DNA of 64,000 nucleotides from Nicoliella spurrieriana (lineage in GTDB: Bacteria; Bacillota; Bacilli; Lactobacillales; Lactobacillaceae). The notes beneath the pieces were generated by a model. It did not search any database. It was given only the letters and a program-made list of their open reading frames with translations, and was not told where the DNA came from. The position numbers and the translations under genes are program-made. The DNA is taken from assembly GCF_023380205.1 (NCBI RefSeq), contig NZ_CP093361.1:1330172-1394171 (forward strand), written 5' to 3'. The number at the start of each line of letters is the position of its first letter. Positions within the stretch are counted from its first letter, which is position 1. Shown here one piece after another: positions 1 through 64,000 of this stretch.

Positions 1-268
1 ATCCAATATCCAATACGATGCGGCCACTAACGTCAATTTTAAATACCCGGAGTGCCTTTTCTAATTTCAAGCCACCACGACTAACGTACGGTAGCGGTTT
101 TCCCTTGATGTGTAATTTAGTATCAACGGGAATCCGTTCCCCGGGTTTATCCAGTCGTTCCTCATTTTTACCCAGAACTTCACCAGCCATTACGGCCCGC
201 TTGGCCTTTTCTCGTGAATCAAATAATCCCTGTGCGACCAATAAAATATCTACTCGTTGTTTTTCCAT
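1..268 (-). CDS. tlyA: TlyA/YqxC-family S4-domain rRNA methyltransferase-like protein (5' part only)
   Basis: The first 89 codons are in the window and the rest lies beyond base 1. The visible N-terminus, MEKQRVDILLVAQGLFDSRE..., is an S4 RNA-binding domain. It is followed by the family signature PYVSRGGLKLEKAL and then the start of the FtsJ-like methyltransferase fold (GRIVLDIG). Family members 2'-O-methylate rRNA or are annotated as hemolysin TlyA; in lactobacilli the gene normally follows ispA and precedes argR and recN, which fits here. The ATG at 268 sits 12 bases after the ispA stop, with a GGAG ribosome site about 8 bases upstream. Family membership is clear; the substrate in this organism is inferred. 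Confidence 0.88.
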   Translation of the reverse strand, partial: MEKQRVDILLVAQGLFDSREKAKRAVMAGEVLGKNEERLDKPGERIPVDTKLHIKGKPLPYVSRGGLKLEKALRVFKIDVSGRIVLDIG

Positions 269-280
269 TCTTATGCTCCA

Positions 281-1165
281 TTAAAATTGAAAATAAGAAA
301 AAAACGATGCCAATAAAGTGGTATCAACGTTTTTTTCTGCTTGCATTTGCTTTAAAGCTGAACGTCCCGCTTCAATTGTCTTAGCCAATTGCTGATAGGA
401 ACGATCAAGCCCCATTAAATTCGGATAGGTGTTTTTATTTGCATCCTGGTGGACCGGTTTACCAAGTTGATCGGCACTGCTGGTAACATCCAAAATGTCA
501 TCATAGATTTGAAACGCAAGCCCGAACGATTTAGCAAATTGATCCAATAAGGGTTGGCAATCACTGCGGTTTGCAATGAGCCCCCCTGCCCGAACTGCAT
601 ATAAAATTAAGTCACCGGTCTTATGACGGTGTAATTTTTGTAAATGTGCTAAAGCTAATTGATGTTGTTCATAATAAATATCATCAGCCTGGCCCGCTAC
701 CATCCCGGATGGACCGGCTAATCGACTCAATTGGTCCACCAACTCAATTTTAGTCGCTGCTGGTAATGAATTATCAACTAGCCACTGAAAGGCAAGTGTC
801 AACAAACCATCCCCAGCCAACGTAGCCATTCCTGCACCAAATTTAACGTGATTAGTCGGCAGTCCCCGTCTTAAGTCATCGTCATCCATAGCTGGTAAAT
901 CGTCGTGAATTAATGAATAGGTATGCAATAACTCAACGGCACTGGCAGCTTTAAAACTCGCCTCATCTGGTTGGACTTGAAATGTTTCTAACACCGCAAG
1001 CGTTAACAACGGCCGCAGCCGCTTGCCACCAGCAGTAATCGAATAAAGCATTGATTTAGCCAACTGAGCTTGGTCCACATCTACCGGGACCCGTTGCGCT
1101 AGGAACGTATTAATTTGAGGCCGCAAACGAGCTTCAAAATCCATTAATTGTTTATCAACACCCAT
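281..1165 (-). CDS. ispA: Farnesyl diphosphate synthase (geranyltranstransferase)
   Basis: A 294-residue all-alpha trans-prenyltransferase. It condenses isopentenyl diphosphate with dimethylallyl or geranyl diphosphate to give farnesyl diphosphate, the precursor for undecaprenyl phosphate and hence the cell wall. Visible motifs are GGKRLRP at residues 46-52, the first Asp-rich motif starting at D88-D89 (DDLPAMDDDD) and the second, DDILD, at 222-226; both metal-binding motifs are intact. Length is normal for the family. The gene lies 5 bases after xseB and 12 bases before tlyA, the usual cluster. An AGGGG ribosome site precedes the ATG at 1165; the internal Met8 is a less likely start. Confidence 0.95.
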   Translation of the reverse strand: MGVDKQLMDFEARLRPQINTFLAQRVPVDVDQAQLAKSMLYSITAGGKRLRPLLTLAVLETFQVQPDEASFKAASAVELLHTYSLIHDDLPAMDDDDLRRGLPTNHVKFGAGMATLAGDGLLTLAFQWLVDNSLPAATKIELVDQLSRLAGPSGMVAGQADDIYYEQHQLALAHLQKLHRHKTGDLILYAVRAGGLIANRSDCQPLLDQFAKSFGLAFQIYDDILDVTSSADQLGKPVHQDANKNTYPNLMGLDRSYQQLAKTIEAGRSALKQMQAEKNVDTTLLASFFSYFQF

Positions 1166-1170
1166 TATAA

Positions 1171-1395
1171 TTACCCCTGATCACGATCAAATGGTTCTTC
1201 TTGGTTGTTTTGGTTCATAACCTTAGTTAACTTGTTTTCAGCATTGTTAAGTGTTGATTGGAGATCGCCACTTAATTTAATCCCAATTTGAAATTGTTTG
1301 AGGGCCTCTTCCAAGGGAACGTTGCCCTGTTCTAGTTGTTGAACAATTTGTTCTAATTTTTTCATATTTTGTTCGAATGTTGGTTGTTCACTCAT
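1171..1395 (-). CDS. xseB: Exodeoxyribonuclease VII small subunit
   Basis: A 74-residue acidic helical protein (TFEQNMKKLEQIVQQLEQG, then PLEEALKQFQIGIKL), the classic XseB pattern. Several copies bind the large subunit XseA to form exonuclease VII, which degrades single-stranded DNA in both directions. It starts 3 bases after the xseA stop, so the two subunits are almost certainly translated together. Length is typical (about 70-80 residues). The C-terminal tail (NQNNQEEPFDRDQG) is polar and probably disordered. Confidence 0.95.
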   Translation of the reverse strand: MSEQPTFEQNMKKLEQIVQQLEQGNVPLEEALKQFQIGIKLSGDLQSTLNNAENKLTKVMNQNNQEEPFDRDQG

Positions 1396-1398
1396 TAT

Positions 1399-2748
1399 CT
1401 AATCCTGCTCCTTAGCTTGAATTTGTTTAATTTCGGCGGTGGCGTTCCCATCGATAAACCCTAGTGTGATTTGGTCATTTACCTTTAAATCACTAACTCT
1501 TTGAATCACGTGCGTATCCTTTGAAACGTACGAATACCCGCGACCCATGATTTTCAATGGACTTAGGTGTTCCAAGGTGTTAACGAGTTTTTTAAATTGG
1601 TTTTGCTTGTCATTAAAGCGGTTGTAAACGGCGGCCTTCATCCGTTGATTTAATAAATTAAGCTGATTATTTTGAGCCTGCACCAATCTAATTGGTGATT
1701 GGTAACGTAAGTTATAATTTAGTTTTTCTAACCGCTGACGGTCCAGATTCAATTGATTTTGAAAGCCATTATTCAACCGATCACGCAAGTTATCTAATTG
1801 TTGAACGTAGCTTTCATATAACCGTTCTGGTTGCCGAAAGACATATGAACCCTTGATATTATTCAACCACTGTTGATTCCGCGCTAAGTAATTATGAAAG
1901 GCGTTGAAAATCCGCTCATGGGCATTTTGTAAACTAAATAACACATCGGATAACTTAGGAACAGCCATTTCAGCAGCAGCCGTCGGTGTTGCAGCACGTT
2001 GATCAGCTACAAAATCAGCGATCGTTGTATCAGTTTCGTGTCCGACCGAAGAAATCACCGGAATGCGACTTTCAAAAATCGCCCGAGCCACTCGTTCCTC
2101 ATTAAATGGCCAGAGGTCTTCAATCGAGCCACCTCCCCGTCCAACGATCAAGGTATCAAAGTTCCCCAATTGATTGACCCGTTCAATTTGTCTCACAATG
2201 TCATCAGCAGCCTGATCGCCCTGAACAATCGCTGGAAATAAAACTAATTGAGCAATTGGGAACCGGCGCCTAGTCGTAGTAATAATATCCTTAATTACCG
2301 CACCGCTTTCCGATGTAATCACCGCAATTCGTTTTGGGAGCATTGGCAATGGCTTCTTATACTGGGGATCAAACAAACCCTCACTGGCTAGTTTATTTTT
2401 TAATTGTTCGTAAGCCTGATATAGTGCTCCGATTCCATCCGGTTCCATTTTATCAACGTATAATTGATAGGTCCCAGTTTTTTGGAAAACTGATATCCGT
2501 CCCCGCACATTGACCTTCATTCCATCCTCTAGCTTAAATGGGAGCTTCGCAAATACCGACTGCCACATTACAACGTCCATTTTGCTATGATCATCTTTTA
2601 ATACAAAATATTGATGTTTTGGTCGCAGCCGGAAGTTAGAAATTTCCCCTGTAATAAAAACCTGCCCTAAATATGGATCAACATCGAACTTCCGCTTAAT
2701 GTAGGTATTAAAGGCCGTTACCGATAGGTATTTATTATCATTAATCAT
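1399..2748 (-). CDS. xseA: Exodeoxyribonuclease VII large subunit
   Basis: About 449 residues. An N-terminal OB-fold (YLSVTAFNTYIKRKFD, QVFITGEISNFR) is followed by the catalytic core with KRIAVITSESGAVIKDI and the family motif GRGGGSIEDLWPFNEE. A long coiled-coil region, roughly residues 270-400, binds XseB. I place the start at the ATG at 2748 because GGAG lies 8 bases upstream; a GTG three codons earlier (2757) is in frame but falls next to that ribosome site. The gene overlaps the end of folD by 8 bases and is followed at once by xseB, so it belongs to a folD-xseA-xseB-ispA-tlyA operon. Confidence 0.94.
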   Translation of the reverse strand: MINDNKYLSVTAFNTYIKRKFDVDPYLGQVFITGEISNFRLRPKHQYFVLKDDHSKMDVVMWQSVFAKLPFKLEDGMKVNVRGRISVFQKTGTYQLYVDKMEPDGIGALYQAYEQLKNKLASEGLFDPQYKKPLPMLPKRIAVITSESGAVIKDIITTTRRRFPIAQLVLFPAIVQGDQAADDIVRQIERVNQLGNFDTLIVGRGGGSIEDLWPFNEERVARAIFESRIPVISSVGHETDTTIADFVADQRAATPTAAAEMAVPKLSDVLFSLQNAHERIFNAFHNYLARNQQWLNNIKGSYVFRQPERLYESYVQQLDNLRDRLNNGFQNQLNLDRQRLEKLNYNLRYQSPIRLVQAQNNQLNLLNQRMKAAVYNRFNDKQNQFKKLVNTLEHLSPLKIMGRGYSYVSKDTHVIQRVSDLKVNDQITLGFIDGNATAEIKQIQAKEQD

Positions 2749-3601
2749 TTTTAGCACTCCATGATGCTAATTCAACGGTTTGCCGCATTAAAATTGCAAT
2801 CGTCATTGGCCCCACACCACCAGGAACAGGTGTAATGTAACCAGCAACCTTTTCGGCGGATTCGTAGTCAACATCCCCAACTAGCTTCCCAGCTTCGTTC
2901 AAATTTTGACCAACGTCAATTACGGTCGCACCGACCTTTAAATCTGCTCCTGAAACCATATGGAGCTTTCCAGTCGCAGCCACCACAACGTCTGCCTCCT
3001 TAATATAGCTTTTAGCATCTTGTGAATAGTGGTTCAAGACCGTTACGGTAGCATTAGCATTGATCAATAGGGCTGCCATTGGCCGACCCACAATTGAACT
3101 TCTCCCGATTACAACTGCTTTTTTACCAGTTAAATCGATGTTATATTCAGCAAACATTGCCATGACTCCCTTAGGGGTACATGCTACCGGGTAGTTTTTA
3201 GGTTCATTCAAGAATAAATTACCGACGTTCACAGGATGGAAACCATCAACGTCTTTTTCTGGTTTGATCGTTCTAGTAATCAATTGTTCATCAATGTGCT
3301 TTGGAAGTGGTGATTGAACTAAGATCCCATTAATTGCATCATCATCATTATATTCATTAACGACCTTTAACAATTCTGCCTGAGTGGTTTCCTTTGGGAG
3401 GTGGTTAACGATGGATTCGATGCCCAACTGTTCGGCTTTTTTGTGCTTATTCCGAACGTATCTAGCACTGGCCTGGTCATCACCCACTAGAATTACCGCT
3501 AAACATGGTTTAATTCCTAAACTATGTAGCTCGTTTACCATTTGTTTAGTATCATCATTAGTTTTTTTTGCTAACGCTTTTCCATCAATAATTTTTGCCA
3601 T
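2741..3601 (-). CDS. folD: Methylenetetrahydrofolate dehydrogenase / cyclohydrolase
   Basis: A bifunctional cytosolic enzyme that interconverts 5,10-methylene-THF and 10-formyl-THF, supplying one-carbon units for purine and formyl-Met synthesis. Visible motifs are the catalytic Tyr/Lys segment SARYVRNKHKKAEQLGI, the substrate loop GILVQSPLPKH, the NADP-binding segment VIGRSSIVGRPMAALL and the C-terminal PVPGGVGPMT. From the ATG at 3601 it has 286 residues, normal for FolD. A TTG four codons upstream (3613) is in frame, but an AAGGGG sequence abuts it with no spacing, so the ATG fits better. It is the first gene after the nusB terminator and therefore needs its own promoter. Confidence 0.95.
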   Translation of the reverse strand: MAKIIDGKALAKKTNDDTKQMVNELHSLGIKPCLAVILVGDDQASARYVRNKHKKAEQLGIESIVNHLPKETTQAELLKVVNEYNDDDAINGILVQSPLPKHIDEQLITRTIKPEKDVDGFHPVNVGNLFLNEPKNYPVACTPKGVMAMFAEYNIDLTGKKAVVIGRSSIVGRPMAALLINANATVTVLNHYSQDAKSYIKEADVVVAATGKLHMVSGADLKVGATVIDVGQNLNEAGKLVGDVDYESAEKVAGYITPVPGGVGPMTIAILMRQTVELASWSAKND

Positions 3602-3655
3602 GTTCCAATTCAACCCCTTGATTTTTTATGCACCAATTCGAATTAACATTATCTT

Positions 3656-3664
3656 ATTTTAGCA
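3656..3664 (-). promoter_or_regulatory. Possible extended -10 promoter for folD
   Basis: On the minus strand TGC-TAAAAT forms an extended -10 element between the nusB terminator and the folD start. No good -35 box is visible about 17 bases upstream, where the terminator T-tract lies. It is proposed mainly because the terminator leaves folD without another source of transcription. Confidence 0.35.
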
Positions 3665-3670
3665 TAACAT

Positions 3671-3702
3671 AAAAAAGGGTTCGTACTGTGTACGAATCCT
3701 TT
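3671..3702 (-). terminator. Intrinsic terminator after nusB
   Basis: On the minus strand a 13-bp stem (one G-U pair) with an ACA loop is followed directly by six T. It lies 35 bases after the nusB stop and closes the efp-asp23-nusB block. Confidence 0.85.
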
Positions 3703-3736
3703 ATAATAAATTAAATTATTATTAAGTTTTTAATAA

Positions 3737-4138
3737 TTAACCACTAACTACGTGTGAAAGGACCCCGCTAACAAAGCGTCGGGAACGATCATCACTATAT
3801 TTCTTGGTTAATTCGATTGCTTCATTAACCGCAACCTTATCGGGAATGTCATCAACGTAATCATGTTCATAGAATGCAATTCTAAGAATAATTAGGTCCA
3901 CCTTTGCGATTCGATCGATTGACCACTTGGCGCTTAAATATTCACTAATTTGTGAATCTAACTCGGGTTGATGTGCTAATACACCATCAACTAATTGGCA
4001 CAAATAATCGGGATATTCCGCTTGGTCATCCTTAACAATTACATGGAAGAACGCTTCCTTATCAGTCTCCTTATTTGCATTAATCGCAAATAAAGTCTGA
4101 AAAGCAAGTTCTCTAATTTGGTGTCGATTTAAACTCAC
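3737..4138 (-). CDS. nusB: Transcription antitermination factor NusB
   Basis: A 133-residue helical protein with the NusB pattern: SLNRHQIRELAFQTLFAIN at the start, WSIDRIAKVDLIILRIAFYE in the middle and DKVAVNEAIELTKKYSDD near the C-terminus. With NusE (S10) it binds boxA RNA and promotes antitermination of rRNA transcription. The start is GTG at 4138 and overlaps the asp23 stop as GTGA, with GGGTGAG upstream, so the two are translationally coupled. An intrinsic terminator follows. Confidence 0.95.
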   Translation of the reverse strand: MSLNRHQIRELAFQTLFAINANKETDKEAFFHVIVKDDQAEYPDYLCQLVDGVLAHQPELDSQISEYLSAKWSIDRIAKVDLIILRIAFYEHDYVDDIPDKVAVNEAIELTKKYSDDRSRRFVSGVLSHVVSG

Positions 4139-4575
4139 TTTTTCTCACCCTTACTATTATCGTTATCTGCAAATAAATCATCAGGATCAATTTTGCTTTC
4201 AGAATGAGCATGAACAATCCCGTCCACATGAACGTTAACATCCAATACATCCAATTCGGTCATAAAGAGTAATTGTTGTTTGACCTTATCTTGAATTTCT
4301 AGAGCAACCTTTGGTACTGATACCCCGTATTCAACGTAGACGTAGATATCAACACTAACTTGATCACGGTCATTAAAGGAGAGCTTAATGCCCTTCCCAA
4401 AATCCTTGTGACCAAATAGTTCGTTTACTCCAGTGGAAAATGAACCACGCATGCGTTCAACTCCTGGAACCTTAACAGCAGCAATACTTGCAATAATTTC
4501 AAGCACCCGGGGAGCGATTTTAATCGAACCCGCGCTTTCTTTGCCACCCTTTAATAAAGTGTTACTATCTGCCAT
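4135..4575 (-). CDS. Asp23/Gls24-family envelope stress response protein (YqhY-like)
   Basis: About 146 residues. The Asp23 core is visible as GSIKIAPRVLEIIASIAAVKVPGVERMRG followed by VSVDIYVYVEYGVSVPKVALEIQDKVKQQL. The C-terminus is acidic and polar. In Bacillus and lactobacilli the paralogue located between efp and nusB is YqhY, linked to lipid/acetyl-CoA carboxylase homeostasis; that role is carried over by position only. The start is ATG 4575 with AAAGGGTGAT upstream; a GTG at 4584 is in frame but lies inside the ribosome site. The stop overlaps the nusB start by 4 bases. Confidence 0.9.
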   Translation of the reverse strand: MADSNTLLKGGKESAGSIKIAPRVLEIIASIAAVKVPGVERMRGSFSTGVNELFGHKDFGKGIKLSFNDRDQVSVDIYVYVEYGVSVPKVALEIQDKVKQQLLFMTELDVLDVNVHVDGIVHAHSESKIDPDDLFADNDNSKGEKK

Positions 4576-4616
4576 AAATATCACCCTTTCATTAGATGCC
4601 GGTATTGATATTGTAA

Positions 4617-5180
4617 TTAAGCTCTAGAAATATAAGTCCCATCAGTAGTGTTAATTGATAGCTTGTCCCCTGAGTTAACAAAGAATGGAACTTGAACTAC
4701 TAATCCCGTCGTCATCGTAGCTGGCTTGGAACCACCTGAAGCGGTGTTTCCCTTGATACTTGGTTCAGTATCGGCAACTTCTAATACTACGGTGTTAGGA
4801 AGTTCCACTCCAAGCGTTTCACTACCATATTGAACCACGTTCACTTCCATGTTTTCTTGAAGGTAGTTTAACTCATCCTTAATTTGGTTACCAGGAATGG
4901 TAATTTGTTCGTAAGTATCCATATCCATAAATACGTAACCAGAAGGATCACCGTATAGGTATTGCATCTTGCTAGTCGTAATGGGTGCTTGTTCCATCTT
5001 AGCACCGGCTCTAAAAGTCTTGTCCTGAACGGCACCGGTTCTTAAGTTCTTTAACTTAGAACGAACGAATGCGCCCCCCTTACCAGGCTTAACGTGTTGG
5101 AAACTGATGATCTTCCAAATTGCGTTATCTACTTCGATCGTTAACCCGTTCTTAAATTGTGCAGTTGAAATTGTAGCCAT
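4617..5180 (-). CDS. efp: Translation elongation factor P
   Basis: 187 residues from the ATG at 5180, which has AGGAGG 6-7 bases upstream. The N-terminal KOW-like domain carries [18 protein letters not shown] with the modifiable tip lysine at residue 34, equivalent to Lys32 of Bacillus subtilis EF-P. Two OB-fold domains follow ([34 protein letters not shown]). EF-P relieves ribosome stalling at poly-proline stretches. The gene leads the efp-asp23-nusB block behind its own promoter. No dedicated modification enzyme is visible in the window. Confidence 0.96.
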
Positions 5181-5234
5181 TGTTATTCCTCCTAATAGTA
5201 AAAACAATGATATCTCTATCTTAATGTCCTAAAT

Positions 5235-5243
5235 ATTATAACA
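5235..5243 (-). promoter_or_regulatory. Extended -10 promoter of efp
   Basis: On the minus strand TG-T-TATAAT is a perfect -10 hexamer with the TGn extension, about 55 bases before the efp start and just after the rpmA terminator. The -35 region is AT-rich without a clear consensus, as often seen with extended -10 promoters. Confidence 0.7.
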
Positions 5244-5269
5244 TACTTAGTCTAACATTATTAATTTTG

Positions 5270-5300
5270 CAAATAAAAAGGAGCCTCACGGAGGCTCCTT
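5270..5300 (-). terminator. Intrinsic terminator after rpmA
   Basis: A 10-bp perfect GC-rich stem (AAGGAGCCTC pairing with GAGGCTCCTT) with a 3-base loop is followed by TTTATTT on the minus strand. It ends the rplU-prp-rpmA operon and separates it from efp. Confidence 0.92.
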
Positions 5301-5318
5301 AGTTATCTTTTATCCGTA

Positions 5319-5615
5319 TTATTTAGCGACAGCTTCAGATACTGGGTATACTGAAACTTGACGACGGTTACGGCCTAAACGTTCAAACTTAACGATCCCG
5401 TCAGCAAGGGCAAATAAAGTATCATCGCCACCACGCTTAACATTTTTACCTGGGTAAATGTGAGTACCACGTTGACGGTAAATGATTTGACCAGTAGCGG
5501 CCTTACCACCGTCAGGAATCTTAGTTCCTAAACGACGACCAGCTGAGTTACGACCATTGGCAGTAGAACCTCCCCCTTTATGGTGAGAGAAGAATTGTAA
5601 GTTCATTTCTAACAT
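5319..5615 (-). CDS. rpmA: 50S ribosomal protein L27 (with Prp-cleaved N-terminal extension)
   Basis: 98 residues. After the extension MLEMNLQFF comes the conserved L27 start [21 protein letters not shown], whose mature N-terminus reaches the peptidyl-transferase centre. The LQFF/S junction is the cleavage site known in Firmicutes, removed by the Prp protease encoded immediately upstream. GGAGGTG lies about 7 bases before the ATG at 5615. Length and the rplU-prp-rpmA order are typical of the phylum. Confidence 0.97.
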
Positions 5616-5643
5616 ATCGATTACACCTCCACGGATGAAATTA

Positions 5644-5976
5644 TTAATTAATTTTTAAGTTAACGTATTGCGAATACTGTTTCGCAATCTCCTTCATGCC
5701 TAGCTCAAATGCTGCAAGCAACGTCTGAGCTTGCAATGATTGCTCATCATTATCAATGACTGGCACCCTTACGATTAGCAATCCGCCATTAACGGAATCG
5801 CTTTGAACGTCTGGGGTAACACCAGCAACAGCAATTAACGCATTTGTCGTTGTAATGGACAATGCTGATGCCGCTGCACAAACAATGTCTTGACCATACT
5901 CGCCTGAATCAGCATGACCCGTTAATTCAAAGCCGGTAATCAAGTCCCCCTGACGGTGGATAATTGTCTGTATCAT
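5644..5976 (-). CDS. prp: Ribosomal-processing cysteine protease Prp
   Basis: 110 residues of the YsxB/Prp family. Conserved His21 (in [11 protein letters not shown]) and Cys33 (in IVCAAASAL) are the catalytic pair. Prp removes the N-terminal extension of L27, which is needed for ribosome function in Firmicutes. It sits between rplU (14-base gap) and rpmA (28-base gap), next to its substrate gene. Length matches the family (about 105-115). Confidence 0.93.
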
Positions 5977-5990
5977 TAACTGCTCCTTAA

Positions 5991-6299
5991 TTAAGCCTTG
6001 ATTGAGTCAATCTTAACCTTAGTGTAAGGTTGACGGTGACCCTTCTTTGATTGGGCACCCTTCTTTGGCTTGTATCTAAAGATAGTGATCTTCTTTTCGC
6101 GGCCTTGCTTTTCAACAGTTCCTGAAACTGAAGCACCATCAACGAGTGGAGCCCCAACCTTAGCTGAGTCACCACCAACAAATACAACCTTGTCAAAAGT
6201 AACCTTGTCACCTTCGTTTGCGTTTAACTTTTCAACGAAGATTGATTCACCTTCAGCAACCTTGTATTGCTTACCACCTGTAATAATAATTGCGTACAT
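5991..6299 (-). CDS. rplU: 50S ribosomal protein L21
   Basis: 102 residues: [25 protein letters not shown] at the N-terminus and the C-terminal [23 protein letters not shown] segment that is diagnostic of L21. It binds 23S rRNA near L20. An AAGGAGGTG ribosome site precedes the ATG at 6299. First gene of the rplU-prp-rpmA operon, preceded by a structured leader. Confidence 0.97.
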
Positions 6300-6302
6300 C
6301 TA

Positions 6303-6413
6303 TGTGCACCTCCTTAAATAATTTGCTTAGACTCGCCGAAATTAAGCGCCGGCAAAACCGAACTTAATACTTAAATCGTGCGGTTGTAGCTGTGGAAGTC
6401 CACAAATACAACA
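6303..6413 (-). ncRNA. L21-leader-like cis-regulatory RNA ahead of rplU
   Basis: The roughly 110-nt untranslated leader between the rplU promoter and its ribosome site folds into at least two hairpins. One has an outer GTTGTA/TACAAC stem enclosing TGTGG/CCACA; the other is GCCG(...)CGGC nearer the gene. Position and hairpin layout match the L21 leader family of Firmicutes, thought to mediate autoregulation by L21. Assignment is by eye; a covariance-model search would decide it. Confidence 0.6.
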
Positions 6414-6419
6414 ACGCTT

Positions 6420-6449
6420 AGTATACCCCATCTAATCAACTTAAGTCAA
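6420..6449 (-). promoter_or_regulatory. Promoter of the rplU-prp-rpmA operon
   Basis: Minus-strand TTGACT (6444-6449) and TATACT (6420-6425) separated by 18 bases, about 120 bases before rplU and directly before the structured leader. Confidence 0.85.
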
Positions 6450-6454
6450 GCCAC

Positions 6455-6489
6455 AAAAAAACATTAGCCTAAAAAGACTAATGTTTTTT
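6455..6489 (-). terminator. Intrinsic terminator after tRNA-Arg
   Basis: A hairpin with a 9-bp core (ACATTAGTC pairing with GGCTAATGT), extended by flanking A/T pairs and ending in a run of T, lies 16 bases downstream of the tRNA. It also shields the rplU promoter from read-through. Confidence 0.85.
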
Positions 6490-6504
6490 AATGCTATTCA
6501 CTAA

Positions 6505-6578
6505 TGTCGCAGGAGAGACTCGAACTCTCGACCTACGGTTTAGAAGACCGTTGCTCTATCCAACTGGGCTACTGCGAC
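6505..6578 (-). tRNA. tRNA-Arg (anticodon UCU)
   Basis: A 74-nt cloverleaf: acceptor stem GTCGCAG/CTGCGAC with discriminator A, anticodon stem ACGGT/ACCGT with loop CTTCTAA giving anticodon TCT, and T-arm GAGAG-TTCGAGT-CTCTC. It reads AGA/AGG codons. CCA is not encoded (TTAG follows). It has its own promoter and terminator. Confidence 0.97.
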
Positions 6579-6596
6579 ATTCAAACAACATTAATG

Positions 6597-6625
6597 ATTA
6601 TACGAGATGATTTCAAATGTGTCAA
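6597..6625 (-). promoter_or_regulatory. Consensus promoter of tRNA-Arg
   Basis: Perfect minus-strand TTGACA (6620-6625) and TATAAT (6597-6602) with a 17-base spacer, ending 18 bases before the tRNA. The full consensus suits a stable-RNA gene. No terminator separates it from the gene ending at 6640. Confidence 0.93.
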
Positions 6626-6639
6626 TCCATAATTTTAAT

Positions 6640-7152
6640 TTACTGGTGATCAATGCTCTCAACCCCGCACTGGTGGTCGAACTCAGTCGCAATCTCTTTT
6701 TGCGAAAAATGCAGATCAGCTAACCCTAATTTTAGCAATAACTTCCATGCATGGTTAAAATCAGTCTCACTATGCTTAAAGTAGGCTGCATTCAACATGT
6801 TTTTAGTTGCTAAATAAAGCTTACTAAAATCAGTCTGGGTCAATTGTCGCCCTAATTTAGCTAACTGCTGGTCATCCACCAAGATGTTGCGGTTCCAGTT
6901 GCGTAAATTAGCAACCAATAAACAGCCTCGTAATACCCGGGTATACTGGACTAATAATTCATCCTTAGTGACTGCTTTGCGGTCAGCTTTCGCCATGAAC
7001 CAGCCAATTTGAGCGGCTAATTCAGCAAATGATACATCTAAAGCAACCACCGCATTTTTAAACCGGGTCTCCGGTAAGGGGTGCAGTTGGTTGTGTTGTT
7101 CGTATTGACGATAATAATTCACCGCGTTGATTAGCATTGCTTGAAAATTCAA
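6640..7152 (-). CDS. Uncharacterised small protein, faintly dUTPase-like
   Basis: About 170 residues and predicted all-helical. The segment ALDVSFAELAAQIGWFMA followed by LLVQYTRVLRGCLLVANL recalls the helices of dimeric all-alpha dUTPases (ALNVELGELANEIGWF-like, then EYVDxLHFLLSLG-like). However, most acidic metal ligands of that family are replaced (A, Q, Q, R), so if related it is probably inactive or repurposed. Start uncertain: AGAAGGG at 7162-7168 points to TTG 7152, while in-frame ATGs at 7161 (touching the ribosome site) and 7182 (none visible) are alternatives. It is last in a three-gene operon and directly precedes the tRNA-Arg promoter. Confidence 0.65.
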   Translation of the reverse strand: MNFQAMLINAVNYYRQYEQHNQLHPLPETRFKNAVVALDVSFAELAAQIGWFMAKADRKAVTKDELLVQYTRVLRGCLLVANLRNWNRNILVDDQQLAKLGRQLTQTDFSKLYLATKNMLNAAYFKHSETDFNHAWKLLLKLGLADLHFSQKEIATEFDHQCGVESIDHQ

Positions 7153-7171
7153 TTTAACCATCCCTTCTAAA

Positions 7172-8074
7172 TTAGTCGGCATTAATTTGTAAATCAGAAA
7201 GGTTCTTTAGGTACCAATCCCTTAAGAAATCGTATTTTAATAGTAATTGGAACCAAGAGACATTGTTATCCCCATCAACAATCTGCATTCCCCAATTCGG
7301 ATTCACATCTGTCCCATCGTTAAACAGATTTAAAGTGGCCCCGTCTAATTTTAACTGGGCGCCGGTCTGCTTATAAGAAATTAATGAATACTTATCCTTG
7401 GCTGAACTGATGAATAATTCATCAATAATTGCGCGGGGTAGCTTCCGATTTTTAAACGCGTGAAAATGCTGATCACTCGTATCTAAAATGCCATAACTAA
7501 CCTGATAATCATAATCAGCATGCATAAAATCAGCAAATGCAATTAAGGTATTTACTGCGATAATAATCGGGGTGGGGCCTAAATCATCATTTAATGTCTC
7601 CACAAATAAATCTAACAGGGCCTGATCATTAAAATGAATCCGTTTGATTTCAAATGATAGGTCAAACAAGGGGTTGCCATAGGTCGTATCAGTATATGAG
7701 ATTCGATCATTATTGACTACAAACTTAAAAGTAATCCCATTATCTAGTTGAATCAGCCGTTGGGCAACATTGCCCGCAGTCCCGTTCATATCCATTTGAA
7801 TCATTGAAGAAATATTATTTTCTTCTAACACCCGCGCCATAAAGATTAAATAAAAATCGGCACTAGAATACCTAATTGGAAATTGAACGTAATCGGTATC
7901 CATTTTAAAATGAATCAAATCATCGATCGATTTTAACAGTTCGTCCTTATCATCGGTATAAATCATCCGATCTAATAATTTGGAATAATCATCACCGCGC
8001 TTCAATCCCGCCTTTAACTGCCGATTGTATTCAAACAATGCAATGCTCATTTTACGATCACTATCCTTCATCAT
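7172..8074 (-). CDS. Conserved-looking protein of unknown function
   Basis: 300 residues with no family I recognise. The N-terminal third is charged and helical (SIALFEYNRQLKAGLKRGDDYSKLLDRM). The rest is mixed alpha/beta, with GNPLFDLSFEIKRIHFND and PNWGMQIVDGDNNVSWFQLLLKYDFL. There are no transmembrane segments or signal peptide, so it is probably cytosolic. AAGGGGGG lies 6-7 bases before the ATG at 8074. The start overlaps the end of the upstream gene by 14 bases, so the two are likely translationally coupled and may form a complex. Confidence 0.75.
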   Translation of the reverse strand: MMKDSDRKMSIALFEYNRQLKAGLKRGDDYSKLLDRMIYTDDKDELLKSIDDLIHFKMDTDYVQFPIRYSSADFYLIFMARVLEENNISSMIQMDMNGTAGNVAQRLIQLDNGITFKFVVNNDRISYTDTTYGNPLFDLSFEIKRIHFNDQALLDLFVETLNDDLGPTPIIIAVNTLIAFADFMHADYDYQVSYGILDTSDQHFHAFKNRKLPRAIIDELFISSAKDKYSLISYKQTGAQLKLDGATLNLFNDGTDVNPNWGMQIVDGDNNVSWFQLLLKYDFLRDWYLKNLSDLQINAD

Positions 8075-8933
8075 GGCTGCCCCCCTTATGGGTTGCTAAA
8101 TATTGCATGTAATCATAATACAAGTTTGATTGCACCTCCATAAAGCGACCAAAGTTTTGGAATTTATCACGGATACTTTGCTTTTCGTAGCTAATGATCG
8201 TATCTTCTTTATTCAATTCTAAGATTTTAGACTCATTCTTCTTAATCTGCTTAGCACCAGCTGCAGCTTGATCGTCCTCCGCCACTAATTGCTTATACTG
8301 ATCAGTCAAACTAGTGTGTTCTTCTTTGACCTTCGCAGCATCCCATGGCATTGTAAAGCCGGATTCATTTTCACGAATTGCCACCTTGAGCTGGCTCTTA
8401 ATGGCATCGCGGTCAGTCTTTGAATCAATTAAGGTCTGTAGTTTTTGGCTTTCGTTAGTGATTTCCATAATATCATCAGAATAGTAGGTCTTATTTTCAG
8501 CTTCTAATTTAAACGATTGCCCTAGTTTGTTTAATTCCACATCATTAAATTCAAACCGGACGTTCAATACGTCTAATTCACCGAATAATTTATGGTCCCA
8601 CCAGTTTCCGAAATACATCCGAAAACGGCCGTTTTCATATTCATTATAGTAAAAAAATGGAAACTCCATCCCTAAGTAATCAATCAATTGATCACTTAGG
8701 TAGTGACTCAATTCAGGTTGAATATCACTTACGATTAGTGAAACATCATACTTATCATCCACTGGTTTTTTTGGTTGCATAATGGAATTGAACCGTTCGG
8801 CATTAATCGATTGATAGATAGTTAAATCGTCATGATGACGTAATGCATCACGTAATGCATTCAAATGGTAAATCTTAGCGTTCAAACTAGTTTTGAGTTG
8901 GTCTGCGCTAGATTCGATTCTATCATTATTCAT
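8061..8933 (-). CDS. Unknown protein with C-terminal coiled coil
   Basis: 290 residues, family not recognised. Residues 1-60 are helical and charged. About 60-150 are aromatic-rich (FPFFYYNEYENGRFRMYFGNWWDH), which looks like a folded beta-containing domain. Residues about 160-260 are rich in E/K/Q/L and likely coiled coil (LTDQYKQLVAEDDQAAAGAKQIKKNESKILELNKED). The C-terminus ends in a polar tail. No membrane segment or signal peptide. GAGGGT precedes the ATG at 8933. First of a three-gene set lying between the pyr operon terminator and tRNA-Arg. Confidence 0.75.
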   Translation of the reverse strand: MNNDRIESSADQLKTSLNAKIYHLNALRDALRHHDDLTIYQSINAERFNSIMQPKKPVDDKYDVSLIVSDIQPELSHYLSDQLIDYLGMEFPFFYYNEYENGRFRMYFGNWWDHKLFGELDVLNVRFEFNDVELNKLGQSFKLEAENKTYYSDDIMEITNESQKLQTLIDSKTDRDAIKSQLKVAIRENESGFTMPWDAAKVKEEHTSLTDQYKQLVAEDDQAAAGAKQIKKNESKILELNKEDTIISYEKQSIRDKFQNFGRFMEVQSNLYYDYMQYLATHKGGSHDEG

Positions 8934-8956
8934 TGTTTACCCTCGCTCTATTTCGT

Positions 8957-8985
8957 AGTTTAAGGCTGCATCTTGTAATAAACAA
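8957..8985 (-). promoter_or_regulatory. Weak candidate promoter of the three-gene unknown operon
   Basis: Minus-strand TTGTTT (8980-8985) and TAAACT (8957-8962) with a 17-base spacer, immediately after the pyr operon terminator; the -35 box overlaps the terminator T-tract. Both boxes are imperfect. The alternative is read-through from pyrD. Confidence 0.35.
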
Positions 8986-9014
8986 AAATGTAGCCAACTT
9001 AAGTTAACTACATT
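8983..9014 (-). terminator. Intrinsic terminator closing the pyr operon
   Basis: The 14-base arms 9001-9014 and 8987-9000 are fully complementary (two G-U pairs), giving a long stem with a minimal loop at AACTTAAGTT. TTTTTG follows. It lies about 40 bases after the pyrD stop. Confidence 0.88.
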
Positions 9015-9056
9015 CTATAATATCATAATTTAATTTTTAGGATAAATCTTTTTGCA

Positions 9057-9992
9057 TTAAATTGTATTAAGTTTTCCACGGAAATCAGCTAATGCGGTGT
9101 AGCCCTTATCAGCCATGATCCGTTCTAACTCATTGGTCAATCGGTGGTAGACCCCGATTCCTTCAGCTTGGAGTTGGGTCCCAATTGAAACTAACTCCGC
9201 ACCACAAAGAATGTGCGCAAAAACATCGGCACCGGTCTGGACCCCACCGGTCCCAATCACTTTGATCGAATCGTTCAACCGTTGTCTTAACGCCCGGACG
9301 TTCGCAAGGGCGGTTGGTAAGACCATCTTGCCACCCAGGCCCCCAAAGCCACCCTTGGGCTTAATTACGACCGATTCACTAGCAACATCGACCCACAGGC
9401 CATTGCCAATTGAGTTAATCGAATTAACATGGGTCAACGGAAACTGGTTCAAAATGGCCGTAATTTGATCAAAATGAACTAGGTCAAAATATGGTGGCAA
9501 CTTAACCCCCAGGGGCTTCTTAAAGAAGCTGAACACTGATTGAAGCAGGGCTTGGGTGCCCTCAAAATCATATGCCATTTGGGGCTTCCCAATTACATTC
9601 GGGCAGGAAAGGTTCAATTCGGTCAATCCCTGATAGTCGGAATCTTGAATCTGGTTCAGCAATTGAATATCGTCATCCGCAGATAAGCCTGCCACCGATA
9701 GAATCGTCGGCTTCGCATGGAATTGTAAGACATATTGAATGTAGTAATCGAACCCGTTATTGGGTAGCCCCATTGAATTAATGGAGCCATTTGCTAGTTC
9801 GTAGTAACGCGGGGCGGGATTGCCGGCCCGCTTTTCAAGGGTGGCACTTTTAGTCACAGCGCCCCCCACAAATTCATCCTGCAATAATTCATCTAATTCG
9901 GTCGTACTTTGACAATGCACTCCCGAGGCGTTCAAGAACAACCGGTCAAAGGGCACCCCGTTGATTTGCCCCGTTAAATCAAACTTACTCAT
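9057..9992 (-). CDS. pyrD: Dihydroorotate dehydrogenase, class 1A (fumarate-dependent)
   Basis: 311 residues. FMN enzyme oxidising dihydroorotate to orotate with fumarate as acceptor. The sequence follows the Lactococcus lactis PyrDA pattern closely: MNASGVHC-like [43 protein letters not shown] with the catalytic Cys at residue 130, [14 protein letters not shown] and IGTGGVQTG. Class 1A enzymes are cytosolic homodimers and need no PyrK subunit; none is present here. A GGGGG ribosome site precedes the ATG at 9992. It is the last gene of the operon, 14 bases after carB and followed by a terminator. Confidence 0.96.
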
Positions 9993-10006
9993 GTTTTATC
10001 CCCCAA

Positions 10007-13000
10007 TTATAATGGCTTAATCTCAAATGAACGGGCCTCTAACACATCTAAGAATGCGGCGACTGTGTCTAGTCCAGTAAATAATGGAATTTCATTTTCA
10101 ATTGCCGTTGCTCTAATTTGGCTTTCATCGTTTGCAGCCCGTTTCGTGTTATCCACCGTGTTAACGACCACCTGTAGTTGATCGTTTTGCAGTTCGGTCA
10201 CCGCATTATTTTCTGATTCCTCAATTTTATCGATCCGATTAGCAACTAACCCGTGGTCTTCAAAAAATTGGGCGGTTTGGGCAGTGCCTTGAATTTGGAA
10301 GCCCAATGCTTTAAAGCGCTTTGCTAGGTCCAGTGATTCCTGCTTATCGGCATCAGCCACCGTAAACAATACGTTCCCATGGTCTGGAACGGTAATGCCA
10401 GATGCCACGAACGCCTTGTACAATGCCTTTGAGAAGGTCACATCTGATCCCATCACTTCACCGGTCGACTTCATTTCAGGCCCCAGCGTACTGTTAACTG
10501 CTGGTAACTTGCTGAAGCTAAATACGGGTGCTTTCACATGCACCGTCTGCGGTTCTGGAACCAAGCCCTCTTGATAACCTAATTCAGGGAGGGTCTGCCC
10601 CAGCATTACCCGAGTGGCAACTTGCGCCATTGGGATATTAGTGACCTTCGATAAGAATGGCACCGTCCGGGAAGCTCTCGGGTTGACTTCGATCACGTAT
10701 GCCCGATGATCATGAATAACGAATTGAATGTTCATCAATCCAACCGTGTTCAAATCCTTAGCTAACTTGATGGAGTCATCAATAATTTGTTGTTTGATAT
10801 TTGGTTGCATGTTTTGTGGTGGGTAAACCCCCATTGAATCACCAGAGTGAATTCCGGCCCGTTCAATGTGTTCCAAAATCCCAGGGATTAAGACGTTGGT
10901 CCCATCTGAAATCACATCCACTTCGGCTTCCGAACCCACTAAGTAGGAATCAATCAACACCGGATGTTCATTTGAGACCTTCACCGCTCTGTTCATGTAT
11001 TCACGCAGTGCATCGTCTGAAGTAATAATTTCCATGGCCCGGCCACCCAGCACATATGAAGGCCGAATCAAGATCGGATAACCAATTTCATTTGCGACCT
11101 TAACCGCACCATCAACGGTAGTGGCAGTGGCCCCCTTGGGTTGGGGTAACTGTAAGCGATCGATGACTTCACCAAATAACTCCCGATCTTCACCACGGTT
11201 AATATCTTCGACCGTCGTCCCCAGAATCTTGATTCCGCGTTGATGGAGTGGTTCGGCTAGGTTAATTGCGGTCTGGCCACCAAATTGAACCACTACCCCC
11301 AGGGGTTGTTCATGGTCAATGACGTTCAATACGTCCTCTAGGGTCAACGGTTCAAAGTAGAGTTTATCTGAAATCGAAAAATCAGTTGATACCGTTTCAG
11401 GATTCGAATTCATAATAATGGCTTCATAGCCGGCCTTTTGAATCGCCCGAACGCTGTGGACGGTCGCGTAATCAAATTCGACCCCCTGTCCGATCCGAAT
11501 CGGCCCCGAACCAACAACTAGAATGGATGGTTTCTTGCTTACCACTGATTCATCCTCTTCTTCGTAGGTCCCATAATAATATGGGGTTTGGGATTCAAAC
11601 TCTCCAGCAACGGTATCCACCATTTTATAAACGGGCAGGATTTGCTGTTGCTTTCTAGTGGCCCGAATCTGATCGCCACTTTGGTCCCATAGCTTACCGA
11701 TCACATCATCGGTAAATCCATTTTGCTTCGCTAAGCGCAACGTATCACTATCATGGTGCTTACGTAGTTGGTCCTCAATTTCAATGATGTGTAATAATTT
11801 ATCAAGGTAAAATTCATTGATTTTAGTAATGGCATGGATCTTTTCAAGGGCTACGTGTCTTCTTAGTAATTCACAAATTACGAATAACCGGTCATCTTGA
11901 GCGGGCACTAATTGATTCAATAGTTCTTGGGTGTCGACCTTTGCAAGCCGCTCATCAAAAACGTACTTGTCATCAATTTCTAGTGACCGAACCGCCTTTA
12001 AGATTGATTCCTCAAAGTTTCTCCCGATTGCCATCACTTCACCGGTCGCCTTCATTTGGGTCCCTAGTCTGCGACTTGCTGCTGGGAACTTATCAAATGG
12101 CCACCGGGGAATCTTAGTTACCACGTAGTCCAATGCTGGTTCGAATTCTGCTAGCGTGGTCCCGGTAATCGGGTTGGTAATTTCATCCAGGTTTAAACCA
12201 ACGGCAATTTTAGCCGCCATCTTAGCAATTGGATAACCAGTGGCCTTAGAAGCTAGTGCCGAAGACCGTGAGACCCTTGGGTTCACTTCAATGATGTAGT
12301 ATTTAAAGCTATTGGGATCCAATGCCATTTGGATGTTGACCCCACCTTCAATGTCTAGTGCCCGAATGATCTTTAAAGCCACGTCCCGCATCATTTGATA
12401 ATCGCGATCCGATAGCGTTTGGGTGGGTGAAACCACAATCGAATCACCGGTGTGCACCCCAACTGGATCAACGTTTTCCATTGATGCAACGATCAAGGCG
12501 TCATCCTTTGCATCCCGCATCACTTCAAATTCAATTTCCTTATAACCGGCAATTGATCTTTCGACCAGGACCTGGGTCACGGGGGATAGCTCCAACCCGT
12601 TCGTGGTAATTTCATCTAATTGGGCGTCGTTGTAAGCAAAGCCACCCCCGGTCCCACCTAACGTGTAAGCAGGCCGAATTACGACTGGATAGCCGACTTC
12701 AGCAACAAAGGCCTGGGCTTCTTCTAGCGTTGTTGCAATTCGTGATTCTGGAACTGGTTCATGTAGCCGTTCCATTAAATCTTTGAATAATTCCCGGTCT
12801 TCGGCCTCTTCGATCGAATGGAGCTTCGTGCCCAGTAGTTCAATTTTCAATTCAGCTAAGATACCGGAATCAGCTAGTTGCTTAGCCATGTTCAATCCGG
12901 TTTGCCCCCCTAGCGTTGGTAGGATGGCGTCCGGTAATTCTTGGCGAATGATTTTTGAGACGAATTCTAGGGTGATGGGTTCGATAAAGACCTTATCGGC

Positions 13001-13180
13001 AATTTCTTTATCGGTCATAATGGTTGCCGGGTTGGAGTTAATCAAAATCACTTCGTAGCCCTCTTCACGCAACGATAGACAAGCTTGTGACCCTGAATAA
13101 TCAAATTCAGCCGCTTGGCCAATTACAATGGGTCCCGATCCGATGACCAGGATTTTTTTGATGTCGGTTCTCTTTGGCAT
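10007..13180 (-). CDS. carB: Carbamoyl-phosphate synthase, large subunit
   Basis: 1,057 residues, normal length. Two homologous synthetase halves, each with a pre-ATP-grasp domain ([21 protein letters not shown] near residue 10; [20 protein letters not shown] near 550) and an ATP-grasp domain ([25 protein letters not shown]). A C-terminal MGS-like regulatory domain (about 930-1057, [21 protein letters not shown]) binds effectors such as UMP. Using ammonia from CarA it makes carbamoyl phosphate. It starts at the carA stop (one shared base) within the pyr operon, so it is the pyrimidine-linked enzyme. Confidence 0.97.
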
Positions 13181-14265
13181 TAGTCTTGACCTCCATTATT
13201 GTGCTTAATTAAATCAATAAATTGATCGAACATGTATTCAGAATCATGTGGTCCGGGACATGCATCCGGATGGAATTGAACTGAAAAAGCGCGATGGCCC
13301 TTTAATTTAACCCCTTCGACCGTTCCATCGTTGATTTCTTCGTGGGTAATCACTAAATCCGTATCCCGTAGTGAGTCCCGATCAACTGCGTACCCATGGT
13401 TTTGGGAGGTAAAGTTACACCGGGGACTATTCACATCGTGAACAGCGTGGTTAAAGCCACGGTGGCCAAACTTCATTTTGTAGGTCTTTGCCCCATTTGC
13501 TAGTGCAAATAACTGATGACCCAAACAAATCCCCATTAGCGGATAGCGTTCCTGAAGGGTCCGAATCGTATCCAGTGCGTATGGGTATTCAGTGGGGTCC
13601 CCAGGCCCGTTGGATAGCAATACCCCAGCTGGGCGAGATTCAATGATTTCCTTAACGGGGGTGTTCCCAGGAAATACGATCACGTTTGCATTTCGTTTTG
13701 AGAGGGCTTTGACGATTGATTCCTTCAACCCAAAGTCCAGCAATGCAATTCGAACGCCATCATTGGGGGCTTGGTAAATATTCTTCGTTGCTACTTGCTT
13801 GGCCTTAGCTTCTAATTCAGCTTGGTAGTCGCGTTCAAACATTTGATCGATCTTAGCCTGATCTAATTCGCTCACGATTACGGCGGGCATGGAACCCTCT
13901 TTTCTAATTTCCTTAGCTAGCTTCCGGGTATCGACGCCGGTTAAGCCGGGGAGGTCTTCTTGTTCGGCATATTCAGCTAGGCTCATTACCGAGCGAAAAT
14001 TACTAGGTCTGCGGGCTAACTCATGGACGATAATTGCATCCACTGCAGGTTGAAAGCTTTCAAAGTCATCGCTGTTGATTCCGTAGTTGCCAATCAATGG
14101 GTATGTAAATACCATTGCTTGCCCGTAGTAACTAGGGTCGGTGATGGTTTCTTGATACCCCGTCATCCCAGTACTGAAGACGACTTCCGTAAACACATCT
14201 CGATTGGAACCGAATCCCTCTCCGGAATAAACCGAGCCATTCTTTAACACTAAGTAACGTTTCAT
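13180..14265 (-). CDS. carA: Carbamoyl-phosphate synthase, small (glutaminase) subunit
   Basis: About 361 residues. The N-terminal CPSase domain ([37 protein letters not shown]) is followed by a class I glutamine amidotransferase with LLSNGPGDP, the nucleophile elbow [10 protein letters not shown] and the His segment [15 protein letters not shown]. The residue two after the catalytic His is Asp instead of the Glu of the E. coli enzyme. Start is the ATG at 14265 with AGGGGG upstream; an in-frame start five codons earlier overlaps that site. It releases ammonia from glutamine for CarB. It lies between pyrC (21 bases) and carB (1-base overlap). Confidence 0.96.
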
Positions 14266-14286
14266 TGTAATCCCCCTCAAATGTAA

Positions 14287-15540
14287 TTAATAAACCTGTT
14301 TGCCATCAACGAACGTTGCAATCGTCTTCCCATAAACTGACTCGCCAATGAACGGTGAGTTCTTTCCCTTCGATAGGAAGTCATCTGCATCAATTTGGTA
14401 CCCATGGTCTAGGTCCATGATTGCTAAATCAGCTGGATCGCCAACTCGTAATTGGCCGGCGTCAGTAATGTTAAACGCTTGAATTGGGTTGGTCACCATC
14501 CACTTCAACGCAGTGGCTAAATCGACCAAGCCGCTCTTCACAAAATGAGTATAAATTAAACTAAATGCGGTTTCAATCCCAACAATCCCAAATGCGGCGG
14601 AGCGCATCGAACCACTTTTTTCTTCCTTGCTGTGGGGGGCATGGTCGGTCGCCACCATGTCAATGGTGCCATCCAATAACCCGCTGATCAATGCCGCGCG
14701 ATCTTCTGGAGTCCGCAATGGTGGGTTCATCTTCATCATTGGATTATCCATTTCAATCATCGAATCATCAAGGAGTAGGTGGTGTGGTGACACTTCGGCA
14801 GTCACGTTCAGCCCCCGGGCCTTTGCAATTCGTAATAATTCGACCGATTCCTTCGTCGAAATGTGGGCCACGTGATAGTGAACACCAGTGGCAGCAGCTA
14901 ACACCAGGTCCCGTGCTAATTGAGCCGACTCACTTAACCCACTCATGCCAGGTAAGCCTAGGCGTTCGGCAGCAGCCCCCGCATTCATGACCCCACCATG
15001 AATTAAACTATCATCTTCAACGTGGGCCACGATTGGTAAGTGAACCGCTTGGGCCTGTTGCATGGCTTGATACATTGTATCAGCAGTTTGGACCCCGTGC
15101 CCGTCGTTGGTAAACCCAATCGCTCCTAATGCAGCCATCTTTTGAATATCGGTAATACGATCAGCCGTTAATGCCCCTGAAATCGCTGCGTACTGTTTCA
15201 CCTTAATGACACCATCGCGGCGGTTACGCTTTACCATCTCAGCAAATGCAGCTGGTGTATCCACGACCGGGTCAACGTTTGGCATTGCAAAAACGGTCGT
15301 AAAACCCCCGTGAGCAGAAGCAAGGCTGCCGGTCTTAATCGTTTCCTTGTACTCTAATCCAGGATCGCGAAAGTGCACGTGGACGTCGACTAACCCGGGA
15401 ATCACGTGGTTGCCAGCCGCATCAAAAGTTTGATCAACTGGTGTATCAACGGTCGAAGCAATTTTAGCAATCTTGCCGTCTTCAATCAGAATTGAGACCA
15501 ATTCATCGTTCCAACGGGCATTTTTAATTAAGCTCTTCAT
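14287..15540 (-). CDS. pyrC: Dihydroorotase
   Basis: 417 residues, amidohydrolase superfamily, type I dihydroorotase. The metal motif HVHFRDPG starts at His54. Further ligand segments are PIVAHVEDDSL and YHVAHISTKESVELL, and MVATDHAPHSKEEK carries the catalytic Asp. It cyclises carbamoyl-aspartate to dihydroorotate. The pyrB stop lies 4 bases upstream and the GGAGGAATAG ribosome site overlaps the end of pyrB, indicating coupled translation. Confidence 0.96.
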   Translation of the reverse strand: MKSLIKNARWNDELVSILIEDGKIAKIASTVDTPVDQTFDAAGNHVIPGLVDVHVHFRDPGLEYKETIKTGSLASAHGGFTTVFAMPNVDPVVDTPAAFAEMVKRNRRDGVIKVKQYAAISGALTADRITDIQKMAALGAIGFTNDGHGVQTADTMYQAMQQAQAVHLPIVAHVEDDSLIHGGVMNAGAAAERLGLPGMSGLSESAQLARDLVLAAATGVHYHVAHISTKESVELLRIAKARGLNVTAEVSPHHLLLDDSMIEMDNPMMKMNPPLRTPEDRAALISGLLDGTIDMVATDHAPHSKEEKSGSMRSAAFGIVGIETAFSLIYTHFVKSGLVDLATALKWMVTNPIQAFNITDAGQLRVGDPADLAIMDLDHGYQIDADDFLSKGKNSPFIGESVYGKTIATFVDGKQVY

Positions 15541-15543
15541 TAA

Positions 15544-16482
15544 CTATTCCTCCAGTAATCCACGTTGGTTTAACAACGTAGCCAAAATGGCCATCCGGGC
15601 AAACACCCCGTTGCGCATCTGGGTAAAAATACGCGATTTAGGAGCTTCTACCAGGCTTGAAGCAATTTCAACGCCCCGATTGACCGGTGCGGGATGCATG
15701 ATAATAGCACCCTGCTTCATTAATTGAGCCCGTTCTTCAGATAGCCCATAGGTCCTGTAATATTCATTGGGCGTAAATGCTGCGACGGCGTTTTGGTTCA
15801 AACGTTCTAATTGGACCCGTAATAACATCACTACGTCTAGGTGGGGCAGGATGTCATCAATCGAATCGCAATAGGTCCCAAATTGATCAAAGTCAGCTGG
15901 ATACCATTCCCGTGGACCCGCAAAGAAAACGTTGACCCCTAGCCGTTGTAAAATCTCAGCGTCGGAGCGGGCGACCCTAGAATGGGCTAAGTCGCCGATA
16001 ATGCCGATGTTTAAACCCGTAAATTGACCAAATTCATCGTGAATCGTCATTAAATCCAAGAGGGTCTGGGATGGGTGTTGACCACTGCCATCCCCCGCGT
16101 TCACCAGGGAAAGATTGATATTTGGATCACTGGTCAATTGATCGTACCAACCAGTTTGGGAATGGCGAATCACGGCAATATCAACGCCAATTGCTTGCAG
16201 GGTCTTGAGTGTATCACCAAGCGACTCACCCTTCTTAACGGAACTATCAGCCGGATTAATGCCGATTAAATCAATTCCTAACTTCTTTTCAGCCATTTGA
16301 AATGAACTATGGGTCCGGGTGCTGTTTTCAAAAAACAGGTTCGCAGCATACACCGGTCGGACCAATCGGACCTGTGCAGTCCCTGCTTTAAACCGTTCTG
16401 CTAATTCAATCAAATCATTAATTTGAACATCTGTTAAGTCGTTAATGTTCAAGAAATGGTGGTCACTTACTGCTTGAATCAT
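15544..16482 (-). CDS. pyrB: Aspartate carbamoyltransferase, catalytic subunit
   Basis: 312 residues. Carbamoyl-phosphate site FFENSTRTHSSF (Ser54-His58), GDGSGQHPSQTLLDL, and the Asp-binding MLLRVQLER and MHPAPVNRGVE. It joins carbamoyl phosphate and aspartate. I start it at ATG 16482 with GGAGGAGG about 10 bases upstream. An in-frame extension to 16554 would add 24 non-conserved residues and begin at the attenuator T-tract, so I rejected it. First gene of the operon. No regulatory subunit pyrI is seen, as expected for Firmicutes. Confidence 0.96.
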   Translation of the reverse strand: MIQAVSDHHFLNINDLTDVQINDLIELAERFKAGTAQVRLVRPVYAANLFFENSTRTHSSFQMAEKKLGIDLIGINPADSSVKKGESLGDTLKTLQAIGVDIAVIRHSQTGWYDQLTSDPNINLSLVNAGDGSGQHPSQTLLDLMTIHDEFGQFTGLNIGIIGDLAHSRVARSDAEILQRLGVNVFFAGPREWYPADFDQFGTYCDSIDDILPHLDVVMLLRVQLERLNQNAVAAFTPNEYYRTYGLSEERAQLMKQGAIIMHPAPVNRGVEIASSLVEAPKSRIFTQMRNGVFARMAILATLLNQRGLLEE

Positions 16483-16558
16483 AATTGTGCGTCCTCCTCC
16501 AAAATAACCAGTCCAATGGATCATTAATAATTGAATGAATTTGATATCGGTCAAATAA

Positions 16559-16599
16559 AAAGGACCTCCTAACGATTAATCATCGTCAGAAAGCCCTTT
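16559..16599 (-). terminator. Attenuator terminator in the pyrB leader
   Basis: The arms 16583-16599 and 16559-16575 form a 17-bp stem (several G-U pairs) with the loop TGATTAA, followed by TTTTTATTTG on the minus strand. Lying between the promoter and pyrB, it is a regulatory, not an end-of-operon, terminator. Confidence 0.88.
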
Positions 16600-16683
16600 G
16601 GTTTGGTCTTACAGTATGTATTCAGTGCGCTATCTACCACACCCATACTATCTCAAACCTTGGCGACTCTCTGGTCAACTCTT
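16600..16683 (-). promoter_or_regulatory. PyrR-binding loop and antiterminator of the pyr leader
   Basis: Minus-strand RNA carries CCAGAGAG (16667-16674) followed by CGCCAAGG, close to the PyrR-binding loop of Firmicute pyr operons (CC-AGAGAG-GYU...AAGG). The 3' part GGTTTG...TAGTATG can instead pair with CATACTG...CAAACC (16600-16619), and GCC with GGC of the terminator arm, making an antiterminator. Expected logic: UMP-bound PyrR holds the binding loop, the antiterminator cannot form and transcription stops before pyrB. The match is by eye; PyrR itself is not in the window. Confidence 0.75.
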
Positions 16684-16713
16684 AAAGGATATCAATATTC
16701 ATATGTTGATAGT

Positions 16714-16742
16714 ATTATAGCATTGAATCCATCATAAGACAA
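16714..16742 (-). promoter_or_regulatory. Promoter of the pyr operon
   Basis: Minus-strand TTGTCT (16737-16742) and a perfect TATAAT (16714-16719) with a 17-base spacer, just upstream of the attenuator leader. Confidence 0.87.
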
Positions 16743-16751
16743 TCATAAATC

Positions 16752-16787
16752 AAAAAAGAGGGGCCGAATTGATCGGCTCCTCTTTTT
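16752..16787. terminator. Terminator after the giant gene
   Basis: GAGGAGCCGA pairs with TCGGCCCCTC (one mismatch), loop TCAAT, flanked by A-runs and T-runs on both sides, so it could work in both directions. It lies about 25 bases after the stop of the giant gene and immediately before the pyr promoter. Confidence 0.9.
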
Positions 16788-16812
16788 AAATCGAAATGAT
16801 TTTAACCAATGA

Positions 16813-19800
16813 CTAGATGAACTTAACGAACTTCTTGTTACTGGTCAAATACCTACCCTTTCCAACATAGAAACGGGTAATTCCCTTGTAGTTCACGACC
16901 TTGTTAATCTTGATCTTAGAACCTGGTTTGTAGTACTTGAACTTCGTCGTAAAGTGCTTGTTACCATGAATGATGGCACCCTTTGGATTAATTACCCGAA
17001 CGGTGTGCCGACCCTTTAGGTCTGATTCTTGGTAGTAAGCGCTAACGACATAGTTATGGTTAGCAGTGACGTAGGCACCCTTCCCACCAGGGAGAACGCC
17101 CTTAACGTAGTAACGAACCAAACCACTGGCTGAAACGGCAATCTTAGTTATCTTGAACTTGTCGATGTTCTTACCAGCCATGGCGCTAGACTTAGCAATC
17201 CGTTGGTCCTTAGCAAACGTTGGATTTTCGTAGAGGTAAATCTTCCGTTTATTGTAGACGTATTCAGAATGCTTAGTTAGGCGCTTGTTAAATGTAGCAA
17301 CATAACCATCTACGTACCCCTTCGCTTGATTCCGTAGCGATGGGGTTGCAATGGTATCAGCCTTAGCTGCGGCCTTCCCATCTGCATACTGCTTTACATA
17401 TACCGAATGCCCAGTTGCATAGGCCCTAGCAAAATCACTTGCGTAGGTTGATGAAACCCCGGATGGCAATACTGATGAAGCATTGTTAGAACCGGCAACA
17501 TAACCATCATAACCACCCTGGTAGGTTGGTTGATCAGCATAGGCCTGACTCTTTCCAGTATTGGCTTTAGCAGCGGCAACCCCCATTGAGTAGTAATTAT
17601 CACTAACGCTAGCGCTAGATGCACTGGAAGTTGCTGATGAAGACGTAGGTGCAGAATTTGAACTAGCAGTCGAGTTGGCGTTATTAGCACTCGTAGCACT
17701 CGCGTTACTACTATTCGAACTGGAACTAGCTGAACTGCTATTAACACTGGATGATGCAGTGCTATTAGCGGCACTCGACTTGGCAGCATTGGATGCACTG
17801 GCAGATGCACTAGCACTTGCAGACGCGCTAGCACTTGAAGATGCGCTAGCACTCGCAGATGCACTGGCACTTGCAGATGCACTGGCACTTGCGGATGCAC
17901 TAACACTAGCCGCCTGACTTGAAGCGGCAACCACACCGGAAGAAATCAACGTTGCAGCACTAGTAGCAAGGTGGTCGTTCGTGTCAACGACGCTTGCCAA
18001 TGAAGTTGCAATTGAGTGTTCAACACTGACAACTGCTTCGGCGCTGTTAGCAAGGCTTGCTTGAACAACAGCAGCACTGGCGGCAGCGTCCGCAACGGAA
18101 CGAGCAGAGCTAGCAACGCTGTTGTTCCCAGCATTCGCTGCACTATTTGCGGCCACCGCAGCATTAACAGCGGTGGAGTTAGCACTAGTAGCGGCAGCGC
18201 GTGCTGATTGAGCAACCTGATCAGCAGAACTGGTCGTGCTAGTAGCCGAACTAATCGTTGCAGCGGCGGAATTAACCACCGCATTGGCAGCACTAGCAAC
18301 GACGGCCGCACTGTTAGTAACGTTTGCAATTGAAGCAAGCATTGCATCTGAAGGATGCAGCCGTGCTAATGAACTAGCTTGTTGAGCTTGACTCATGACT
18401 TGAGCAGCGGTGGAGTTCAGCGTCTGCACCGTCTTAGTGGTGGTGGATTGAACCGCCGCATCAACGCTAGCAGCAGAACTCGTAAAGCCAGTAATGCTAT
18501 TAGTTGCAACGGCAGCTGAGCTCGTTACTTGTGAGTCCTTAGCAGCAACACTGGCGTTCGATGCTGCTGAGTAAGCAGCTTGTGCAACCGTGAATGCGGA
18601 TGTTGCTTGGGCATTCAGTTCATTGGCAGCACCTTGATTAACAAGGGCTTGTGAAGCGGCGGAACTTGCAACTAACGTTTTAGCAGCAACTAGTGATGCA
18701 GCGGAACTTAACACTTCGTTGGCTGCAGCAATCCCACTCGTTGCTGAAGTTGCTAGCCGTTCATAAATATCCCCGGCACTCTGGTTCCCCTCAACGTAGT
18801 AAGACTTAGCTTGAGCAGCAGTTGAATTGGCGAACGAAGCGTTCGTAACAATCGTTGCAGCAGCTGAGCTAGCAACTACGCCGGCAGAATCCACAAGCGT
18901 CTTTGCAGCATTGGCAAGACTGGCTTGCACAGATCCAGCGGAATTAAGGCTAGCGGCAGCACTAGCAGCGGAACTAGCGACACTGGCTTGGGCGTTAAGC
19001 ACTCCATTGGTCGAGAATTGACTCCGCAAGTTGGCAATCATTGTCGCAGTCGAATTAATCGATTGACTAGCGGCACTAACGGCACCTGAAGCGGAGTTAG
19101 CAACGCTGGCGTAACTATCAGCCTGTCCAGTATCAACATTTGCAACACTGGCGACGCTGGCAGCACTCGTCGCAATCGAACCAACCGAACTGGTAACCTT
19201 ACCAGCGGCATCCGTCCCGGCACTAGCGGCAGTCACTTCACTGCTAATTGCTTGGGCGGCAGTACTTGCCACCTTCATCGCACTTTGGGCGGTACTGTTA
19301 TCATCAGTAGCAATTGATTGAGCAGCAGCTCCAATCGAGCTTAACGATGTGGCAACGATTACAGCAGCATCCGCTTGACTCCGGTAAATTGCAATCGTTG
19401 CAGCAGTCGATTCAGCAACTGAACGGGCTGAACTAGCTTGATCACGATTGCCGGCTTGGGCAAATGCACTGGCAGCGGTATTCGCACTTACTACGGATGC
19501 ATTAGCACCATTAGCAGCACTCAATGCTGAATCAACGGTCTGACTAGCACTGTGTGCTTGTGAGAATGCTGAGCTAGCAACACTAGCGGCTGATGCAGCC
19601 TGGGTCAATGCACTATTGGCAACGACGGCAGCGGAACTAGCAACACTGGCGTTCGATTTAACGAATTGGTCCTCAGGATATGCTGAGGCAAGTGAAGCAG
19701 CAGCCGTTGCACTTGCAGTCGTGGTTTGAGCGGCTAAAGCAGCACTGGTAGCCTGTTGCGAAGCAACCTGACTATTGGCAGCAATTTGAATACTGACCGA

Positions 19801-22800
19801 ACTAGTAACACTAGCATCGGCAACGATCTTAGTCACATCCCCCTGTGCATGCTCAGCAGCGGCTGACGCCCTGAGTGCATCGGATGCAGCAGCACTAGCC
19901 TGAACCGCGGTGCTCGTAGCACTACTGATTTGATCAGATAATCCATCCGCAGTCCTTTCGGCATTGACGGCAGCTGAAGCAGCTTGACTAGCAACGCTAG
20001 CATTCGTAACCACGGTGTTGTAAGCCGATGCGGCCACACTGACCATTGCAGTGGCAATCGCTGCATTTGCTGATGCAGACGCATTGTATCTACCAGCATT
20101 GGCGAAGTCACGGGCGTTAGTAGCACTAGTAGCTAGTGATGCATAGATTTGTGCATCCCGATCATTTGCACTGGCAGTTGCATTAGCACTGTTAACCAGT
20201 GCGACGGCGGAATTAGCACTATCCGTAGCAGCAATTGCGGCCTGCTTTTGAGCACTGGCAACTGCATTTACGCTGGTCAATTGACGATTAGCAACACTCA
20301 CCGTTTGAACTGCAGCGGAAATGGCAGCGTTATTGGCAACCGCAGCAGCAATCGAATTAACGGTCCCAGCTGCAGCGCTCCCTTGAGCAACGTCACTAAC
20401 CACTACCGCAGCTGCTGATGTAGCGATTGAAGCGGCTTGACTAGTTGGGTTCAAGTCACCATTAGCTTGACTTGCATAGCTAGCAGTCTGGTTGAATGCA
20501 TTCGTAGCAGCACTCCCGTTCCCAGTAGCATCGCTAGCAGCAGCGGAAATGGCTGCACTAGCGGTAGCACTAGCAAGGCTAGCTAGTTGATCGGCAAGGC
20601 TTTGATCAGCAATCGCATTTGCAGCAGCAGTGCTAGCACTACTCTTGGCAGCGCTAGTAGCACTAGCCTGAACAGTAGCAACACTTTGTAAACTAGCAAG
20701 TCCAGTTGCAGTTGCAACCGCTTGACTTGCGTAGGTGCTTCCAGCATCGGTATCACCAACTGCGTATGCCGAATTAGCGGCACTACTCAAGCTGTTGACG
20801 AGGCTGTAAGCACTGCTTGCAGCAGTGGAAGTAGCGATAAGTGAAGCATTAGCAGCACTGGCGGCGCTAGCAGCACTTTGCGCTACGCTGGATTGATAAT
20901 CAGCATCTGATTGCTTGGTTACAGCCGCATTGGCAGCACTAGTGGCAGTGGCAGCTTGTGCTGATACGAATTGGTTAGAAGCATCGTTAGCAGCAGCGCT
21001 GTTAGCATCGGCAGCATCGCTTTGGGCCATGCTTGTGACATGGTCAGTAGCAGTGGCAGCAGAAATGGCTTGACTTGCGTAACTACCTGCAGCACTAGCA
21101 TCGTTATTAGCATTGTCAGCTTGGTAACTAACCGCATTCGAGTAGCTATTTGCACTGTTGGAAGCAGCTTGGCCACTATTGGAACCAGCACTGGATGCAC
21201 TAGAAGCAGCGAAAGCAACCTGGTTAGCGGAACTAGCAACCGTTGCAGCACTGGCGGCAACGCTTTGATCAGAAACTGCCCGAGCCGATGCGGAACTAGC
21301 AACGTCGGCAGCGGAAATGGCGACGCTTTCGGCATCCGCAGCATTCACACTGGCACTAAGTGCAGCACTAGCGGCACTGATGGCCAACCCGGCAGCACTT
21401 GAGGCGACCGAACTGTCACCACTCTGGGCGGCATTCGAAGCGGCAATTGCGGCACTGGCTGCGGCACTATTATCCAAAGCAGCAGTCTGGTTAGCAGCAC
21501 TAGCAACACTATTGGCACTGTTTGCAACGAAGCTAGCACTGGTGGCAACGCTGTTGGCAGATTCTGCATCAGCCAATGCAGCACTCGCCACGCTCGCAGC
21601 GGAAACCGCAACACCCGCAGCACTACTGATCTTCACGTTCGTTGGCTGAGCATTAGCTTGGCTTTCAGCAGCTGAAGCCACGTTATTAGCGGTATTGGCA
21701 GCCGTAGCAGTCCCAGCCATGTTGGAAGCAACGGCACTTGCGTTCGCATTGACCGTGTTAGTGGCGGATGCGGCTCCCGCGGCAGCTCCACTGGTCGTAA
21801 CCGTAGCAGAACTAGTAACCACGGCGGCACTATCAGCAGAACTAGCATTAGCAGCAGCAGATGCAGCGATGGCAGCGAAACTAACGGCACTCGCCATTTT
21901 ATCGGACAGAACACTGACGGCACTCATATCACTAACCCCTTGACTGGCTGCGGCACTTGCGATCACAGTGGCACTTGATGCGATAAGACTCGCAACACTG
22001 GCAACGCTGATTTGAGCATTGGCAGCACTGGCATAACTACCCGCAGCCGAGTTCAATGCAGCGGCTTGAGTGTAGTTTCCAGCGGCGTTCGCAGATGCAG
22101 CCTGACTGGCAATGAAGCTAGCCATATTTGCATTCGAACTAGCGACTACACTGGCTTGAGTAGCGTCACTTGCGGCAGTCGATGCCGTCACTGCAACCGA
22201 GGCGGCCCGACTAAACTGTTGACCGGCATCTGATTTCAGGCTGGTGATTGCGGCACTGGCTGAACTAACTAGGCTCGCAGTACTATTGATGGCCGCGTTG
22301 TTCGAGTAGTTAGATATAAAGCCACTCATTTGAGCACTTTGGGCGTTGGCACTGTTGGAATCAGCATTAATCATGCTATTAGCACTGGTGGCAACACTAA
22401 CGGCAGTTGAAACCCGGTTTGCATCAGTGTTCGTAGCACTCGTTAGGTGATCAGTTTGGGTGCTTCCACTGGCGGCGTTCGCACTAGCAGCACTGGCGCT
22501 AGCGGATTCACGTTGCTGATCGCTTTCAGCCGTGCTTGCGACGAATGAATTTGCGGAACTCAGTGTCGTATTGGCACTGTCCACAGTGGCTTCATCACTA
22601 GCAGCTTGACTAGCGGCACTAACAACCACTAGGTTCAACTTAGCGTTTGCACTAGCTACACTGGAAGTAAATTGTGCAGCAGCACTAGCAACGCTGGCAG
22701 CTGAACTAGCGTTAACCCCCATTTGCGTTCCGGTTGCAACATCCCCATTTGCATATGCCGATGATGCTTGTTGATAGAAGGTCATTGCATTTTGACTCGC

Positions 22801-25800
22801 ATTCGTTGCGGTAACGTTCGCGGAGCTAACCAAACTAGCGTTAGCTGAAATGTTATTTGCAACGCTTGTGGCAATGCTATTTTGGACCTTCGCATCATCA
22901 TTAGCACTATTGATGGTGTTGGTTGCACTCGTTGCAACACTAGCAGCGGACTTAAAGGTCTGATCGTTTGGATCATTTACATAGTAGCTATTGATGGACC
23001 CAGCAGTTTGACTAGCAACCGATGCCTTCGAACTAACTGCACTATTAGCTGAGCTTGCAATTGAGGCGGTCGAGTTTGCACTGACTTGTTGGGCACTCGC
23101 AACTACGGCGTCACTTGCGGTCGCACTATTCGCAGAACTAGCAGCACTAGCTTTATCACTAGCGGAGTTCGTTTGAACATGGGCAAAGCTAGAGGCACTC
23201 GTAGCTTGACTAGCGGCACTGTTCAAGTCAACGGTGGCCGAGGCAATGGCCGAATCATCACTGGCAGCCTTTGCAGCAGCAACGCTCGCAGTCTTAGTAG
23301 CAGTAGCGATTGCACTGGCATTTGCAGTAATCGTCTTAGTAGCAGCACTGGCATTCGCAACCGTTACGGTAGCAGCATTGGCATAACTACTTGCGGCGAT
23401 TAGATCACCACCCAGTTCAGCAGCGGTAGCGGAAGCATCCATGGCTGAAACCTGGGTCGCATAATCGCTCAACGTACTGTTCAATGATCCATTCGCACTG
23501 GTCAACGATTGAGCGGTGCTGTTCGCAGCAACGGCAGTGCTCGATTGAACTTCAGCATCACTTGCGTATGAAGCGATGGCGTGATTGTCCGCACTAGCAA
23601 TGGCAGCATAACTTGCGACCGAGCTGTTCGAAGCATTTGCGCTCAACACATTAGCAACACTGTTGTTAACGGAACTAGCAACAATGGCAGCTTGATTTGC
23701 AATCGTTGCATCTGAAACGGCTTGTGATGCGTATGCACTAGCTGAATTAACGCTTAGGGTTGCACTCGCAATTGCTTGGGCAGTAACGCTTTGGTCCGAT
23801 TGAACGGCCATCGAGTTAGTTTGCGCATTTTCAATCGTGCGATCTGCATCACTAGCAGCGGAGCTAGCAACGCTAGTGGCACTGGCAACCACTTGATTGG
23901 CAACGCTCGCAGTCACTTCAGCGGACTTCGCAACGCTAGCTGCAACACTGGCAACGCTGGTGGCCGAACTAGCCTGAACGGATTGGGCAACGGCATCGCT
24001 TTGGAAGGCCGCCATACTAGTGGCAGCGGAGCTGGCTTGTGAATTAAATACACTTCCAGCAACGAGGTTGCCGGCACCGTAGGCGACATTCGCCTGACTA
24101 GCAAAGTTACTTACGGTCTGAGCGCCATTTGCAGCCAGACTGTTATCACGGTCCGCTTGACTAACGGCTTGACTAGCATCACTAACAGCACTGGTGGCCG
24201 TTGAGTGTGCACTCGTTGCGATGCTATCCGCATCTGAAACGGTCACGTATGCACTGGCAACGACACTCGCAGCACTGGAGACGATGTGATCATTTGGTAA
24301 TGCACTGACTAGGATGGCAGCAGTCGTTGAGTTGCTTTGGGCCACTTGGTCGTAACCGCTAGTAACTGCATTAGCAGAACTAGCAACCACGGCAGCGGAA
24401 CTGGCGGCAACTTGGTTCGTATTCGTTTGACGAGCTAAAGCAACCGTTGCGCTCGCAATGCTTGCTGCAACCGTATTAGCAGCACTGGCACTGAGCGAAC
24501 CCTGTTGACTAGCACGATCAGCAGCATCGGCAGCTGAATTAGCGGCCTGGGCGACGCTATTGGCGGAACTAGCCACACTGCTATCAACCAACGCATTCGA
24601 TGAAGCGGCACTAACAATTGCTGCTTGTTGAGCAGTCACACTAGCGGCGCTCGCTGCATTAGCACTGGCAACCATTGCGGTGGTAGCAGCACTGGATGCG
24701 GTGTTGGCATACGATGCAGCAGCATCAACATCCCCGCTTTGGGCAGCGACGGAAGCAGCACTGGCGGTACTTTGGGCCACTGAACTTGCGACACTAGCAA
24801 CTACGGCGGCACTTGAAGTCATAGCACTAGCACTAGCAGCTGCAATCGAAGCACTCGAAGCAACGGAAGCATTCGAATCAGCATCAGAAGCAGCTTGACT
24901 AGCAACGCTTGCTGCTGAATCAGCAACGACCGCAGCAGAACTAATTAGCGAGTTTGCAGGGTGTTGCGCTGAGTTCACAGTGGCTGATTGAGCAGCCGTG
25001 GACGCAGCACTGGCATCATGATGGGTCGCAACCGTGTTAGCACTAGCGCTTTCACTGGCAAGCTTAGTAGCGGCATTGGCAGCATCAGCAACACTACTGT
25101 TGTTGGTTGCGAGACTTTCAGCCCCACTTGCGACCTGCGATGCAGCAACTGCATTGCTTGCATAACTAGCAGCAGCACTTGCAACACTAGCGACGCTCAC
25201 ATAACTGGTAATTTGAGCTCCATCGTCAGTAGCGGCACTTTGATCAGCAATTGCGCTAGCGGCAGCAGAACTGGCAGCCAGGTTCGCAGCATTTGCACTA
25301 GCAACGGCAGTCGATGCTTGAGCAACTGCGGAGTCAGTAGCACTGGAGTACGCAGCAGCACTGCTGTTCAATGCATTTGCTTGAGCATAGTTACCGGCCG
25401 TCGTAGCCGATTCGGCTTGACTGGTGTAAACGCTGACCATTGTAGAATTCGAACTAGCAACCACGCTTGCATCGTTTGCAATCGTTGCGAACGAACTAGC
25501 TGCTTTGGATGCGTTAGCAGCACTGACTGCTTGCAACGAGGCGTCTGATTTAACGCTCCCTAACGAAGCAAGGACCGTCATCATCGCACTCGCAGCACTC
25601 TTGATGGTTGCATTGCTTAGGTTTGCTGATGCAAACGCACTCATTTGAGCACTTTGTTGATCAGCGGCATTGGATAAGCTCGTAACGACACTTACTGCAG
25701 ATGCAGCGGCACTGGCGTATCCGGAAGCGGACGTGACATCAGCACTTCCAATCAATGCGAATGAATGCGTAGCGGCACTTCCAATCGTAGCGTGGGCGGC

Positions 25801-28800
25801 TTGTGATTGAGCATCAGCACTGGCCTGATCAGCAGCACTCGCAGCTGAATTAGCAGCACTAGCGGCACTGGTGGCAGCAGTCGCGTTCGATAATGCAACC
25901 GCATTGGCAGATTGTTCGGTCACTAATGCAGCACTAGCGGCACTCACGGCGGAATCTGCGATCGACTTCGCAACGGCAGCGGAAGCATTGGCACTAGCGG
26001 CAACACTCGCAGCCGAACTAGCTTGGTTCATGGCAGCAGTCGTTGCACTGCTGTTCCCACTATTTGCATTGAGCGAGGCAATGAAGGCCGCGCTCGAAGC
26101 AATTGATTGAGCAGTGGCACCAGTTGAAGCAGCAACACTGGCGTTATGGCTTTGAACCGCAACCACGGCCGCAGCGGAACTAACAACTGCACTTTGGGCG
26201 CTAGCGACGCTGGCAGCGGAACTAGCAACACTGGCAGCGGTCCTTGCGGTTTCAGCAATTGATTGAACCGTAGCGTTACTTGGGTTGGCAGAAGCAACCG
26301 CAGTAACTGAGGTTGCGGTGCTTGCGGCACTCGCAGCGGTAGTTCCAGCAACACTGGCAACACTGGATGCAACCGAATCATTAGCGCTCAGTGCATTGGA
26401 ATCATCACTGACGGCAGCGCTGGCAGCGGAAGTCGTTACAACCGCATTTGATGCATTGACTGCATCACGCGCAGCGGCAGCAGCGTTCGCATCAGCAGTA
26501 CTGCCAAGTTGAGCGGCACTCAACGCACTTGCGGCAACCACGGCAGCGGCAGAAGCCTTGGCTTGGGCCCCGGCAGCTGATGCAGCTGCGGTAGAAGCGA
26601 TTGCGGTCGCAGCATTGGCAATTGACGTTTGGATAGTGGCATCGCTTGATTGAGCACTCATCGCAGCAGCGGCAGCAGCGGCGGTGGAAGTCAGGTCACT
26701 ACCACCATTCTCATCACCACGGGCATACGCACTATTAGCGGATGCAACTAAGCTGTTGACGCTATTAACCGTCAAACTAGCGTTATAAGCATCCAAGTTG
26801 GCCGTTGAAGCAGCGCTGTTGGCAACTAGCGCAGCGCTACTTGCGACGCTGGATTGAACGGCAGCATCGGAAGTCGCAGCACTAACTGCTCCGGCAGCGG
26901 AACTAGCGATGACAGCCTGTGATTGAACAAAGCTGTTATTGCTGTTGGCAGCTACGATTTGATCAATGGCAGTCGATGCACTCGTAACTTGGCTTGCGTA
27001 ACTATCAGCAACCGTTGAATCAGCACCTGCAACGACGGAGTAACTAGCTGCAGTTGAGGCATCTTGAGTCGTCCGCGTTGCATTGGTATTGATGCCCACT
27101 GCATTGCCACTAGCGAGTGAAGCGGTTTTGACGTTCGCATTCGAAGCGGAACTAGCAGCACTGTTAGCAGCACTACCGGCTGCATTGGCACTTTGGGCGG
27201 TACTATTTGCAACGCTAGCGGTAGCACTGGCGCTTTGGACGGTACTATTAGCTAAGCTGGCATCGGAAGCGGCAGCATCAGCAACCGCCTTAGCACTGGT
27301 AGCAGTGCTTGCAGCATTCACTGCAATCGACGCAGCAGCGGCTGCATTGGAACGTGCAAAACTAGCGGATGCACTGTTGCCGGCACTCGCGTAACTAGCA
27401 GCAGCAATCTTAGCAACGGTCGCAGCACTATTTGCCTGCGAACCACTAACAACGGCTGAGCTAGCAACTGCTGATTGGGTCGTAATCGTATTACTGTCGG
27501 TAACCACTTGATTCTTGGCACTTGCAGCCACTGCAGTTGCGCTATCGGCAACGCTGGCAGCCGAACTAGCGGCTAATGCAGCGGATTGTAGCGTAACGTT
27601 TCCAGAGTGGAGCGAAGCAAGCACGGAAGCGGCAATGAATGCGGAGTTTGCTGAAGCAGCAGAATGATCAGCTTGACTAGCAGCACTAAGTGCAGTCGTC
27701 GTGACGGAATCAACAGTTGCCGAATCAGCATTCACACTATTTTGTGCATCCCCAGCGCTTTGGGCAGCGGTATTAGCAACCGTTGCAGCACTGGATGCTT
27801 GATCAGCATCACTATCCGCCCCACTGGCCTGTTGAACAGCAACTAATGCATTTGATGCAGCAGTTAGGGCAGCGCTAGCAGTGGCGCGATCAGATTGGGC
27901 CTTAACCGCAGCACTGGAAGCAGCCGTTGAAGCGGCAGCGGCACTAGCAGCTTGGTCAGTAGCAACACTTACTTGCGATTGCATTCCAGTAGCCACTTGG
28001 GCAGCTTGGGAAGCAAGTAAGCTTCCGTTCGTAGCATCCCCAGTGGTGTAGGCACTATCAGCGGCACTGGCGAGGCTCTTCACAACGCTAGCGCTGGCAC
28101 TAGCAGCACTGGAAGCTTGGTTTGCACTACTTGCAGCAACACTAGCGATTAGATATTGACTGTTTGCAAGCATTGATTGATCGTTAGCATCACTGGCGGC
28201 AACGCTTGCAACCGCACTATTGGAACTAGCAAGCGCTGCTTGTGATTGAATGAAGCGACTAGCAGCATTACTACTGTTGGCGGCAACGATGCTTGCAATG
28301 GTAGCAGTCACGCTAGTCATTTGCCCACTATCGCTAGCAGTAACCGAAGCAGCTAGGCTAGCGGTTTGGGCATCAGAAGCAGCGTTGTTCGCATCTACAT
28401 CGGCAGCACCGGCATGGGCACTGGTTGCGACCGAGTAACTGTTTGCCAAACTATCACTACCGGCATCACTGACAGCAGCGGCACTGGCGGCACTCGCATT
28501 CGCACTAGCAGCATCGGTAGCGCTAGTAGTGGTGCTGTTGTAACCGCTAGCGGCGCTCGCAGCACTTTGGGCGGCGCTATTAGCAGCATTGGCAAGGCTA
28601 GTAGCAAGGACAGCAGCTGATTTAGCAGCGGCGGCACTGGCAGCGGCATTGGCGGCATCTGAAGCAGCCGAACTAGCAATGCTTTGGGCGGTATCCGCAG
28701 CGCTTTGGTTCCCGACATTGGCGACGCTTACAGCGACGCTGGCAGCCGAACTAGCAATTGAACTAGCGGTCGAACCAGCAAGCACAGCAGCACTAGCAAT

Positions 28801-31800
28801 GCTATTTTGAGTGCTGTTGATTCCGGCCTCAGAACTAGCAACCGAACTAGCTGACTCAGCCACAGCGGCTTCACTAGCGGCAGCGCTAGATGCATTATTA
28901 GCGCTAGTGGCTAATGCTGCGATGGTCGAGTTGCTTGGGTGGGTATTGGCCATTGACGTTGCAAGCGATGCTTGTGCTGAAGCACCCTTAGCATCAGTAT
29001 CAGCAGCAACACTGGCAACACTTGCCGATTGACTAGCCCGACTAGTGGCCACAGCAGCTAAACTAACGGCACTACTATCACTAGCAGCACTTTGGTCTGC
29101 CGTGGCGGCATTGGAAGCGGCACTTACCGCTTGACTGGCGGCGCTAACGGCAGCACTGGCAACCGATGCAGCGTTCACTTCTGCAGTCATGGCACTACTT
29201 AGTCCATTTGCTTGGGCTTGTAGACTAGTGGCTTGACTAGCAGCACTTTGGGCGGCAACGGTCGCGCTGGCGGCGTTGACACTGGCAGAACTAGCAGTTG
29301 ATGCGTTCACGGAGGCAGCTGCGGCATTGGAAGCGGCAATTACGTTAAATTGACTAGCGAGTGTGTAGTTGTGCGCATCGTTAGCAGAAAGCGCCTGACT
29401 GGTGGTGAAGCTAGCAAGACTAGCGTTGACACTAGCCATTTGACTATTACTGTTAGCAACGATTGCAGCAACACTGGCGGCTTGATATTGAGCATTGGCA
29501 ACACTTGCAGCAGCTTCAGCACTGGCCTGAACACTGGCCAACGCTACGCTGGCACTGTTCAATGCCACGCTAGCGGAACTAATTGCTGAGTTCCCCTGAT
29601 TAGCAGCAGCAGTGCTTGCGACGACTGAAGACTGTTGAGTGGCAACGCTAACGTTCCCACTAACTCCGCCAGCAACGGAACGAGCAGTTGAATTAGCACT
29701 GGCAGCTTGATCGGCATTCGCACTCGCAGCTGATGAGTAAGTCCCTGCAGCACTATTAGCGCTGGCAGCGGACGTATCAGCAGCACTGGCACTGGCAACG
29801 ATGGCACTGCTGTCAGCAGCGGCAACGTTCGCGGTCTCAGTCGCAATTGAATTCAATGAATCATTTGCAACGCTCGCGGTGTTGGCAGCGCTTTGAGCTG
29901 AACTAGCAGCGGACTGCGCAACGGTAGTTAGACTAGCGGCCAATGTGGCAGCACTAGCGGTACTGTCCGCGGTGGATTGGGCAACGTTCAGGTATGAAGT
30001 GGCGATGCTAATTGCAGAATCACCACCGGAAACGTTACCGGCGTTGTAATCAGAGACTGCAACGCTATTGTTAAAGGCGGCCGCAGTCGAATTATTGGCA
30101 ACGACTGAACTAGCGGACGCAATTGCAGTTGTGTATGAACTAACCACTGCATAAGCACTGGTTGCAATGCTCTTTTGAGCTTGCGCATCAGTGTTGGCAC
30201 TATTAATGATGGCCATGACACTGTTGGCAGCTGCGGATGCACTCTTGAACGTTGCATTCGATGGATCGTTAATGAAGTAGCTACCAATGGTACTAGTCGT
30301 GGCATTAGCACTATTAACGGTGGTGGTTACGACTACCCCGGTCGCACTGGCGGTGGATGCAGCCACGCTGGCAGCTGAATCATCAGCAAACGCAGTGCTG
30401 GTGGTCCCGGAAATTTGTCCGGTAGCAACGGCTGAAGCACTGGCAACTGAAGCAGCAACGCTATCGCCACTCTTAGCGGCACTAACGGCGCTTTGGATTG
30501 CAGCAGATGCGCTTGCAAAGCTGTTCATTTGCACCCCAATTTGTTGAACATCATTAGCTGCACTCGATGCAGCAGCACTCGCAACGTTAGTGTAACTAAA
30601 GATGGCACTGAAGTGGTTCAACATCGTTTGCGCAGTTTCAGAGGCAGTCGCAGCAGCTTGGCTAGCAACCTTCGCATAGCTATCACCAGCAGATGAACTC
30701 CCAGCAAGGTATGCGGAATTAGCTGAAGCCACGTTGGTAGCAACGGCACTCGAAGCACTGGCAATCGTGGTATTCAACGCACTATCAGAAGCATGAATGG
30801 TCTGGGCAACGAAGGCGGCACTCGATGCGATTGCATTTTGACTTTGGGCATCAACATTGAACGAACTAAGTGCGGCGCTAGCCATTGATGCAACTACGGC
30901 AGCACTAGCAACAGAAGCGTTCGAAGCATTGGCACTGATCAAATCAGCCATCCCGCTGTTCACAGCGCTGATGCTATTTGCATTGGAGCTAGCAGCCTTA
31001 GCGGCACTCGATGCAACCCCGGCAAATGAACTTGCAGCACTGGCGTTGGTGTTATCACCAGAAGTAACACTCCCGGCAACCGAACTAGCGGAGCCTGCCG
31101 TTGTGTTTTCGTTACTTCCGGCAATTGAGGCAGAAGTAGCTTGACTAGCGGCACTTTGGGCAGCAACCACGGCAGTTGAACCAACGGTGGCAGCAGAACT
31201 AGCAACTGATTGGTCATCAATTGCCTTAGCAGCAGCGGCACTTGCAACCACGGTTGCAGAAGCGGCCGTAGATGCTAACTTAGAAGTTGATTGTGACTGA
31301 GCACTCATTGCACCTGCGGCACTAGCAGCAAGTGAGGTTAAGAGTGCGCCTTGTGAAATATTCCCATCGGTGTATTCAGTGTTGGCAGCTGATACTAAGC
31401 TATTCACACTGGCCACGGCCAAGCTAGCGTTGTAAGAATCTAGACTAGCTTGACTCGCAGCAGCGCTAGCCACAACGGATGCACTAGCGGCAACGCTCGT
31501 TTGAGCATTCGCATCGGTATCAGCACTAGTGGCAACGCTAGCTGCGGAGTGCGCTAATGCAGCTTGAGCGGCAACAACACTGTTTTGTGGGTTTGCACTA
31601 GCCGTTTGATCAGCTACAGTAGCATTACTTTGGGCATTCTGAGTAAAGGTCGTCGTCATTCCAGCAGCAGAACTGGCTTGGGCCGCATCAGTCGAAGCCT
31701 GTTCAGCATCAACAGCGGTAGCACTGTAATTGCCATTCACATCGGCAGCATAACTAGCAGCAGTGCTGGAAGTGCTTGCGTTCTCAACGGCAGCGGATTT

Positions 31801-34800
31801 AACTCCGCTAACGGTTGAGTTCACGGCACTATTGGCACTAGCAGCCGCACTACTATCCGTATCGGCAGCAGCACTAGCATTGGATGCATCTTGATTAGCA
31901 GAATTGGCGGTACGATTAGCATCGGCAGCAACTGCCATCGCAGATGCGGCAATCGAAGCAGCCGTTGAAGCAGCAGTATTGGCAGCAATTGCGATTGAGT
32001 TCGCAACGCTAGCGGTCGAACTATTACCAACGCTAGCGGCACTAGCAGCAACCTTTGCAGCACTAGTAGCAGTCGAGCTAGCAACGACTCCGGAAGCAGC
32101 GGCAGATGAAGCCACACTACTTTGGGTGGTTGCAACGCTAGCAGCGGAACTAGCCACGGAGCTTGCGGATGACGCAACGGAGGCCTCACTCGTAGCGGCA
32201 CTGGCAGCACTATTGGCAACGGCTGCATATGATGCGATCGTCGTGTTGCTTGGGTTGGCATTGGCAGTCGAAGTAGCAGCCGAAGCATCCTTAGCAGCAG
32301 CACTCGCGGTCGTACTAGTGGCAACACTGGTTGCATGGGCAGCAGTATTTGCAGCCGTTGCAGAATCAGTATCGGAAGTAACGGCCATGCTATCAGCATT
32401 CGCAGTGGCAGCGAAACTAGTAGCAGTCACAGCATTACTATTAGCAGCACTGGCACTATCGTCAGCCCCACTGGCAATTTGGGCATTGCTCAAGGCCGTC
32501 GAAGCAGCCGTAGAGGCAGCATTGGCAGTAGAACTGTCAACTTGCGCCTGCTTAGCAGCACTTTGCGCCGTGGTGTTTGCAACACTGGCAATTGATGCCT
32601 GCTTAGCAGCATCTTCAGATTGTGCACTCATGGCAGTTGCACTTTGGGCAGCTTGGGAAGCAAGCAGGCTTCCGTTTGCAATGTCACCATCAGTGTAAGC
32701 ACTATTGGCAGCACTGGCTAAGCTGTTAACGGCACTGGCAATGGCGTTCGCATTACTTGAATCCACGTTAGCGGTACTTGCAGCGGCTGAAGCTGCTTGA
32801 TAAGCACTGGCAGCGGTGGATGATTGAGCATTGGCATCGGCAATTGCGGCACTAGCAGTCGCGCTGGCTGAAGTGATGATCGATGATTGAGCCTTGATGT
32901 AACCATTAGCAGAATTACTACTGTTAGTGGCAACGATGCTGGCAACTGCACTGTTAGCGGTAGTAATCTGGCTACCATCGCTATTGGCAACGGAAGCAGC
33001 AACACTAGCGGTGTTGGCAGCATTAGATGCATTAGTAGCATCGGCATTGGCAGCACTCGCATTGGCACTTACATCGGTGGCATAGCTACTTGCCTTTGCA
33101 ACATTGGCAGCATCACTAGCTGAAGCGGCGTTAGCGGAAACGGCAGTCGAAGTGGCATCGCTATTGGCGGTGCTTGCAGCAACACTAGCGGCACTAGCAG
33201 CAGTGTTGGCACTTTGGGCCACCCCGGCAGCTGAGTTGGCGGTGCTGTTAGCAGCATCTGCAGCAAGCTTAGCAGCAGCTACTGCTGACGCCGCACTTTC
33301 GGCATCACTGGCAGCCGAACTAGCGATTGCGTTTTCAACGCTCGCCGTGGAACTGTTTCCAGCACTAGCGGCACTGGCAGCGACTTTCGCAGCACTGGCA
33401 GCGGTGGAACTAGCTGTTGATCCGACCTTAACGGCGGAAGTGGCCACACTACTTTGAACAGTTGCAACGCTAGCAGCTGAACTAGCCACGGAGCTTGCGG
33501 AGGTAGCAGTTGAAGCCTGTGTTGAAGCAACACTCGCATCACTATTAGCAGCGTTTGCGTAGGAGGCAATCGTTGCATTCTTTGGATTAGCATTCGCGGT
33601 TGAAGTGGCCGTAGAGGCATTCTTGGATGCCGCACTGGCAGTCGAAGTAGCGGCAGAGGTTGCCGTACTTGCAACCTGGTTAGCGGCATCTGCAGAGCTT
33701 GCGTCAGCACTTACCGCACCACTATCAACACTAGCCGTCGAAACAGCACTAGTGGCGTCGGCAGCATTACTGTTGGCGGCACTGGCACTATCATCAGCCC
33801 CACTGGCAACTTGGGCATTGCTTAAGGCCGTCGAAGCAGCCGTGGAGGCAGCATTGGCAGATGCACTGTCCACTTGCGCCTGCTTTGCAGCACTTTGCGC
33901 CGCGGTATTTGCAGCATCAGCAATTGATGCTTGATCACTGGCATCATTTACTTGTGATTGCATGTTAGCGGCAGTTTGGGAAGCTTGTGAATCCAAGAGT
34001 TTCCCGTTGCCAGTATCCCCATTCGAGTAAGCAGAACTAGCGGCGGCAACGAGACTATTCACAGCAGCTAGACTTGCACTGGCAGTCGTGGAATCAACCA
34101 CCGCCTTGCTAGCAGCGATCGAAGCAACTTGGGCTTGACTAACCGCAACGCTGGATTGAACGTTGGCATCGGCAGTAGCAGCACTGGCAGTCGCACTGGC
34201 AGAAGCAACAGTTGACGATTGGGCCTTGATGTAGCCATTAGCAGCATTACTACTGTTTTCAGCAAAGATACTATTCACGGCCGTTGAAGCATTGGTAACC
34301 TGACCACTATCGCCGTTAGCAACCGAAGCAGCAACACTAGCAACGTTAGCAGCACTGTTGGCGGAGTTTGCATCGTTAACAGCAGCCCCGGTGTATGTGC
34401 TGGTCTTGGTGTCTTCATTGGTTGCACTCGCATCGACACCGGCATCACTACCCGCAGCAGCACTGGCTGCGCTTGAATTTGCAATCGCAGCACTGGTAGC
34501 ACTAGCGGCCGTCTTACTATCACCACTAGCAGCCACATTCGCAGCTTGACCCGCATTCGCAGCACTATTGGCGATACTATTTGCTACATCAGCGGCAGCT
34601 TTTGCAGATGCAGCGGAAGCAGCGGCATTCGATGCATCATTGGCAGCCGAACTAGCAATTGAGTTTTCAACGCTGGCCGTGGAACTATTTCCGGCACTAG
34701 CAGCACTAGCAGCAGCTTTCGCAGCACTATTAGCAGTTGAACTAGCAACAATCCCGGAAGCAGCAGCGGTTGAAGCCACACTACTTTGGATGGTTGCAAC

Positions 34801-37800
34801 ACTAGCAGCGGAACTTGCGACTGAACTGGCGGATGAAGCCACGGAAGCTTCACTCGTAGCGGCACTGGCAGCACTATTGGCACTAGATGCTAGCGATGCG
34901 ATCGTTGAATTCTTAGCATTGTTATTCGCAATTGAAGTAGCAGTCGAGGCACTTTGCCCGGCAGCACTCGCAGTGTTAGCAGCAGCGGCACTAGCATCAT
35001 TAGCAGCCTGGTTTGCAGCGTCTGCAGAAGTGACATCAGCACTGACGGCACTGCTATCAACAATGGCGGTTGAAGCAGCACTGATGGCGTTCGCAGCGTT
35101 ACTGTTAGCAGCACTGGCGCTATCATCAGCCCCACTGGCAACTTGGGCATTACTCAAGGCAGTTGAGGCAGCCGTTGACGCAGCATTGGCAGTAGAACTG
35201 TCAGCTTGAGCCTGCTTAGCAGCACTTTGGGCCGTGGTGTTTGCAACGCTAGCAAGCGATGCTTGCTTAGCAGCGTCTTCAGACTGCGCACTCATGGCAG
35301 CAGCACTTTGGGCAGCTTGGGAAGCAAGGAGGCTTCCGTTAGCAATATCCCCATTCGTATAGGCACTATTGGCAGCACTGGCTAAGCTGTTCACGGCACT
35401 GGCAATACTATTTGCAATTCCAGAATCAACGTTAGCGGTACTTGCAGCAGCTGAAGCAACTTGGTAGGCGCTTGCAGCGGTGGATGATTGAACGTTCGCA
35501 TCAGCAGTAGCGGCACTAACAGTCCCCATTGCTGAAGTAACGGTAGCAGCTTGGGTCTTAATGTACCCGTTAGCAGCATTACTACTATTCGTAGCAATAA
35601 TGCTATTGAACATCCCGGAAACATTAGCAACTTGACCACTATCACTAGCGGCAGTCGAAGCAGCAACGCTGGCGGTGTTGGCAGCAGTTGATGCATTATT
35701 CGCATCGGTATTAGCAGCACTGGCATTGGCACTCACATCGGTGGCATAGCTACTTGCCTTTGCAGCATTGGTAGCGTCACTTCCGGAAGCAGCGTTGGCA
35801 GAAACGGCAGTTGAAGTGGCGTTACTATTAGCGGTGCTTGCAGCAACACTAGCAGCACTAGCTGCAGTGTTGGCACTTTGGGCCACCCCGGCAGCTGAGT
35901 TGGCGGTGCTGTTAGCAGCATCTGCAGCAAGCTTAGCAGCAGCTACTGCTGACGCCGCACTTTCGGCATCACTGGCAGCTGAACTAGCAATTGAGTTTTC
36001 AACGCTCGCCGTGGAACTATTCCCGGCACTCGCAGCACTAGCAGCCGCTTTCGCAGCACTGGCAGCAGTCAAACTAGCAGTGGATCCCACCTTAACGGCA
36101 GAGGTAGCAACACTACTCTGGTCATTTGCAACGCTGGCAGCTGAACTAGCCACGGAGCTTGCGGAAGTTGCAGTTGAAACCTGTGTCGAAGCAACACTGG
36201 CATCACTATTAGCAGCATTTGCGTAGGAGGCAATCGTTGCATTCTTTGGATTGGCGTTCGCGGTCGAAGTAGCCGTCGAAGCATTCACGGATGCGGCACT
36301 AGCGGTCACGGTAGCAGCGGAGGTAGCAGTACTTGCAGCCTGATCGGCAGCAGTCGCGGAGGTGGCGTCGGCACTCACGGCACTGCTATCAACGATGGCG
36401 GTGGAAGCCGCACTGATGGCGTTCGCAGCGTTACTATTAGCAGCACTGGCGCTATCATCGGCACCACTAGCCACTTGCGCATTGCTCAAGGCCGTCGAAG
36501 CAGCCGTGGAAGCCGCGTTAGCAGTGGAACTGTCGACTTGCGCCTGCTTAGCAGCACTTTGCGCAGCAGTATTCGCATCGCTGGCAATTTTAGCTTGGTC
36601 ATTCGCATCGCTCACTTGTGATTGCATATTAGATGCAGTTTGGGCAGCTTGGGAAGCCAATAAACTCCCCTGTGCAATATAACCAGCGGTGTAAGCACTA
36701 TTAGCAGCACTAGTCAAGCTGTTGACAGCCACTTGACTGTTATTAGCAGCAGTCGAGTCAACCACCGCCTTGCTGGCAGCGATCGAAGCGATTTGGGCCT
36801 GACTATTAGCACCATTGGATTGAACATCAGCATCGGCAGCGGCAGCACTCGCAACTGAACTAGCTGAAACAACGGTTGCAACTTGAGATTGAATGTAAGC
36901 ATTGGATGCATTGCTACTATTAGCTGATGCAATGCTATTAATGGTACTAGTAGCACTATCCAATTGCCCACTATCATGATTGGCAACCGAAGCAGCAACA
37001 CTTGCGGTATTGGCAGCAGTCGATGCATTGGCAGCAGCCGTCGTAGCTGAATCAGTATCAGTATTGACGGTTGCAGAATTAGAATTAGCTTGGGCGGCCG
37101 TTCCGGAATTATTTCCATCAGCGGCGTTCGCTTGACTAACGGTCGCATTAATGGCGCTATTAGCAGCGGAAGCAGCAGCACTGTCAGCATTGGCAGCGGT
37201 GTTAGCGCTTTGGGCGACTCCGGCAGCAGAATTAGCAGTGCTGTTGGCATTGTCAGCAGCAGTCCTAGCAGCAGCAGCGGAGGCAGCAGCATTTGAAGCA
37301 TCAACCGCAGCAGAACTGGCAATGGCATTTTGAGCACTGGCAACGGAGCTATTGCCCACACTAGCGGCACTGGCAGCGACACTAGCAGCACGGTTAGCAG
37401 TGGCACTAGCCTTAGCACCACTCGTAGCTGCAGAATTAGCAGTGCTATTTTGGGCACTCGCAACGCTAGCAGCGGAACTAGCCACTGAACTAGCGGAGGC
37501 AGCAATCGATGACTGGCTCAAAGCATCGGTAGCAGCACTATTTGCAATTACAGCATATGAGGCAATCGTTGCATTCTTTGGATTGGCGCCAGCAGTCGAA
37601 TTAGCGAGCGAAGCATTCTTGGAAGTCCCAGCATTCGCAACGCTAGTTGCAGCGTTAGCAACACTAGCAGATTGACTTGCACCATTTGCAGCAATCGCAT
37701 CGGAACTAGCAGCAACTTGATCAACATTTGCACTAGCGGCATTCGCATTGGCATTGGCAGCGTTGCTGTTGGCAGCACTGGCACTGTCATCAGCGCCACT

Positions 37801-40800
37801 GGCAACTTGGGCGTTGCTAAAGGCCGTCGAAGCAGCCTTTGATGCAGCATTAGCTGTTGAACTGTCTGCTTGAGCCTTAGTAGCAGCACTTTGGGCAGCA
37901 GTATTTGCAGCGGCAGCAATCGATGCTTGATCACTAGCATCCCTTACTTGTGATTGCATATTAGATGCAGTTTGGGCAGCTTGTGAATCCAAGAGTTGAC
38001 CATTGCCAGTATCCCCATTCGTGTAGGCAGAACTAGCGGCGGCAACCAAGCTGTTCACGGCAGCTAGACTAGCGCTGGCCGTTGTGGAATCAACCACCGC
38101 CTTGCTGGCAGCGATTGAAGCAACTTGAGCTTGACTGGCAGCAACGCTAGATTGAACGTCAGCATCGGCAGTCGCAGTTGAAGCCACGCCACTGGCGGAA
38201 GCAATTGTTGAAGCTTGGGCCTTGATGTAGCCATTAGCAGCATTACTACTGTTTGCGGCAACGATGCTATTAACGGCCGTTGAAGCATTGGCGACTTGAC
38301 CACTATCACCGTTAGCAACTGAAGCAGCAACGCTCGCAACGTTGGCAGCACTATTAGCACTCGTTAATGCCGTATTCGCATTGCCAGCGTAGGTACTGGT
38401 TTGGGTCGCGTAGTTCGTAGCGCTCGTATCCGTTCCAGCATCACTACCCGCAGCAGCACTGGCGGCACTGGCATTGGCACTGGCGGCATTTGTGGCACTA
38501 TCGGCAACGCTACTATCAGCACTGGCAGCCGTGTTAGCACTCTGGGCAGTACTGTTCGCAGCACTGGCAGCGATCTTAGCAGCATCAGCACTGGTTTTAG
38601 CAGCTGCAGCACTCGCAGCAGCATTCGATGCATCATTAGCAGCCGAACTAGCAATTGAGTTTTCAACGCTAGCCGTGGAACTATTACCAGCACTAGCGGC
38701 ACTGGCAGCGGCAGCAGCAGCACTGTTAGCAGTGGAGCTAGCAATCGAGCCGGCGCTCGTAGCTGCAGTAGCAATGCTACTTTGAACACTGGCAACACTA
38801 GCAGCGGAACTAGCGACTGAGCTTGCAGAAGCAGCGATTGAAGCCTGGTTGGCAGCATCACTAGCGGCACTGTTGGCACTGGATGCTAACGATGCAATCG
38901 TTGCATTCTTGGCATTCGCATTGGCAGTCGAAGTGGCAATCGAAGCATTCTTCGATGCAGCAGAGGCTGCATGGTTAGCAATCGAATTAGCGGTACTTGC
39001 AGCAGCATTGGCTGAATTGGTAGCACTGGCATCAGCACTAACCGCTCCACTATCAACGATTGCACCGGAGGCATTACTGGTTGCATTAGCAGCATTACTG
39101 TTAGCGGCACTCGCACTGTCGTCAGCCCCACTAGCAGTTTGCGCATTGCTTAAAGCAGTTGCGGCAACACTAGCAGCAGCATTGGCAGTGGAACTGTCGG
39201 CCTGGGCTTGACTCGCAGCTGATTTAGCAGCAGTTGAAGCCGCATTCGCAATTGAGGCTTGCGATGAAGCATCGCTAGCCTGTGACTGCATCCCGATAGC
39301 AGTTTGGGAAGCAAGCGACGCCTTAATGCTACCGTCAGTGGCATCCCCATTTGCGTAATCACTATTAGCAGCAGTGATCAAGCTATTCACTAGGCTGGTG
39401 CTGGAACTAATGGCATTGGAGTCATTGTTCACTGCAATGACCGCCTTCGAAGCTACTTGATAAGCACTATTGGCAACGCTAGATTGAACCATTGCGTCCT
39501 TCGTAGCTGAACCAACGGTCTGATTAGCACTGCTTACAATGGTAGCTTGTGACTTAATAACGCCGTTCGCAGAATTACTCCCATTAGCAGCCATAATGCT
39601 ATCGATGGCACTCGAAGCATTGGTAACCTGACCACTATCAAGATTAGCAACGGAAGCAGCTGCACTCGCAACATTCGAGTAGCTCCCGGTATCATTTTCA
39701 TCAGAATTAACTACACTTGCATTATTAGCAGTTACTGAGTTGTAGCTATTTGCGGTGCTAGCAGTGGTTGAATTATTGCCAGAAGCAGCATTCGCAGAAC
39801 TAGCAGTGGATGCAGCCGCACTATTGGCACTAGAAACGACCGTACTATCGGAGCTAGCCACACTATTGGCACTTTGGGCGGTATTGTTAGCAGCACTCGC
39901 ATCGTTAGCAGCAGCATCAGCAGCAGCTTTAGCGGATGCAGCAGCGCTAGCGGCATTGGCTGCATCATTTGCAGCGGAACTAGCCTTAGCCTTCGCGGAA
40001 GCAGCAGCAGAACTATTCCCCGCATTGGCTGCAGCAGAACCGGCAGCAGCAGCGCTACTTGCAATTGAATTAGCAGTCACACCAGCAGCATTGGCAACAC
40101 TAGCGGCACTATTTTGAGCACTCGCAATTGATGCATCGACACTAACCTTAGCACTAGCCGAAGCGGCTGTGGATGCCGCAGTTGAAGCGGCATTCGCAGC
40201 ACTATTGGCACTGGATGCTAATGCTGAAATAGCGGAATTCTTCGGGTTAGCATTGGCAGTCGAAGTGGCAGCGGACGCGCTCTTAGCAGCATCGCTGGCG
40301 GTTGCAGCAGCAGCTGTATTCGCGGCGCTTGCAGCCTTACTGTTCGTGTTGATAGCACTTGCATCCGAAGTAACGGCAGTGCTATCAGCATTGGCGTTGG
40401 ATGCAGCACTAGCAGCATTGGCAGCATAACTAGTGGCAACACTAGCATCATTATCAGCAGAACTAGCCTGTTGAGCAGCAGTAAGGGCAGCACTAGCAGT
40501 TGCAACGGCACCGCTAGCATTGCTTTGATCATTGGCAGCCTTAGATGCAGCAGCCTTCGCACTTGCAGTTGCAAGCGAAGCAATTGACGACTGCTTTGAT
40601 GCATCAACGGATTGAGCATTCATTCCAGCAGCAGCTGTCGAAGCCTGTGCAGCTAGGAGACTTCCACCGTTAATATCACCATTTGAGTAAGCAGCATTCG
40701 CGGAACTGATCAATGCATTCACGTTGTTGGCGGTCAAACTAGCGTTATAAGCAGCTAAGTTCGCGGAACTAGCGGCACTAGTAGCGACTTGATAGTCACT

Positions 40801-43800
40801 GTTGGCGTTACTAGATTGAACATTGGCGTCCGAAGTGAGACTGTTTGCGGCTGAAGCAGCACCACTTGCAATCACAGTTTGTGAGTTGATGAAACTGTTA
40901 TTACTGTTAGCAGCAGCGATACTGTTGATGGAAGTCGAAGCACTTGTCACTTGGTTACTATCTAAACCAGTAGCAACTGCATTTGAAACCGCTTGGGCAG
41001 CGTAGTTAGATGCAAGTGCTGCGCTTTGCGTTGCAGCAGTTGCAGACGCATTGATCGAATTAAGGTAACTATTTGCAATCGAGCCGGTCCCTGAATCCAT
41101 TCCAGAAGCTGAATTAGCAGCTGAATTAGCGGAACTACCAGCAGCATTGGCGCTTTGTGCCGCACTATTAGCGGAACTAGCAATGTCACTGGCACTTTGC
41201 GCCGTACTATTGGCTGCACTCGCAGCATTCGCAGCTGCATTGGCAGTTGATCTTGCTGTATCAGCATTTGCAGAAGCATCGGCAGCATCGGCAGCAGCAG
41301 AACTGGCAGCAGAGCGTTCAGCACTAGCAGAGGCACTATTACCAGCACTAGCAAAACTAGCGGCAGCACTGGCGGCACTGGAAGCAGCAGCATTCGCACT
41401 GGTCCCACTAACGTTCGCAGTACTTGCGATGGTGGATTGAGTAGCAATCACGCTGCTGGCACTAGCAGCATTACTGCTTGCGCTATTGGCAACGGAAGCA
41501 GCACTGGATGCAACGCTTGCGGCTGAACTAGCGGCACTAGCTGCAGATTGAATTGCAGTATTGCTTGGGTGCAATGAAGCAAGAACGGAAGCAGCAATTG
41601 AAGCGGCACTAGCTGATGCAGCCGAACTAGCAGCGGTGCTAGCAGCCGTCTTAGCAGATTGATCAGCACCACTGGCAACGGAAGAATCACCACTAATGGC
41701 ACTGCTATCAGCGTTAATATCGATTGCAGCGCTCGTTGCATTGGCAGCATCACTAGATGCTAGACTAGCATCATTATCAGCACCACTGGCAGCTTGGGCA
41801 TTGCTCAAAGCACCAGCGACCACGCTAGCAGCAGAATTAGCAGTGGCACTATCTGATTGGGCCTTCGAAGCGGCAGTCGAGGCATTGACAGTTGCAGCAG
41901 ACGCAATTGAGGCCTGATCAGAAGCATCATTAGCTTGTGAACTCATGGCAGTTGCAAGTGATGCCGCTTGGGAAGCAATGTAGCTACCGTTAACAGCATT
42001 TCCAGCGGTATATGCACTGTTGGCAGCACTAACTAAGCCGTCAACGGCAGCTTGATTAGAAGCCGCTGCACTGGAATCAGCATTGGCCTTGCTAGCAGCA
42101 GTCGAGGCTACTTGGTAGTTACTAGTGGCAATCGATGATTGATTCGTTGCATCGGTAGCAACGGAACTCAGCACTTCGTTAGCGGAACTAGCGGCAGTCA
42201 CTTGAGCCTTGATGTAACCATTGGAAGCATTGCTCCCGTTAGCCGAGAAGATACTATTAATTGAAGTCTCATTATTATTTGCTTGTCCACTATCACTATT
42301 AGCGACTGAAGCAGCCACGCTCGCAACGCTGGCGTCGATCGATGCACTGCTTGCATCAGTATTTGCAGCACTGGCGTACGAACTAGTGGTAGTACTGTTG
42401 CTATTGGCAGTATTCGCAGCACTCGCGTTGTTCCCAGCGGCCTTGCTGGCAGCACTGATGGTCGAATTAATGGCACTGTTTGCACTGGATGCAGCAGTAC
42501 TATCAGCACTGGCAGCACTATTAGCAGCAGCTGCAGCACTATTGGCAGCACTCGCATCATTAGCTGCGGAATCAGCAGCCGCACGAGCGGAGGATGCGGA
42601 ATTAGCAGCATCGGAAGCGGCACTGGCAGCCGAAGCGGCAATGCTGGCTTCAGAACTGGCAGCCGAGCTGTTGCCGGCCTTCGCAGCGGCAGCTGCGGCA
42701 CTCGCAGCGCTGGTGGCCGTCGAGTTCGCAGTAGACCCAGCGGATGCAGCTGAAGATGCGGCACTATTTTGTGCACTCGCAACACTAGCAGCCGAGCTAG
42801 CCTTAGCACTGGCAGCCGAAGCGGCACTCGATTGGTTAGCGGCATCGGAAGCGGCACTATTAGCAGATGAGGCTAGTGATTGAATCGTTGCATTACTTGG
42901 GTTGGCATTGGCAGTCGAAGTGGCCGTTGAAGCAGCCTTAGACGCCCCACTAGCAGCGGTGCTAGCGGCAGTACTGTTCAAACCAGCAGCGGAACTATCA
43001 GCATTGGCAGTACTTGCATCGGAGCTAGTCACTACACTGTTGGAAGCAGTATTGGAATTGGAAGCAGAAGCATTGGCAGCATTGCTGTTAGCGGCGCTAG
43101 CACTATCATCAGCCCCACTGGCAGCTTGGGCGTTGCTCAAAGCATTCGCAGCCGTTGTTGATGCCGAATTAGCAGTCGCACTATCTGCTTGGGCCTTCAC
43201 AGCGGCACTATTGGCAGCGGAAGCAGCTGAGTCAGCAAGCTGAGCTTGATTTGTGGCATCACTAACCACTCCACTCATTGCAGCAGCGGTTGAAGCAGCC
43301 TGGGAAGAGAACGTCGTTCCCGTAGCGGTATCACCAGCAGCAAAGGCACTGTTAGCAGCCTTAACCAAGCTATTCACAGCAATCACACTGGCACTAGCGG
43401 TAATCCGATCGTTATTTGCATTACTTGCAGCAATTGAAGCCGCTTGAGATTGTGCATTGGCAATGCTAGATTGAACATTCGCATCCGAAGCTGCGGCACT
43501 AGCCGTAGAATTTGCCCCACTAGCAATCGTAGCCTGTGATTGGATGAAGCTATTCGAAGCATTACTGCTGTTTGCCGAAAGAATACTATTGATCGAATTC
43601 GATGCATTCATGACCTGACCGCTATCGCTGTTGGCAACTGAGGCGGCAAGGCTGGCCGTATTCGCAGCCTTCGATGCATTTGTTGAATCCGTATTCGCAG
43701 TCCCGGCATTCCCAGAAATAGTGGTAGCATAGCTATTGGCAGTGGTACTAGTGGTGGCATTGCTGCCGGCAGCGGCACTGGCAGCACTAGCATTCGCATT

Positions 43801-46800
43801 GGCGGCGGCGTTGGCACTGGCAGCCGTACTATTATCAGCACTAGCAGCATTATTGGCACTTTGGGCCGCACTGTTTGCAGCATTGGCATCAATGGATGCG
43901 CTATCGGCCGTCGACTTGGCAATTGAGGCCGAAGCAGCAGCATTCGAGGCCGTGCTCATTGCAGAACTAGCAATTGAATTCTCAACACTAGCCATCGAAC
44001 TATTACCGGAACTGGCAGCTTTAGCAGCAGCACTAGCGGCACTGGTGGCCGTTGAACTAGCCTGATTGCCAGCATTAGCAGCACTGGAAGCGATGCTATT
44101 TTGAACGCTAGCAACACTAGCGGCCGAACTAGCCCGACTGTTAGCAGCAGAAGCACTGGCGGCTTGCGCTGCAGCAGCACTAGCGGCGCTGGTGGCACTA
44201 GAAGCCAATGACTTCACAGCCGAATTACCAGGTGTGGCGTTCGCAATCGAATTAGCGGTCGAAGCATTCGTAGAAGCGGATGCAGCAGCACTATTAGCAG
44301 ACGTGTTGGCAGCACTGGCGGCCGAACTATTCGCGTTGATCGAAGTTGCATCAGCACTAACGGCACTACTATCGGTGTTAGCAGTGGTAGCATAGCCACT
44401 CGTTGCAGCAGCATTGCTGTTAGCGGCACTGGCACTATCATCTGCCCCACTGGCGGCTTGGGCGTTGCTCAATGCAGTTGAGGCAGCAGTTGAGGCAGCA
44501 TTAGCAGTGGAACTATCCACTACTGCAGTCGAAGCAGCAGTGGAGGCAGTCGTTGAGGCAGCAGCAGCATTGGAAGCTTGATTAGATGCATCAATCGATT
44601 GGGCACTCATAGCAGTGGCAGTCGCTGCAGCCTGGGAAGCTAGGAAGGAACCATTAGCAGTATCACCCTTAGTGAATGCACTGTTAGCAGCGCTAACCAA
44701 ACTAGTTACTAGGCTAGCGTTGGAACTAGCAGCATTAGAATCTAACGCTGCCTTACTTGCAGCCAATGAAGCTGATTTTGCAGCGGAACTAGCGGTACTA
44801 GATTGCAGATCAGCATCAGCAGTTGCGGCACTAGCCGTCGAACTAGCTGCAGCGACTGCCTTTGCTTGGGCAGCAATGTAGCTGTTCGAAGCGTTACTAC
44901 TATTTGCTGATTCAATACTACTAATTGCACTAGCATTATTGGTGATTTGACCACTGTCACTATTAGCGACTGCAGCAGCCACACTCGCAACACTGGCATT
45001 GTTAGCAGCATCACTCGCATCATTTGAGGCAAGCGTAGCAGAAGCGTCGGTGGCACTATTGTAGCCGTTAGCAGTGTTGGTAGCTCCAGAATTCCCACTT
45101 GCAGCTGATTGGGCCGCACTAGTGGTCGAATTAATGGCACTGTTTGCACTGGATGCAGCCGTACTATCAGCATTGGCGGCACTATTGGCAGATCCTGCAG
45201 CAATATTGGCAGCACTGGCATCATTAGCTGCGGAATCAGCAGCCGCACGAGCGGAGGATGCGGAATTAGCAGCAGTGGAAGCTGCATTGGCAGCGGAACT
45301 GGCAATGCTGGCTTCAGAACTGGCAGCCGAGCTATTGCCGGCCTTCGCAGCGGCAGCTGCGGCACTCGCAGCGCTGGTGGCCGTCGAGTTCGCAGCGGAA
45401 CCAACGGACGCAGCTGAAGATGCGGCACTATTTTGTGCACTCGCAACACTGGCAGCCGAGCTAGCCTTGACACTGGCAGCCGAAGCGGCACTTGATTGGT
45501 TAGCAGCATCGGCAGCGGCACTGTTGGCAGATGCGGCTAGTGATTGAATCGTTGCATTACTTGGGTTGGCGTTGGCAGTCGAAGTGGCCGTCGAAGCAGC
45601 CTTAGACGCCCCACTAGCAGCAGTGCTAGCGGCAGTACTGTTCGAACCAGCAGCGGAACTAGCAGCATTAGCGGTACTTGCATCGGAGCTAGTCACTACA
45701 CTGTTGGAAGCAGCATTGGAATTGGAAGCAGAAGCGTTGGCAGCATTGCTGTTAGCGGCGCTAGCACTATCATCAGCACCACTGGCAGCTTGGGCGTTGC
45801 TCAAGGCAGTCGAAGCCGTCGTTGATGCCGAATTAGCAGTGGAACTATCTGCTTGGGCCTTCGAAGCGGCAGTATTCGCAGCGGCAACGGCACTCGCAGC
45901 ACTAACGACTTGAGTAGAGGCATCAGTTGACTGAGCAATCATCGCAGCAGCGGTTACTGAAGCTTGTGATGAGAGATAAGTTCCCTGACTAGTATTCCCA
46001 GCCGCAAAGGCTACGTCAGCAGCACTAACGAGGCTGTTAACGGTGCTGGCACTAGCACTGGCAATATTATTATCATTATTTGCGTTACTTGCAGCAATTG
46101 AAGCAGCTTGAGATTGCGCATTGGCAATGCTAGATTGAACATTCGCATCCGCAGCTGCGGCACTAGCCGTAGAATTTGCCTCGCTAGCAATCGTAGCCTG
46201 TGATTGGATGTAGCTATTCGAAGCATTACTACTGTTTGCCGAAAGGATACTATTGATCGAATTCGATGCATTCATGACCTGACCGCTATCGCTATTGGCA
46301 ACTAAGGCGGCAAGGCTGGCCGTACTTGCAGCCTTCGACGCATTCGTTGAATCCGTATTCGCAGTCCCGGCATTGGTACTAGTAGCAACTGCATAGCTAT
46401 TGGCAGTGCTCTTAGTCCCAGCATCACTGCCAGAAGCGACACTGGCAGCACTCGCATTCGCAATGGCGGCGGCGTTAGCACTGGCAGCCGTACTATTATC
46501 AGCACTAGCAGCAGTATTGGCACTTTGGGCCGCACTGTTTGCAGCACTAGCATCAACAGAAGCGCTATCGGCCGTCGACTTGGCAATTGAGGCCGAAGCA
46601 GCAGCATTCGATGCCGAAATCATTGCAGAACTGGCAATTGAATTCTCAACACTAGCCGTCGAACTATTACCGACACTGGCAGCTTTAGCAGCAGCACTAG
46701 CGGCACTGGTGGCCGTTGAACTAGCCTGATTGCCAGCATTAGCAGCACTGGAAGCGGTGCTATTTTGAACGCTGGCAACACTAGCGGCCGAACTAGCCCG

Positions 46801-49800
46801 ACTGTTAGCAGCACTAGCACTAGCGGCTTGCGCTGCAGCAGCACTAGCGGCGCTGGTAGCGCTAGAAGCCAATGACTTCACAGCTGAATTACCAGGTGTA
46901 GCGTTCGCAATCGAATTAGCAGTCGAAGCATTCGTAGAAGCGGATGTAGCAGCACTATTGGCAGAAGTGTTGGCAGCACTGGCGGCCGTACTATTCGCGT
47001 TGATTGAAGTAACGTCAGCACTAACGGCACTGCTATCGGTGTTAGCAGTGGCAGCATAGCCACTCGTTGCAGCAGCATTACTGTTAGCTGCGCTGGCACT
47101 ATCGTCTGCTCCACTGGCAGTTTGGGCGTTGCTCAATGCAGTGGAGGCAGCCATGGATGCAGCATTAGCAGTGGAACTATCTGTTTGTGCTTGCTTAGCA
47201 GCACTGGAAGCAGCCACGGATGCAGCATTTGCAATTGATGCTTGATTAGAGGCATCAGCCGATTGAGCACTCATGGCAGTTGCAGATGCAGCAGCTTGGG
47301 AAGCAAATAAACTCCCGTTAGATGCATCTCCAGCAGCGTAGGCGCTATTGGCTGAACTGATCAAGTTTGCAATCCCACTTGCAGCATTACTGGTCGTATT
47401 CGAATCAATTGCGGCTTGGTTAGCAGCACTAACAGCAGCCTGGTAGGCCGAATTGGCGGTACTGGATTGTAAATCAGCATCGCTAGCAGCGGAACTAGCG
47501 ACTGAATTAGCTGAGCTTGCAGTTGAAGCTTGAGTGCTAATGTAGCTATTGGAAGCATTACTACTGTTGGCAGAGAAAATACTACTAATTGAATTCGATG
47601 CACTAGCAACTTGATTACTGTCACTATTAGCAACCGTAGCAGCCTTACTTGCAGTTTGCGCATCATTGGATGCGCTATTGGCATCAGTAGCTGCAAGCTT
47701 AGCACTAGCAACTGTCGAAGCATTGTAGGCACTAGCAGTACTACTAGTAGTAACATTCCCGCTCGTAGCAGTATTAGCAGCATTGGCAGTCGAACTAGCC
47801 GCGCTGTTGGCGGAACTAGCAGCCGCATTCGCTGCACTTGCAGCCGCGTTGGCAGAACTAGCATCAATATTGGCGGAATCAGCATCGTTGGAAGCGGAGT
47901 TTACAATCCCCCTTGCAGTGGCTACAGATGCAGCAGCAAGCGTGGCCGTGATGATTGCTGAACTAGCAGTTGAAGCATCCTTACTAGCGGCTACACTATC
48001 CCCATTTTGAGCGGCACTGACGGCAGCAATCGAAGCAGATTGGGCACTGGCATACGCACTGTCAGCTACCTTAGTGGCTGATGTTGCAACTACAATTTGG
48101 GCACTGATCGTAGCCGCATCGGAATTAGCCCTGGAATTAGCAGATGCAGCAGCACTGGATTGAACCGCAGCATTCGTGGCAGCAGAAACGGCGGCCGATG
48201 CGAATGACTTGATCGTGGCATTGCTTGGATTTGCTGAAGCAGTGGCAACAGCAGATGCAGCTTGTACGCTCGCAGATTGGGCCTGAACTGATGCACTGGC
48301 AGCAGCACTAGCGGTACTCGTAACTACACCGTTAACAGCACTAAACTGCGTCCCCATGGCCGAACTATCACTATTTGCATTAGAATCGTAACTACCAGTT
48401 TTAATCGTAGCGCTGGAAGCGTTGGATGCATAGCTAACGGCTGTACTTGCATTGGTAGCAGCTGTAACGGCACTGCTCATTGCACTACTCAAGTTAGTGG
48501 CAGAATTAACATCATTAGATGCAACACTGGCGGCTGAAGTGGCACTCGTAGTTGCAGTTGCAGCACTTTGACTAGCAGTCTTAACAGACTCTGCATCTTG
48601 GGAAGCAAGGGCCGCATAACTAGCGGCGTTGGAATTAAATTCACTTGCAACTGGATAGTTATGGGCAGCATCGGCAGAGTTAGCTTGCGAAGCAGCTTGA
48701 CTAGCTAAACTAGCATTAATGCTTGCTGAATTATTGTTGTTATTGGCAACTACGGCAGCGGAACTAGCAATTTGATATTGACTAGCTGCAACGCTAGCGG
48801 CACTATCAGCATCCTGCTTCACTCCGGACAATGCAGCACTAGCACTCGTAAAGGATTTGCTTGCAGAACTGATGACCGGGTTGCCAGAATTAGCAGCATT
48901 ACTTACATAGCTATTCATAACTGCACTTTGCGCATCCGCGTTGTTAGAATCACTGGTAACGACGCTGTCAGCGGAACTAGCCGTGCTATTAGCATTTGAC
49001 GCACTCGTAGCATCAGCATTCGCACCACTTGCATACGAACTAGCAACACTGGATGCAGAACTGGCAGCACTACTATTGGCAGCGGCAGCATTACTTGCCC
49101 CGCTCCCTTCATTTGCAGCGGCACTAGCGGCAGTGCTCGAGGCACTACTCAAGGAATTCATAGCAACATTAGCGCTATTCTCATCAACTACCGCTTGGCT
49201 AGCAGCTACAGAAGCGGTATTCACTAAGTTTGCAGCATCTGATGCAGCAGAACTGGCAGCACTAGCACTTTGGCTAGCTTGGTTAGCAACGGAAACCGCA
49301 CTGGCAGTATAACTATCACCATCAGATGTATCACCAGTCTTGTATGCAAAACTAGCTTGCGCATAGTAGCTATTAGCACTAATTACAAAACCAATGATTG
49401 CTGAACTAGCCACACTGATCAATGCAGATTGTGAAGCCACGGCTGAAGAAGCGCTACTTGCGATGCTCTTTTGAATTTGGGCGTCGGAATTAGCACTATT
49501 AATTACCGTCATGGCACTATTGGCATTTGATGCTGCGGACTTAAAGGTCTCATTATTCGGATCAGTAGCAGCAATGCTATTAACTGCACTGTTCATCACC
49601 GTTGCACTGGCATTATCATCGCTAGTTACCACAGCAGCAGAACTAGCGGTTGATGCATAATTGCTAGCATTGGTAGCGTCAGTTCCCACTGCCACACTGG
49701 CACTATTAGTTGCAGCACTAGCAGAGCTAGTGGTACTACTTGCCCCACTAGCAGCGGCACTTCCACTATGATCAGCAGCATTAGCACTATTCGCAGCACT

Positions 49801-52800
49801 GGCCGCACTGGCGAAACTACTCATTTGCACCCCGATTTGGACAACATCATTTGACGCACTCGCTGCAGCGGAACTGGCAATCGTGGTGTAACTCAAGATG
49901 GCACTGGATTGATCAATCATCACTTTAGCAGCACTAGCAGCAGTTGAGGCGGCAGTGCTTGCAGCAGTTGAGTAATTATCTCCATCACCGGTGTTTCCAG
50001 CAACGTAAGCGGAGTTAGCGGATGCAACGTTGGTAGCCACCGCACTAGATGCGCTAGCAATGGTACTACTCAATGCGCTGTCGCTACCATAAATGCTAGT
50101 GGCAACACTCGCTGCACTGGATGCAATCGAATTTTGGCTCTGCGCATCGACATTGTATGAAGCAATGGCAGAATTAGCAGCACTTGCTGAAACGGCATAG
50201 CTAGCTACTGAAGCATTCGAAGCATTGGCATTCACCAAGCTAACAATTGATTGGTTTTCGCTACTAATACTATTAGCGTTGGAACTTGCTAAACTAGCGG
50301 AACTAGATGCATTTTTTGCATAGGAGTTAGCTAAACTATCGTTATTACTGTCACCAGCAACGACACTTCCAGCAGCGGAACTAGCTGAAGTGGCAGTGCT
50401 GGATTCATTACTACCGTTAGAAGTAGCATTAGCAGCTTGACTAGCTGCAGATGAGGCAGCATTGTTGGCATTAGCTGCATCAATAGCAGCTTTGCTGGCC
50501 ACTGATTGATCCGAAATTGCCTTAGAAGCGGCAGTCGATGCAACCACCGTTGCGGAAGATGCGGTCGATGATTGGGCTTGCGCATCCTTGACTAAGTTCG
50601 CCATTCCAGAAGCAGCATTGGAAGCTTGAGATGCAAGGTTTGACCCCTGATCATTGTTTCCAGCAGTATAGGCACTATTAGCAGCAGCCACTAAGCTGTT
50701 TACATTGTTGGCGGTCAAACTAGCAGTTACTGAATCTTTATTAGCTTGAGCGGCTGCATTGCTGGCAACTACGTAAGCACTATTAGCAGTGCTGGATTGA
50801 GTATTAGCATCAGCTAGTGCGCTCGTAGCAACATTAGCGGCAGAGCTAGCAACCGTTACTTGATTCTTAACAATCGTGTTCGTAGCTGCAGCAGAAGCAA
50901 TCGAATTAGCAGCGGTTGCGTTACTTTGGGCGGTACTGTTAAAGCCACTGGTAGCAACAGCAGCGGCACTAGCTTGAGAAGCATAGGTAGAGGCACTATT
51001 AGCAGCAGTATTGGCGCCATTAGCAGCGGTGCTAGTCGCATCATTGGCACTATTGGCCGAACTAGCAGTTCCAGAATCATTACTGGAAGCATTAGTAGCA
51101 GCATTGGCAGTCGAACTAGCAGCACTGTTTGCACTAGATGCAGTATTACTATCTGCACTAGCTGCGCTGTTGGCACTTTGGGCAGCACTATTGGCCGAAT
51201 TAGCATCATTATTAGCTCCATCAGCAGTATTCTTTGCATTCGAAGCAGTTGCAGCATAGCTAGCTGCTGCACTGGCGGCATTGCTTGCAATTAACCGTTC
51301 TGAACTGGCGCTAACGCTATTACCAGCACTAGCGTAGCTAGCGGCATTTGAAGCCGCAACACTGGCGTTATAACTCTCAATGTTACCAGAATTGGCAGCC
51401 ACACTGGCAATTACGCTTTGACTATTAACCACCGAAGCAGCAGAGCTAGCCTTAGCACTAGCGGATGAAGCAACCGATGCTTCGCTAACCGCAGCACTAG
51501 CGGCAGTACTTGCAGTGGAAGCTAATGATTTGATCGTAGCATTGCTTGGGTTGGCTGAAGCAATTGCAGATGCAGAGGCTGCACTAGCAACGGCACTTTG
51601 GGCCGTAGCACTAGCAGCTGCGCTAGCGGAGTTCGCAGAAGCTGAAGCACTAGTTACACTTGTAGCATCTGAATTAACTGCAGCGTTATCAACCCCAGCA
51701 CTAGCAGCTGCTGTTGATGCATTGGCAGAATAACTAGATGCTAAACTAGCATCGCTATCAGCCCCACTGGCATTTTGCGCATTGTTCAATGCGGTGGAAG
51801 CAGCAGTGGAGGCAGCATTAGCATTTGAACTATCAGTTTGAGCTTGCTTGGCAGCACTAGCAGCAACCACAGCGGCAGAACTGGCAATTGATGATTGAGT
51901 AGATGCATCGCTAACCTGGGCACTCATTGCATTAGCAGATGTAGCAGCTTGAGAAGCGAAGATGCTCCCATCAGTTATATCACCAGCTGAGTAAGCACTA
52001 TTGGCGGAACTTACGAGAACTGCAATTGCACTAGAACTAGCGGATGTGGCACTAGAATCAATTGCTGCTTTATTAGCAGCACTAGCAGCAACTTGATAAG
52101 CAGAGCTAGCAATGCTGGATTGGGTATTTGCATCCAAAGCAGCGGCACTCGCAAACGAGCTAGCGGAACTAACCGTTGAAGCTTGGGTACTGATGTAACT
52201 ATTGGAAGCATTACTGCTATTAGCAGCAATAATGTTACTGATTGCATTCGAAGCATTTGAAATCTGGGTACTATCGCTGTTAGCAACTAAAGCGGCTTCG
52301 CTCGCCGTTTTAGCATCATTCGATGCTCCATTAGCACTATCGCTTGCAGCGCTGGCGTAAGCAATCGTAACGCTATTAGCGGAACTAGCAGAGCCATTCG
52401 TCCCGGAATCAGTATTAGAAGCATCACTAGCAGCATTCGCAGTCGAAGTAGCTGCACTGTTGGCAGAACTGGCAACACTGTTGGCGGAACTTGCAACGCT
52501 ATTGGCAGCATTAGCATCGTTAGTGGCCGAGCTGGCATCATTAGCTGCGGTATCTGCTGCTGATTTAGCAGCTGCAGCGGATGATGCAGCATTAGATGCA
52601 TCGTTATTGGCATTACTTGCAATGGAAGCATCTGCACTTGCAGTCGAACTATCCCCACTTTGGGCAGCAATGGAAGCAGCAATTGCTGCAGAACTAGCCT
52701 TTGAAGCAGCTGTAGAGGCTACTGTGGAGGCTGTACTTGCAGCGGATGTTTGGGAACTGATCGTAGCAGCATCTGAGTTAGCCCGTGCATGGGCAGAGCT

Positions 52801-55800
52801 AGCTGCAGAAGCAGCACTAGCAGCAGTACTGGATGCAGTGGCGGCACTGGATGCTAACGAAGCAATCGCTGAGTTCTTCGGGTTGGCACTAGCAACTGCA
52901 GCAGCAGAGGCAGCTTGACTACCCGCTAAAGTGGCTTGCGATGCAGCAGTGGAGGCAGCAGTAGAAGTACTGTTCACAGCATTGGAAGCAGCTGATGAAT
53001 CAGTAGCAACCGCCTTACTGTCAGCATTCGCATTGTTAGCATAACTGGATGCACTAGCTGCATAACTGGAAGCAGCACTGGCGCTATCATCGGCCCCACT
53101 GGCGTTTTGCGCATTGCTCAATGCAGTTGAAGCAGTTGATGATTCATTGTTAGCAACGGAGCTATCAATAATTGCATTAGATGCAGCAGTCGAAGCTACA
53201 GTCGATTCTGAAGTAGCGATTGATGACTGAGTAGCTGCATCATCAGCTTGCGACTTCATTGCGGAAGCCATTGAAGAAGCTAGTGAAGCATTGAAGCCAC
53301 CAGTAGTGGCGTCACCAGCAGCATATGCACTATTAGCAACGTTAACTAAGCTGTTAACCGCACTAGCAGTGGAGCTAGCAACACTCGAATCACTAGCAGC
53401 CTTGCTAGCTGCAGTTGAAGCGGTGCTGTAAGCATCGGCAGCAGTCTTAGATTGGGCATTTGCATCCGAAGTAGCAGAACTTGCAACCGAGCTAGCGGAA
53501 CTAACCGTTGAAGCTTGGGTACTAATGTAGCTATTTGAAGCATTACTACTGTTGGCAGAGAAAATACTACTAATTGAATTTGATGCACTAGCAACTTGAT
53601 TACTGTCACTATTAGCAACTGAAGCAGCTTGACTAGCAGTGGTGGCATCACTAGCTGCACTATTCGCAGCAGTACTTGCGGCACTCGCAGACGTACTAGT
53701 AGCTGAATTGTAACCATTAGCGGAATTGACAGTGCTAGAATTATTGCCAGATGCAGCAGAAGCAGCGCTAGCAGTTGAACTCGCAGCATCGTTAGCTGAA
53801 CCAGCCACACTGTTAGCGGAGCTAGCCACACTGTTAGCGGAACTAGCCGTACTGTTGGCAGAATTAGCATCATTGGTAGCGGAATCAGCTGCTGATTTAG
53901 CAGAGGCGGCAGTACTTGCTGCATTGGATGCATCGTTAGCGGCAGCACTGGCAGCCGCAGCATCTGAACTGGCAGCGGAACTATTGCCACTTTGAGCATC
54001 TGCTGAAGCGGCACTGGCAGCGGAACTAGCCTTAGAAGCGGCAGTCGATGCTGCAGTTGACGCAGAACCCGCAATTGAATTTTGAGCACTGATCACTGCC
54101 GATGCAGAGCTTGCTTTGACACTAGCTGATGCAGCAGTCGAAGCGGCAGTTGATGCAGCAGTACTTGCTGAAGCAGCACTCGATGCTAATGAAGCAATTG
54201 CTGAGTTCTTAGGGTTGGCTGACGCATATGAGGCAGCAGATGAAGCGGCAGAACTAGCTGCTTGTGATTGAGCAGCAGCATTCAATGCATTGGAAGAAGT
54301 ACTATTCACTGCAGTGGAGGCAGCAGATGAATCGTTAGAAACTGCAGAGCTAGCAGCACTGGCGTTGCTTGAGTAACTACCAGCTTGACTAGCAGCACTC
54401 GATGCGTTCGAAGCATAACTGACCGCTCCATTTGCAGTTGAAGCCGCAGCAATTGCTGATGTCATCTCACTACTCAATGTGTTTGCGGATGTAGCACCGT
54501 TCGATGCAACACTCGCAGCAGATTGTGCAATCGAAGTTGCATTCGATGCAGATACACTAGCTGCCTTAGCTGAATCAGCATTAGTAGCAGCGGATGATGC
54601 AAAATCAGCAGCAGTGGAGTTGTATGCACTCGCTTGGGTGTAGTTACCGGCACTATTAGCAGATGCAGCTTGGCTAGCGTTTTGACTAGCTAAGCTAGCA
54701 TTGATGCTAGCCATTGCACTATTACTATTCGCAACGGAAGCAGCGGAACTGGCGACTTGATATTGGCTAGCTGCAACGGAGGAGGCGCTATCAACATTTG
54801 TCTTGATCCCGGATAATGCAGCACTGGCACTGTTGAAGGTCGAATTTGCACTCGAGATTGCAGAGTTCCCGGAGTTAGCAGAGCTAGTTGCGTAAGCACT
54901 CATGGTCGAACTTTGGACGTTGGCATTGTTGGAAGCATTGGTAACGACTACGTCAGCGGAACTAGCCGTGCTATTAGCAGTTGATGCCTTAGTAGCATCG
55001 GCATTGGCACCATTTGCGTATGAAATGGCGGCACTGTTAGCAGAACTAGCCGTAATACTGTTATTAGATGCAGCTGAACTAGCGGTACTACCCTGATTAG
55101 CAGCAGCGGAACTGGCAGCCGTTGAAGCAGCAGTTAGTGAATCAATTGCAACACTAGCAGATTGTTCATCCTTAACAGCTTGATTAGCTGCACTTTGGGC
55201 AGATGATACTAAACTACCGGTCGTAGCGGCCGCACTAACGGCGACACTAGCAGCACTACTTGCAGAGCTTGCAACGGCAACGGCACTCGCTGTGTAAAGA
55301 GAACCATTTGTGACGTCCCCCTTGGTGTATGCGGAGCTAGCCAATGCGTAGTAGCTATTCGCACTTGAAACGGCAGCACTCATATTAGCATTCGCAGAAC
55401 TAACCAAAGCAGCTTGTGAAGACACGGCTGAAGAAGCGCTACTTGCGATGCCCTTTTGAACCTGGGCGTCGGAATTAGCACTACTAATTACGGTCATGGC
55501 ACTATTGGCAGTGGAAGCTGCAGAACTAAAGGCCGCATTACTTGGATCATTAGTGACGAGGCTGTTGATCGTGTTCGTCATCGTGGTAGCACTAGCATTG
55601 TACCCACTGGTCTTAGCCGCAGCGGAACTAGCTGATTGATATGCACTATTAGCATTATTAGAATCAGTTGTTACTGTCCCTTCGGCAGATGATGTCACTG
55701 CACTTGCAGAACTAGTTGTGCTAGCTGCACTACTTGCATTATTATTCCCACTATTGGCAGTCGAGGCTGCACTGGAGGCTGCACTGGACGCATTCGCAAA

Positions 55801-58800
55801 GCTACTCATTTGAACGGCCATGTTTTGCACATCTTTAGCCGCACTGGAAGCAGCCACACTCGCAATATTGGTTTGACTCAAGATCGCACTTGAGTTATTG
55901 ATCATGCTTTGTGCAGTAACGGAAGCCACACTCGCAGCCGTACTTGCAGCAGTCGAGTAATTATCACCATCACTAGTGTTTCCAGCAACATAAGCGGAGT
56001 TAGCGGCAGCCACATTACTATTAACCGCACTGGATGCGCTAGCAATGGTACTGTTCAATGCACTATCTGAACCCTGGAGTACGGTCGCAGTACTTGCGGC
56101 AACCGAAGCAATTGATTTTTGATTTTGCGCATCTGTGTTGTATGAAGTAATGGCAGAATTAGCCAGACTGGCTTGAGTAGCATAACTAGCCACCGAAGCA
56201 TTTGAAGCATTGGCCTTAGCAAGGCTAGCGATTGAATCATTAACCGTGTTGACACTATCAGCACTAGAACTAGCTTGACTGGCAGATACCGATGCATCAC
56301 TGGCATATGAATTAGCTGAACTAGCGTTGTTAATGTCACCAGTAGTAACGCTACCGGCAACCGAGTTAGCTGAGGAAGCAGTGTTGGATTCATTATTCCC
56401 GTTAGAAGTGGCAGTCGAATCCTGGCTCGCAGCAGATGAAGCAGCAATATTGGCAGAAGCTGCATTAATAGCAGCTTGGCTGGCAGAGGATTGATCCGCA
56501 ATCGCCTTAGATGCAGCATTGGATGCATTCACCGTAGCATTCGAAGCCGTTGTGGATTGCGCAGATGCGTTACTGACCAATGCAGGCATACCCTTAGCAG
56601 CAATCGAAGCTTGGGCAGCGTAAATTGAACCATCGGTAGCATCACCGTTGGTGTAAGCACTATTAGCAGCAGCTACTAAGCTGTTTACATTGCTTGCAGT
56701 CAAGCTAGCAGTTACTGAATCTTTATTAGCTTGGGCAGCGGCAGAGCTAGCATCCGCATAGGCACTATTAGCAGTGCTGGATTGAGCATTGGCATCAGCA
56801 AGTGCACTCGCTGCAACGCTAGCGGCAGAGCTAGCAATCGATGCTTGATTCTTAACAATCGTGTTCGTAGCTGCAGCGGAAGCAATCGAACTAGCAGCAG
56901 TTGCATTACTTTGGGCGGTACTGTTAAAGCCACTGGTAGCGACAGCAGCGGAACTGGCTTGGGTTGCATACTTAGATGCACTATTTGTAGAAGCATTGGC
57001 CCCACTTGCAGAAACGCTAATGGCGGAGCTAGCGCTATTGGCAGTACTGGAAGTCCCGGAGTTGTTACCAGAAGCTGATGAAGCAGCACTAGCAGTCGAA
57101 CTAGCAGCACTATTAGCAGAACTGGCGGCACTATTAGCAGAACTAGCAGCACTATTAGCAGAACTAGCAGCACTATTAGCAGAACTGGCGGCACTATTGG
57201 CAGCATCAGCAGCAGATTGAGCTGAAGATGCATCCTTAGCAGCATTCGATCCATCAATTGCAGCAGCACTAGCAATTGAATCTTCGGCACTAGCCGTAGA
57301 ACTATCACCCTTTTGGGCAGCTGAAGATGCGGCACTAGCAGCGGAATTAGCAACTGAGTTCGCGGAACTAGCAACTGATGAAGCCGAGTTAACTGCTGAA
57401 CTTTGGACTGCCACTGTTGATGAAGCAGCAACCGCATTTGAATGTGCAGTAGATGCTACAGCAGCTTCACTTGCAGCATTCGAAGCGGCAACGCTCGCAC
57501 TGGATGCTAATGAAGCAATCGTCGAGTTCTTTGGATTAGCAGAAGCAACTGCGGCAGCTGATGCAGATGCACTGGCAGCCGATTGAGCTTGTGAAGCTGC
57601 ATTGGTAGCATCAGTAGCAGCATTAGCGGTAGCTTGACTAGCGGCCTTGGAATCACCAGCGACAGCGGAACTAGCAGCATTAGCAGAACTAGAATACCCA
57701 CTAGTGGCACTCGCAGCACTTGCCGTTTGGCTAGCATAACTAATGGCAGAACTAGCAGCTTGCGCAGATGCCACAGCATTCGAAGCGACAGTACTTTGTG
57801 AAGCCGCACTACTTGCAATGGCACTAGCCCGATCAGCAGCGGATTGAGCAGAGGCAGTGGCACTGGAAGCTGTAACACTATTAGCTTTGGCAGCATCAGC
57901 AGCTTGACTAGCGGCCGCAGCATAACTCGAAGCACTTGAATTAAATGCTGCAGCGGAAGTATAATTTTGCGCACTATTAGCAGATTCGGCCTGACTAGCA
58001 GCCTGACTAGCTAAGCTAGAATTAGCAATTACCGTAGCATCATTACTGCTTGCTTGAGAAGCAGCGGCACTGGCAATGCTGTATTGAGTACTTGCATCGG
58101 TCGAATCAGCATCAACGCTCGTCTTCGCACTGCTCAAAGCAGCGCTAGCAGAACTAAAGGCGGAGCTAGCGGTACTTAATGCACTGTTGCTTGCGTTACT
58201 TGGGTTGTTGACAATATTGCTCATGACCGTAGATTGACCATTCGCAGTGTTAGAGTAGCTAGTGACCACGCTATCAGCGGAACTAGCCACTGAGTTGGCA
58301 GTTGATGCCTTACTTGAATCGGTACCCGCACCACTTGCATACGAACTAGCGACACTGGAAGCTGAACTAGCGGCAGAGTTAGCTGATGTTGCAGATGAAT
58401 TAGCCCCACTGGAGGCACTTTGTGCTTCATTAGAAGCAGAAGAATAGGCATTGCTTAAGTCCGCATGTGCAGAATTAGCTTGATTTTGATCGGAAATAGC
58501 CTTACTTGCTGCAATGCTCCCGGCTGAAGTAGTAGCCGCAATTGAAGTTGAAGCATTGGATGCAACCACAGCTAACGAACTCGCATTGGATGCAATCGAA
58601 CTTGCCTGAGCCGCATAAGAAGATCCTGAAGTTACATTTCCGGCAGCATAATCAGAACTTGCTAATGAATAGTAACTGCTTTCACTAGCACTCATGGATT
58701 GAATTTGGCTATTAATCGATGAAGTAGATGAAGCTACTGCTGATACAACCGAATAAGCACTGGATGCAACTGAACTTTGGTTAGAGGCATCAATGCTAGC

Positions 58801-61800
58801 TGCATTAATTGTATTCATTGCACTACTTGCGACACTGTTAGCTGATTTAAATACAGAATCCGAAACATTGTTAATGAAGTAAGAATTGATTTCACTAGCA
58901 GTCGTACTATTAGCACTGTATGAAGTGCTAATTGCGGATGATGCTAAACTTGCTTGACGATTATAATCGCTTGCAGACGATAGATAACTTTGATTTGAAT
59001 TATTTACACTACTAATTGAAGAACTAGCAATACTAAAGGCATTCGAAGCGCTATTAACGGAGGATGATCCCGAAGTAGTAGCAGCACTAACACTTGCAAA
59101 GGCGTTGGAAGCACTATTAAATGAATCAACAGCGGTGTTGATTGATTGAACGTCATTGGCAGCCTTAGAAGCAGCAACACTGGCACTATCAGTTAATTTT
59201 TGAATTGAAGCAGCGTTACTTGATAACGTAGTTGCAACTGAAGCAGCACTTGCAACCGCGCTCTTGGCGGCACTAGCAAAGCTATCTCCTGTGGTACTAC
59301 CAGCTAGGTAAGCGGAGTTCGCACTCGCATCATCATTGGCAACAGCAGTGGAATAGCTATTCACGGATGCAAGCAAACTAGTATCGGAACCGTGAAGTGA
59401 AGTAGCTTCACTGGCGGCACTAGAAGCGATACTGTTTTGTGTATCAGCATCATTAGCGTAGCTGGTAATTGCAGACTGAGCAGAGGATGCAGCTTGGGCA
59501 TACGAGGATAGGCTTGCATTGCTACCGTTAGAACCAGCACTAGCAATCGATGCAATGCTACCATTGGCACTATTAACACTGCTCCGATTGGAATCAGCTT
59601 GGGCAGCGTAGCTCGAAGCTTGAGCAGCATAGGAACTAGCAGAGCTAACGTTAGTGGAATCAGCAGTGTTAGCACTATTGGCAACTGATTGAGCAGAGTT
59701 TGCACTACTACTATTTTGACTTGCATTGGAATTGGCATTAGTGGCTTGACTAGCAGCTGATTGAGCAGATGACAATGCATCACTTGCAGCATCATTAGCA
59801 GCTTGGGCACTGGCTTGATCAATTTCAGCTTGCGCAGCAGCATTGCTTGCAGCGACCCGGGCTGAACTAGCAATTGATGACTGCTTATTAACATCAGTGA
59901 TTTGATTTTGAATTGCTGATGAAGCATTTGCTGCTTGAACTTGATATGAATTTCCAGCGCTAATATCACCATTTTGGTAAGCAGAATTAGCTTCCGATAC
60001 ATATGAATTAACACTAGCTAAGTTAGCAGAAGCAGCGCTAGAATCCTGTTTAGCTTGACTATCAGCACCAGAAGCAGCATATGCTGCGGAATTTGCAATG
60101 CTAGATTGATTAATTGCATCACTATTATATGAACTAGCAGAACTGGCATCCAAATTAGCACTTGATGCGAATGCGGATACTACGGAGTTATTGCTGTTAG
60201 CAGCTGAGAGCGAGTTAGCTACATTAGCATAACTATTAGCAGAGGAATTGGCCGTACTAGTTGCATTCGCTGCGGATCTAGCAGAACCAGCGTATTCAGA
60301 TGCCAACTGATAATCACTATTGACACCCACAGCGGTACTAGCAACTAAATTAGCAGATGAACTGGCAGAACTAGCAATTGAAGCGTCAGAACTAGATCCA
60401 GAAGTAGCTGCATTACTGTTGGTGTTAGCAGCACTCGAGGCACTTTGGGCAGTGCTATTAGCATTACTTGCGTTAGTAGATGCACTAGAAGCAATACTAT
60501 TCTGAACGCTACCATCACTAGCATAACTTGATGCTGCACTAGCAGCTTCACTAGCATTGATTGCATCAATAGCAGCCTTGCTAGCCGCAGAACTAGCAGC
60601 ACTTTGTTCAGAGATCGCATTACTACTATCACCATTAGTGGCATAACTTGATGCTGCAATAGCAGCACTAGATGCTACAGAATTTGCAGAACTAGCATCA
60701 GAGGATGCACTACTTGCCGTTGAACTTTGTAAGCCTGCGTTCGAACTATCATCCCGCGCCTTTGATGCTGCAGAACTAGCTACTGTAGCATCAGAACTAG
60801 CATTGGATGCAGCACTAGTTGCAATACTTGCATAAGAACTCAATGCTGAATTATTTGATTGCGCTTTAGCTGAACTATTCATTGATGATGCAATTGAGCC
60901 CGCACTAGTAGCACTATTTGAAGCATTCGTTGCCGTAGATGTTGCTGCATTAGCTTCATTTGAAGCAACTGAACTAGCAGAGCTAGCTAAACTACTTGAA
61001 TTAGAGGCGTTACTAGATGAACTACTTGCTTGGACAGCATAACTACCAGCAGCAATTGCAGCACTATCAGCAGATCCAGCAGCAACTGCTTTATTGTACG
61101 CACTACTTGCATCAGTAGCAGCTTGGCTCATTACTGAAGAATCACTTGAAGCACGTGAAGCAGCACTAGATGCACTGATTGTATAACTAGCGACAGAACT
61201 ATTAGCAACACTTGCTTTACTATCAGCAACAGAAGCATAACTAGAATTAATTGATACCTGAACGACATAAGAATTAGCTGCAGAACTATCCCCTGCAGAA
61301 TAAGCACTAACTGCTAATGAAGCATTAGTAGATGCAGAAGTAGCTTCGTTACTAGCAGCGATTGCATAGCTAGCTGCAATTGATGCTTGAGAACTTGCAG
61401 CATAACTTGCCGAACTAGCATCACTGGACGCAATATTAGCATCAGCACTAGCGGAACTAGCAACGACACTAGCACTATTAGCTATACTACTATCGTTTTT
61501 CAGGTTAGCATCAGATGGATACATGCTAGCAATCGAACTAATTGCTGATGATTGTGAACTAACTTGAGCGCTACCTGAAGCAATGGATCTTGATCCGGAA
61601 CTAGCAGTAACTGAATATGAATTAGCAGAACTACTATGAATGGTTGCATTAGATGATTGAATTGCAGCATCACTAGCACTAGCTTGAGCTGAACTGAGCA
61701 TTGTATTCATACTAATGATTGCATTTGCAATCGAATTAGCGTTTGAAATAATGGGTAGTTGCGATTGCATTTTAATAGCTGATAATGAATCAATATCTTG

Positions 61801-64000: not shown

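Follow-up and report, generated by a model that had tools for sequence, protein, structure and literature searches.

The window, i.e. the whole stretch of 64,000 nucleotides analysed here, contains most of one giant gene of the stingless-bee bacterium Nicoliella spurrieriana, coding for a product of 16,836 amino acids. Its reading frame is uninterrupted over 16,840 codons, the inferred TTG start lying 3.3 kb beyond the window edge. The protein carries a C-terminal DUF5776 match (57.2 bits versus a cut-off of 27) and scores 19.4 bits against KxYKxGKxW_sig (cut-off 23.6), while its N-terminal region finds a sequence match in 18 of 151 genomes of the family. The downstream pyrimidine genes represent the synteny anchor common to the window and Lactobacillus sp. 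Sy-1, the pyrB and pyrC beside the Sy-1 giant gene being 82% identical to the window copies. The repeat region, rich in Ala (32.6%) and Ser (23.8%), consists of approximately 66 modules of about 222 residues, arranged into a five-module superunit BcDEF (5 copies) and a two-module dyad BC (16 copies), where c denotes the second module of the superunit and C that of the dyad. The features are as follows, "marker" being the motif NDPSNATFKS or its variant:

9057..16554, minus strand, pyrimidine genes read from Pfam matches as pyrB, pyrC, carA, carB and pyrD
16813..64000, minus strand, giant open reading frame, open at the right window edge (start at window-equivalent position 67,323, outside)
16825..17007, minus strand, DUF5776 (PF19087; Pfam, E=1.9e-15)
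17689..21645 (end approximate), minus strand, diverged tail modules m61-m66, some with positional counterparts in the Sy-1 genes
21646..24960, minus strand, superunit 5 (marker 22971; clustering)
24961..26283, minus strand, variant dyad composed of a B/E chimera and then F (join 5>4; tree, profiles and junction mapping)
26284..28938, minus strand, two BC dyads (clustering and type profiles)
28939..32253, minus strand, superunit 4 (marker 30264; clustering)
32254..48228, minus strand, array of 12 BC dyads (15,975 bp = 12 x 1,332 - 9; clustering and profiles)
48229..51549, minus strand, superunit 3 (marker 49560; clustering)
51550..54213, minus strand, two BC dyads (clustering and type profiles)
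54214..57534, minus strand, superunit 2 (marker 55545; clustering; structure model made)
57535..60858, minus strand, superunit 1 (B-c-D-E-F, marker 58866 inside E; clustering)

The earlier note had deduced two building blocks, of five and two modules, from the spacing of the five markers. All five positions could be verified, lie in the frame of the giant gene on the minus strand and denote the third residue of the motif, which is P in all but one; the strings are NNVSDSVFKS at 58866 (weak, without the P), NDPSNAAFSS at 55545, TDPNNETFKS at 49560, NDPSNATFKS at 30264, the only exact copy among the five, and NDPNDQTFKS at 22971. The distances of 1107, 1995, 6432 and 2431 residues (3,321, 5,985, 19,296 and 7,293 bp) agree with those given and correspond to 5, 9, 29 and 11 modules of about 221.5 residues. 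In none of 200,000 random sets of four distances (even, 1-20 kb) did every distance come within 24 bp of 3,321 + k x 1,332; once modules of about 222 residues are granted, however, any odd count of at least five fits. Taken by itself, the arithmetic therefore argues only weakly for two blocks, and it is the clustering of modules that proves them. The supporting SGAD counts of 0, 2, 12 and 3 were recovered for the exact string as 0, 2, 12 and 1, i.e. all but the last, with one of the 12 copies in the third interval (residue 7436) lying off the grid. Counted by modules, the unit numbers nevertheless hold: the intervals contain 0, 2, 12 and 2 BC dyads, the last one also a variant dyad (B/E-F).

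UPGMA clustering of the 66 modules into 12 clusters gave the order ABCDEFBCDEFBCBCBCDEFBCBCBCBCBCBCBCBCBCBCBCBCBCDEFBCBCBFBGDEFBHIJKL (both c and C appearing as C), which is the predicted five/two order, and the two blocks were confirmed also by profiles on related genes and by unsupervised trees. Concerning the relatives, the profiles trained on the window recovered BcDEF blocks in the syntenic Sy-1 gene as well as, together with BC, in the neighbouring paralogue. The syntenic Sy-1 gene possesses eight superunits, of which seven are in tandem, besides a single dyad of each kind, BC and variant, with 40 of its 46 labelled units inside the superunits. The identities to superunit 2, 40-64% for the other window superunits, 46-57% for those from Sy-1 and 52-59% for those of the paralogue, indicate that the superunits are old. 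In the unsupervised tree of 184 modules, from which painted modules shorter than 205 residues were excluded, each of the groups B, c+C, D, E and F includes the four genes and both species, and the first B (0.995) and the B/E module (1.0) each form a positional group comprising all four genes. The superunit alignment (A1), into which 17 of the 19 complete superunits entered, with one omitted from each Sy-1 gene, had full-length matches among the 151 family genomes only in the two Nicoliella-type genomes, eight others giving short and weak local matches.

The module C of the dyad was found to be chimeric. With profiles taken from the three other genes, all 16 window copies read as c before approximately column 145 and as F after it, c>F being the best of the 20 ordered type pairs in every copy (gain 28.2-74.0 bits). 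Among the 44 other window modules (5 c, 6 F, 22 B, 10 D or E and m54; W1 and W62-W65 were unscored), 43 gained at most 18.5 bits and m54 gained 33.1 bits as B>E; when scored against pure c or F only, non-dyad control modules gained up to 24.6 bits. The junction lies at column 145 for 15 pooled dyad modules of the main set (without W32, W53 and N37), at 142 in T17, 144 in T14 (B>E) and 146 in S3, and at 155 for the four pooled B/E modules, with stray positions in W36 (169) and N37 (110); W34, W40 and N37 were painted partly as D. It should be noted that the labels are not fully independent, the other genes having been typed by window-trained profiles (m55 omitted) and then used to score the window; the unsupervised trees represent the check. 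In trees of C, the 5' part nests inside c and the 3' part in the clade holding F.

AlphaFold (AF2) models were obtained for superunit 2 and for one B-C-B stretch of the 12-dyad array (46231-48228), both being almost entirely helical, with one helix of 71 and one of 143 residues per module. The helices of the B-C-B model (pLDDT 83.9) cover residues 4-74, 78-220, 227-298, 302-443 and 448-518; the pTM values of the two models are low (0.34 and 0.48), and the modelled fragment starts at the marker border, which may affect the packing of its first 150 residues. Judged by the structural matches given below, the predicted borders of three-helix bundles lie near column 150, close to the chimera junctions; the marker-based frame seems to cut the predicted bundles in two, and a frame about 148 residues later appears better. 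In spectrin-type rods, neighbouring three-helix bundles share a long helix; the arrangement predicted here is alike, but the helices are much longer (about 71 residues) and Ala/Ser-rich, and homology is not implied.

Concerning structural similarity, at least six chains of elongated trypanosome receptors are among the matches listed (Z 12.6-14.9), covering model residues 151/157-363/379 or 371/373-588/603. The match of 4e40 to the B-C-B model has Z 14.9 and rmsd 2.5 over 206 residues, with similar ones beside it, and some listed chains span the proposed border, such as 8w20_A (1-346); Z of 13-15 may reflect only a common helical arrangement. A spectrin chain is absent among the 50 entries listed (VIA), which is not evidence against a spectrin-type fold. 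Neither model had a Foldseek match in the PDB at E 0.001 (0.17 or worse for B-C-B), and superunit 2 retrieved neither a Pfam family at E 0.1 nor a sequence of a solved structure at 0.01. Membership in TIGR04319 (Ser-Ala-175 repeat), tried for superunit 2 only, was rejected at 18.3 bits versus a cut-off of 120. The three-module alignment used has 38 rows, a 105-row version with overlapping rows out of register having been set aside.

A frame scan in steps of 5 supported the shifted frame, the dyad fit peaking at a cut of 145, on a plateau of 105-170 (within about 5 bits), with B/E best at 165 and the superunit control flat. When cut at 148, 171 of the 174 units in the four genes (180 adjacent pairs minus 6 at breaks) take one of five labels by profiles from the other three genes, and types 2-5 form one clade each in the unsupervised tree. 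The joins number 159 when 3 letters of low confidence, the '345' trailing in the neighbouring gene and an isolated '1' ending the second Sy-1 gene are left aside: 135 follow the cycle, 19 are 1>5, four 5>4 and one, a join in the tail that departs from the rule, 1>4; the other 158 belong to seven kinds. Both recurrent unusual joins skip three bundles and, as there are only two of them, "always three" rests on few events. The sequence comparisons establish the five types, their order, the chimeric dyad modules and the superunits common to orthologue and paralogue, whereas the helices and bundle borders are predicted.

Based on the above results, it appears quite likely that the repeat region forms a rod of about 65 bundles in which the five-bundle superunit is older and the dyads arose from it by loss of three bundles. 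The region would be one long cell-surface rod of three-helix bundles of about 222 residues, whose five types, joined head to tail as 1-2-3-4-5, would make up an old superunit of 3.3 kb. Recombination in register, close to the borders between bundles, would have removed exactly three bundles to leave the dyad 1-5, the same loss at another join would have left the dyad 4-5, and the dyad 1-5 would then have been amplified in the window gene to 16 copies, including one run of 12. Of the 19 type-1 units preceding 5, 18 fall in one clade (0.999), nested among the type-1 units preceding 2, and the remaining one, S2 of Sy-1, lies outside it. How often dyads arose is uncertain: the 5' tree suggests three groups (some supports being weak), the type-1 tree suggests two, and dyad and superunit copies are intermingled in several groups of the type-5 tree, so that the history may be blurred by gene conversion. 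The rod would measure approximately 0.7 micrometre at about 10.6 nm per bundle and might act as a wall-bound adhesive or biofilm rod.

A functional code under selection, with superunits carrying binding or cross-linking sites and the dyads as spacers whose number sets the distance, would be consistent with the same superunit types being kept in two species and with dN/dS below 0.5 (0.17-0.42) in ten hand-picked, mostly most similar module pairs; it is nonetheless rather unlikely, the spacing differing greatly between positional orthologues (1 BC dyad in Sy-1 versus 16). These sites are hypothetical, and such a code is compatible with the loss of three bundles from an older superunit. Less probable still is an older dyad array in the window gene, into which gene conversion in register copied superunits of the paralogue next to it: this paralogue does carry many superunits, and the type-5 bundles of dyads and superunits interleave in the tree, but the superunit array is already present in the syntenic Sy-1 gene and the first B and B/E modules of all four genes group by position. 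The earlier note had suggested a 1,989-bp three-module cassette inserted at intervals into a two-module array. The marker distances fit this, and the dyads, occurring in both species, are old too; it was, however, rejected as very improbable, since the Sy-1 gene is mostly superunits, themselves old by their identities, the seam falls within module C, which nests in the c and F clades and not the reverse. The arithmetic is real but the history probably runs the opposite way, the 1,989 bp being best read as the part lost when a superunit became a dyad. An assembly artefact, repetitive loci being hard to assemble and some other giant frames of the same genome being broken, hardly comes into consideration and was rejected, given the divergence of the ten module pairs (dS 0.17-1.27, the closest 91.6% identical in DNA), the absence of any stretch averaging above 88.7% among those listed for five scanned lags, the open frame, and the same units in the independent Sy-1 assembly.

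With regard to known systems, the window protein belongs to a kind of megaprotein already published, rich in Ser and Ala and ending in DUF5776. The Nicoliella megaproteins, in the available part of their description, have Ser/Ala-rich repeats, thousands of residues, generally a signal peptide and sometimes a DUF5776 tail; the window protein, from the same genus, shares the repeats, the length and the C-terminus, and that part gives no repeat unit, five types or order (PMC11349052). Giant1-3 of Apilactobacillus kunkeei, according to the accessible text, exhibit a signal peptide, an N-terminal beta-solenoid domain, a long alpha-helical rod with repeats of 62, 103 and 366 residues and a DUF5776/SH3b-like end, resembling the window protein in the alpha-helical repeats (AF2, with the rod deduced) and the DUF5776 C-terminus found by Pfam, with no two-tier order in that text (PMC12863079). 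Embp of Staphylococcus epidermidis, a surface protein of about 1 MDa with repeated alpha-helical bundles, is likened by description only, its F and FG repeats being described otherwise in the part available (PMC7587433). A published description of the five-type order was not found in the literature searched, and the matches listed, as far as their text was available, held nothing relevant on higher-order repeats in bacterial surface proteins. Several bee-associated lactobacilli are reported to have very long surface proteins, the growth and shrinkage of which are little described in the literature found.

A structural grammar, in which recombination would be kept only between bundles and, outside the tail, only when three bundles are skipped, can be proposed tentatively. 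If true, rod length and composition could vary freely with nearly every bundle being one that has already worked in the superunit. With a five-letter code and, almost exclusively, seven kinds of join in two species, the deletions and amplifications could be reconstructed stepwise, and it could be tested whether structure dictates the surviving recombinants. Under such a grammar, the repeats of these giants would evolve as a length tuner that checks register, comparable to the higher-order repeats of satellites but read as protein. In centromeric satellites, diverged monomers are arranged in multi-monomer units whose copy number changes via in-register exchange, with old monomers at the edges; the window repeats are alike in order, but here they lie in a protein-coding gene under purifying selection.

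The repeats reside in a single minus-strand frame running from window position 16813 to the right edge and beyond, its open length in the genome being 16,840 codons. Translation is inferred to begin at a TTG codon preceded by a GGGGGA stretch, which would give a product of 16,836 aa (1,575 kDa, pI 4.1), with heptads visible as self-identity at lags 7, 14 and 21 and a dominant self-identity lag of 444. The genes located downstream, as read from Pfam matches, are pyrB, pyrC, carA, carB and pyrD. The G+C content of the repeat coding region is 0.51-0.55 (2-kb steps, window 18001-48000), whereas the window's initial 10 kb has 0.39-0.42. Three neighbouring minus-strand ORFs (180, 300 and 290 aa) at window 6640-8933, after the dihydroorotate dehydrogenase gene, have no Pfam matches at E 0.01.

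The markers at 58866, 55545, 49560, 30264 and 22971 and their distances, given in the earlier note as sums of 3,321-bp superunits and 1,332-bp units, are all correct and correspond to 5, 9, 29 and 11 modules. Since, with modules of about 222 aa, any odd number of at least five satisfies the formula, the clustering of modules is the decisive test, and UPGMA of 66 modules yields the order of five-module superunits (BcDEF) and two-module dyads (BC), c and C sharing one UPGMA label and being told apart by their nearest neighbours and their tree positions. The SGAD counts, given previously as 0, 2, 12 and 3, need correction in the last interval: the exact string is found 0, 2, 12 (one of them off the grid) and 1 times, and by module there are 0, 2, 12 and 2 BC dyads plus one variant dyad (a B/E chimera followed by F) in that interval.

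Directly upstream of the window gene lies a second giant gene, the neighbouring paralogue (G000:C2 1397784-1440182 on the same contig, stretches L029-L031; a 14,133-codon frame). The sister genome is that of Lactobacillus sp. Sy-1, with Heterotrigona itama honey described as its source in PMC13134047; its 13,654-codon gene is positioned directly upstream of pyrB and pyrC (each 82% identity) and is therefore the positional orthologue of the window gene. The top autocorrelation lag is 1105 aa (five modules) in this orthologue and 1108 in the second Sy-1 gene; for the neighbouring paralogue the values are 1549 and 1107, and other giant frames show other values. Under window-trained profiles, the orthologue contains seven tandem BcDEF and an eighth further on. 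Identities to superunit 2 of the window (54214..57534, minus strand) range within 46-57% for Sy-1 superunits and 52-59% for those of the paralogue, and the tree of 184 modules from the four genes has types, not genes, as its main groups.

Judged by its sequence, the dyad module C is a chimera of c and F, being c-like to about column 130-145 and F-like beyond, each part being approximately as close to the type in question as members of that type are to one another. Painted with the five superunit types only, dyad modules mostly come out as c|F mosaics, both in the window and in the other genes, the exceptions (e.g. N37, W34 and W40) including D pieces. When profiles of the three other genes are used, each of the 16 C modules in the window fits c>F best among 20 ordered pairs, with gains of 28.2-74.0 bits; 43 of 44 other window modules, used as controls, gain at most 18.5 bits, the sole exception being the B>E chimera m54 (33.1 bits). 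Modules of the other genes were typed by window-trained profiles, so that their labels are not independent, though the sequences are. Profiles of all four genes place the junction at column 145, pooled over the main set of 15, with single junctions at 142 (T17), 146 (S3) and 144 (T14), strays at 110 (N37) and 169 (W36), and a pooled junction at 155 (140-160) for four B/E modules.

When the units are re-cut at column 148 into bundle types 1-5, the superunit reads 12345 and the dyad 15. Labels taken from profiles of the other three genes are confident for 171/174 units of the four genes. The orders are as follows:

Window gene (one unit missing at a break within the 12-dyad run): 5 12345 12345 15 15 12345 (15)x12 12345 15 15 45 12345 1 4 (5)(1)
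Sy-1 orthologue: 5 15 (12345)x7 45 12345 1

The neighbouring paralogue has the same five types in a different order. The 159 joins counted comprise 135 that follow the cycle, 19 of 1>5, four of 5>4 and a single 1>4, located in the tail; both recurrent unusual joins omit three bundles, 5>4 losing 1, 2 and 3. In an unsupervised tree, types 2-5 each form one intruder-free clade (22, 21, 29 and 53 units), type 1 having one low-confidence outlier, N44. A frame scan independent of structure gives the highest dyad-unit fit at cut 145, on a plateau of 105-170, with superunit controls flat.

The earlier note envisaged a 1,989-bp three-module cassette inserted into a two-module array. That length holds, equalling bundles 2, 3 and 4; the insertion is not supported, C being nested in c and in the F clade, and the 1>5 join is best read as a loss of exactly these bundles. 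In the 5' tree (columns 1-145), the C copies fall within c in three groups. The 3' tree puts the window's 16 C modules, without exception, into an F-containing clade of 56, W53 being basal; several supports are weak. The bundle-frame tree unites 18 of 19 type-1 units followed by 5 in one clade (support 0.999) within those followed by 2, the remaining one, S2 of Sy-1, falling outside; dyads would thus have at least two origins. The main dyad seems to predate the species split, because one copy sits in a Sy-1 gene. The type-5 tree is more mixed than the type-1 tree, which makes exchange between repeat copies likely. Amplification of the dyad, to 16 copies, is seen in the window gene only among the four compared.

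Ten chosen module pairs exhibit dS of 0.17-1.27 and dN/dS of 0.17-0.42, the closest having 91.6% DNA identity, and no stretch averaging >88.7% is present among those listed at the five lags scanned. These results argue against misassembly and in favour of selection acting on the protein.

The AF2 model of superunit 2 (17-row alignment) is nearly all helix (pLDDT 72.8, pTM 0.34); that of B-C-B (38-row alignment; pLDDT 83.9, pTM 0.48) has helices at 4-74, 78-220, 227-298, 302-443, 448-518 and further. With helices of ~71 and ~143 residues, the model is suggestive of a spectrin-like chain, each long helix being common to two bundles. Six trypanosome receptor chains (Z 12.6-14.9) span residues 151/157-363/379 or 371/373-588/603 of the B-C-B model, i.e. 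from mid-long-helix to the middle of the next long helix; other chains among the matches listed, e.g. 8w20_A, span the proposed border. Such scores may reflect merely a common helical arrangement, and the likeness is used as one of shape, not homology.

The DUF5776 end, the signal-like start and the secreted giants described in PMC11349052 and PMC12863079 point to a putative wall-bound rod of about 65 bundles, which may help cells to adhere or aggregate in niches of bees or flowers; at ~10.6 nm per bundle, it would measure ~0.7 micrometre. This megaprotein class has already been published. The five-type order was found neither in the literature listings searched nor in the sections consulted of these two papers. 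The N-terminal region (L029:4208-6055, beyond the window) has sequence matches in 18/151 family genomes and, as tallied among near-complete genomes, in 12/40 genera; the bundles are narrower in spread, with full-length matches in 2/151 family genomes.

Elsewhere on the contig, several other giant Ser/Ala-rich frames at G000:C2 590000-690000 (stretches L037-L041) are broken, two being split by same-frame stops (near 592 and 611 kb), with overlapping frames near 679.6 kb; they may be either pseudogenes or sequencing errors. The dominant periods of further paralogues are 430 aa (G000:C2 592158-599621), 442 with 221 (638886-679775) and 1330 aa, i.e. six modules (720723-743117).
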